A stretch of DNA of 40,300 nt from a virus: positions 1-40,300 of IMG/VR virus record IMGVR_UViG_3300027881_000035. One strand, 5' to 3'. This document shows, piece after piece, positions 1 to 40,300 of this stretch. The notes below the pieces were generated by a model, which was not told where the DNA came from, ran no database searches, and was given only the letters and a program-made list of their open reading frames with translations. Both the position numbers and the translations under genes were made by a program. The stretch's first letter is position 1. Each line of letters starts with the position of its first letter.

Positions 1-106
1 CGTCGGAAACTATACTAGAGTAGGTTTAACCTTATCATCTTCTAAAGATAGGCAAGATAAACTATTCAGGTACAATACGTATTAAGAGGTAGTAGAGTCA
101 TTTCGC

Positions 107-134
107 TTGACTGCTCATATGTATATGATATAAT
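107..134 (+). promoter_or_regulatory. sigma70-like promoter upstream of the holin-like gene
   Basis: A -35 box TTGACT at 107-112 and a perfect -10 box TATAAT at 129-134 are separated by 16 bp. It lies about 30 bp upstream of the first gene (165), whose RBS is AGGAGGG just before the ATG. It probably starts the transcript covering the holin-like and cargo genes. The rest of 1-164 is AT-rich and holds no gene that I can see. This is seen directly in sequence; activity is inferred. Confidence 0.7.
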
Positions 135-164
135 CCTCTTAACGACTCTTTCCTAGGAGGGAAA

Positions 165-512
165 ATGGAAAACATCCTAACCGTAGCTGGCATCACAGCG
201 ATCATCTCTTTTGTGATCACCCTTGCTCTACAGTACTTCCCAGTACTTCGAGTTAAGTGGGCTGGTCTAAAGACTGAAGTGAAGATGCTATCAGCCTTGG
301 GAGCCTATGCGCTCGTAGGCGCTATTGTTGCCTTTGGTGGTTGTGTGGCCTTTTTGGCCAGTCTCCTACCTCAGCTGCAATGCGTTGAGCCCGTGACTTT
401 CGTACAGTACATCTTTGCTGTACTAGTCGCAATAGGCGCCGGACAGGGAGTTTACTCTCTATTGCCGCAAACCAAGGACGTTACAGGCGCCAAGATCGAG
501 CGAGCATATTAA
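165..512 (+). CDS. putative holin-like membrane protein, three membrane segments
   Basis: This is a 115-residue protein with hydrophobic segments at about residues 5-25, 45-66 and 78-98, separated by short charged loops. The motif QYFPVLRVKW after the first segment resembles small holin-like proteins found in many tailed phages, where a membrane helix is followed by a Y-F-P-x-L-R stretch. The start is ATG 165 behind a strong AGGAGGG site. The stop overlaps the next start by one base (TAATG), so the two membrane genes are probably translated together. The likely role is forming lesions in the inner membrane at lysis. The endolysin lies about 31 kb downstream in this window, so the lysis genes are split unless the genome is circular or permuted. 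The function rests on size, topology and context only. Confidence 0.6.
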   Translation: MENILTVAGITAIISFVITLALQYFPVLRVKWAGLKTEVKMLSALGAYALVGAIVAFGGCVAFLASLLPQLQCVEPVTFVQYIFAVLVAIGAGQGVYSLLPQTKDVTGAKIERAY

Positions 513-997
513 TGATCGAAGCGCTAATTATTGCAGGGGCCATTGCGGCCTCTGCAATTCTCTTCTATCTAACCTTCCGACCTAGGGAAGATATCCGCAT
601 AACGGCACGCACCTTAGTAAGGGCAACTGAAAAAAGGGGTGAGTGGGACGCAACCATCAATTCCGAGCATATCAAAAGGGCTCGAGTTGCGCTCGTCCTC
701 CTGGATAAGTGGCCCGAAGTGGACCCTGAATGGGTGTCCATCATCATTGAAGAGGCCGTATTCGATATGGAGGCAGATCGTGACACCAACAAGTGCAGAT
801 GCGAAGATGGCAGTACAGGAACCGTCACTGGACAGCACATTGGATACGATGAGTTCGATGACGGAACAACTGGAAGGGATAACGAATCAGATCCTTGGTA
901 TGTTGGAGATCGAACAACCAGCGATAGCGGGGACGCCACAGGATGGCCTGTCTTCGAGACTGGGCCAGAGGATCTCGAGATTCCAAGCTCTGAATAG
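512..997 (+). CDS. LLH-type holin-like protein with an anomalous C-terminal extension
   Basis: The N-terminus (residues 2-20) is one membrane segment. Residues 30-90 form a soluble helical region with a lysine/alanine-rich helix and the ending IIIEEAVFDME, which resembles the C-terminal signature of phage holins of the LLH family (many end near lIEaAV). Here the frame continues for about 70 more residues of acidic, Gly/Ser/Thr-rich sequence, and those bases also encode a more convincing coiled-coil protein in another frame (780-1058). I trust roughly the first 90 residues. The extension may be a by-product of a lost stop or a small indel. It overlaps the upstream gene as TAATG, so it belongs to the same transcript. 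Confidence 0.6.
   Translation: MIEALIIAGAIAASAILFYLTFRPREDIRITARTLVRATEKRGEWDATINSEHIKRARVALVLLDKWPEVDPEWVSIIIEEAVFDMEADRDTNKCRCEDGSTGTVTGQHIGYDEFDDGTTGRDNESDPWYVGDRTTSDSGDATGWPVFETGPEDLEIPSSE
770..782 (+). promoter_or_regulatory. RBS and GTG start that decide the 780 gene
   Basis: GGAGG at 770-774 (including the last G of the preceding block) sits about six bases before GTG at 780-782. The GTGA arrangement there is typical of translational coupling. This supports initiation at GTG 780, well before the first ATG of that frame at 807. Confidence 0.5.
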
Positions 998-1058
998 CCG
1001 CCTTGGCGCGGTCTATGAAGAATTGCTTAGAGTTAATAATGAGCTCGACAAAATATGA
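780..1058 (+). CDS. small coiled-coil protein (hypothetical)
   Basis: With the GTG start this is 92 residues. After a Ser/Thr-rich N-terminus there is a helix (MTEQLEGITNQILGML), a short Pro/Gly linker and a long amphipathic helix ending LLRVNNELDKI with leucine spacing typical of a coiled coil. No enzymatic motif is seen. It follows two holin-like genes, a place where small helical lysis accessory or spanin-like proteins are common, but there is no lipobox or N-terminal membrane segment, so a spanin assignment is not supported. The first 218 bases overlap the extended holin-like frame. The stop overlaps the next start as ATGA at 1055-1058. The helical pattern makes this the more believable frame. 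Confidence 0.6.
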   Translation: MTPTSADAKMAVQEPSLDSTLDTMSSMTEQLEGITNQILGMLEIEQPAIAGTPQDGLSSRLGQRISRFQALNSRLGAVYEELLRVNNELDKI

Positions 1059-1276
1059 GAGCTCCTAACGTACAATTATTCACTATTGAACCCATGAAGA
1101 TATCGGGCATTGCTGATGGCGCACAGCTTGCTCTATACTCGCGTCAAGGTGAAGAACTGTACAATAGTGCGCCTGGTGACGAGGAAGTATTCGTTCACGT
1201 CGAGCCCGAGCAGTACCCCTTGACCATTATATGTCGTAAGGGGAAGTGGTCAAAATGTGACTATCCGTGTGCGTAA
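1055..1276 (+). CDS. hypothetical small beta-rich protein, N-terminal part of a frame-broken gene
   Basis: The 73-residue product has strand-like alternation (PMKISGIADGAQLALYSRQG, then FVHVEPEQYPLTII). Short phage proteins with this look often end in a V-T-I-R-V-R-K-x-G-Y segment. That segment exists here, but in another frame immediately downstream (to 1370). The last residues of this frame, from about WSKCDYPCA, are probably out-of-frame noise. One extra base between 1224 and 1273, for example in the run GGGGAAGTGG (1240-1249), would explain the break. The restored protein would be about 104 residues. The start overlaps the preceding stop (ATGA). The function is unknown. Confidence 0.5.
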   Translation: MRAPNVQLFTIEPMKISGIADGAQLALYSRQGEELYNSAPGDEEVFVHVEPEQYPLTIICRKGKWSKCDYPCA

Positions 1277-1370
1277 AGAGGGATATGTCCCATTTTCGCT
1301 AACAGGGTTTCCGAACGGCGACATGACACAGCAGGTGGTGAGTATACCTGACGATGGCTTTGGAGGTTAA
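1224..1370 (+). pseudogene. out-of-frame C-terminal half of the 1055 gene
   Basis: This frame opens after a TGA at 1221-1223 and encodes SGQNVTIRVRKEGYVPFSL followed by about 24 more residues to TAA at 1368-1370, directly before the next ATG at 1371. It has no start codon with a convincing RBS, so it is best read as the continuation of the 1055 gene after a +1 shift. It may be a sequence error, a true lesion or a recoding site. The residues look like genuine coding sequence and the GGAGG at its end serves the next gene. Confidence 0.5.
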
Positions 1371-1664
1371 ATGACACCCGCAGACTATCTAGACGAATTT
1401 GTTGAAGAGCTACGTGCACAGTTGATGGCCGACGAAAGACGTTGGGGAGATACGTGGTTGAAGCGTCCTAAAAAGGGCCAGGCGGACAGAGTGTTCGCCC
1501 GTATCCGTGAATACTATATGGATGCACGGTTGGCTGAGAAACTCCTCGACCTGACTGAGGAAGAACCTACATTTGTAGATACTCTGCCTTGGCTGAAGAT
1601 TACCGGTGAAGCCCTAATAGGCTGGATCCGCGAGAGGTATCCGGAAGAATTTCCGGATCATTAA
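1371..1664 (+). CDS. hypothetical phage protein
   Basis: This is a 97-residue, mostly helical and charged soluble protein. Notable stretches are ADERRWGDTWLKRP near residues 21-34 and LPWLKITGEALIGWIRER near 73-90. I recall small phage proteins with a related RWGDTWL pattern but none with a known role, so no function is given. The start ATG follows GGAGGTTAA directly, with the SD placed over the end of the previous reading frame. The gene ends one base before the kinase-like gene begins (TAA then ATG at 1665), so the two are probably translationally linked. Confidence 0.7.
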   Translation: MTPADYLDEFVEELRAQLMADERRWGDTWLKRPKKGQADRVFARIREYYMDARLAEKLLDLTEEEPTFVDTLPWLKITGEALIGWIRERYPEEFPDH

Positions 1665-2063
1665 ATGGGAGCTATTCACAGAGTAATTCCCGCTGAGAAC
1701 GCGGGACAGGTATGGTGGTTTCATGGAAACTCCGGATCAGGAAAGACTAACCTTGCCCTCAGATTCGACGTCCCAAACAAGATCGTTTTGGATGCGGACG
1801 ATCTGCGGGAAGTGTGGCCAGGCCTTGGCTTTTCGAAAGAAGACCGATGGGAGCAGAACCTTCGAACTGCTCGACTGGCACGCATGTTCTGGATTCAAGG
1901 ATTCAACGTCATCGTCTCAACTATATGCCCGTACGCAGAGCTCAGGAAAGAGATACGCCAAATTGTTCCTTCTGTAAAGTGGGTATACGTCAATACACCA
2001 GAAAGCAAGCAGCCCTCTAAAGAATATCCATTTGAAGAGGGAGGATGGCAAAATGAAGTTTGA
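1665..2063 (+). CDS. adenylylsulfate (APS) kinase-like P-loop protein
   Basis: The 132-residue protein has a Walker A loop GNSGSGKT (residues 21-28), then LDADDLR (42-48), LGFSKEDRWEQNLR (54-67), a strand with ICPYAELR near 90-97, and VYVNTPES. These match in order the APS kinase signatures: P-loop, D-x-D-x-x-R, LGFS-x-x-DR-x-E-N-x-R, I-x-P-x-x-x-x-R and V-x-V-x-TP. APS kinase phosphorylates APS at the 3' hydroxyl to make PAPS, the donor used by sulfotransferases. The family is usually about 170-200 residues. This one lacks the RDPKGLY-type lid and ends in an abbreviated YPFEEG segment, so the substrate could differ, for example another nucleotide. A sulfotransferase gene lies in the same genome at 34363, which supports the PAPS reading. 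Confidence 0.75.
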   Translation: MGAIHRVIPAENAGQVWWFHGNSGSGKTNLALRFDVPNKIVLDADDLREVWPGLGFSKEDRWEQNLRTARLARMFWIQGFNVIVSTICPYAELRKEIRQIVPSVKWVYVNTPESKQPSKEYPFEEGGWQNEV

Positions 2064-2268
2064 GTGTAATGCTTGGATTACAGTAGTTCCAGTAATGAGC
2101 GCTACTCGGGAGGTTATCGGTGCTAAAATCGAAAATATCTATCGACGACCACACGAGGGAACTATTAAACTCTGTATATCAGTACCAGAGTCTTTCTTCA
2201 ATGCACCAGAGATTAGGGTCTCACTCAAAGAACGGGATCCTGAGATTTGGGAAGGCGCAGAAATATAG
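2053..2268 (+). CDS. hypothetical small protein
   Basis: This is a 71-residue product starting at ATG 2053, preceded by GAGGGAGGATGG, so the SD lies inside the end of the kinase-like gene, which it overlaps by 11 bases. An upstream in-frame ATG-like start at 2032 lacks such a site. The sequence alternates strand-like segments (AWITVVPV, GTIKLCISV) and ends in acidic residues. It has some resemblance in style to the following ORF (both place a short beta strand before a proline-containing turn), but I do not recognise a family. The function is unknown. Confidence 0.6.
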   Translation: MKFECNAWITVVPVMSATREVIGAKIENIYRRPHEGTIKLCISVPESFFNAPEIRVSLKERDPEIWEGAEI

Positions 2269-2318
2269 ATGTCCGACTCTGAGAGTAGAGGTGCACCCTG
2301 AAAGAATCACTGGAAGGA

Positions 2319-2768
2319 TTGGATGGAAATCCACATATTCCTACGCAGATCTTCGCCCACGTAATAATCGACGGTATGAAGATTGGGGCGCCGACCCTGC
2401 GCTTAGAGTTTGATCCACCAGACACCGTGGATTCATTCGCGCGGTACTTGGATCTTAGTCCTTGGCAGTATACGCCTATAATTGATGTGGTGAATGAGAT
2501 CTTTAGGGTCGACGCTGATGAAACTTTCGTTGGTCTTGATCCAGACAGTACGTATACAATTCGATGGGAGGCAGACACAAATGTTAGTATATACGGCGGG
2601 CCCGTACAGCCAGACAGCGGGAGTGGGAACAGTGGAGGAGAATATACAGAAGGCAACGGATATAGCAGCGGAGTTATGGAATATGGGGTATACAGTCCTG
2701 TGCCCACACATGAACTCAGCTGGTATGGAAAAGCTTACAACTCTATCAAACAAAGACTTCGTAGATAG
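2319..2768 (+). CDS. hypothetical protein, uncertain start, long overlap with the next gene
   Basis: The reading frame is open from 2289 to 2768. The listed start is TTG 2319, but its GGAAGG lies only a base or two upstream. A CTG at 2298 has AGAGG at an ideal six-base distance, giving 156 residues. Residues such as IFAHVIIDGMKIGAPTLRLE and the later TIRWEADTNVSIYGG look like a real beta-rich protein. The last 62 codons overlap the DUF4406-like gene in another frame and turn Gly/Ser-rich (SGSGNSGGEYTEGNG), so the natural end may be near 2600. The function is unknown. Confidence 0.45.
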   Translation: MDGNPHIPTQIFAHVIIDGMKIGAPTLRLEFDPPDTVDSFARYLDLSPWQYTPIIDVVNEIFRVDADETFVGLDPDSTYTIRWEADTNVSIYGGPVQPDSGSGNSGGEYTEGNGYSSGVMEYGVYSPVPTHELSWYGKAYNSIKQRLRR

Positions 2769-2982
2769 AGACTTGGAGATGGTGGAGCGGTGCGACGCCA
2801 TAGTGATGATGCCAAATTGGGAGTCTTCACTTGGGGCGGTCAGGGAACTCGAACACGCACGTCAGAATGATATTGTTGTGTGGTTTTGGCCGGACATACC
2901 TGTGGGAGCGCAAAAATCGTCGAAAGTCAGAAAAGGACACAGGCTTAAGGTGTTAGGCACTAGAATTGGTCTAACAAGATAA
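2581..2982 (+). CDS. DUF4406 / nucleoside 2-deoxyribosyltransferase-like protein
   Basis: The 133-residue protein begins MLVYTAGPYS, the nucleotide-binding first strand of the DUF4406 / nucleoside 2-deoxyribosyltransferase-like fold. This is followed by ENIQKATDIAAELWNMGYTV and CPHMNS (residues 41-46). Later, CDAIVMMPNWESS (71-83) and GAVRELEHA place a conserved glutamate (about E91) where the family carries its catalytic glutamate. The family cleaves or exchanges N-glycosidic bonds of nucleosides or nucleotides, and phage members are thought to act in nucleotide metabolism or defence evasion, though many are untested. The start ATG 2581 follows GGGAGG at a good distance. It overlaps the preceding ORF by 188 bases. 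Confidence 0.75.
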   Translation: MLVYTAGPYSQTAGVGTVEENIQKATDIAAELWNMGYTVLCPHMNSAGMEKLTTLSNKDFVDRDLEMVERCDAIVMMPNWESSLGAVRELEHARQNDIVVWFWPDIPVGAQKSSKVRKGHRLKVLGTRIGLTR

Positions 2983-2991
2983 GGGGGCGGT

Positions 2992-3231
2992 ATGAATACA
3001 AGTGAGCGTTGTCCTAACGGGTGCCCTGGCCACTCTATGATTAGACACGACGAAGGAATTGCGCTACACTTTGGAACTGTCGCTGGAGTACTAGGTGCTT
3101 TCCCTAATGGTAATGCCTACGGCCTGCAGCGACGCAACCAAGTCCACGAGGCTTGGTATAAATGCACCAATTGCGAACGGATGTATGTGTCGTCAGTATT
3201 CAAGCGCTTCAAAAGGATTAACATTGTTTAA
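2992..3231 (+). CDS. small zinc-ribbon-like protein (hypothetical)
   Basis: This 79-residue protein has an N-terminal CPNGCPGH and a C-terminal CTNCERMY, giving two C-x2-4-C knuckles that could bind one zinc ion. The middle contains a Gly/Ala-rich stretch (GTVAGVLGAFPNG) and a basic tail (FKRFKR). The ATG follows a GGGGGCGG purine-rich site. It lies directly before the HNH nuclease gene and overlaps it by 8 bases, so it may be co-translated with it. Zinc-ribbon proteins of this size are common near phage terminase genes but their roles are mostly unknown. Confidence 0.65.
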   Translation: MNTSERCPNGCPGHSMIRHDEGIALHFGTVAGVLGAFPNGNAYGLQRRNQVHEAWYKCTNCERMYVSSVFKRFKRINIV

Positions 3232-3748
3232 GTCATTTCCTAAACCCAAGCCCAAACGTAAAGGGCGAGCAGTGCGCAGAAACAAGTCTGTAGCACAGGC
3301 AGCACGTGACCGTGATGGTGCGTGTCTGTATGGGTTGCTCTATCAGGATGGGTGCGTAGGGATGCTGTCTCCACACCATATTGTCAGCTTCGGGTCAGAC
3401 CCACGTCAGGATGTGTTAGAGAACTTAGTCGTCCTGTGTAAAAAGCATCACAATCAGGCAGAGGCTCATGAGATAGATGTTAGGACTCTGCGTGGTATCC
3501 TGTATCACTTCTATGGATATGGTCCGGAAGAACACGATCTTGTTATACTGGATGAGATGCGTAAATTAGCAGCCGACTACGGTATGACATCAGTATTCAC
3601 CATGAACAACGATATGGTGCAGATAAAATGTATTGGGTTCGTCAATAGGTTCAGCCACATGTTTGCATGGGAGTCTATGGCACAGCCAGACTTCATGGAT
3701 ATGTTTGCTGCCCAACTTACTTTCTCACAAAGGAAAACCAATGTCTAA
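3224..3748 (+). CDS. HNH endonuclease next to the terminase, TTG start
   Basis: A basic N-terminus (PKPKPKRKGRAVRR) precedes an HNH fold: RDRDGACLYG, then SPHHIVSFG with His51-His52, ENLVVLC with Asn67 and Cys72, and KKHHNQAEAH with His75-His76. Phage HNH proteins encoded beside the terminase, such as HK97 gp74, stimulate specific DNA cleavage by the terminase during packaging, so this is likely a packaging nuclease rather than a homing enzyme. The frame is open further upstream, but that part reads as a shadow of the zinc-ribbon gene. TTG 3224 has AAAAGGA six bases before it, which decides the start and gives 174 residues. The C-terminal 70 residues are not recognised. Confidence 0.82.
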   Translation: MFKSFPKPKPKRKGRAVRRNKSVAQAARDRDGACLYGLLYQDGCVGMLSPHHIVSFGSDPRQDVLENLVVLCKKHHNQAEAHEIDVRTLRGILYHFYGYGPEEHDLVILDEMRKLAADYGMTSVFTMNNDMVQIKCIGFVNRFSHMFAWESMAQPDFMDMFAAQLTFSQRKTNV

Positions 3749-4358
3749 CGGAAAAAGAGGTCACGAAATCAACCTAGCGTCCGGTACGATGTTTTCGCCG
3801 GCGCAGGAAAATGCACGAATGCAGAAGGCACGGACTAAGCTTGCGATTGATTTGACGTTGCAGTTCATGCCCACCAAGGGTGTGTCTGTTGAGCACTTTA
3901 AGCGCCCGGGTGGGGTTCACGAATTCCACTTTGTGGACGATCAGGGTCGTAAGGCACGAAGAAGCCTTACTATCGACGCTATTAAAAAGGGCGGACGTAA
4001 TGCTTCATGTCATATGATGTATACTGTCCTAGATGATTATGGTATTCCATTTAGCTGGGATGAAGTTCCGGAGCAAGCAGAGTACGCAGAACCAGAGGGG
4101 CGTGTTCTTGTGGATCACGTAGGTGGACCGCCAGAGAATGCAGACCGCATTCCGCATACACCTGTCCCACCGCTTCAACCAGAGCCTGAGCCAGAACCCG
4201 AGACGGTACCAGATCCTGCACCAGACGTTGCATGGAATCCTGACTGGACCATCCCTCAGTTGAAGGCGTGGAGTAGCGAGAATGGTCATCCGGTGCCAGC
4301 AAGCATTACGCGCAAGGGTGACATTATCGAGTTTATAGCACGTGAGCATTCTAACTGA
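3741..4358 (+). CDS. hypothetical protein upstream of TerL, possible small terminase subunit
   Basis: This 205-residue protein starts at ATG 3741 behind AAAGGA. The N-terminal 110 residues are mixed helix and strand with many basic residues. A linker at about residues 145-165 is rich in proline and glutamate (QPEPEPEPETVPDPAP). The last 35 residues (TIPQLKAWSSENG then KGDIIEFI) fit a small SAP/HeH/LEM-like helix-extended-helix fold that can bind DNA or protein. Its position between an HNH nuclease and the large terminase suggests the DNA-recognising small terminase subunit. No classic small-terminase helix-turn-helix is evident, so this is a context-based guess. It overlaps terL by 17 bases. 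Confidence 0.55.
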   Translation: MSNGKRGHEINLASGTMFSPAQENARMQKARTKLAIDLTLQFMPTKGVSVEHFKRPGGVHEFHFVDDQGRKARRSLTIDAIKKGGRNASCHMMYTVLDDYGIPFSWDEVPEQAEYAEPEGRVLVDHVGGPPENADRIPHTPVPPLQPEPEPEPETVPDPAPDVAWNPDWTIPQLKAWSSENGHPVPASITRKGDIIEFIAREHSN

Positions 4359-5847
4359 AGCCGACGAACAATTACTAATAGCCGCTCTTAGGGAGAATGG
4401 TGGATTTGGACTAGCGTCTGAATGGTACCTATATGGTACTAAGCCACTCCCTAAACAGTGGGCATTTCACCACGCACCGGCGGCTAATGTTACCTGGCTA
4501 GGCGGTATTGCCTGTGGCAAGACGCGTGGCGTTGCTGCGTCCTATATGATGGACTGCCTGAGCATTCCCTATTTTCAGGCTCTGAATACTTCTGTAACAT
4601 CTGTTCAAGCAGAGCTGGCCTTTGAAATGGCCACGGAATGGATTGAATCCAATGATAGGCTGGAACACCTTATCGACAATGTCTCACTCCGACCTTATCC
4701 GCAGATTGACTTCAAGAACTACTCATCTTGGATTTTCCGTACTGCAGGTAAAGACGCGCGCTTCATTCGTGGACAGGAGTTTGATCGTATTAATTACGAT
4801 GAGGCAGGACTCGACTATGACGGAATTTCTCTTAAGACTCTGCGTGGACGGCTCCGAGGTATACGGCTCGACGGATCCGTTAGAATGGCTCGGCTCGATG
4901 TTACAACGTCGCCTACTGATGCTCCCTGGCTTCGGGAGCGTTTCTATAAAGGTGATACCTCCCACCATTCCGCTGACCTCAAGGACTATAACAGCATACG
5001 GTCGACAATCTATGAAAACACCTATCTAACACGAGAACAGATCCACCTCATGGAGTCTGACTACACCGACGAGATGGTAGATGTTGAACTCCTAGGTATG
5101 TTTCCGGATTATGGTATGACTACTTTTCCAAGAACACATGTAGCTGCATGTACTGAACAGGGACTAAACGATTTGATGACTGACGCCACCCGACCAGAGA
5201 CTGGTAAGCCAAAACCTGGGTGGAAGATTGAGGTACATCCACGTCACGGTATCACTCATTTTGAGATGCCTCCCGAACAAGACGGTATGTATTTGCTCGC
5301 CGGTGACCCGGGCACAGGGGACCCCCCTAAACGTAACGCTGCTTGTGTACTTGTAATTAGGGTCGACAGAAAGCCATGGACAGTGGTATACTTTGACTGG
5401 GTATACGGTCGTGGAGCGTACAGCCCATTCCTATCCTCTTTCAAATATGCGATTGACAAGTACACCCCTGTCTATAAGGGGATTGACACGACCGGTACAC
5501 AAAAGGCCATAGACGAACTTGCTTTCGAGAATGAAGGTATCATCGTCGATGGAATCAACTTCGCCAGCGATAAGCAGGCATTAATCAATGCTCTCTCAAT
5601 CGCAGTTACGAATCACTGGTTCCAGTGGCCATTAATCAAGGGTCTCCAATTTCAGATGCACCACTATAGACGAGAAATGGATACCAAGCAAAACAAGCAA
5701 CCTCAAGATATCGTTATGACGCTGGGTATTGCTGCTTATCTTGCGCGCTATATGCCGGGAGAACTAAAGGAAGCTGCAAATAACCGACGCAATGGCGGAC
5801 GTCCATCACGACGTACAAGATCCACACGAGTACGGAGACATAGATAA
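4342..5847 (+). CDS. terL: terminase large subunit
   Basis: The 501-residue packaging motor has an N-terminal ATPase domain and a C-terminal RNase H-like nuclease. The ATPase shows a Walker A variant LGGIACGKT with Lys60, and a Walker B RINYDEAG with Asp153-Glu154. The nuclease acidic residues appear as GDPGTGD (Asp322), GIDTTG (Asp382) and QPQDIV (Asp456), the usual three positions. The tail is strongly basic (RRNGGRPSRRTRSTRVRRHR), likely for DNA or portal contact. The start is GTG 4342 inside the previous gene; the SD is weak, so coupling is likely. The stop overlaps the next ATG as TAATG. The neighbours (HNH before, portal after) fit packaging. Confidence 0.95.
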   Translation: MSILTEADEQLLIAALRENGGFGLASEWYLYGTKPLPKQWAFHHAPAANVTWLGGIACGKTRGVAASYMMDCLSIPYFQALNTSVTSVQAELAFEMATEWIESNDRLEHLIDNVSLRPYPQIDFKNYSSWIFRTAGKDARFIRGQEFDRINYDEAGLDYDGISLKTLRGRLRGIRLDGSVRMARLDVTTSPTDAPWLRERFYKGDTSHHSADLKDYNSIRSTIYENTYLTREQIHLMESDYTDEMVDVELLGMFPDYGMTTFPRTHVAACTEQGLNDLMTDATRPETGKPKPGWKIEVHPRHGITHFEMPPEQDGMYLLAGDPGTGDPPKRNAACVLVIRVDRKPWTVVYFDWVYGRGAYSPFLSSFKYAIDKYTPVYKGIDTTGTQKAIDELAFENEGIIVDGINFASDKQALINALSIAVTNHWFQWPLIKGLQFQMHHYRREMDTKQNKQPQDIVMTLGIAAYLARYMPGELKEAANNRRNGGRPSRRTRSTRVRRHR

Positions 5848-6128
5848 TGCCAACTTATACGTATCGCTGCCCAACATGCAAAGAAGTTTCCGATGTCGAA
5901 AAGTCGATGTTGGCCGATCATCCAAAGGAGTGTCCTGTGTGTAGCGCGGAAGGCCTCATCCACTTGGTGGGTGTGCCGACTGTTATCTACCGCGGGTCAG
6001 GGTTTTACACAACGGACAAGGTTCTCGACGAAATCACCGACCCAGAGTACCAACTCAGCGAAGCAGATCAAATCAAGTACTTCGACGAAAAGCTAAAGGA
6101 AGAACGTACTGTAAAGGTATTCACGTAG
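5847..6128 (+). CDS. FmdB-family zinc ribbon protein
   Basis: The 93-residue protein begins MPTYTYRCPTCKE with the first C-x2-C, a second C-x2-C in ECPVC near residue 30, and the downstream GVPTVIYRGSGFYTTD segment. This arrangement is typical of the FmdB/CxxC_CxxC_SSSS putative regulatory family, and phage copies occur close to terminase and portal genes. The acidic C-terminal half (DEITDPEYQLSEADQ) is variable. It may bind zinc, and its role in phages is unknown. It is coupled to terL by a one-base overlap. Confidence 0.82.
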   Translation: MPTYTYRCPTCKEVSDVEKSMLADHPKECPVCSAEGLIHLVGVPTVIYRGSGFYTTDKVLDEITDPEYQLSEADQIKYFDEKLKEERTVKVFT

Positions 6129-6136
6129 GAGGCTGA

Positions 6137-6442
6137 ATGTCGTCATTGAAGATAGGTCCTTACGAATACAGCGTTGAACTGGCTGATACATCCCCGGGTG
6201 GATTTGATTCTGCCAAGTGGGGAGATATCCGCCATGACTTTCAACAGATACGTATTCTTGAGAACTGCAACCCATCGATACAGCTTGTAGCACTGATGCA
6301 CGAATCCATGCACGCAATTGGCTTTGTGCTTGGTACGCCGTATGCTGATGAATTACTAGATCCACTGGCCAGTCATCTTGTGCAGTTCCTGCAGGATAAC
6401 GGCGTAGATCTGAGCCCACTGGAGAAGAAGCTGGAGGCGTAA
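6137..6442 (+). CDS. HExxH metallopeptidase-like protein
   Basis: This is a 101-residue protein with the zinc-peptidase motif HESMH (His55, Glu56, His59) inside a helix LVALMHESMHAIGFVLG, followed by a helical C-terminus. The size and the helix resemble the small ImmA/SprT-like minimal metallopeptidase domain found in phages. A third zinc ligand is not obvious; acidic residues in the next helix (YADELLD) are candidates. It could process a virion or host protein, but the substrate is unknown. The start follows GGAGG, and the stop overlaps the methyltransferase ATG by one base. Confidence 0.65.
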   Translation: MSSLKIGPYEYSVELADTSPGGFDSAKWGDIRHDFQQIRILENCNPSIQLVALMHESMHAIGFVLGTPYADELLDPLASHLVQFLQDNGVDLSPLEKKLEA

Positions 6443-7077
6443 TGCAAATAGGACCTGATGGACCAGTCCTCACGGCAAAGAAAGGCACGAACGCTGATCT
6501 GTTTCCTGACATCATGCGTTTGTATGTAGCCGACGGAGCCGATGTATTGGACATGACGTATGGAAATGGAGTATTCTGGAGGAACATACCCGATGATAAG
6601 TACACAGTCACAAGAAACGACATCGAAGCTGGAAGAGGTGATCACGACTATGATTGCCGGGAACTTCCGACCACGTGGAACGAGAGCTTTGACGCAGTCA
6701 TATTCGATCCACCGTACCTTTACACCGGGGGATTTAGAACGCTTCGAGATTCAATTGACCGGGGTTATCGTAATCGGGAGCGGGCAAGATCTGGTATACA
6801 TGGTGTCGCCGCCGTCCATCAAATGTACGCCGAAGCCTACATCGAGGCTTATCGGGTTCTTAAGAGAAAAGGCATCTTTATTGTCAAATGCATGGACCAG
6901 GTGATGTCCGGGAAACAGACGTGGATGCATCTCGAGATGCAGAGACTGGCGGAAATACTGGGCTTTAAGAACAAAGACTTATTCGTAATGGTGATGAATG
7001 GTACTCCTACCATGCGTCACAACATTCAAAAACACGCGAGGCGCAACCATAGTTACTTTCTGGTACTGATCAAATGA
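6442..7077 (+). CDS. DNA methyltransferase (N6-adenine/N4-cytosine type)
   Basis: The 211-residue protein has the SAM-binding motif VLDMTYGNGVFW (about residues 36-47) and the catalytic DPPY (Asp89-Tyr92) of amino-methyltransferases. Motif I precedes DPPY, with a short variable segment after it (about 95-125) that may serve target recognition. The helix EAYRVLKRKGIFIVKC matches the conserved strand after the catalytic loop. No restriction enzyme gene is adjacent, so it is probably an orphan that protects phage DNA or marks it for packaging. At 211 residues it is small for the family but complete in its core motifs. The target base and site cannot be read from the sequence. Confidence 0.87.
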   Translation: MQIGPDGPVLTAKKGTNADLFPDIMRLYVADGADVLDMTYGNGVFWRNIPDDKYTVTRNDIEAGRGDHDYDCRELPTTWNESFDAVIFDPPYLYTGGFRTLRDSIDRGYRNRERARSGIHGVAAVHQMYAEAYIEAYRVLKRKGIFIVKCMDQVMSGKQTWMHLEMQRLAEILGFKNKDLFVMVMNGTPTMRHNIQKHARRNHSYFLVLIK

Positions 7078-7078
7078 C

Positions 7079-7107
7079 TTGCTTTCTGGTGCCGAAAAGT
7101 ATATAAT
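7079..7107 (+). promoter_or_regulatory. sigma70-like promoter upstream of the 7121 gene
   Basis: TTGCTT at 7079-7084 and TATAAT at 7102-7107 are separated by 17 bp, in a 43-bp gap after the methyltransferase stop. The next start (7121) is only 14 bases after the -10 box, so the transcript would have a very short leader containing AGGAG. It would drive the small protein, portal and head genes. Confidence 0.65.
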
Positions 7108-7120
7108 CAGGAGTTAGAAC

Positions 7121-7330
7121 ATGGCTAAAAGTAAAGAATTGACATTCGAGGAAGGCGAAAAGCTCTTTTTGAAGGGCGCAGCCTTCCAAATCGTCAGTAT
7201 GCGGAGTGGCAATATGTTGCTACGCCCCATTGGCGGTATGGACATGGAAGATTCTAAGATGACTCTACGACATCCAGAATTGGAAAAGAAGAGTTACAAG
7301 AAGCCTTCCGACGATAAAGCTGAGGAGTAA
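7121..7330 (+). CDS. hypothetical small protein before the portal
   Basis: This is a 69-residue, strongly charged protein: a helical N-terminus (LTFEEGEKLFLKG), a short beta segment (FQIVSMRSGNMLLRPI) and a lysine/glutamate-rich tail (KKSYKKPSDDKAEE). Its promoter is immediately upstream and AGGAG precedes the ATG. It stands directly before the portal gene and ends three bases before that gene's ATG, so it may be a small head protein or portal accessory, but nothing in it identifies a family. It is supported by good SD placement and tight spacing. Confidence 0.65.
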   Translation: MAKSKELTFEEGEKLFLKGAAFQIVSMRSGNMLLRPIGGMDMEDSKMTLRHPELEKKSYKKPSDDKAEE

Positions 7331-7333
7331 ACT

Positions 7334-8830
7334 ATGGCATATGTCCACTGGCCCGACTGGTCCGACCTCGGCGATATCAGCAATGTACAAAAGAACTCTT
7401 GGGAATATCAGTTTATGGTACGTCAAGGTTATCGACGCTACTTTACTGGCGAAGTATTCTCTGAGCGCGTCCCACTAGAAGCAGGCATCGATACGACTGA
7501 ACAGACACCCCTGCTGTATCCGGTGGGCGTTAATCTTGTTAAGTTGCTGACACTCGCTCAGGCCGATTCCCTATTCGGCGAGTGGGAGGAAGACATTGTC
7601 AGATTTCGTATCCGACAGGACGAAGAGGAAACAAAGAGCGCTGAAGAGGCCATTAAACTATGGGCTCAAATCCTTACCGACAACAATGCTCAATCTATGT
7701 TGCATGAGTGCGCAGTTGATCGTGAGGTGTATGGTGGTTGTGCCATCAAGATAGCGCCTGATCTCGTCATGCCCGGACACATCCGACTGTCGCGCATTGA
7801 TCTTGATTCGTTCTTTCCTATCTGGGATCCCGATGATCCCAACATTCTCTTGGAAGTCTACGTCGCCACTCGTTTGACCAGAGAGCAATGTAAGGCAAAG
7901 TACGGTTTCGATCCTGGAGCAGATAAGGATGAAGTGTGGAGAATTGAACACTGGACTCCCACTATCTATGAGAACAAAATCGACGACCATCGTATCGAGG
8001 AGTTCTCAGGTGTGAATCCATGGGGAGTAGTCCCCTTTGTGTACATTCCACGTCTTCGAACCAATATGTTCTGGGGCGATTCCATTACGCCTGATATCAT
8101 GCCAATTCAGGACGAATTGAACATGCGACTTGCCGACCTAGGTGATGCAATTAACTACAACGCCCATCCAATCAGATGGGGATTCAATCTACCTAGATCG
8201 TTTGATAGTAATAACTTTCCAATCGGTCCCGAAGCCTTCTGGGATTTGGGACGTGTATTGGGTAACAACCCCGAGCCAACAGTGGGGTTGCTAGAAGCGA
8301 AGAATCCCGTACCCGAGCCAGCCTTCAAGTTTGTAGAGTTTATCTACGACTGGTCAAGGACGTCCGCATTTGCTCCGCCAATTGCATTCGGCGAAGATAC
8401 AGGTGGTGGACAACGGTCAGGCCGCACACTGGAAATCAGAATGTGGCCGCTTCTGCGAGCGACGCGTAGAAGTCGGGGCTATATGGCGAATGGTCTGAAG
8501 AGGATCATGGCAATTTCAGCACGTATCCTCGAGCAGAAACAATTCCCGAACATCTCTCAGCATGAGCTTGCTCGTTCTGTAGATGGTACGGTAGTTCCAG
8601 ACTTTTGGCCATTAATGCCGAAGGACCAGGCGGCTACAGTTGACGAAGTAGTGAAATTGCTGTCAACAGTGCCACCCGCGATCTCTCTCGTCACAGCCCA
8701 AGTACTTCTAGGTCGCGGCCCAGCCGAAGTTGAACGGATCATGGAAATGATAGAAGATCCGAAAATTAAGGAATTCTTGCTTAGCGAGCAAGAAGAACAG
8801 GGCACTCCTTCGAAGACCTCGGAGGTCTAA
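7334..8830 (+). CDS. portal protein
   Basis: The 498-residue protein lies between terminase and scaffold/capsid genes, where the portal is expected, and has the normal portal length (about 450-550). The N-terminal part contains an acidic helix (EEETKSAEEAIKLW) and a segment of loops and strands (IRLSRIDLDSFFPIWDPDD). Around residues 355-375, GGGQRSGRTLEIRMWP precedes the long helix region LKRIMAISARILEQK, which fits the stem/wing pattern of portals in which an R-S-G-x-x-L turn precedes the clip-stem helices. The C-terminus is helical and acidic. It forms the dodecameric ring through which DNA enters the capsid. The assignment rests on context and pattern. Confidence 0.85.
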   Translation: MAYVHWPDWSDLGDISNVQKNSWEYQFMVRQGYRRYFTGEVFSERVPLEAGIDTTEQTPLLYPVGVNLVKLLTLAQADSLFGEWEEDIVRFRIRQDEEETKSAEEAIKLWAQILTDNNAQSMLHECAVDREVYGGCAIKIAPDLVMPGHIRLSRIDLDSFFPIWDPDDPNILLEVYVATRLTREQCKAKYGFDPGADKDEVWRIEHWTPTIYENKIDDHRIEEFSGVNPWGVVPFVYIPRLRTNMFWGDSITPDIMPIQDELNMRLADLGDAINYNAHPIRWGFNLPRSFDSNNFPIGPEAFWDLGRVLGNNPEPTVGLLEAKNPVPEPAFKFVEFIYDWSRTSAFAPPIAFGEDTGGGQRSGRTLEIRMWPLLRATRRSRGYMANGLKRIMAISARILEQKQFPNISQHELARSVDGTVVPDFWPLMPKDQAATVDEVVKLLSTVPPAISLVTAQVLLGRGPAEVERIMEMIEDPKIKEFLLSEQEEQGTPSKTSEV

Positions 8831-9615
8831 TGCTTATTAACCCTAGAGAGGGTTACAAGGTAGCGTTTCCTACAGATGAGCACTATCCTTTTCAGGATGA
8901 TAACGCAAGACATGTGGCGCTACAGATAGTGAGAGACTTCGATCCCGACCTGCTTATATGTGGGTCTGACGGTGTCGATTTCTACTCAATCAGTAGTTTT
9001 GACAAGGATCCTAAGCGTTCCTTTAACATCCAGCACGAAATCAACTGCTGGCAAGCTGGAATGCGTGAATGGATTTCTGCAGCACCTAATGCTCGTAAGT
9101 TCTATATTCCGGGCAACCACGAGGACAGACTACGGCGCTATCTTTGGCGCCATCCAGAAATGTCTGGATTAACAGTCCTGAGTCTACATCGCCTCTTGGA
9201 ATTGGACTTTATGGGCATTGAGTATGAGGAAGCGATAATCGGCGAAAACTACGGACAATCGGAAGTAGAGGTTGGTCCGCTAGTAGTGAAGCATGGTACC
9301 GTGGTTCGAAAACACAGTGCCTATACAGCCCGGGGAGAGATGGAGAAAGAGTTCTATAGTGTTCCAGTACTCTTCACCGGCCACACACATAGAGGCGGTA
9401 CACACATGGCTACAACCCGTAGTGGGATAGTCAGAGCGTACGAATGCTTCTGTTTGTGTGACACAAACCCTGCGTACGTAAATAAGTCGAACTGGCAGCA
9501 AGGCCTTGTGCTAGCGACAATTTATGGTACACTAGTACAAGTAGAGGCCATTCCCTTCATTGAAGTGAATGGTGTGAAAAGCGCCGTTTGGCGTGATTCA
9601 GTCTACACGGCATAA
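8830..9615 (+). CDS. calcineurin-like metallophosphoesterase
   Basis: The 261-residue protein carries the metallophosphoesterase signatures in order: TDEH (Asp16, His18), GSDGVDF (Asp in the second metal motif), GNHE (Asn96, His97), VVKHG and GHTHRGG (His185, His187). The family uses a two-metal centre to hydrolyse phosphomono- or phosphodiesters, including DNA ends and nucleotides. It is placed between the portal and the scaffold genes, which is odd for a metabolic enzyme; such genes do occur in phage head clusters but their substrate is unknown. The start ATG 8830 overlaps the portal stop (TAATG) with GGAGG upstream. Confidence 0.9.
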   Translation: MLINPREGYKVAFPTDEHYPFQDDNARHVALQIVRDFDPDLLICGSDGVDFYSISSFDKDPKRSFNIQHEINCWQAGMREWISAAPNARKFYIPGNHEDRLRRYLWRHPEMSGLTVLSLHRLLELDFMGIEYEEAIIGENYGQSEVEVGPLVVKHGTVVRKHSAYTARGEMEKEFYSVPVLFTGHTHRGGTHMATTRSGIVRAYECFCLCDTNPAYVNKSNWQQGLVLATIYGTLVQVEAIPFIEVNGVKSAVWRDSVYTA

Positions 9616-9630
9616 TGCGAAGGAGGCATA

Positions 9631-10335
9631 ATGTCCGAACCAACTGCAACACCGGTTGTTGAACCCGTTGCTCCCGAGCCCACTCCGACTCCGGAACCAA
9701 CACCAACAGCCCCGGTTACTACCCAACCGGAACCCGTCACCCCAACGGACGATCCTTCGGAACCCATGGTGGAAACGAAGCGGTTCACAGGGGCGATACA
9801 GAAAATCCAAACGCTCACGGAAGAAGCACGTGTTGCCGACCAAACGATTGCTGCGAAGGACTCAACTATTGAGCAACTTAAACAGCAACAAGCGGTCAAA
9901 GATGCGGAGACTACAGCCGGGTACGGTGAGCGGGACAAACAACTCGAAGCAGCTCTATTGGAGAAGAAGGCGATTGAAGACAAAGCCGGCCTTCTCGAGG
10001 GTAAGATTCGAAAGATCGATCTTGCAAAAGAGATTGGACATCCAGAACTAGTCCAGATCATTGACACGATTCCGACTTTCGAGGACGACGACTTGCAGAA
10101 GAAGGCTATGGAAGACATCATCGGATTCTCTGACGCTCGAGTTAAAGTGCGAGAGGAGAGCCTGCTCTCAGGCGTAACTCCCGCTGTTCCCGCAGTCAAC
10201 CCTGTCGGAGATGCAATGCCAGCCTCAGATGAGGCCTGGAAAGCGGCTACCGAAGCAGAGGATGACCCAACCAAGCGTAAGATGCTTTTTGACAAATGGT
10301 TTGAGTGGGGAAGCGGGGCAAAGAAGCCCGAATAG
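9631..10335 (+). CDS. capsid scaffold protein
   Basis: The 234-residue protein has a Pro/Thr/Glu-rich, probably disordered N-terminus (residues 5-45, repeated E-P-T-P), a long charged coiled coil (about 50-135; for example TIEQLKQQQAVKDAE, LLEKKAIEDKAGLLEGKI) and an acidic C-terminus ending WFEWGSGAKKPE. A disordered head with a central coiled coil, directly upstream of the major capsid gene, is the usual form of a phage scaffold, which nucleates procapsid assembly and is then removed. GGAGG precedes ATG 9631. No protease motif is seen in it, so removal would be by exit or by another factor. Confidence 0.85.
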   Translation: MSEPTATPVVEPVAPEPTPTPEPTPTAPVTTQPEPVTPTDDPSEPMVETKRFTGAIQKIQTLTEEARVADQTIAAKDSTIEQLKQQQAVKDAETTAGYGERDKQLEAALLEKKAIEDKAGLLEGKIRKIDLAKEIGHPELVQIIDTIPTFEDDDLQKKAMEDIIGFSDARVKVREESLLSGVTPAVPAVNPVGDAMPASDEAWKAATEAEDDPTKRKMLFDKWFEWGSGAKKPE

Positions 10336-10344
10336 TAGGTAATA

Positions 10345-10369
10345 CGGCTCCTCTTGTTATGGAGAGCCG
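10345..10369 (+). promoter_or_regulatory. hairpin over the capsid-gene ribosome binding site
   Basis: CGGCTC (10345-10350) pairs with GAGCCG (10364-10369), with more pairing possible inward through one bulge. The right arm contains the GGAGAG that serves as SD for ATG 10372. It could hide the SD or protect the 5' end of the capsid message. The pairing is seen in sequence, the effect is inferred. Confidence 0.5.
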
Positions 10370-10371
10370 AC

Positions 10372-11670
10372 ATGGCCGTTTATGAAACCGGAGCGATGTG
10401 GTCAACTACCCACCCAAGTGGGCAGCGTGACTATTATGAACAGATGCTCCTAGACACCCTGCGGACTCAGTCGATCCTTGTTCCGTTTGCAACGATGAAG
10501 GAAGACTTCCGCGCCCGGGATACTGGCGTCATTATCTTCTCCGAAGTATATGATACAGATCCCAACTATAACGCCCTTTCCGAGACCGGAATCTGGCTAA
10601 CGGGTTCATACCTGGACAGCCGTTCCGTACAAATTGCTCTTGAGATCCACGGCGACGTGCTCAAGATGTCCGACTACAATGAACTCGTTAACTTCTGGAA
10701 CAACGGAGACCTACGAGGGCTTGTACGAGGTAAGCTAGGCCAGAACCAGGTAGACTATCTGGATATTCTGGCCCGAAACGCGTATCTATCCGTTGATGAC
10801 CGATACAAGATCTTCACAGGAACAGCAAGTGCAGATCGATTCGACGTTGCACAGGTAGACGTGTTTGACCCCGACCTCGCAGAACTCGTAAGAGTCCACC
10901 TCGAGGAACGAGAAATCCCCGGTGTTGTACAGGTAGCAGATAGCCCAGGTCAGACTATCGTATGTGCAACGACTCCCCGTGTGATTTATGACATCCGAAC
11001 TGCTGCCGCAACAGGCAACGGTGACAGCTGGCTAGAAGTTCAGGAATACGAACAGACAGGCCGCAAGTTCACTGCTGAAGCTGGCATGTGGGCCGGTGTC
11101 CGGTTCATTCGAACCAATCGCCTAAAGCTATTCAACCATGGTACAGTAGACCACGAGACCATTATCGCAACTGGTGAAGCTACCGTTGTAGGTCAGGGTG
11201 CTGCTGGGACTGTTGACACTGTTTATTCAGTAGGTCAAACAGGCGCCCAGGATCACATCCTCGTGCTTGATAGTACTGGGTTCGTAGTTGGCGAAAACGT
11301 GACAATCTGTGTTGGCGGCGACGACGGTGCCGGCGGACATCCCCCTGAAGAGGGCGATGGCACGCAGGAAACACGCCGAATTGTTGCTGTAGACTCAGGT
11401 GGCTCAAACCGGCTATCTTTCGATAAGCCGCTTCTGAAGCCGCACGACGCAGGAGCTTATGTAGTTGCAGGTGTTGATATTAGCGCCTCAATCTTCATGG
11501 GTGGCCCCGCTGTCGTTTACGGTGTTGGCGAACGACCTCACCCAACAACTCCACCAAAGATCGACGACCTACAGATGGTCCAGAGATACGGCTGGCGAGG
11601 TTTCCTCAAGTTCCAGATGTATCGACCGGAATGGCTGGAAATCGTTGAATCTGGTGGTTCAATCACGTAA
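10372..11670 (+). CDS. major capsid protein, N4-gp56-like
   Basis: The 432-residue protein follows the scaffold directly. The N-terminal half (SILVPFATMKEDFRARDTG, then ALEIHGDVLKMSDYNEL near residue 85) resembles the N4 gp56-type capsid family with the HK97 fold. The second half holds a strand-rich insertion (about 260-355: ATGEATVVGQG, ILVLDSTGFVVGENVTI) before the conserved end (YGWRGFLKFQMYRPEWLEIVE). The insertion may be a surface domain or part of the A domain. The start ATG 10372 is chosen because GGAGAG lies seven bases upstream, rather than TTG 10354 in the hairpin. It forms the shell. Confidence 0.82.
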   Translation: MAVYETGAMWSTTHPSGQRDYYEQMLLDTLRTQSILVPFATMKEDFRARDTGVIIFSEVYDTDPNYNALSETGIWLTGSYLDSRSVQIALEIHGDVLKMSDYNELVNFWNNGDLRGLVRGKLGQNQVDYLDILARNAYLSVDDRYKIFTGTASADRFDVAQVDVFDPDLAELVRVHLEEREIPGVVQVADSPGQTIVCATTPRVIYDIRTAAATGNGDSWLEVQEYEQTGRKFTAEAGMWAGVRFIRTNRLKLFNHGTVDHETIIATGEATVVGQGAAGTVDTVYSVGQTGAQDHILVLDSTGFVVGENVTICVGGDDGAGGHPPEEGDGTQETRRIVAVDSGGSNRLSFDKPLLKPHDAGAYVVAGVDISASIFMGGPAVVYGVGERPHPTTPPKIDDLQMVQRYGWRGFLKFQMYRPEWLEIVESGGSIT

Positions 11671-11682
11671 TCGGAGGTTCGC

Positions 11683-12348
11683 ATGAATTGGGGTGAGATG
11701 AAGGCCGCTCTCAGAACCGATCTCAAGGACACTGGCGCAACACCTCGGTGGACCGATAACGACCTGTACGTGTTCTGGCTGGACGCCGTGCGGGACTACT
11801 CATTGTGGTTCCCTCACGTCCCCGATAGAACTCAGCTCTCAGGAACTGGTACAGGACCTTATACGCTTCCATCCGACTTTGTGCAAGTGATCTTTGTAGA
11901 GGTTCCAGAGGACCGCTTTCTTGAAGAAAGAATGCCTCGCCCCGGTGTGCGTTACCTTTCCCAATCAGGTAGACCTTTCTATTGGTATCTGTTAGGGGGT
12001 ACTTTGATGTTAGACATCGCCCCCTACGATACCGATACAGTACTACTGACATATGCAGCAATGCACTCACTACCATCGGATGTCAACGACGACACTGACG
12101 AAATCACCATACTAGACGTTGACTTGGAACTACCCCGATTGTATGTATCAGCTAAGGTCTATGGCCAGATGCGTTCAAAGCAATCTTCCCTTGACCGATT
12201 CAAGACTCGTGTATCTTCAGGCAATACCCGAGAAGATAACCCACTAGGACCCGAAGTACAAACCATTATGGATGAGTACTACGCGAAAATCGCAGAACGG
12301 ATTCCAGGTGGTACCGTACGACTTAATCGGTCCGGGAGAATTCGCTAA
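11683..12348 (+). CDS. head-tail connector (adaptor) protein
   Basis: The 221-residue protein begins MNWGEMKAALRTDLKDTG and continues RWTDNDLYVFWLDAVRDYS. This helical N-terminal pattern, a short helix, a W/T/D turn and a second helix with an R-D-Y, is typical of phage head-tail adaptor proteins (gp6/gp15-like). The middle is beta-rich (GTGPYTLPSDFVQVIFVEV) and the C-terminus is charged and helical. Its location right after the capsid gene supports a connector that caps the portal ring. The SD CGGAGG precedes ATG 11683. It overlaps the next gene as TAATG. Confidence 0.68.
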   Translation: MNWGEMKAALRTDLKDTGATPRWTDNDLYVFWLDAVRDYSLWFPHVPDRTQLSGTGTGPYTLPSDFVQVIFVEVPEDRFLEERMPRPGVRYLSQSGRPFYWYLLGGTLMLDIAPYDTDTVLLTYAAMHSLPSDVNDDTDEITILDVDLELPRLYVSAKVYGQMRSKQSSLDRFKTRVSSGNTREDNPLGPEVQTIMDEYYAKIAERIPGGTVRLNRSGRIR

Positions 12349-12881
12349 TGACTGAAGGTATCGTCAATGAAATATTGGAGTTTACTCAAGCTCAGCTTGA
12401 GACAGCTCTAATCACCGATATTGCCACAACTGACCCTGCAAGGGCAGGTGTGGTGAAGATCGGTCCGTTGCAAGGAGAACCAGATCCCGACCAGGCTCGA
12501 ATCTCAGTGGTGATTCACCACAACGACCCAGAAAACATCGACGGGCCCTGGCGAGATTTCATCGAAATTGTAGAGATTGGCGGAGTAGTAACATGGACCC
12601 GTCGCTTTACTATAAAGATTCGATGCTTGCTGGAGAATACCAAGGAAACGCTCGATGAGGCACGTCCAATCGCCGCCATCGTACGGGACCGCACAGAGCT
12701 TGCTCTGTTGAAGGAACTCTTTACAGGTATCGCTACGGATGACGAATACGTTAGCCGAGGACCTATGGCCACATCACTCAAATCCGATATGATTCAGGGG
12801 GGTGGCCCTCCAGACTCATATGACTTTCACATCAAGGTTTACTTTGATGTGTACACAACACGAACAGGGGTATTCACATGA
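12348..12881 (+). CDS. putative tail terminator or tail completion protein
   Basis: The 177-residue protein has an N-terminal helix with many acidic residues (NEILEFTQAQLETAL) and a compact alpha-beta body (DFIEIVEIGGVVTWTRRFTIKIRCLLE), followed by a helix (DEARPIAAIVRDRTELALLKELF) and a final strand (YDFHIKVYFDVYTT). Small alpha-beta proteins with this strand-helix-strand order and size lie between connector and tail-tube genes in siphoviruses and close the tail tube at the head end. Domain motifs are weak, so context carries the call. The stop overlaps the next ATG (ATGA at 12878-12881). Confidence 0.6.
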   Translation: MTEGIVNEILEFTQAQLETALITDIATTDPARAGVVKIGPLQGEPDPDQARISVVIHHNDPENIDGPWRDFIEIVEIGGVVTWTRRFTIKIRCLLENTKETLDEARPIAAIVRDRTELALLKELFTGIATDDEYVSRGPMATSLKSDMIQGGGPPDSYDFHIKVYFDVYTTRTGVFT

Positions 12882-13930
12882 CAGCTTCCGAACGTTCATA
12901 TCTAGGACTCGCGAAGCAGACCGCGAAGGGCACACCAAATGTGACTGACGCCGAATTCAAGTACTTCCTATTCCGCGCTGGTGGAGTTGCACCGAACAAC
13001 ATGTTCCTGCCTCTCGACCAGGAAATCGGCGGTGGAGCTATGCTCCGGGATGTAGTTAAGGTCGGCATCACTAGTGGTGGAACGATGGATATCATCCCTC
13101 GTCCTACTATTCTTGGTGACTTGCTCCTTGGCGCGATTGGTAGCGCAGCCTCTCCGACGGACAACTCGGACGGCTCCTACTCACATGTCTTCACCCTGCC
13201 TACGGATGAGTTTAGTGCCCCGTACTGGACCCTGCGGTCAGCTCCTGGTGGTATTTGGGCTGAACAGCTTCAAGACTGCCGAGTTGCAGGGTTGGTACTA
13301 TCGTTCACTGGTGCGCGATTTGTTGAAGGTGCTGCCACTTTTGTTGGTGGCTTGCCAACGCCAAACATCGACAGTACAGGCTGGGTAACAGCCTGGGCTG
13401 TACCAACGTACTTGGACGCAGGACCACAATTCCTATCTCCAGTATCTGACATCGAACTCCCATCGGGAACCCCAGCTAAGGTGCTTAGCGGTGCTATTGC
13501 TATGGGTCTACAAATCCCGCTGGATGAACAATTCATAGTTGGCTCATACTCTCCGGATGATTTTGATATCAACCAGAGATCATATAACATCACCTTGAAT
13601 CTCAAGGTTGATGACGTTGATTTGTATGAGAAGATTATGTATGATCCCGCCGGTTCTGCAGCAGCATGGACAGCAGAAGTATTCAAAGAAGGTGATATGA
13701 AGCTTGACTTGATTTCACCTGAACTTGCAGGTACAAGCACGGGTGGAGACACTCCGTACAGCCTCATGTTCGACTTTGATGTGACTGATGACAACATCGT
13801 CTGGTCAGCTGCCCCTATTGCTCTACGAGCTGGACGGCAGGTTGTAATGCAAGTGACAGGCACAGTTATTAACAGTGCTAACGAACCAATCACTGCAACG
13901 CTAACTAACACTCAAAGCACCCAGTATTAA
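12878..13930 (+). CDS. major tail tube protein
   Basis: The 350-residue protein begins with SYLGLAKQTAKGTPN, the opening seen in many phage tail tube proteins of the Phage_tube_2 type, followed by a beta-rich body. Internal points are GGAMLRDVVKVGITSGGTMD near residue 52, a glycine-poor core, and a C-terminal immunoglobulin-like tail (VVMQVTGTVINSANEPITATL). Tube proteins stack in hexameric rings to form the tail channel. It is directly upstream of the frameshifted chaperone pair, the canonical order. The ATG is coupled to the previous stop. A hairpin encloses its own stop codon (13917-13940). Confidence 0.82.
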   Translation: MTASERSYLGLAKQTAKGTPNVTDAEFKYFLFRAGGVAPNNMFLPLDQEIGGGAMLRDVVKVGITSGGTMDIIPRPTILGDLLLGAIGSAASPTDNSDGSYSHVFTLPTDEFSAPYWTLRSAPGGIWAEQLQDCRVAGLVLSFTGARFVEGAATFVGGLPTPNIDSTGWVTAWAVPTYLDAGPQFLSPVSDIELPSGTPAKVLSGAIAMGLQIPLDEQFIVGSYSPDDFDINQRSYNITLNLKVDDVDLYEKIMYDPAGSAAAWTAEVFKEGDMKLDLISPELAGTSTGGDTPYSLMFDFDVTDDNIVWSAAPIALRAGRQVVMQVTGTVINSANEPITATLTNTQSTQY

Positions 13931-13940
13931 TCCTGGGTGC
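13917..13940 (+). promoter_or_regulatory. hairpin spanning the tail-tube stop codon
   Basis: GCACCCAG (13917-13924) and CTGGGTGC (13933-13940) form a perfect 8-bp stem with an 8-base loop that contains the TAA stop of the tail-tube gene. It is immediately followed by AGGAGG for the next ORF. There is no T-run after it, so it does not look like a Rho-independent terminator; a role in message stability or re-initiation is inferred. Confidence 0.6.
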
Positions 13941-13953
13941 AGGAGGCATTTCT

Positions 13954-14403
13954 ATGTCTGAAAAGAAATCACCATTCGGTTCCTACGCTATCATCGCGAA
14001 CATTCGCTTTGATTTTGCAGAAGAGCCCGAATACTGGTGGGAGATCAAACCTCCTACCGCCGGCGATGAGCTCGCGCTTACTCGCTACATGAGCACCGGC
14101 AAAGCGATCTTTCATCCCGAAGGAGGTATGGAGACAGAGGGTGGCCCCTCTTGGCTCGACATCCTCTTCTATCAGATTGCCTTGCTATTCGGCGGAACTA
14201 ACATCCCCTTGGATCCTGATAAGCCAGTTTCCGACGGCGGAAAGCCCTTTATCTCAGAGAAGTCAACGACATCGGTGAATGAAGAACGAATTAAGAAAAT
14301 GCCGATGGAGATGGTATCTGAGATCGCTGACAAAATCGCCGAACACGTTCCAGGGTGGGGCCCAAAAAACCCACTGAGCCGGGAGAACCAGAAGAAGGAC
14401 TAA
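13954..14403 (+). CDS. tail assembly chaperone, upstream (G-like) protein
   Basis: The 149-residue protein lies between the tail tube and the tape measure, as lambda gpG does. It is mixed alpha-beta with an acidic middle (IANIRFDFAEEPEYWWEI) and a helical C-terminus (EERIKKMPMEMVSEIADKI). Near its end the codons CCA AAA AAC (14362-14370) hold a slippery heptamer. A -1 slip there makes a longer product that continues through the 14355-14645 frame, giving about 230 residues. The two forms are expected in unequal amounts and help fold the tape measure protein. The ATG follows AGGAGG. Confidence 0.82.
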   Translation: MSEKKSPFGSYAIIANIRFDFAEEPEYWWEIKPPTAGDELALTRYMSTGKAIFHPEGGMETEGGPSWLDILFYQIALLFGGTNIPLDPDKPVSDGGKPFISEKSTTSVNEERIKKMPMEMVSEIADKIAEHVPGWGPKNPLSRENQKKD

Positions 14404-14645
14404 CTGAGAAATTTAGGGAATTGGAGGACTACCTCAAGGATTACATTCTTGAGGAGAAGACCGACGACACATTTCTCAACCACTACATCATGCTGGTTCG
14501 ACTAGAAGAGAAGCTGGGTGTACCGGCTTTCTCGGGCGGATTACTGGATCGCCCGGCATTCTGGGAACGATACATTCGCCCATGGATAAAAGAAGGTTTC
14601 CAGGAGCTCGTTTTGATCTCTGATCTTAGCAAGCCACCTGTTTAA
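14355..14645 (+). CDS. tail assembly chaperone, -1 frameshift (T-like) extension
   Basis: This frame covers the C-terminal portion of the fused chaperone. After the slip the product reads KPTEPGEPEEG and then helices FRELEDYLKDYILEEK and HYIMLVRLEEKLGV, with AFSGGLLDRPAFWERYIRPW near the end. The frame itself has only a GTG at 14355 without an SD, so a separate start is unlikely. The real product is the fusion of the upstream ORF with this one, made when ribosomes slip on the AAAAAAC at 14364-14370. The sequence of the extension is helical and tryptophan-containing, compatible with contact to the tape measure protein. Confidence 0.8.
   Translation: MGPKKPTEPGEPEEGLTEKFRELEDYLKDYILEEKTDDTFLNHYIMLVRLEEKLGVPAFSGGLLDRPAFWERYIRPWIKEGFQELVLISDLSKPPV
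14361..14370 (+). promoter_or_regulatory. -1 programmed ribosomal frameshift slippery site
   Basis: CCCAAAAAAC contains A AAA AAC in the right register for the upstream frame (CCA AAA AAC). Slipping back one base moves translation into the open T-like frame. The preceding C CCA AAA is a second possible heptamer. A G/C-rich stretch follows, but I did not see a clear downstream pseudoknot. Confidence 0.85.
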
Positions 14646-14649
14646 CCCC

Positions 14650-14677
14650 ACAGGGGGAGCCGCCTCCCTCCCCCTGT
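14650..14677 (+). promoter_or_regulatory. strong hairpin between chaperone and tape-measure genes
   Basis: ACAGGGGGAG (14650-14659) and CTCCCCCTGT (14668-14677) form a perfect 10-bp stem with an 8-base loop, in the 53-bp gap before the tape measure ATG at 14699. It is G/C-rich but followed by AACTTCCC, with no T-run. It could be an attenuator, a processing site or a stability element. As the longest gap in the head-tail region it is a likely control point. Confidence 0.6.
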
Positions 14678-14698
14678 AACTTCCCCTAGGACAATCCT

Positions 14699-17600
14699 AT
14701 GACAGGATATAATCCCAATCCTACACGACCAACCAATGAAGAAGAGCGTATAAATCGCGAAGAAGCTGAGCGTCTAGAGCACCTAGATCGTGAACTAAAT
14801 AAGGTAGGTGTTAATTCTTCTTTTGCTGATCAAGGTCTTATTCCCCCTGCGCGTATAACTGCAGAACCTGCATCCCCAATGATGACAGTCTTTCAGGGTA
14901 GAATGCCCGGATTCGATCCCAGTTCAGGCGAGGGGTATAGTAGGTCATGGACGCCAGATTATGAACGTGCACTGGGTCACGCCAAGAGCGGTGCAATTGG
15001 TGGAGCATATGCACAAATTGAGACACCAGGAATAGGGGATGTCTACTCACGACAGGTTGGTCAGCGTGAATGGGGCCGTATGGTGCAACGGTCTGTTATG
15101 GAAGGTGCTGCCTCTGGTGGAGTTACAGCGCACAGGCTAGGTATGGGAGAAGGCCGAGTGGAACAAGGTCCAGTCGGTCAGCTATTTGCACAAGAGGCAT
15201 CAATTTATGATCCATCCCGGCCGCCGGCACGAGTCGATCAAAGTCGTATAGGCGCTAGTTCTCCTGGCATGACTCCACAGGACATGGTCAACAATCTTCG
15301 AAGTAATATCATGCCTGGCGCATCAGCTAGAATTGACCCGGGTTCTGCTGTCGTACGATTAGTTAATGGTCTACGAACAGGTATTGGCGGGCGTGCACTG
15401 GATCAACCCTACACAGATTATACTGCCATGGGTAGTGAAACAGTGGCTCAGGCACATGCCATGCCCGCGGGCGGACACCGACTAGGTGACTATGGCTCAC
15501 GAGCACGACCGCACGAGGGTCAACTTAGTGAACCGTGGGCAACAACTACTCAGCGTGTAGGTGCGGGTATTGCCAACCTGCGTGGTGTGCCTCTTGAGCA
15601 TCCTACACTTGGCACTGCAGCTCTTATTGAACGTCCTGGTGGAATGAGGATCAATCAATTTGTTAACCCTAGCGGTGAGCAGTTGCTTTCACCACAACAC
15701 CTACAAGGTGTATCTGGTGCTGTAGGTGGTGCATTTACAAAGGGCATGGAACAGTTCCAGAATATGGATCCTAAGATGGCACTGGCCAACGTGCAACGAA
15801 TGATGCACGAGGCAGCCAATGGCTATCTGGATAAGATGGACGAGGAAGCCAAGCGTCTTGCTGGTGGTGACGCTAAAATGGACGCAGATCTACGCGACAT
15901 GAAGGGTCGTGCTAGGACTGTAGCCAACAAGCTCATTTATAACTCTATTGATGAGGTGGGACGAGCCCAAGGCGTACAAGACGCAGGGGCTATCTCCGGT
16001 GGTGCAACCAGACAAACATTTGAAGATTTGAAGCGATCAGCAGCTGGAGACTTTGGTCCTGAAAGACAGACAGCAGCTCAGACAGCTGTGGCGGCAGCTG
16101 GTGGATGGAACGCGGTAGCAACCAGTGGTCTCACATATGCCTCGCAAGCAGCACCGGGAGCTGGTGGTCAACCTGGAGCGTACTCAGCCTGGCAGGTAGC
16201 TGGCGCTGGTGGCAGTGGGTATGTACCCGGCGGACCATTGGGTGGCGGCGGTGGAGGTGGTGGCGGTCGTCGTGGTGCATGGCAAGGTCAACTTGGTGGT
16301 GCCATGTATGGTGCATATATCGCCAGACGATTCTGGTCATACACTGGCGCACCTACCATGCGAGCCATGGACCAATTTGCACAAACCCAAGCTGGTATGG
16401 AGCCTTTGCTAACAGGTCAGGTTCCTCAAGGTGGAGCGGCCACTCTAACAGCCTCACGTGCGCGTGCACAATACGCATTGGGTGAAGGGGCCTATAGTCT
16501 ATTTGGTGGTGGCGCTCAACTCTCTTCACAATTTCTACAAGCACCTGGCATGGGCGAAGCCACTGCAGGCCTAAGTGTATTTGGTGGTGCCGGACTAAGT
16601 GCTAGCATCATGGGTAATGTATTGAGTGGTCTGGGGCCATCCACTGGCGGCATTGCGAGAATGGGTGGCTTACTGACCAGGGCAACCCCAGTTCTTGCTG
16701 GTCTGGGTGTAGCTTCCGCAGCCATGGGTATCGGTAAGGGTTTGTACGAAACTGTTTATGGCCAACAGATGTCCACTATGGATATGCTTGGACAAGCTGG
16801 TCAGTCAGTCGCACGAATGGGTGCCATAGGTGGCGCTGCTATCGGCAGCACTGTTGCTGGCGCGCTGGGACAAGGTGACGTATATGCCGAACGACTTGGT
16901 CAGCTCATGGACATGCCAATGCTTGGCACTACATATGGTGGTCTGCTAAGCAAGACATATGGTAGACAAGCGCAGGGCGGAGGGATTGCAACTCGAGCTG
17001 ATGTAACACAGGCAGGGCTTGCAATGAACTTGGGTCCAGATGATGTTACTCCTCTATTGGGAGCAGCGTACCAAGCAACAGGCGAACGTGGTTTTAATCA
17101 GCGCAACCAAGCTGTCATGACCATGCTGAATAAAATGCAGCAAACAGAAGGTTACTCGCTTGAGGGTGCCGCATCTGCTTCGGGTGGTTTTGCTAGCATG
17201 CTGGGCTTTGATCCTGGACAGCGAGGTTTCGACCAATCCATGCTTCAATATGGTGGTATGGATATTACTGCCCGGGCTCAAGCTGATGAACAAGCACAAA
17301 CACGTGCTGGGCGTGCAGGACAGTTCCGTCAATTTGTCAGTCGAGGTGATATTGGTAAAGCTGATCTTCGTGAGCAAATGGGCATGTTTGGTACAGGACA
17401 ACAAGCTCAGATTGGCTTTGGTGGATACGCAGGTCTTGTATCCGCAGGTGTAGGTGCACAACGAGCCCTAAATATTCAGGGCATGCAGTCTATGCGTGTT
17501 GATAGCGGCGAGATCACCATGAACCAAATGCAACAGGGTGCCAGCATGATGTCTGGTATTGCGCCGTACTTCTCACCTAGTGCTTTGCAACAATATGGTG

Positions 17601-19075
17601 GCGCCGCAACCGAGTCACTATCCAACCTGGGTGCTGGACAGGCTGACATTGTTAATCAAATTGCTGGTGGTGGCCTGGGCGCTATGTCCTTTGCCGCCAA
17701 TACAGGTATGCTTGACCCTGGTATGGCACTGACTGATATTTCTGGTCGTGCCACATACCAGACCAATCTCATGCAGGGCATGCTAAACCTTGACCAAGTA
17801 GCGAATGAGTACGGTAGCGGGATGGCAGCAGGTGCTATGGCAGATCTTCCTGCCTTCCAAAATCTGTCTGGGTTTGTCGATACATTTAAGGCTGCCGGTG
17901 GCGGTGGCGCTGGTATGCGAGCTGGACTATTGGGTCTCGGCACTAGCGAGACTATGGCCAATTTCTTCGGTGCCGACCCTACAGCTGGACTACAGGACTA
18001 TCAGCGGGCTCATGCCAACAGAATGTCCGGACTTCAGCAAGCTGGTATTGGTATTGGATTCCAGAAGATTCAGATGCAGCGTCAGTTCCAGTACGGTGGT
18101 GGTGACTGGCGCAACCCAACAGCTGGCTCATTGTGGGGCATCCAAGATAGAATGAGAGGACTGCAGTGGCAGGGACAGCAAGCTGCTGCGCAATTCTCAC
18201 TGGAAAGTATGGATGTCGGCAATCAGTTTGGTCAACGCCAGGAGGGTCTGACCCGCCAGCGTATGGACGTGTCGCAAGAACAACAAAGATGGCAGTTCGG
18301 GTTCCAGAGATCTGGAATGGATCTGTCTCGACAGTTCACAATGGAGAACCGACAGTATCAAGACCAACTGCGTGGTATGTCAACAGCATTTGCACTTGAA
18401 GACCTGGATGAAGGAATCCGGATGTCTTCTGGTCGTGAGCGACGCCAGATGGTTCGTCAGCGAGAGCGCTTTGTAGCCACAACCAATGTTCAAGATGAAC
18501 AGACAGAAAGAAATCGTGAACAGCAAGAAGAGATGTGGGCTCGTGAAGACGAGCAGTTTGAGAAGCGACGCGAGTACGCCGAGACTATCATGACTCTCGA
18601 CGATGAACAGTACAACATGAACGTTGAGCGTCGTGAGACTCTGTACGAAATGAACCGGGAAGATCTCGAGCGACGCATTGAGCTTTCTGAAGCGCTTCAT
18701 GAGCTCCAGAATGAGCAGATTGAGAAACAACGTGAGTATGCTGTGGCTCAGATGGACCTGGCCGAGAAGGCTCTGGGTATTCAGGCTGCGTCAGCCGCAG
18801 CTCAGAAGGAATACAATGATGACATGCTCATATTGTACGAGGATATCATCAAGCCAATCGAAGGCTCAATTACTGAGATCAGCAAGCACGATACTGTGCA
18901 GAACATTCTTGTTGCTCTTGAGGGAGCCGCCGGTGCCCTGGACAAGATGGGGCTCCACAAGATTAACGCATTGCGACATCTAGCCGATGCAGTAGATAAC
19001 GTTGATTCAAGTGGTACACAACGGCTAATTCGAGACATCAATACACTCATGGCTACGTCAGGATACAAGGGATAA
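14699..19075 (+). CDS. tail tape measure protein
   Basis: The 1458-residue protein directly follows the frameshifted chaperones. The N-terminal 500 residues are Gly/Ala/Met-rich and low-complexity. A nine-glycine run near residues 515-525 is followed by GRRGAWQGQ and alternating hydrophobic stretches. Hydrophobic helices occur near residues 655-680 (LAGLGVASAAMGIGKGLYE) and again near 715. The C-terminal third (about 1165-1390) is a highly charged coiled coil with repeated R-E-x-x-E/Q-R units and ends in a softer helix region. The expected role is setting tail length and forming the DNA-delivery channel. By the usual rule of about 1.5 A per residue the tail would be near 200 nm (inferred). 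Confidence 0.9.
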   Translation: MTGYNPNPTRPTNEEERINREEAERLEHLDRELNKVGVNSSFADQGLIPPARITAEPASPMMTVFQGRMPGFDPSSGEGYSRSWTPDYERALGHAKSGAIGGAYAQIETPGIGDVYSRQVGQREWGRMVQRSVMEGAASGGVTAHRLGMGEGRVEQGPVGQLFAQEASIYDPSRPPARVDQSRIGASSPGMTPQDMVNNLRSNIMPGASARIDPGSAVVRLVNGLRTGIGGRALDQPYTDYTAMGSETVAQAHAMPAGGHRLGDYGSRARPHEGQLSEPWATTTQRVGAGIANLRGVPLEHPTLGTAALIERPGGMRINQFVNPSGEQLLSPQHLQGVSGAVGGAFTKGMEQFQNMDPKMALANVQRMMHEAANGYLDKMDEEAKRLAGGDAKMDADLRDMKGRARTVANKLIYNSIDEVGRAQGVQDAGAISGGATRQTFEDLKRSAAGDFGPERQTAAQTAVAAAGGWNAVATSGLTYASQAAPGAGGQPGAYSAWQVAGAGGSGYVPGGPLGGGGGGGGGRRGAWQGQLGGAMYGAYIARRFWSYTGAPTMRAMDQFAQTQAGMEPLLTGQVPQGGAATLTASRARAQYALGEGAYSLFGGGAQLSSQFLQAPGMGEATAGLSVFGGAGLSASIMGNVLSGLGPSTGGIARMGGLLTRATPVLAGLGVASAAMGIGKGLYETVYGQQMSTMDMLGQAGQSVARMGAIGGAAIGSTVAGALGQGDVYAERLGQLMDMPMLGTTYGGLLSKTYGRQAQGGGIATRADVTQAGLAMNLGPDDVTPLLGAAYQATGERGFNQRNQAVMTMLNKMQQTEGYSLEGAASASGGFASMLGFDPGQRGFDQSMLQYGGMDITARAQADEQAQTRAGRAGQFRQFVSRGDIGKADLREQMGMFGTGQQAQIGFGGYAGLVSAGVGAQRALNIQGMQSMRVDSGEITMNQMQQGASMMSGIAPYFSPSALQQYGGAATESLSNLGAGQADIVNQIAGGGLGAMSFAANTGMLDPGMALTDISGRATYQTNLMQGMLNLDQVANEYGSGMAAGAMADLPAFQNLSGFVDTFKAAGGGGAGMRAGLLGLGTSETMANFFGADPTAGLQDYQRAHANRMSGLQQAGIGIGFQKIQMQRQFQYGGGDWRNPTAGSLWGIQDRMRGLQWQGQQAAAQFSLESMDVGNQFGQRQEGLTRQRMDVSQEQQRWQFGFQRSGMDLSRQFTMENRQYQDQLRGMSTAFALEDLDEGIRMSSGRERRQMVRQRERFVATTNVQDEQTERNREQQEEMWAREDEQFEKRREYAETIMTLDDEQYNMNVERRETLYEMNREDLERRIELSEALHELQNEQIEKQREYAVAQMDLAEKALGIQAASAAAQKEYNDDMLILYEDIIKPIEGSITEISKHDTVQNILVALEGAAGALDKMGLHKINALRHLADAVDNVDSSGTQRLIRDINTLMATSGYKG

Positions 19076-19077
19076 CA

Positions 19078-19710
19078 ATGAATAACTACGTGACCTTTGA
19101 TACACTAAAGTATAGAGCTCCTCACCTGGCCTTTGGACCTATCCGGAGCAAGCCTGCCACAGAGCGTCTAACGCTCTCTGGTGCGTCTGATGTTACCTAT
19201 GGACCAGGCGTGACTCTGGAATGGACTGGTGATTTGATTGCGCCAGTCACTCCAGATGATACTGGATGGGGAGATATCGATGATATGCGTGCCTCTCTTG
19301 AGAAGAGAACAGCACTGCCGTTTATCGATCACTACAATGTGGCGTCGACTGTGTATGCCATGGGTCCTCATGGAGAGACCAGCTTCCATCCTATGTGGGA
19401 TGCTGGTACCAATGAGTTCCGTGTGTCAATCCGTTTCGTGGTTGATCAAGGTGGTGGCGCCCTTGTGCCACTAGCGACGCTGGAATTGGAATCGTCACTT
19501 GAAACCCTAACTGACATTGCTGGAGCTGTGAGTGTTGAGATGGCTACGCTTGAGCTTGCAAGCACACCAGTGCACGCATTTCCTTCTAGACCAGTACAGC
19601 TACAAGAGTTGTACTTGGCTGCATCAGTGCATATGGATGGTGTTCCGCAAGTTATTGTAATGGACACACTCACTCTAGCCGGAAGTATTCCGATCATGAC
19701 GGTGGCATAA
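19078..19710 (+). CDS. putative distal tail protein
   Basis: The 210-residue protein follows the tape measure, the position of distal tail proteins that cap the tube and join the hub. The N-terminal 120 residues hold beta strands (VTLEWTGDLIAPV) and FRVSIRFVVDQGG. From residue 135 four related short segments appear: LATLELESSLETL, MATLELASTPV, LQELYLAASV and MDTLTLAGSIPI, spaced about 20-25 residues, which looks like a beta repeat. The start ATG 19078 follows the tape-measure stop by two bases with a weak AAGGG site. A true family match was not recognised, so the call is from place and repeats. Confidence 0.5.
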   Translation: MNNYVTFDTLKYRAPHLAFGPIRSKPATERLTLSGASDVTYGPGVTLEWTGDLIAPVTPDDTGWGDIDDMRASLEKRTALPFIDHYNVASTVYAMGPHGETSFHPMWDAGTNEFRVSIRFVVDQGGGALVPLATLELESSLETLTDIAGAVSVEMATLELASTPVHAFPSRPVQLQELYLAASVHMDGVPQVIVMDTLTLAGSIPIMTVA

Positions 19711-22700
19711 TGAGAGATGTTCCTAACGACTACATGAGCCTTGTCGATAGCGTACGGCGTGTAGGTACACGCTTCACGTTTCGAGATGAGCGATTGCTCT
19801 TTGAGAAGTTTGATCCCCAGTCTGGGTTGGGTGCACCAGACCTAGATGAGGGACTATACTTCGACTCGTGCAGCCTTAGTAAGGGCCGCGGTATCTTTCG
19901 CGTAGCGATAGACCAGAGCTCTAGCTTTCTAATGTACCAATACATTCCAGATCCGACCACTGTGCCATGGCCATCATGGGAGGGCTCACCGGCGGGGGTA
20001 TTTGCTGATTGTCGCCCGGGTTGTGTGGATGTTAACGGCAATGCTCAAATTATTGCGTTGAAGAACTATGGTGGCGAGGATCAATTTGTGCGAATGATCT
20101 TTGATACGGATGCTGGAACACTCTCTAATCCACAGCAGCTAGATGCTATCCGTACTGATGATTTCACTATTGGTGGCGGTCCTGGCGAGTACAGCATTGC
20201 TGAACACCAGGGTATGGCTATTGCGCCTGTAGATGAGGACGAGTTCTTTGTACAGTTCTTCCCATACACAGATACACGTAGTATCAACCAGGCCATTATC
20301 CAGTACTGGCGAATCGATGGTAGTACTACATACTTCCATGAGTTTCGAGGTGGTGTGTATGGTGATATGGCGCACGCACTCCGATTTGATGCCGTGCAAT
20401 TGGGTGCCTACAATTACATCTTTACCAGCGACAATGAATATGGGCGCCCTCTAATGTTTAAGATGCAACAGCTTTGGTCACTAGGCGCGTATCAACTAGG
20501 TGACTGGAGTGATGGAACACACATTTTACCTATTGATGTTCTCGATGATACATCGTATATGAAACTAGGTGGGGCTGAAATCATCAATGACCAGATTTGG
20601 GTAACGGGTCGCTTGAAGCGTGGCTCTGACATCGAAATGGAGATGTACATGTACGGCGATGGCAACTTCTCCATTGGTCGCGACATGTATATTGGAAACT
20701 CTGATTCACTACAGGACGAGCGTTCCGGCAAGCTTGTTTATTCACATGGGTACCTGTGGTACCTGGGATGGGATGACCATTCCAAGGCACCGGCCACTAC
20801 TCTTGTAGGGTATGAGAACTTTGACAATTTGTATGCCACTAGAGACGTGGTTAATTTCACTGTACAGCAACGTAAATCCAGCTCGCTGGGTATTACCTCT
20901 CAGTTGAGTTCATCAGCTGACCACGATGCTATTCGAAAGAACAGTAAGGTGACAGTTGATGTAGGGCTTGAAGATGACACTGGAGTATGGGAATGGGCCC
21001 AGATGGGCGTGTTTGGAGTCGATGCTCTGTCTCGAGACTTTTTCGACGCCGGAAACTCTCGCACAATGGTGGGACGTGGTAATGGTAGTAAGCGCCTGGC
21101 ACAGTGGACGTCGGATGCCTTTTATGATTATTGGTCACAAGCTAAGCTAGCTGCTAACCCTGCTGTGCTGTCTGAGGTGATTAGAGTCTCAGGCTTATGG
21201 AGCACGGATGAGGACTTTGACGAGGATGCTCTGGAGGGCAGTGGAGATCCAATCCGGTTGGATCGTCTCAATGAACAGGGGATTTTGTATACGACTGCGA
21301 AGGCGTCTCGAAATGGTCAAACTGTCGGTAAGTTCTGGGTGCCTGAAAATGAGCTACCTCCTCACAAGATGCACGGACGATTTGGTGTCGGCTTGAATTA
21401 TTACCGGGAGAGTCGTGGTCAGGCCGCAGAGCGTTTGGAAAAGGACTCTGGGGATATTACTGACGAAGAGTTCGGTGACAACGGCATCTTTGCTATGATC
21501 GGTCCTGAAGAACACAATGACGCTGAAGGCATCGGCCTATACACAGTCAAGGATAGCGTATGGTACAAGGTGTACTCAGAGGCATACTCATACTCTAAGA
21601 ATGTGTGGAACTGGTTGATGCTGAGCTTCAACGAGGGGCATATTAAGGTTAATGTAGCAACTACGTACGTGGCTCCAACATACTCGAGTGAAGTACTATG
21701 GTCAGAGAAGTTTGATATCCGCTACGATCCTGAGTACTCATCTGGGCTGTTTTCAGAGCCTTGGTTCCGAGACCAGCGTGGACGTGGTGCTCTCGCTATC
21801 CTTAACATGTCAGCCTACTCAGACACTCCTGGATTTACGAGTACGTCAACCGTTATACCGGTGGAGGCGGTAAGTATGTTTCCGACATCGGAAACGGTCA
21901 TCGTGGACTCGGAGATTATTGATTATAACGGCAAGCAGACGGCCGATGTGTATCCTGGCGAGATGAACTGGGCGCCTGGTGAGACTCATCTGGCTGCTGA
22001 GCATGATAACCCAGACTGGAACGATATTAAGATTCACCACATTGACTGGGTGCCTGGTAATGCTGGTAGTATTGTCCTAGCTAACAACGCGAACTATAAC
22101 CTACTTACCAGCCAGGCCTTTCTGGGACCGTATGGTGATGAGAGAATTGACCGTGCACGCATTGTAGTGAGACGTGAAGGTCTCCCAAGCTTTCCTCTAT
22201 ATGCTCTTATTGTGAACGACGACTTTGACAATGGTGGCAACTTTATTGTTGGCGTAGGACGACATGGTGCTCCAATTGTGACACACTGCTCTGCTCCAGT
22301 GGCCGGACATACAGTGCCAACAAGCTACGACTGGGTAGAGTTTGACTTTAGTAATGTACCTGAACCAATGCGGTGGCTGCATGATGCATATCGTCGAAGC
22401 GGTAAAGGATTCTTTATATGCATCACAACCATTCCATTTCATTACGTTAGCGATACCTATGGTTATGGCTATACATATGGTAACTGGGGACACGACACGT
22501 CTAATTTCTATCATGTGAAACTAGACGATACTGTATCTGCTACAACTGGTGTGTGGTTGGGTTGGGGCGCTAATCATAAGTGGGACAATTGGCAGTGGTA
22601 TTTCGACCGTGACACCATGATGCCATTTGAGATTTACGGTATCGGAAATACTCCAAGCGAGGGGTATGAGATCTACATTGATGGGCATGGACCTAATGCC

Positions 22701-24170
22701 GTGCCTAAAAATTACTATGACGGTATGGCTCTGGTGGTTGGCGACGGGCCTGGCAAAGGTACGGTATACCAGATATCTGACTATGACCACATTGCGCCAG
22801 ACCAGTGGGTGCCAAGCAGAACCTATCTACCACCCGACAATGCCGCTGACCACATTGATGACCCAGCGCATGGCAACTGGGTTGATGAGGATTTGAGTAG
22901 AGTCTTTGTAATGCGCAACCCATATGGTGCCATTGGTGAAGGAACAGTCTTTGAGATCTACCCATCTCTTACAATAGAGGCACGTGGCACTCAGGACACA
23001 ACAGCTACTGCGCATGGTGCTGGGCATGTGAGTATTTACTCTGATTTGTCTGTGGCATGCCAAGAGATACGCTACTTCTCTGGTGAAGTTGATATGCGCC
23101 TAGAGGATATGGCCAAAGAGCTTTGTGCCAAGTCTGGCGTGATGGAGTTCTCTGCGGGGAAGAGCTACAGTGGCGACTGGGCTACTGGTACAACTGATGC
23201 CACTGCAGAATGGATTTCTGGTGATCGCCGACACAGTATTGTTAAGTTCGATCACCCGGGCGATACTGCCTCACTTTCCGAGATCGGAATCATTGTGCGT
23301 GCTGATGTAGCCGATTTGGCTACAGCTACGCAGTACTATAAACTAGTGTACAAAAACTTTGCATCCTTCTTGGGTGTTGAGCTGCAGATCTTGCGGGCTG
23401 GAGAACAAGAAGCAGTGACTGTAGAGCGGTGGCCTATTTGGTACTCAGTGCCTCAAGGTACGATAACGATGTCTGTACAAGAGGGCTCGTTTAGTACGTG
23501 GCTGAATGATAAGCATCTTGTGACTTTTCACAATGACGAGATTGAGACCGGTGAAGCAATGGGAATGTACTCCTACAATTTCAATGGTACTATTGCTAAT
23601 ATTGACTGGTCTGAGCTAGATATTCGGACTGATAACTTCGTACTAGACTTGGGATATCGTGGCGCCCAGCTCTTGAGCGGACTGATTGGACCTAAGAAGA
23701 TAGTTTATCAGGATACTTCAACAGGTGGGATCTACATGGAGCGAGTGCGTACATCGGGCGACCCTGAGTATGAGCTCACCGATTTGACAGTTGAGGCTGG
23801 TCGGTCGTCGAGTGACAGTGCTCTGGTTAACAGGGTACGCGCTGAAGGTGCCGAGATTGCTGAAGTAGTGGACTGGAGCAGCTTCCAAGAGGAAGGTAAC
23901 TTGTTCTTCTTGGTGAACGCCACAGAGGCTAATGATCTGTGGGAGACAGAGACGGAAGCAACGTTTATTCTAGAGGACTCACATGCGTCAGTTGATATTC
24001 ATGGCTTTGTGGGTGCGGCTGACCCACGTGTAGAAACGAATGACATCATCCGTGCGCGTACTGCAGAGGGAGTTCACGATCTGTCTGTAGATTCGATCTC
24101 GTTCCGGATGATGATTAACAGCAACAGTGCTGTATTTGATATGCAGATTGAGGGACGCGATGCCAGTTGA
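19710..24170 (+). CDS. large tail protein, hub or baseplate candidate
   Basis: The 1486-residue protein begins MRDVPNDYMSLVDSVRRVG. It is beta-rich throughout and acidic, with many aromatic residues. Around residues 900-1000 lies a Trp/Gly/Tyr-rich block (GYGYTYGNWGH, GWGANHKWDNW) that may be a carbohydrate-binding or lectin-like patch. The C-terminus (about 1320-1486) has VEAGRSSSDSALVNRVRAEG and ends FRMMINSNSAVFDMQIEGRD, resembling the C-terminal parts of phage tail hub proteins. Its length is far above a minimal hub, so it may carry extra receptor-binding domains. The start overlaps the previous stop by one base, and the stop overlaps the next gene by 11 bases. Confidence 0.6.
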   Translation: MRDVPNDYMSLVDSVRRVGTRFTFRDERLLFEKFDPQSGLGAPDLDEGLYFDSCSLSKGRGIFRVAIDQSSSFLMYQYIPDPTTVPWPSWEGSPAGVFADCRPGCVDVNGNAQIIALKNYGGEDQFVRMIFDTDAGTLSNPQQLDAIRTDDFTIGGGPGEYSIAEHQGMAIAPVDEDEFFVQFFPYTDTRSINQAIIQYWRIDGSTTYFHEFRGGVYGDMAHALRFDAVQLGAYNYIFTSDNEYGRPLMFKMQQLWSLGAYQLGDWSDGTHILPIDVLDDTSYMKLGGAEIINDQIWVTGRLKRGSDIEMEMYMYGDGNFSIGRDMYIGNSDSLQDERSGKLVYSHGYLWYLGWDDHSKAPATTLVGYENFDNLYATRDVVNFTVQQRKSSSLGITSQLSSSADHDAIRKNSKVTVDVGLEDDTGVWEWAQMGVFGVDALSRDFFDAGNSRTMVGRGNGSKRLAQWTSDAFYDYWSQAKLAANPAVLSEVIRVSGLWSTDEDFDEDALEGSGDPIRLDRLNEQGILYTTAKASRNGQTVGKFWVPENELPPHKMHGRFGVGLNYYRESRGQAAERLEKDSGDITDEEFGDNGIFAMIGPEEHNDAEGIGLYTVKDSVWYKVYSEAYSYSKNVWNWLMLSFNEGHIKVNVATTYVAPTYSSEVLWSEKFDIRYDPEYSSGLFSEPWFRDQRGRGALAILNMSAYSDTPGFTSTSTVIPVEAVSMFPTSETVIVDSEIIDYNGKQTADVYPGEMNWAPGETHLAAEHDNPDWNDIKIHHIDWVPGNAGSIVLANNANYNLLTSQAFLGPYGDERIDRARIVVRREGLPSFPLYALIVNDDFDNGGNFIVGVGRHGAPIVTHCSAPVAGHTVPTSYDWVEFDFSNVPEPMRWLHDAYRRSGKGFFICITTIPFHYVSDTYGYGYTYGNWGHDTSNFYHVKLDDTVSATTGVWLGWGANHKWDNWQWYFDRDTMMPFEIYGIGNTPSEGYEIYIDGHGPNAVPKNYYDGMALVVGDGPGKGTVYQISDYDHIAPDQWVPSRTYLPPDNAADHIDDPAHGNWVDEDLSRVFVMRNPYGAIGEGTVFEIYPSLTIEARGTQDTTATAHGAGHVSIYSDLSVACQEIRYFSGEVDMRLEDMAKELCAKSGVMEFSAGKSYSGDWATGTTDATAEWISGDRRHSIVKFDHPGDTASLSEIGIIVRADVADLATATQYYKLVYKNFASFLGVELQILRAGEQEAVTVERWPIWYSVPQGTITMSVQEGSFSTWLNDKHLVTFHNDEIETGEAMGMYSYNFNGTIANIDWSELDIRTDNFVLDLGYRGAQLLSGLIGPKKIVYQDTSTGGIYMERVRTSGDPEYELTDLTVEAGRSSSDSALVNRVRAEGAEIAEVVDWSSFQEEGNLFFLVNATEANDLWETETEATFILEDSHASVDIHGFVGAADPRVETNDIIRARTAEGVHDLSVDSISFRMMINSNSAVFDMQIEGRDAS

Positions 24171-27100
24171 TACTAACATCCCCAATACCGTAATCGATGT
24201 TCTTGATCAAATCAAGGACAAGCGCCCTACCGAGGCGATTGTCTATGGTATTGATGGCGACCGTGTGGACATTCGTCTTGAGAATTCCGCATCTATTGTG
24301 CGTCACGTTGAGGTTGTGGGCAGCGTTGACTCTATCTCTACCGGATCTGTGGTGCAGATCTCGTGGCGTAATGATGGACGTCCGGTGGTTATTCTGGTGG
24401 GCTCTGGTGGCATAACAAGCACACGTGGCTCCACTGTGGTTCCGGACAATGTCACAATTGAGAATTCCAGCTTTGGTCTCCGAGTTAAGAAGGGCGGTAT
24501 TTCTCGAGAGCACTTGTCCTTTGTATTGCCCGACGAGCTCGTGGGGTCAGACTCACTCACGCGTGCTGGGTGGATAGTTAACGAGAGCACTGGTGTTATT
24601 TCCAATACTGGTATCCGCATCCTACCGACCGGTGAGATTGCACTGGGTAGCGGCAATGACATTGTTAAGCTGTCAGCCTTTGGTTCTCCGGACGACCCAG
24701 CAAGCCCTGAAGATGACACTGAGTACCGACTGTGGATTGGTAATGTCCTTCCACATGCGGCGCCCTTTGCCGTTACGAAGTATGGAGAGCTTATCTCCGA
24801 AAAGGGTACAATTGGTGGCTGGGACATCACTAGCAATGCATTGGTTTCCGATGCCGGAAATACTACCCTGCATGCAGGCGCCAGACCATGGATTGGTATT
24901 GGCACTGATGTCTACGGTGGCAACGGGTTCTGGGCCGGTCTAGATACCGACTATGTTTACAAGGTTTCGGTGGGCAGCTCGTTCCTGTATGACGGTGACA
25001 CGCTGACGCTCAGTGATATCGATCTGAAGTTCTATAACGGCTCACAATTGACTCTGTGGATCCAAGACGACGGTGATTTCTTCATTGGCGATGACATCGA
25101 TACAGTCGCTGGTACCAGCATGCGCATTTTCTCCAACGACCAGACGTGGGACTCTGAAGCGTTTGGTGCTGGAGATATATTCATTGGTGACCACTCCGGC
25201 GCCAATATTCTATGGGATCAAAGCACCGGTCAACTACTCTTCCGTGATGGTGGTACTACCGGTATTCCAACTGAACTATACATTGACACAGACGGTACTC
25301 TGAAAGCGGGTGGTGGAAACATCATTCTTGACTCGAGTGGTATCTCCTCGTCTACATACGTTGCGGGTATATCCGGCTTTAGTATTGATACCGCGGGAGA
25401 TGCTGAATTTAATCGCATCACTCTACGTGGCAGCCTGCAGGCAACGGTATTTGTAGCTGATGAAGTATCCGCCGTTGGTGGCGACCTGATGGTGCTGGAT
25501 GCCGACGAGCTTGCCGTAGACATGACAGCCCTAGATGCCTCAACACTGACCATTGTGGGCAACACAACGTTTGCCGTCGGTGATATGCTGCGCATTAAAG
25601 AGGGTACTGATGATGAGTGGCTGGAAGTGACCAATATTGGCTCAGCCCCTACATATACAGTGACTCGAGACAAAGAAGCAGCATACACAGCAAACAACAA
25701 TCCAACGTGGGCAGCGGGTGCGGCGGTAGTGAACTATAAGCAGTCCGGAGATGGTGGCATTCGTCTCTTGAGTGGCGCATCTCCGTCCATGTCAATCTTT
25801 ACACACGCTGGTGCTCCGTGGACAACGATCACCGATCACGTCCTCTTGGAAGAGGACATCTCTCGATTTGGCCAAGATGTGTCTGCAGCTGGCACGACTT
25901 CCATGGCCGTTCTTCACATTGATCAAACCTATAATTCTGAGAGTCTTGGCGCTGGTGACCTAATCATAGGTGACAACACCGCAGCTAAAGCTAATGTTCT
26001 TTGGGATAAGTCTGCAGGGACGTTGCTGTTTCGTGGTGGCACAACTACTGAAGGATATATTGACACTACTGGTACTGCTGTCTTTGGTAAGTCTGAGCTG
26101 AACTCTCTTGGAATAATTTTGTATCCGGAAGCCCAACAATCATTTGAGGATGATGCCTCAATTCGATGGGTATCTAACCCTTATCAAGTACCGGTTGAGA
26201 CTGGTGGTGTCGCTTCGATACTTGCAACTAGGTGGAATGATACTGCCAAGATGGCTGCCACTCGTTTCATAACTGGCTCAGATAACATTGCCACTGTTCT
26301 GGACACTAAACTGGCCATTCTGGATATGGTAACTATTGTAGGTGACGAAGATGAATATAGTGGCGCCATCGCAAACCGATCCTCTGGCTTGAAGCTAAGC
26401 TCATATGGAATAGGTACTAACGAGAATGAAACTTTTGCCTTCTTCCATTTTTCAGACTTCTTGACAGACTCAGGCATGGGACCAATGGAGTTTAAGGTAG
26501 ATACTTTGAATGGTCATGCTTGGGTTGCTATGCGTGGTACTAATGATCGCGGTGCCTACTCCTTTGGCATGGAGGAGGTCGGCGTCGATGAAAAGGGAGG
26601 ATTTATATTTTCATCAGAAGATCAGATCGATGCGGCCGATGAAGAAATATACCGAATCGAGGGTTATGCAACTCCAGGACACTTCTGGATTAACCCACAG
26701 AATCGGGACCTCGATTTCCGTGTAGATGGCGATACTTACGATTCCTTGTTCTTTATTGATGCCTCCCTCGACAAAGTGTACTACAAGGGAGTAGAGATTG
26801 GCTCATCTACATCCGAGTGGTCAGAGTCAGGTGGATTCCTGACGCAGAATACTGGAACAGATATTGTACAGATTCAGAACCATATGGAGCTCGAGGAGTT
26901 GGGTGGCCAGCCTGGTACGGGTGAGCCCGGTACTGGTTGGGGAGCTATATATTTTAAAACCGACGGCAAGGTATATTCCAAGAACGACGGTGGCGTTGAA
27001 TTCGATCTTACTCAAAGTGGCGAATGGCTACAGACAGGTCAGTTTCTCAGCCAAACAACAACCACTAACATAGTTCAGGTGCTGAACTGGATGGAGGTTG

Positions 27101-30100
27101 AAGAACTGGATACCGCCAGCCTACCAACTACTGGTGAGCCCGGGACAGGCTTTGGTGCCATCTATGTCAAGGCTTCAGATAGCATTCTGTATTACAAAGA
27201 TGACGGTGGTACCGAATACGATCTAACATCTGGTGGCGGCGGTGGTGGCGGGTGGACTGATGGAACTAACGTCATATACCCAACGGTTGCAGCCGATGAT
27301 GTCTTGTTTGGTGGTACGACAGTAGGGAACTCCGACATCATACTCTATGGCACGGGCCAGGCGACATTTAACGAGCAGGGTGCCGATGTAGACTTCCGAA
27401 TAGAAGGTACTACTGGTAATACCAGCACATACCTGTTCTTTGTTGATGCAGGGAGTGACCGTGTTGTTATTTCTGCTGGTGGCGCTAGTGGTCCTACTGC
27501 TGATAGCCCTCTTGTGCTATTGAGAGGCAATAAAGATCCCATCTTGATGATGGAGCCGTTTGACTCAGGACAGAATCATGTTAAGTTCATGATGAAGAAC
27601 TCTTTGGGTCATGGTTTTGACTTCCAAATGGTGGATGACTACTTCCGGATGAACTATGTTGATAAGGGTTCCGGACGTGGCGTTCTTGATAATATGTGGA
27701 AGGTACAGTCCTCATCTGCGGGTGTTGGAAACATCTTCTTTAACGATAGCAAGCTTGACATCGACATGTATTTCAAGAGCGACACCTACGATCACATGAT
27801 TCGTATTGATGCTGGGACTGACACAGCTGGGTTTGGTACAACAAGCGCTTTCAACCTTGCACAGTTTGCTCCTACTGACATTGCTATCAATAAGGATAGT
27901 GGCAACATTGACTTCAGAGTCTATGGTGACAATGGCGAAGTATTCCGAATCGACGCCGGCCTCGATGTGGTACAGATCTCAACATGGCTAGAGTTTGCCG
28001 AGACAGCATCACCACCTACGACTGGATTCCCGGGATCGGGATTTGGTGCTATCTATGTTAAGACAGACGGCATCATCTATTTCAAGAATGATGGCGGTAC
28101 AGAGTACGATCTAACCGAGACTGGTGGTAGTGGCTCTGTAGACGACACTCCATATGGGACTGCATGGGATGGGGAAACTACTCAAGCGCCATCGCAAAAC
28201 GCCGCTTTTGATAAGATCAATGCGATGGATACTTTGATTGATGCCAACACTACTGTCACAGAGGTAGAGGCAGTGATTACGGCCGAGATTGTCGACGGGC
28301 AGAGTATCGATAACGCCATTGATGCTTTGATTACTGCACACGTTGGTGTCACTGATCCTCATACGGCTTACTTTCTTGCTGATGGTAGCAGACAGCTAGA
28401 TGGCGACCTGACATTCACTGGTACGCAGGAAATTACAACCTCATCGGGCGACCTGAACATTAGCGCAGCTGATGATCAGGATATTCATATATTTGTTGAG
28501 AACAGCCCTCCTAGCGCTAATGGGCAGTGGGCTCACATGGATTTGGGAGGTACCACTGGCCCAGTTGGTGCTGGCTTTGGGTTCGTTTTGTCTATATCCG
28601 ACCAGGACTACTCACGTAATGTCTTGGCCATAGAAGAGACATTCACTGTCTTTAACTATGAGTCTATAGACACTGATTTTCAGGTTCAGAGCGATGGTAA
28701 CGCCTATATGCTCTTCGTTGATGGTGGCGAAGATCGTGTTGGTATAGGAACTGGTACTCCATCAGGTTTCTTTGAAGTGTTCGAGGCAGGCACTGGCCGA
28801 ACTGCTGGCTCGTTTATGGTGGATGAAGCAAATGATACTGTCTATGTAGGGCGACTGTCATCGACAAGTGCTGACAACACCCTATTCTTCACTGTACGTA
28901 ATCGCCTAGACGCTCCTGTCTTTAGTGTTGACCTCAACGAAGGTGTACTGCTACTTACTGAGAAAACGGGTTTGCCTAGCACTGGGATTCCAGTATCAGG
29001 TCAGGGTGCAGTCTATGCCATGAATAATGGCAAGCTGTACTTCAAGAACGATGGTGGCACAGAGTATGATCTTACCGTTCAAGGTGGGTCTGCTGAATGG
29101 ACTGAGTCTGGCGGATTCCTAAGCCAGGCTGCCGGTACTGATATTGTACAGATCCAGAACTGGATAGAGCTTGAAGAGCTAAGCACAGCTGGTCTCCCAA
29201 CTACTGGTGAACCTGGGACTGGCTTTGGAGCTGTATATGTGAAGGCATCTGACGGTATTCTGTACTTCAAGAACGATGGTGGCACAGAATATGATTTGAC
29301 ACAGGCTGGTACTGCTGCGATAGATGATACCCCATACGGTACTGCATGGGATGGAGAAACTACCCAAGCTCCATCACAAAACGCTGCCTTTGACAAGATT
29401 GACTCGATGGATACCCTTATCGACGCCAATACAACAGCTACAGAGGTAGAGGCCATTATTACTGCAGAGATTGTTGATGGGCAGAGTATTGATAATGCCA
29501 TCGATGCTCTTATTACTGCACACGTTAGTGTTTCAGATCCACATACAGGATACTTTTTGCTAGCTGGAGAGACAACTGATGCTAAGCTGTATTCTAGTGC
29601 AGATCTTATTCTCTATACCGACGCCGGATCAACTAAGGCAATAACTCTAGATGCTGGTGCAAGCACCATATACTGGGGTGTTGGAAGTGGTGACACAGAG
29701 AACTATATCAACGCTACTACATGGTTGAAGTCGGCTGTTGGACCATCGGCAGGCTATGTTTATTTGCAGTCAGGGTCTTTCTCGTTTCTCAGTGGCTCTA
29801 AGGGCTCTGAGGTTGAGAGATTTAAGTCCGATGCGACGGCCTTCGATGTTACTGGAAACATTACAGTTAGTGGCCTAGTAGATACAGTAGACATTGCGGC
29901 ATTCAAAACAGCTTATGACAGTCACAGCCATAGTGGCAGTGGTCAATGGATTGACGACACTGGCGGCTTCCTATATCCTGAAGAAGTGGCTGATCACGTG
30001 ATTATTGGTAACGATGCGATTGCAACAGCAGATATTTACCTAGGTGCTGATGGCGCAGCGGTCTTTAATGAGCAGGCTGGTTCTGTAGACTTTCGTATTG

Positions 30101-30804
30101 AGGGCAATGCCGAAAGCAATCTATTTAAGGTTGCCGGTGTCTCGAACGTAGTCATGATAGGTGCAAGTGCAGTTCCATACAATGAGGTTCGACTCCACAT
30201 TCAAGATGATCGCACATGGGATACAGGCATTGACGCCTGGGCTGAGATGTCGCTTGGAGATACTACCGAGGCACAGGGGCTAACCTTTTTGGCATCACTG
30301 GCTATGCCCGCCGCAGGCTATTCAATTCTCTCAACCAATATGCGTTTTGATGCTGACATAACCAGCTGGGAGGGCCCACTAGACGCAGCTTTCTATGGAG
30401 CCGATTTCCAAAGTGTTGTTAGTTCATCAGCGGCAGAGTTCCATTTCTATGGCTATATGAATGATACCGGTAGTACGTCCATTAGCCTGGCTCACATAGC
30501 CACTGATGAAATCACCTTTAACGTCGGTATGAATGATATTGACTTTGTGGTGTCTGGAGATACTGATCAGTATCTATTCAATATTGATGCCGGCCTTGAC
30601 ATTATCAACATGAACGACACAACTTTCCACACCTATTTTGATATGGAGGACGTGACTGTTCCCGGTACGCCAGGCTCAGGGTATGGGCGAGTACACATGA
30701 ACAGTGACGACATTTTCTTCATAGACGATAGTGGTACATCTACATCTCTCACTGGAGGGGGCGCTGGTGGAGCTGATGTTTTGGAAGTACAGGTATTCTC
30801 ATAA
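24160..30804 (+). CDS. giant tail fibre / baseplate protein with internal repeats
   Basis: From ATG 24160 (SD GAGGG; the ATG-like start at 24127 lacks an SD) the protein has 2214 residues. Residues about 15-95 look like an OB-fold domain (VDIRLENSASIVRHVEVVG, VVQISWRNDGRPVVIL), as at the base of tail hub and spike proteins. Beyond residue 890 six fibre-like units end in K-x-D-G-G-x-E-Y-D-L-T, and segments such as FFVDAGSDRV or LFVDGGEDRVGIG recur, typical of phage fibres. An 80-residue module (DDTPYGTAWDGETTQAPSQN) is present twice. A Gly/Ser run occurs near 1025. No C-terminal auto-cleaving chaperone motif was seen. It probably binds the host receptor. Confidence 0.78.
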   Translation: MPVDTNIPNTVIDVLDQIKDKRPTEAIVYGIDGDRVDIRLENSASIVRHVEVVGSVDSISTGSVVQISWRNDGRPVVILVGSGGITSTRGSTVVPDNVTIENSSFGLRVKKGGISREHLSFVLPDELVGSDSLTRAGWIVNESTGVISNTGIRILPTGEIALGSGNDIVKLSAFGSPDDPASPEDDTEYRLWIGNVLPHAAPFAVTKYGELISEKGTIGGWDITSNALVSDAGNTTLHAGARPWIGIGTDVYGGNGFWAGLDTDYVYKVSVGSSFLYDGDTLTLSDIDLKFYNGSQLTLWIQDDGDFFIGDDIDTVAGTSMRIFSNDQTWDSEAFGAGDIFIGDHSGANILWDQSTGQLLFRDGGTTGIPTELYIDTDGTLKAGGGNIILDSSGISSSTYVAGISGFSIDTAGDAEFNRITLRGSLQATVFVADEVSAVGGDLMVLDADELAVDMTALDASTLTIVGNTTFAVGDMLRIKEGTDDEWLEVTNIGSAPTYTVTRDKEAAYTANNNPTWAAGAAVVNYKQSGDGGIRLLSGASPSMSIFTHAGAPWTTITDHVLLEEDISRFGQDVSAAGTTSMAVLHIDQTYNSESLGAGDLIIGDNTAAKANVLWDKSAGTLLFRGGTTTEGYIDTTGTAVFGKSELNSLGIILYPEAQQSFEDDASIRWVSNPYQVPVETGGVASILATRWNDTAKMAATRFITGSDNIATVLDTKLAILDMVTIVGDEDEYSGAIANRSSGLKLSSYGIGTNENETFAFFHFSDFLTDSGMGPMEFKVDTLNGHAWVAMRGTNDRGAYSFGMEEVGVDEKGGFIFSSEDQIDAADEEIYRIEGYATPGHFWINPQNRDLDFRVDGDTYDSLFFIDASLDKVYYKGVEIGSSTSEWSESGGFLTQNTGTDIVQIQNHMELEELGGQPGTGEPGTGWGAIYFKTDGKVYSKNDGGVEFDLTQSGEWLQTGQFLSQTTTTNIVQVLNWMEVEELDTASLPTTGEPGTGFGAIYVKASDSILYYKDDGGTEYDLTSGGGGGGGWTDGTNVIYPTVAADDVLFGGTTVGNSDIILYGTGQATFNEQGADVDFRIEGTTGNTSTYLFFVDAGSDRVVISAGGASGPTADSPLVLLRGNKDPILMMEPFDSGQNHVKFMMKNSLGHGFDFQMVDDYFRMNYVDKGSGRGVLDNMWKVQSSSAGVGNIFFNDSKLDIDMYFKSDTYDHMIRIDAGTDTAGFGTTSAFNLAQFAPTDIAINKDSGNIDFRVYGDNGEVFRIDAGLDVVQISTWLEFAETASPPTTGFPGSGFGAIYVKTDGIIYFKNDGGTEYDLTETGGSGSVDDTPYGTAWDGETTQAPSQNAAFDKINAMDTLIDANTTVTEVEAVITAEIVDGQSIDNAIDALITAHVGVTDPHTAYFLADGSRQLDGDLTFTGTQEITTSSGDLNISAADDQDIHIFVENSPPSANGQWAHMDLGGTTGPVGAGFGFVLSISDQDYSRNVLAIEETFTVFNYESIDTDFQVQSDGNAYMLFVDGGEDRVGIGTGTPSGFFEVFEAGTGRTAGSFMVDEANDTVYVGRLSSTSADNTLFFTVRNRLDAPVFSVDLNEGVLLLTEKTGLPSTGIPVSGQGAVYAMNNGKLYFKNDGGTEYDLTVQGGSAEWTESGGFLSQAAGTDIVQIQNWIELEELSTAGLPTTGEPGTGFGAVYVKASDGILYFKNDGGTEYDLTQAGTAAIDDTPYGTAWDGETTQAPSQNAAFDKIDSMDTLIDANTTATEVEAIITAEIVDGQSIDNAIDALITAHVSVSDPHTGYFLLAGETTDAKLYSSADLILYTDAGSTKAITLDAGASTIYWGVGSGDTENYINATTWLKSAVGPSAGYVYLQSGSFSFLSGSKGSEVERFKSDATAFDVTGNITVSGLVDTVDIAAFKTAYDSHSHSGSGQWIDDTGGFLYPEEVADHVIIGNDAIATADIYLGADGAAVFNEQAGSVDFRIEGNAESNLFKVAGVSNVVMIGASAVPYNEVRLHIQDDRTWDTGIDAWAEMSLGDTTEAQGLTFLASLAMPAAGYSILSTNMRFDADITSWEGPLDAAFYGADFQSVVSSSAAEFHFYGYMNDTGSTSISLAHIATDEITFNVGMNDIDFVVSGDTDQYLFNIDAGLDIINMNDTTFHTYFDMEDVTVPGTPGSGYGRVHMNSDDIFFIDDSGTSTSLTGGGAGGADVLEVQVFS
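26815..29301 (+). repeat. fibre protein repeat units (DGGxEYDLT)
   Basis: Five related units were located by eye: 26815-27012, 27022-27228, 27961-28116, 28951-29076 and 29095-29301, with a weaker sixth at about 30646-30760. Each carries a T-G-x-P-G-x-G-x-G-A-I-Y-type stretch and, in the first five, ends with an aspartate-rich D-G-G-x-E-Y/F-D-L-T. They encode a repeated beta module along the fibre shaft. Copies differ at silent and replacement positions, so they are not recent tandem copies. Confidence 0.75.
28138..28377 (+). repeat. 80-codon fibre module, copy A
   Basis: It pairs with copy B at 29320-29559; both are exactly 240 bases in the same frame. They share 72 of 80 residues by hand count, with 33 further codons that differ only silently. 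The motif DTPYGTAWDGETTQAPSQN resembles segments found in other phage fibres. Confidence 0.8.
29320..29559 (+). repeat. 80-codon fibre module, copy B
   Basis: The second copy is related to 28138-28377, lies about 1.18 kb downstream and is again preceded by a DGGTEYDLT unit. It ends DPHTGYFL where copy A has DPHTAYFL. The repeated pairing of a DGGTEYDLT unit with this module suggests duplication of a larger block. Confidence 0.8.
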
Positions 30805-30808
30805 ACGC

Positions 30809-30837
30809 TTGCATCTACGGATGCTTAGTGCTATACT
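30809..30837 (+). promoter_or_regulatory. sigma70-like promoter for the lysis/appendage block, with internal dyad
   Basis: TTGCAT at 30809-30814 and TATACT at 30832-30837 are 17 bp apart, in a 51-bp gap after the fibre gene. A small dyad GCATC-TACG-GATGC lies from the -35 edge into the spacer and could be an operator or a weak hairpin. CCAGGAGG follows before ATG 30856. Confidence 0.65.
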
Positions 30838-30855
30838 TTACCCAGGAGGCTAAGT

Positions 30856-31305
30856 ATGTCAACACAACTAAAACTTAAGAAACGATTGACCCGCGATACA
30901 CTAACTCTCCCTTTGAATATACTCAAGGGGTATGTGGATCGTGACGACAAGGAAGGGCTCTTTGGGTTCTTCAGTAGCCTTGCCAACGAGGACGAAGTCT
31001 TTGTCCATGACAAGCATTGGCTGGAGCTATTGGTGAACTGGATGCCGGAAGGCGGAGTAGCTCTCACTGAGTCTGCAAAATGGTTCAAACTCGCCGGACG
31101 TGTGTCCGACCTGGATGTAGAGAAAGAGGGCAATTTCACTCTTTCACCATACCAAGTTGACCTCATCTGGCAGCGCCTGGTCAATCCTCAATTCAAACTG
31201 GATCGTCTCCCACCACCGTTTATTGGATTTGTGCAGGACTTCCAAGACGTTACTGGTAGACACTTCCCCGAGGAAGAACCAGATGGCGAAGATAAACCCG
31301 AATGA
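30856..31305 (+). CDS. hypothetical protein upstream of endolysin
   Basis: This is a 149-residue soluble protein with a basic N-terminus (QLKLKKRLTRD), a mixed helical middle (LFGFFSSLANEDEVFVHDKH; LLVNWMPEGGVALTES) and an acidic C-terminus (FPEEEPDGEDKPE). There is no membrane segment or known motif. It has its own promoter and a strong SD (CCAGGAGG). Its end overlaps the endolysin start by 23 bases in another frame. The position next to the endolysin hints at a lysis or virion role, without support from the sequence itself. Confidence 0.7.
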   Translation: MSTQLKLKKRLTRDTLTLPLNILKGYVDRDDKEGLFGFFSSLANEDEVFVHDKHWLELLVNWMPEGGVALTESAKWFKLAGRVSDLDVEKEGNFTLSPYQVDLIWQRLVNPQFKLDRLPPPFIGFVQDFQDVTGRHFPEEEPDGEDKPE

Positions 31306-32023
31306 TTACGATAGAGTACTGGATGTCTCCCGCTACCAGCTAGAGCTCGACGCTCAAAAGATTAAAGATAGCGGTGTAGTTGGGGTATACGCTAAGGCAT
31401 GCGAGTGGTTCTGGTGGCTTTCTAACCCAAAATACCAGGATCCCACATGGGATACCAATGCGAAGAAGATTTCCGATGCCGGAATGTATCTCGGTGCCTA
31501 TGAGTTTTACCGATCCAAGGACCGCAAACCCACAGAACAAGCTGAGTGGTTCAGAGAGGTCGTGGGGGACCATCCAGTAGATTTTATCGTTATTGATGTT
31601 GAACGGAAAGAGCTGTCAAGCTATTGGCAGTTTACCGAAGACCTGATCCAGCACACGCAAAAGGTTCAGCAACTCTTCGGTGTAGTACCGTGGATTTACA
31701 CACGTGCGACATTCTGGGACCACGCCGTTGCGCCGGCCCTAGAATACGATTGGCATAAGCACCCGCTTATTACCGCGCATTACAACTCCTACATCCAGCG
31801 ACCTTGGATTCCCAAGGACTGGAAGCTAGAAGGCGAGCGTGAGGTTCTTTGGCAAATAACGGACAGATACCGAGTCCCGGGCATTACCAAGAACGTAGAC
31901 CTTAACCTCGTTACCCAACCAGACCGATTCTATGAGCTTATGGGCAAGCCACTGCCACCCTCTCTAGAGGAACAGGTCTCCGATTTGCAACGTCGCGTTG
32001 CAGTACTGGAGAGCTATCACTAA
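31283..32023 (+). CDS. endolysin, GH25 family muramidase
   Basis: The 246-residue protein starts at ATG 31283 (GAGGAAG upstream). It opens with YDRVLDVSRYQ, the first acidic motif of GH25 lysozymes (Asp14). FIVIDVERK (Asp105, Glu107) supplies the catalytic centre of the family, and a terminal NVDLNLV (a D-x-N/D-type motif) marks the last strand. GH25 enzymes cleave the beta-1,4 bond between N-acetylmuramic acid and N-acetylglucosamine. The last 20 residues (SLEEQVSDLQRRVAVLES) are a coiled coil, maybe for oligomerisation or anchoring. There is no signal peptide, so it needs a holin; a small membrane protein gene follows at once. Confidence 0.9.
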   Translation: MAKINPNDYDRVLDVSRYQLELDAQKIKDSGVVGVYAKACEWFWWLSNPKYQDPTWDTNAKKISDAGMYLGAYEFYRSKDRKPTEQAEWFREVVGDHPVDFIVIDVERKELSSYWQFTEDLIQHTQKVQQLFGVVPWIYTRATFWDHAVAPALEYDWHKHPLITAHYNSYIQRPWIPKDWKLEGEREVLWQITDRYRVPGITKNVDLNLVTQPDRFYELMGKPLPPSLEEQVSDLQRRVAVLESYH

Positions 32024-32035
32024 GAGGGAACATCC

Positions 32036-32332
32036 ATGCCCGTCGATCTACTACCCCTTCCCGAATCAGAACAAAGCGAACTGTTGAACGCAGTGAAAGA
32101 TATAATGCACAATGGCGGACGCATCCCACAAGACGTGTCTAATGAACTAATCATGGCTGCCATTCTCGAGCTCAACGGTTGCGTTGTTCGGAATGCTAAT
32201 CAGTCACGTCGTAACGCGCTTGGTATGCGATGGATCACTGGAGGCTTGCTAATTGTCGCAGCAGCGTTAGTGTTTACACATTCAAGCGAGTTGAGTTTTC
32301 TTACAGATATACTGAAGTTTTTCGTACCTTAA
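32036..32332 (+). CDS. small membrane protein, possible holin
   Basis: The 98-residue protein has one membrane segment near residues 66-82 (RWITGGLLIVAAALVF) and a short tail (LSFLTDILKFFVP) that could be amphipathic. The N-terminal 60 residues are soluble and acidic, with NQSRRNALGMR just before the membrane helix. It directly follows the endolysin, the usual place of a holin or pinholin, and its SD AGAGGG precedes the ATG. One helix only makes it atypical for a classic holin; an antiholin or a virion membrane protein is possible. Confidence 0.55.
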   Translation: MPVDLLPLPESEQSELLNAVKDIMHNGGRIPQDVSNELIMAAILELNGCVVRNANQSRRNALGMRWITGGLLIVAAALVFTHSSELSFLTDILKFFVP

Positions 32333-32333
32333 C

Positions 32334-33011
32334 ATGGACTTCGCAGATTTTAAGGGCATCCATAAGGGTGAGGAGGTTATCTGCATGGGTAACGGGCCAA
32401 GCCTAGATAACGTATCCCTTGACTTTCTTAAGTCGAGACCATCCTTCGGGTTGAACTATATGCCGATCTACAACGACCTCTTGGATGGCTTCTTACCTAC
32501 ATATTGGCTTGCGCTGGACCAGCATCCTACTGAGGTCATTCAATCATTGCCACGCGATCTACCAAAGTTCATACCAGAACGTAAGGTGAAGACATTCGAG
32601 CAAGCGAATGATCAGGCACGTAGAAAGGACGAGGAAGAACCATATCCTAGTCTTGTCGGGTTTAAGATGAGAGACATGAAGCAACCAGCCGCTATGGGAT
32701 ATGGATCTAGTTTGATAGCAGCAGCGCATGTAGCTGGTGCTCATATGGAAGCGAAGCGAATCTTCTTAGTGGGATTCAATTGTGAGAAAGCCATGAGGGG
32801 CAAGAAGCCCTATGTCATGGGGAAAGTAGGGTGCCCACATTTTTACGATCCCGATCATGAGGGCAAACCTATGAAGGGGTGGTGCAATCAAATGGGTATC
32901 TATGCTAAGTGGCTGGAAAAACGAGGACAAGAGATGATTAACCTCAGTCACCCTACCACTTGCACATCAGTACCGCAAGGATTCTTTTGGGACTACTTGG
33001 AGGTAGAATGA
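32334..33011 (+). CDS. DUF115-like putative glycosyltransferase (paralogue 1)
   Basis: The 225-residue protein begins with KGIHKGEEVICMGNGPSL (residues 7-24), a nucleotide-binding glycine turn like that of the DUF115/MptE-like and CST-type sialyltransferase-related proteins. It continues with FLPTYWLALD and later RIFLVGFN and HFYDPD (about 170). In cellular homologues such proteins act on surface or flagellar sugars. A second copy sits at 33723. Relative to that copy it has an inserted basic stretch (VKTFEQANDQARRKDEEE). The start ATG 32334 comes one base after the previous stop. Sugar donor and acceptor cannot be read from the sequence. Confidence 0.62.
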   Translation: MDFADFKGIHKGEEVICMGNGPSLDNVSLDFLKSRPSFGLNYMPIYNDLLDGFLPTYWLALDQHPTEVIQSLPRDLPKFIPERKVKTFEQANDQARRKDEEEPYPSLVGFKMRDMKQPAAMGYGSSLIAAAHVAGAHMEAKRIFLVGFNCEKAMRGKKPYVMGKVGCPHFYDPDHEGKPMKGWCNQMGIYAKWLEKRGQEMINLSHPTTCTSVPQGFFWDYLEVE

Positions 33012-33274
33012 ATCTAATTAAGCAGCTGAAGGAAAGACATTCACTCGAAAAGCTCAAACTCTTCGAGAAATTGTATGCTCAGATAGAGCAAGAAGCGAAA
33101 GCAGTAAATGACCCCAGGGTGGACAACCCAGGTGGCGTCTCAGAGCAGCTACAGGCTATCAGAGAGGCGATCTACGAGCTTTCTATCGATAATGGGATTC
33201 CTATCCCAAATGTTACCGTAAGCGTTAAAACGCTGGTTTTAAAGGCCCAGCGTGGCGTTGACGTTAAGGAGTAA
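33008..33274 (+). CDS. small helical protein (hypothetical)
   Basis: With ATG 33008 (GGAGG five bases upstream, overlapping the previous stop as ATGA) this is an 88-residue protein: a helical N-terminus (LIKQLKERHSLEKLKLFEKL), a helix (EQLQAIREAIYELSID) and a short beta end (NVTVSVKTLVLKAQRGVDV). It lies between a glycosyltransferase-like gene and a virion protein gene. No family is recognised. The charge pattern and the two helices could be a small structural or chaperone-like protein. Confidence 0.68.
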   Translation: MNLIKQLKERHSLEKLKLFEKLYAQIEQEAKAVNDPRVDNPGGVSEQLQAIREAIYELSIDNGIPIPNVTVSVKTLVLKAQRGVDVKE

Positions 33275-33277
33275 GTT

Positions 33278-33721
33278 ATGGCCGAAGGCGATGGCTACAT
33301 ATACAACAACTTTAAAGAACAAATCCTGAATGGTGAGTTCAATTTGGGGTCTGCTGGTGACACTATTAACGTCATCTTGGTAAGCGGACACACCCCCGAC
33401 ATTGACGCTGACTCTGGTCTTGCCGACGTCTCTGGAGACGAGTATGGCACCGGGTCAGGATACACAGTCGGAGGTGAGTCACTTACGTCACAGGCGACAG
33501 TTCAGAACAACACAGATGACCGTGGTGAGTTTGACGCTGTAGACCTAACTTGGTCCTCACTGGGAGCGTTGTCTCCTGCTACCCCGTCACATGCGATTAT
33601 GTATGACTTTACGCATGCGTCAGATCTTCTGATTGCTTACTGGGTATTGGGCACAACGGCGACCAATGGTGGTGATTACACCTTGCAGTGGGGCGCCAAC
33701 GGTATCATGTTGCTGACGTAA
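33278..33721 (+). CDS. virion (appendage/decoration) protein
   Basis: The 147-residue beta-rich protein begins with GYIYNNFKEQILNGEFNLG, then VILVSGHTPDID, GTGSGYTVGGESL and LTWSSLGALSPA. This is a well-spread phage structural-protein pattern (Y-N-x-F-K/E, an aspartate-rich loop, G-Y-x-x-G-G), often found among tail or head appendage genes. It sits between two glycosyltransferase-like genes. A three-base gap separates it from the previous gene, with AGGAG near the start. The exact location on the virion is unknown. Confidence 0.68.
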   Translation: MAEGDGYIYNNFKEQILNGEFNLGSAGDTINVILVSGHTPDIDADSGLADVSGDEYGTGSGYTVGGESLTSQATVQNNTDDRGEFDAVDLTWSSLGALSPATPSHAIMYDFTHASDLLIAYWVLGTTATNGGDYTLQWGANGIMLLT

Positions 33722-33722
33722 C

Positions 33723-34382
33723 ATGCGACTACAAGACTTCAGGAACATTCACGAGGGTGAGAACATCCTGTGCATTGGGACTGGTGCTAGTTTACTTAAT
33801 ATACCAGTCGATTTCCTAAGAAGTATGCCGTCGATTGGCATTAACTATCTGCCATACTATAGTCACTTGATAGATGATTTTATGCCAACGTACTGGATAG
33901 CACTGGATGCTACGCCACCTAAAGTAATGCTGAGCATGCTCCCTCCTGAGATGCCTCGGTTTATACCGAATCGCATGGAGAAGAGATTGCGTGCTGCCAA
34001 CGTAGATCTGACTGGTGCAGTGTTTTTTGAGATAGCGGCTATGCCCAGACCTGACAGGGCTGGGTATAGTACTACCATGGCTGCAGCAGTACAGCTGGCT
34101 CTTTACATGGGAGCAGATAATGCTCTCGTAGCAGGATTTGATTGCACGCGTGGCCACAAGAGTGGGGCTCTTCCAGAGCCCGGTAAGACAGGCACGCCGC
34201 ACTTTTACGATCCAGACCAGGGGAGGCAGTACATGCCAGGCTGGGATAAAAACATTAGTCAATTTGCTGAGTGGGCAGATGATATTGGCCGTAATGTATC
34301 GAACATTAGTGAGCCCACGCAGGCTAAACTAGTACCACAGAGTAACTACCGGGAGTGGGTTGATGGCGAGATCGCAGACTAA
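33723..34382 (+). CDS. DUF115-like putative glycosyltransferase (paralogue 2)
   Basis: This 219-residue paralogue of the 32334 product aligns from the first residues (NIHEGENILCIGTGASL against GIHKGEEVICMGNGPSL). It shares the FMPTYWIALD strand, a later NALVAGFD and HFYDPDQ near residue 165. The proline of the GPSL turn is replaced by alanine (GASL), so donor binding may differ. The two copies flank the 33278 virion gene. The start ATG is one base after the previous stop. The end overlaps the sulfotransferase gene by about 20 bases. Activity needs testing. Confidence 0.62.
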   Translation: MRLQDFRNIHEGENILCIGTGASLLNIPVDFLRSMPSIGINYLPYYSHLIDDFMPTYWIALDATPPKVMLSMLPPEMPRFIPNRMEKRLRAANVDLTGAVFFEIAAMPRPDRAGYSTTMAAAVQLALYMGADNALVAGFDCTRGHKSGALPEPGKTGTPHFYDPDQGRQYMPGWDKNISQFAEWADDIGRNVSNISEPTQAKLVPQSNYREWVDGEIAD

Positions 34383-35064
34383 CCTACCGGTATGCTCGAT
34401 TTCGGCACCGAAAACTGGATCCCACATGTTGGGATTTGGCTTGGGACTAACATCCCAACCTACTTATCACCTGAAATCTGGGGGCACAAAGGGAGAATTT
34501 CGCTCTGTAGAAGAGCAGATACACACACTTGACAGACGGAGACAAGCTGGCATCTGGGCGCATATTGGGTATTCACCTACAATGGAGCAGTACCTACAAG
34601 AGCGCTTCACTGCCACATTCTTCATTCGTCGAGATCCGCGAGACGTTGTGGTAAGTCTAGCCCACTACCACGACAAGCTTCCGGCTGCATCAATAGACCT
34701 GACGTTTCCTGATAACACCAGCATGTCTGAGATGGAGTGGGACGAGAGGCTCCTGTGGCTGATCACATACTGTGGTCTAGCTCTGCCACACTACACAGGA
34801 TGGATTCGAGATGGTGTCTACCAAGTGAAATATGAAGATGTAGTTGACTATCGCGAGCGCGAGTTTACTAAGATTCAAGAGTATCTTGAAGGTCTTGGAT
34901 TGAAACCACCGCCTGGCGAGAAGATGGCAGAGATGTCAAGAGACCCGCATAAACTAAGTTTTAGACGGGGCAAGTACGGCGACTGGAAAGAAACATTCAC
35001 CTCCAGACACGTAGAGTGGGCTAACAAATACCTAGGTCATGTAATACGTGACTGGGGCTACTAA
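34363..35064 (+). CDS. sulfotransferase (PAPS-dependent type)
   Basis: The 233-residue protein has the 5'-phosphosulfate-binding loop SISAPKTGSHML (residues 12-23, equivalent to the P-K-S-G-T/S motif) and the 3'-phosphate motif FFIRRDPRDVVVSLAHYH (86-103, Arg89/Arg93 and Ser98). A conserved Y-E-D follows, then the C-terminal FRRGKYGDWKETFT (R-K-G-x-x-G-D-W-K). These are the signatures of the cytosolic-type sulfotransferase fold, which transfers sulfate from PAPS to hydroxyl or amino groups of sugars, peptides or small molecules. An APS-kinase-like gene at 1665 could supply PAPS. ATG 34363 is preceded by GGGAG; a TTG three bases before it is the alternative. The acceptor is unknown. Confidence 0.85.
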   Translation: MARSQTNLPVCSISAPKTGSHMLGFGLGLTSQPTYHLKSGGTKGEFRSVEEQIHTLDRRRQAGIWAHIGYSPTMEQYLQERFTATFFIRRDPRDVVVSLAHYHDKLPAASIDLTFPDNTSMSEMEWDERLLWLITYCGLALPHYTGWIRDGVYQVKYEDVVDYREREFTKIQEYLEGLGLKPPPGEKMAEMSRDPHKLSFRRGKYGDWKETFTSRHVEWANKYLGHVIRDWGY

Positions 35065-35076
35065 GGAGCTATACAA

Positions 35077-36762
35077 ATGTCTACAATAGATGTAGATTTC
35101 AGTGTGGCAGCCAATGGTGATATCCGACACTCGGGTACAGAGGTTGACACATACACTGTGCTAGAGCTGCACAGATGGCTGCAGGACCTCGCCGACGACC
35201 AAGCGGCCGGGAGCGACGACCTGCTTGACATCACAAGCTCAACACCTTCTGAGCGATCAACTGATAACATTATCACGTTGAACGCTCCGTATAATCTCGA
35301 TGACGCTGCTGCAGAATACTTTTACGATGGTTCTATCGTGCAAGCGGATGGCGACACGTGGTACTCAGGACTCGTAGTTGTGGGTTCTGTGTTTGGAACA
35401 ACAACACTTCAGATTGTTCAGGACAATGCCCTCTATGACGGTGCTACACCGTTCTGGGGCACTGGACTAAATGCTGACCCAGCCAACAACATCCTGATGC
35501 GATGTCTGGTTAAGACTCGAGACACAGCAGCAGATGTTGATGGTAAGAGAATTCGTGTTCAGGCTAGAGAATGGTCTGAGACATACGCTGAGTTCTCTGT
35601 GACGATGGGCTTGGGTAACTCCACTGCCGCTATCTTCACGAATAACGACCTCAACAACCAGACTGATGAAACCACAGTAGCTGGCTGGACCATCAGCAAC
35701 ACCGAGGGCTATCAACTGATTGACCTTCTTAACGGTGCTGGTGATAAGCCATACTACTCACAGTGGGAAACTCTTGCACAGTCAATCAATGATGCTTATG
35801 AGTATGCTAAGTACATTCAACGACGTGGTACTGCCGAGACTATTCACACAATGAATGGTGAGTTGTTCCGTGGTATTACTCATGAAATTGACTATGATAC
35901 CGAGGCAGGTGCTGGCTTCACTGAGGATGAAGAAGTCACCTGGGGTGCTGGTGTTACTGCAGGCGCAGGGCGATTGCTTGCTCTGTACGATGGCGGTACA
36001 TCAGGTAGTCTATGGATCCAGCTTGAATCTGGTGTTATCGTCACCGAGGGTGCAACCATTACTGGCACTGGTTCATCTACAACCTGTGTCGCTCAGACTG
36101 GCGGAATCACATCCCGGACACTATCGCCATGCTTCTTGGGCCAATCAACTGGTTCCAACATCATTGGTGCATATGGTATCGGGTTTGATCCTGATGACGT
36201 TGGTTCTTCAGATCTTCTATTCGACCTGAACAACGATCAACAGCAACCTCCTAACAACGTGGTATTCACGGTGTCAGGACTGGTAGCACAGCAGGACTAC
36301 GTTCTTGTAGGTCCAAAGGCTGCCGGTGATGACTTTGCCTTTGATGACTGGACATTGGAAACAACACTCAATGGTCCTTCAGAGACATCGGTTGTGGTTA
36401 ATACTGGCGATACTGAAGCAGACATTCCAAATACTGGGACTCTGCGAGTCGAGTTGGATGATGGCCGAGAGTTCTATATCGCCTACACCGACCTGACTGG
36501 TGAAACCTTCACCATTGCCTCAACGGACTTTCAACATCCCGATGATGCAACTGCAGGTAACGGCGTGATGATCTCGTTCATTGACGAGCTAACGCCAACG
36601 GGTGTTGACTACCTTGAGTTCACGCTTGTTTACGATGCGCCTCGAAACCTATGGGTGCGTGTACGAGACGGTGGTGGCTCGCCAATCAAGACCTTCGAAT
36701 CACTTGGAACTATCGGCACCGGTGGTGGCTCAATCGCTGCTATCCGAACGCCGGACGTGTAA
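35077..36762 (+). CDS. large beta-rich virion protein
   Basis: The 561-residue protein is acidic and beta-rich (TIDVDFSVAANGDIRH at the start, GAGVTAGAGRLLALYDGG near 295, NPGDTEADIP-like loops later). Its N-terminal 40 residues contain a helix (LHRWLQDLADDQA) and its C-terminus ends TGGGSIAAIRTPDV. Proteins like this occur among phage tail and appendage genes without assigned function. The start follows AAGGAG. It sits right after the sulfotransferase and directly before the SPOUT-like gene. It could be a receptor-binding or structural appendage protein; no enzymatic motif is seen. Confidence 0.62.
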   Translation: MSTIDVDFSVAANGDIRHSGTEVDTYTVLELHRWLQDLADDQAAGSDDLLDITSSTPSERSTDNIITLNAPYNLDDAAAEYFYDGSIVQADGDTWYSGLVVVGSVFGTTTLQIVQDNALYDGATPFWGTGLNADPANNILMRCLVKTRDTAADVDGKRIRVQAREWSETYAEFSVTMGLGNSTAAIFTNNDLNNQTDETTVAGWTISNTEGYQLIDLLNGAGDKPYYSQWETLAQSINDAYEYAKYIQRRGTAETIHTMNGELFRGITHEIDYDTEAGAGFTEDEEVTWGAGVTAGAGRLLALYDGGTSGSLWIQLESGVIVTEGATITGTGSSTTCVAQTGGITSRTLSPCFLGQSTGSNIIGAYGIGFDPDDVGSSDLLFDLNNDQQQPPNNVVFTVSGLVAQQDYVLVGPKAAGDDFAFDDWTLETTLNGPSETSVVVNTGDTEADIPNTGTLRVELDDGREFYIAYTDLTGETFTIASTDFQHPDDATAGNGVMISFIDELTPTGVDYLEFTLVYDAPRNLWVRVRDGGGSPIKTFESLGTIGTGGGSIAAIRTPDV

Positions 36763-36765
36763 AAT

Positions 36766-37194
36766 ATGATTGCTGTAGCTGGACACTGGGAAATTGGCTA
36801 TATGGCACCGATCATGGAGGCTCACTTGTGGAATTTGATCCTCCGTGACTTCGGTGTCACTGAATGGCTAATGACTCCAGTGTCTGGTGTACGGCATCTT
36901 GAAGAAAATAGAGTTAACCTTAAGGAGTTTCATACCCATGACGATCTACTGGCGTCATGTGAGGGTACTCCTAGAGTGTTTTTGGAACCACGCGTGGAGG
37001 ATGCGGTGTGGCTGCCGGACTTTGAACATCCCGAAAACTGTGTGTATGTTTTTGGGTCTGCTCACTTCAATCCCACAATTGGTTACAGACGCCCAGAGGA
37101 CACGGTTGTAACCGTTCCTACTGTACTGAACTCTGGTGTGCCATGGGCCCACCAAATCCTTTCTATAGTACTATATGACAGGATGATGAAATGA
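36766..37194 (+). CDS. SPOUT methyltransferase-like protein (tentative)
   Basis: In the 142-residue protein, the N-terminal HWEIGYMAPIMEAHLWNLIL and DFGVTEWLMTPVSG resemble the first strand-helix pair of SPOUT-class RNA methyltransferases. The C-terminal YVFGSAHFNPTIG, VVTVPTV and AHQILSIVLYDRM resemble the knot region (F-G-S-E, I-P-x, an A-x-x-x-L-Y-x helix). The glutamate of F-G-S-E is here alanine (FGSAH), so SAM binding or activity may be changed. It may be a true RNA methyltransferase or a structural relative. It lies between two virion genes with a weak SD. The link is inferred by pattern only. Confidence 0.4.
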   Translation: MIAVAGHWEIGYMAPIMEAHLWNLILRDFGVTEWLMTPVSGVRHLEENRVNLKEFHTHDDLLASCEGTPRVFLEPRVEDAVWLPDFEHPENCVYVFGSAHFNPTIGYRRPEDTVVTVPTVLNSGVPWAHQILSIVLYDRMMK

Positions 37195-38819
37195 CTCTAA
37201 TTATTGGTGACAATCGAACCACGCTTGACCAGGGCGATCAGGTAACCAACTTCAATATAGGCACCCGAAATATTGTTGACTATGCCGAAGGTGATGCCTC
37301 TATCTCCCTGGCCGTCAACACAGCAACCGGTCAGATCTTTTGGACTGGTACTGGCCTTAATCTGGCCACAGCTGGTAATGAGCTTGTGTATGTGTGGACA
37401 TCCAACACGGCTACTCAGAATCCATGGCAGAGTGGAGTTGATAGCTCACATGCTCTTTGGTTGTCAGATGGCACGAATGAACTAGCATTGATGAACTCTG
37501 GCAGCGACCGTGAGGTGTTCCAACACTCCATCACTCAAGTTCAGTTTCAGTGCATGTTGATTGACGTTGACTACCTAGCGACTAAATTTGCCAACTCGGA
37601 AATTTGGGTGGCGTCTGGGTCATACACATCATTTGACGATACATCTGTGAGTGAGATTGGCGCTTATTATGTTACTCTGAGTAAGGCTCTTGCTGGTGGC
37701 TACAACTGCTTCGTTGATATTATTCGCTACGGCACCGGTGGTCTTGATATCTATGGTGGAGAAAGCACAGACCCAGGTACGTTGCTGGAGCTTGCAACGG
37801 GCGACCGGTCAAAAGCAGATGGTGCTGCCCATGGAATCTTTCGGGAGTATACCGCTAACACCTACGGGTGCCAGGGCTCACTAAATTTTGGTACGACAGC
37901 TGCCACAGATGATGCGTATTTTGAAGACATTGGTGCATCTATTACTTATGAGGACCGCGACGTTGGCGATGATAAGTTTAAGCTTGTTGTACAGGGAAAC
38001 TCAACAGACACTAATAGCTTTATTCTCGCAGATACCCTGATTAGCTCTGCTCGTCCTGGCGTTGAGACAGATATGTCGTCAGCTAATATTGATGTGCTTG
38101 ACCTGGATGGCGTAGTGTTCCGGAGCTTGGTCAATCCTGTATCGTTTCCTACTGATACATCTACAAGCTTGATACACTCAGTTATCAATAGTACATTTGA
38201 TGGATGCGGACAGATAGACCCCGGGACTGTGACTTTTCAGAACATTACCATTTCTAACTCAACCGCAGGTGCCACTGGCGCTCTGCTGTTGGACAGTGAC
38301 GACAGCGATACATGGCTAAATGTTACTCTTAATTCAGGTGGAAGCGGACATGGTATTCACATCACTTCCACCGGTACCTATAATTTCTATGGTATTGTTG
38401 CTCTTGGATATGGTGCTAACGGCACAGCCGATGCAACAATTCATAATGAGTCGGGCGGGCTCGTTACTATCGATGCCAATAACTCATCTGGCTTGACTTA
38501 TTTTAACAGCACCGGATCATCCACGGTTGTGAATAACTCTGTTGACCTGGATATTGCTGTTGTTGATTCCGATGGTGATCCAATTGCCGGTGCACGTGTC
38601 TACCTGGTGACTGACGATACAGCAGCGACGGAGCTGTTTAACGATCTAACCGATACCGCCGGCACAGTGTCAGATACATACAACTTTATATCCGAGCAAG
38701 ATGTAACCGGTTGGGTACGCAAGGCTACATCCTCACCATACTATGAAACCGCACCTATCTCTGGTACGATCACAGCCAATGGCTTGCCCCTTACCATTCA
38801 GATGGGTGACGACGAATAA
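37191..38819 (+). CDS. large beta-rich virion protein with a CarboxypepD-like C-terminal domain
   Basis: The 542-residue protein begins MTLIIGDNRTTLDQGDQ. The long centre shows beta strands and Asn/Ser/Thr-rich turns (SNSTAGATGALLLDSDDSD, TLNSGGSGHGIHITSTG), like a beta-helix of a tail spike. The C-terminal 95 residues (VDLDIAVVDSDGDPIAGARV, LVTDDTAATE) fit a carboxypeptidase-regulatory/Ig-like domain often found at phage appendage ends. It overlaps the SPOUT-like gene stop (ATGA). No catalytic acid pair typical of an endosialidase or other depolymerase was identified by eye, so enzymatic activity is not claimed. Confidence 0.65.
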   Translation: MTLIIGDNRTTLDQGDQVTNFNIGTRNIVDYAEGDASISLAVNTATGQIFWTGTGLNLATAGNELVYVWTSNTATQNPWQSGVDSSHALWLSDGTNELALMNSGSDREVFQHSITQVQFQCMLIDVDYLATKFANSEIWVASGSYTSFDDTSVSEIGAYYVTLSKALAGGYNCFVDIIRYGTGGLDIYGGESTDPGTLLELATGDRSKADGAAHGIFREYTANTYGCQGSLNFGTTAATDDAYFEDIGASITYEDRDVGDDKFKLVVQGNSTDTNSFILADTLISSARPGVETDMSSANIDVLDLDGVVFRSLVNPVSFPTDTSTSLIHSVINSTFDGCGQIDPGTVTFQNITISNSTAGATGALLLDSDDSDTWLNVTLNSGGSGHGIHITSTGTYNFYGIVALGYGANGTADATIHNESGGLVTIDANNSSGLTYFNSTGSSTVVNNSVDLDIAVVDSDGDPIAGARVYLVTDDTAATELFNDLTDTAGTVSDTYNFISEQDVTGWVRKATSSPYYETAPISGTITANGLPLTIQMGDDE

Positions 38820-38829
38820 TGGAGGCTAC

Positions 38830-39111
38830 ATGATTGAGGATATGACCCGCAAACAGCTTGAGGCTGCCTATGGTACACTGCAAAGACAATATGCTTCCGC
38901 CGGATCAGCGATTGACTCTATGCAAACACAGATTGCTGACCTGCAGAACCAGCTGATCATGTTGCAGTCACAGAAAATACAGTGGGATGGCGAGAAGGAT
39001 ACACAGAATAATGTTATCCAAACCACTATCGGTGACCTGAACAAGGTAAATCAAGAGCAGGCCGAGGAAATCACCAAGCTCAGAGACAGGCTGCGCGTAG
39101 AGGAAGAGTAA
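38830..39111 (+). CDS. coiled-coil protein
   Basis: With ATG 38830 (GGAGG five bases upstream) the product is 93 residues. It is almost all helix with leucine/isoleucine heptads: LEAAYGTLQRQYASAG, then SMQTQIADLQNQLIMLQSQK, and a later VIQTTIGDLNKVNQEQ ending ITKLRDRLRVEEE. It is glutamine-rich and lacks proline. It may act as a trimerisation stalk or chaperone for a neighbouring appendage protein. An upstream in-frame start lies within the previous gene and is less likely. Confidence 0.7.
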   Translation: MIEDMTRKQLEAAYGTLQRQYASAGSAIDSMQTQIADLQNQLIMLQSQKIQWDGEKDTQNNVIQTTIGDLNKVNQEQAEEITKLRDRLRVEEE

Positions 39112-39112
39112 C

Positions 39113-39676
39113 ATGCCAATTTCAATAGAGTGGGGAACTAGAATTATCAGTGTACCTCAATCGTATCTTACTCTTATATCAGGTACTCTGTATGAACTTG
39201 ATACTGATCAGTTCAGACTTGACCTCAAGGACCTGGAAGATGACGTGGAGGGAATGCCATTCCCAGACACTCACAACCATAACACTGAGGTTTCTGTAGC
39301 TGGTATCACATACGCGCGTGTGATTGAAATCATCAATGGGTATTCAATTACCTTTGAGGATGGTCAGTATACAGTACGTCTCTCAGGTAGCAACAACAAC
39401 TTCTTTGATGTTGAGAATGGCATCCTGAATCAGAACCAGGTGCAGATTATCTCCACTAACTCCGCCGGTCTACAGACAGTGGAGACAGGAGTAAGTGGCC
39501 TGACTCCCTCAGAGAGTGTATGGCTGTCAGAAATTTGGAAGATCATGGGCTTGGATGCTAATGAGACACCATCTCTTGAAGTAACACCAACTGGTCAAAT
39601 TGTTGGAGATGGATCGTCCATCACCATGACCATCACCAAGGTGGGTGACACAGTGACAGTACAGAGGAGCACATAA
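39113..39676 (+). CDS. virion protein of a common phage appendage family
   Basis: The 187-residue protein reads MPISIEWGTRIISVPQSYL, then YELDTDQFRLDLKDLEDDVEG (residues 27-47), THNHNTEV, ARVIEIINGYSITFEDGQY and GSNNNFFDVENG, ending in a beta tail. This order of motifs is familiar from many phage genomes, where the protein lies near tail fibre or minor tail genes, with unknown exact position. The start is two bases after the previous stop. Its stop overlaps the next ATG by one base. It is well supported as coding; function at the virion is inferred. Confidence 0.72.
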   Translation: MPISIEWGTRIISVPQSYLTLISGTLYELDTDQFRLDLKDLEDDVEGMPFPDTHNHNTEVSVAGITYARVIEIINGYSITFEDGQYTVRLSGSNNNFFDVENGILNQNQVQIISTNSAGLQTVETGVSGLTPSESVWLSEIWKIMGLDANETPSLEVTPTGQIVGDGSSITMTITKVGDTVTVQRST

Positions 39677-39849
39677 TGGCCTTGGATCCTATGGTTATTG
39701 CTACTAAGGGTGTGTCTACCTGGGATGTAGATCCCTTGGCTAAGTCTACCCAGGGTTATATTCAGTCCTTCGTACAGCTGGTCTGGCGAGAGGTGATTCG
39801 CCTAACATCTGCATTTGCAAGCATCATTAACCTGGAGAGTGAGCTGTGA
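39676..39849 (+). CDS. small hypothetical protein (57 residues)
   Basis: Translation gives MALDPMVIATKGVSTWD, then PLAKSTQGYIQSFVQLVWRE and TSAFASIINLESEL, a helical protein with a short hydrophobic face. The ATG overlaps the previous stop (TAATG) with AGAGGAG at the usual SD distance, which supports it as a real gene despite its small size. The last codons overlap the next GTG start (CTGTGA). The following gene begins with the related stretch TSRFVQ, so the end of this product may be kin to that repeat unit. Confidence 0.62.
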   Translation: MALDPMVIATKGVSTWDVDPLAKSTQGYIQSFVQLVWREVIRLTSAFASIINLESEL

Positions 39850-40016
39850 TTCTCAATCTAACGTCTAGATTTGTGCAATCTATAGAAGACGTCTCCGAAT
39901 TTGTCACGGAAATAGAAGACCTGTCCGGATTTCTTACTGAAATTCAGAAGACGTCCGCGTTTGTGACGCAGCTTGACCTCGTGACTGAGATTGAGCTCGA
40001 GGAGATATCAGCATGA
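39846..40016 (+). CDS. small decapeptide-repeat protein (56 residues)
   Basis: GTG 39846 overlaps the previous TGA (GTGA). The product is built from about four ten-residue units: SRFVQSIEDV, SEFVTEIEDL, SGFLTEIQKT and SAFVTQLDLV, then TEIELEEISA. The DNA shows the same repeat with variation. It is acidic, with a hydrophobic residue at fixed positions, consistent with a helical or beta-solenoid strip. No similar protein is known to me. The stop overlaps the following ATG at 40013. The repeat makes chance coding unlikely. Confidence 0.65.
   Translation: MILNLTSRFVQSIEDVSEFVTEIEDLSGFLTEIQKTSAFVTQLDLVTEIELEEISA
39864..39983 (+). repeat. tandem ten-codon repeat within the 39846 gene
   Basis: About four copies of a 30-base unit encode S-x-F-V/L-x-x-I/L-E/Q/D-x-x. 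The copies share the F-V-T and I-E-D cores but differ at several bases, which suggests an older tandem duplication rather than recent slippage. Confidence 0.6.
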
Positions 40017-40300
40017 GTAAGCCACGTATAGGCGACATCGGCACAGCGATTATTGTAGACATGGGAGTAGATATCAGTGCTGCTACTGGCCTAGACTTTG
40101 AAGTACGTAAGCCTAGCTACCCAGCTACTGGTGGTGAAGAGAGCTGGACGCCGACTGTATACCTGACTAACTATCTACGCTACATTGTCACAACAGGTGA
40201 CTTTGATGAAGAGGGTGATTATGAGATTGTTCCCAGCCTGACACTGGGCTCATGGAGTGGCTCTGCAGACCCTGTGTACTTCAGGGTATATGGGAACAAT
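40013..40300 (+). CDS. virion protein, partial (cut by window end)
   Basis: ATG 40013 overlaps the previous stop (ATGA). The visible 96 residues start MSKPRIGDIGTAIIVDMGVD, then FEVRKPSYPAT, and end with strands (DYEIVPSLTLGSWSG, YFRVYGN). The pattern of a G-D-I/V-G-T opening followed by a beta sandwich is familiar from small phage structural proteins and the upper-baseplate family. No stop is reached before the window ends, so the length is unknown. Confidence 0.68.
   Translation, partial: MSKPRIGDIGTAIIVDMGVDISAATGLDFEVRKPSYPATGGEESWTPTVYLTNYLRYIVTTGDFDEEGDYEIVPSLTLGSWSGSADPVYFRVYGNN

Follow-up and report, generated by a model that had tools for sequence, protein, structure and literature searches.

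A short-lid APS-kinase-like protein and a predicted sulfotransferase in one phage suggest a dedicated sulfation pathway

The window, i.e. the whole stretch of DNA analysed here, is a 40.3-kb linear contig that represents an incomplete phage genome, with its last ORF running past the contig end. Terminase, portal, major head protein, tail and endolysin genes were found. A kinase ORF is located upstream of the terminase, portal and major head genes, and a sulfotransferase ORF lies 32 kb away, downstream of the tail genes and the endolysin (Table 1). An initial annotation had described the two products as APS-kinase-like and as a sulfotransferase, encoded by the same phage among virion genes, and both the assignments and the setting are borne out by the analyses below. 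No relatives were found for a long ORF in the tail region. Neither a nucleotidyltransferase nor an ATP sulfurylase was found in the 40.3 kb, and APS would therefore need to be supplied by the host, unless such a gene lies in a genome region that the contig does not cover.

Table 1. Coordinates of the predicted genes and motifs in the window
Feature	Coordinates	Strand	Evidence or remark
Short-lid APS-kinase-like protein, presumed PAPS-forming (predicted)	1665..2063	+	132 aa, ATG start; Pfam, AlphaFold model, tree
P-loop GNSGSGKT; K27 = Lys456 of M. tuberculosis CysC	1725..1748	+	alignment, roles from PMC4373884
GFSKEDR; APS-binding Phe56 and Arg61 = Phe492 and Arg497 of CysC	1827..1847	+	alignment to CysC
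Shortened lid ESKQPSKEYPFE	2001..2036	+	aligned with 5cb6 and with the kinase of L068, which is canonical
Paralogue 1, weakly DUF115/MptE-like, possible glycosyltransferase	32334..33011	+	PF01973 E=0.0018, below cut-off
Paralogue 2; overlaps the start of the sulfotransferase gene	33723..34382	+	no Pfam match
Predicted PAPS-dependent sulfotransferase	34363..35064	+	233 aa; Sulfotransfer_1 3.7e-7; 5x2b E=4e-4
5'-phosphosulfate binding (PSB) loop PKTGSHM, residues 16-22, K17	34408..34428	+	sequence; defining feature per PMC11625862
3'-phosphate binding motif RRDPRDVVVS, residues 89-98, R90-xxx-D94-xxx-S98	34627..34656	+	sequence, PMC11625862
FRRGKYGDWK, residues 200-209, PAPS-contacting C-terminal motif	34960..34989	+	aligned to FRKGVVGDW of 5x2b

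The kinase matches the Pfam APS_kinase profile over positions 2-111 of 152 with an E-value of 7.1e-17 (62.3 bits against a cut-off of 21.1), and its NCBIfam apsK score of 63 bits falls under the 138.7 cut-off. Its AlphaFold model has a pLDDT of 85, and the top 50 PDB fold matches are APS kinases throughout. Three motifs are recognizable: GNSGSGKT (residues 21-28), GFSKEDR (55-61) and TICPY (86-90). Residue roles were mapped onto M. tuberculosis CysC as described in PMC4373884. The APS-binding residues Asp480, Arg483, Phe492 and Arg497 of CysC are all matched (D45, R48, F56 and R61). By this mapping, K27 is the P-loop lysine, D45 the catalytic base, R48 and R61 hold the phosphosulfate and F56 stacks the adenine. 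K27, D45, R48 and R61 are invariant across 24 aligned kinases. The protein thus shares the fold, the P-loop, an LDGD-type motif, the APS-side arginines and the phenylalanine with CysC and the PAPSS kinase domain.

Of the fold and catalytic residues that the initial annotation proposed to verify, the predicted fold and the APS-side residues are present, whereas the catalytic lysine of the lid is not. Approximately 22 residues (RDxKGLYxKAR...FTGI) are missing between the YV(N) strand and the PYE motif, leaving ESKQPSKEYPFE, i.e. a short basic stretch followed by a PYE-like motif. In the alignment, neither the catalytic lid Lys562 nor the ATP-stacking Arg559 of CysC has a counterpart, and the C-terminal ATP-clamp residues are missing as well; with its 132 aa the protein is shorter than CysC/PAPSS kinases (about 175-200 aa). 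In CysC, Lys562 and Arg559 are required in catalysis and ATP binding, and lid closure is essential (PMC4373884). Since canonical APS kinases need a lid with a catalytic lysine, the window kinase is a putative APS kinase, and action of this lidless form on APS is a prediction. K115 aligns with Lys or Arg in the entire short-lid clade described below and is a candidate replacement for Lys562. Compared with its closest relative, in contig L002 (91% identity), the kinase has a dN/dS of about 0.04, the lowest among the genes compared, at synonymous sites near saturation, a value indicative of purifying selection.

The predicted sulfotransferase starts at an ATG, with a TTG one codon upstream as another possible start. 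The match to Pfam Sulfotransfer_1 is over the cut-off, and the PDB sulfotransferase 5x2b was recovered by sequence. PAPS sulfotransferases are defined by two features, the PSB lysine and the RxxxDxxxS motif (PMC11625862), and counterparts of both are recognizable here (K17 and R90-D94-S98). Together with the RKGxxGDWK-like motif, these are the hallmarks of cytosolic-type sulfotransferases (Sulfotransfer_1, 5x2b), from which the protein differs in being phage-encoded and in having no close relative found in IMG/VR or among GenBank phages.

Two paralogues that are mutually 40% identical lie beside the sulfotransferase gene. They had been interpreted as DUF115-like glycosyltransferases, of which the paralogy and the adjacency hold, but the DUF115 match is sub-threshold: paralogue 1 scores 18.5 bits against PF01973 (DUF115/MptE-like; cut-off 34.6) and paralogue 2 gives no match. 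A glycosyltransferase function is thus weakly supported for either. No close relatives of either paralogue were found in IMG/VR.

Close relatives of the kinase were found in 10 viral contigs. L002 is a fragment of the phage type of the window, colinear with it between position 165 and the major head gene; the fragment ends before the tail region. Eight contigs belong to another, well-sampled marine phage group with a kinase that is 66-69% identical to that of the window, located within a large cluster of genes that, read by eye, resemble glycosyltransferase, epimerase and deacetylase genes. A stretch near-identical to this group was found in a contig of a flavobacterial MAG, which makes it a ninth kinase-bearing record. 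A sulfotransferase was not detected in these eight viral contigs, nor in the part of the MAG contig that surrounds the kinase. In L011, a row of genes encodes a sulfotransferase, a sugar dehydratase-like protein, a nucleotidyltransferase, a DUF2061-like membrane protein, the kinase and a glycosyltransferase-like protein. In a tree, 11 short-lid kinases, among them that of the window, form a clade (support 95/92) that is separate from the fused kinases discussed below. A sulfotransferase is encoded in the records of six of these 11 members (the window, L011, L062, L063, L065 and L066), under the Pfam cut-off in L063 and at a distance of about 12 kb in L065. The co-occurrence in related phages that the initial annotation proposed to look for is seen in these six clade records but was not detected in the eight contigs of the marine group. 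Three terminase relatives of the window (L051-L053) are fragments that stop short of the kinase and sulfotransferase region and are uninformative on co-inheritance.

Searching with the nucleotidyltransferases of L011 and L049 retrieved 342 relatives in viruses. In most of the 80 loci retained, an APS-kinase-like gene adjoins the nucleotidyltransferase gene or is fused to it. In L062, L063 and L066, the nucleotidyltransferase, kinase and sulfotransferase genes form a compact operon in which the frames overlap or almost abut, surrounded by structural-looking genes in L062 and L066. The order is sulfotransferase, kinase, nucleotidyltransferase in L096 and L111, with 4-base overlaps at the first junction, whereas in L070 and L105 the sulfotransferase gene adjoins that of the nucleotidyltransferase and no kinase was recognized. 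For comparison, 50 viral contigs were sampled by random 14-mer, none of which had an APS kinase over the cut-off. Sulfotransfer_3 was present in 11 of 50 nucleotidyltransferase-bearing records versus one of 50 random contigs (Fisher p=0.004), or in 10 versus none when only matches over the cut-off were counted (Fisher p=0.001); these p-values are optimistic, since the records counted include groups of relatives. Together with the low dN/dS of the kinase, the rarity of both families in random viral contigs speaks against a chance finding. The sulfotransferase gene lies less than 1 kb from the module in eight of 13 sulfotransferase-bearing records, with 1.2 expected under uniform placement. A match to Pseudomonas phage Y4, with a canonical APS kinase and a sulfotransferase, was set aside because the record is unverified and the sequence looks bacterial.

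In both sequence and fold, the operon nucleotidyltransferase most resembles NMN adenylyltransferase (NMNAT), and across 24 records the ATP-sulfurylase family gave sub-threshold matches alone. Its identification as an ATP sulfurylase is therefore unsupported; its product may be APS or some other adenylylated compound. The fused kinase-nucleotidyltransferases, which fall outside the clade, neighbour NADAR, MazG, DNA methyltransferase and purine (adenylosuccinate synthetase-like) genes, usually without a sulfotransferase. The notion that all kinase-nucleotidyltransferase pairs represent PAPS synthetases was consequently rejected: the pair alone is not diagnostic of sulfation, and it is the clade and the operons that carry weight. 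The family phrog_10255, annotated as 'kinase' in Stenotrophomonas and Xanthomonas phages, likewise joins an APS-kinase-like domain to the same kind of nucleotidyltransferase, but it is fused, its relatives fall outside the clade of the window kinase and no sulfotransferase is annotated nearby.

In several unrelated phages, close relatives of the kinase are encoded in one operon together with a sulfotransferase, which makes it probable that phages apply sulfation to a component of their own, for instance the tail or a sugar at the surface. PAPS-type sulfation is the best reading of the locus, and on balance we consider it probable that the two phage genes account for the final two steps of a pathway dedicated to sulfation, from kinase via PAPS and sulfotransferase to an acceptor. 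The short-lid kinase would phosphorylate the 3'-OH of APS to form PAPS, with APS derived from the host; in other phages, the nucleotidyltransferase that accompanies the kinase may supply it instead. The sulfotransferase would then transfer the sulfate from PAPS, which we infer to be shared by both enzymes in the window phage, to an acceptor made late in infection. This target, an appendage or a host glycan, would most likely be a virion tail glycan or protein, and possibly a host surface glycan. The retained APS-side residues, the matching fold, the PAPS motifs, the linkage in six of 11 clade members, the operons, the enrichment, the proximity and the absence of PAPS reductase from the 24 records argue for this pathway. 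Against it stand the missing Lys562 and Arg559, the eight marine-group records with a kinase and no detected sulfotransferase, the 32-kb separation in the window, which has neither a nucleotidyltransferase nor an ATP sulfurylase, the NMNAT-like operon partner and the fusions in nucleotide-metabolism settings. The proposal in the initial annotation that the kinase feeds PAPS to the sulfotransferase thus gains from the operons and is weakened by the lid and the marine group. A bolder version, in which many phages carry a self-contained sulfation cassette of a lid-less kinase and an NMNAT-like ATP sulfurylase of a new type that sulfates tails or tail glycans, is tentative and rather doubtful.

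The kinase could be a nucleotide or NAD(+)-pathway enzyme of APS kinase descent, with the co-occurrence of a sulfotransferase in the window phage being incidental. Such a role fits the gene neighbourhoods of the distant fusions, the resemblance of the operon partner to NMNAT and the distance between the two window genes; those fusion kinases nevertheless lie outside the window's clade, in which the neighbours are sulfotransferases and glycan genes, and we regard this role as unlikely. Alternatively, the kinase could make a 3'-phosphonucleotide donor other than PAPS, comparable to Cj1415 and CDP-phosphoramidate of the Campylobacter capsule, the group of which is then transferred by the sulfotransferase-fold enzyme. 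The CDP-phosphoramidate kinase is similar to APS kinase. It is a known kinase of the capsule pathway, cited as such in PMC6429109. The absent lid may signal an altered chemistry, and the nucleotidyltransferase of the operons gives no ATP-sulfurylase match over the cut-off. Both phosphosulfate-holding arginines and the stacking phenylalanine are nonetheless retained in the kinase and the window sulfotransferase has canonical Sulfotransfer_1 PAPS motifs, so that another donor appears quite improbable.

Viral cysC is usually taken to boost assimilatory sulfate reduction of the host during infection, which would imply no tie to the sulfotransferase, and it is listed under sulfur metabolism or assimilatory sulfate reduction in reviews and surveys without validation (PMC12713726, PMC12766990). 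This is the explanation that we find very improbable. Sulfate assimilation is disfavoured by the absence of PAPS reductase from all 24 kinase- or module-bearing records, which are fragments and the hosts of which may supply this enzyme, and the neighbours of the kinase relatives are sulfotransferases, glycan genes and virion genes.

Annotated sulfotransferases as in the window phage occur in cyanophages S-SKS1 and S-SRM01 and in OM43 phage contigs (Caudoviricetes), with no APS-kinase partner reported. Those of the OM43 contigs belong to Sulfotransfer_3, and that of S-SRM01 lies near glycan genes. Phage sulfotransferases have been described as being of unclear function (PMC10580990). In the literature searched, mostly outside subscription journals, no paper was found that joins phage cysC to a sulfotransferase. 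Both have previously been reported separately, and their linkage in operons is new evidence. This linkage gives both genes a common meaning, namely phages that would make PAPS and sulfate their own or the host surface. If true, sulfation joins the known phage modifications and many 'sulfur AMG' annotations would be corrected, while the short-lid kinase poses the enzymological question of APS kinase function without a lid.

A dedicated PAPS synthesis that serves a sulfotransferase has a bacterial counterpart in rhizobia, where NodPQ provides PAPS. There, NodP/NodQ and NodH (and NoeE) decorate one glycan, as would the kinase and sulfotransferase proposed here, NodH being the rhizobial sulfotransferase (PMC11625862). 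Unlike the phage module, with its short-lid kinase and a partner that is NMNAT-like or lacking, the Nod system relies on a genuine ATP sulfurylase and on a kinase with the canonical lid. One of the phage sulfotransferases shows a weak match to NoeE.

Near the APS-kinase-like gene, the window carries a nucleoside 2-deoxyribosyltransferase-like gene (2494-2982) that is retained (66%) in L002, a fragment of the same phage type. A very long ORF of 2225 aa is located at 24127-30804; a search of IMG/VR with its last 1035 residues returned no close relatives.

APS-kinase-like genes in several phage contigs are adjoined by, or fused to, small DUF2061-like membrane proteins.

DUF2061-like membrane proteins beside or fused to APS-kinase-like genes in the compared loci
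Locus	Coordinates	Assignment
L008	10388-10588	match over cut-off
L067	5717-6463	weak match or by eye
L011	5322-5537	weak match or by eye
L049	4101-4307	weak match or by eye

The APS-kinase-like and NMNAT-like fusion protein phrog_10255, named solely as 'kinase', is widespread (L092:3778-4584, L078, L082, L089, L099 and others), and in L092 its gene adjoins adenylosuccinate synthetase-like and IMPDH/GMP reductase-like genes, as read by eye. Immediately past the sulfotransferase-kinase-nucleotidyltransferase operon of another locus, L096, 2OG-Fe(II) oxygenase-like and tryptophan halogenase-like genes are found at 8296-11869, judged by appearance.

The 'Pseudomonas phage Y4' locus (L061; OQ572406.1, 18392-29732; record status unverified) encodes histidine-kinase-like, APS kinase and sulfotransferase-like proteins and is bacterial in look; the record is possibly misassembled or wrongly labeled. 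Glycan gene clusters are very large in phages L003-L010, which carry close kinase relatives, and in L050, which is filed as a Flavobacteriales MAG contig and is nearly identical to phage contig L003.
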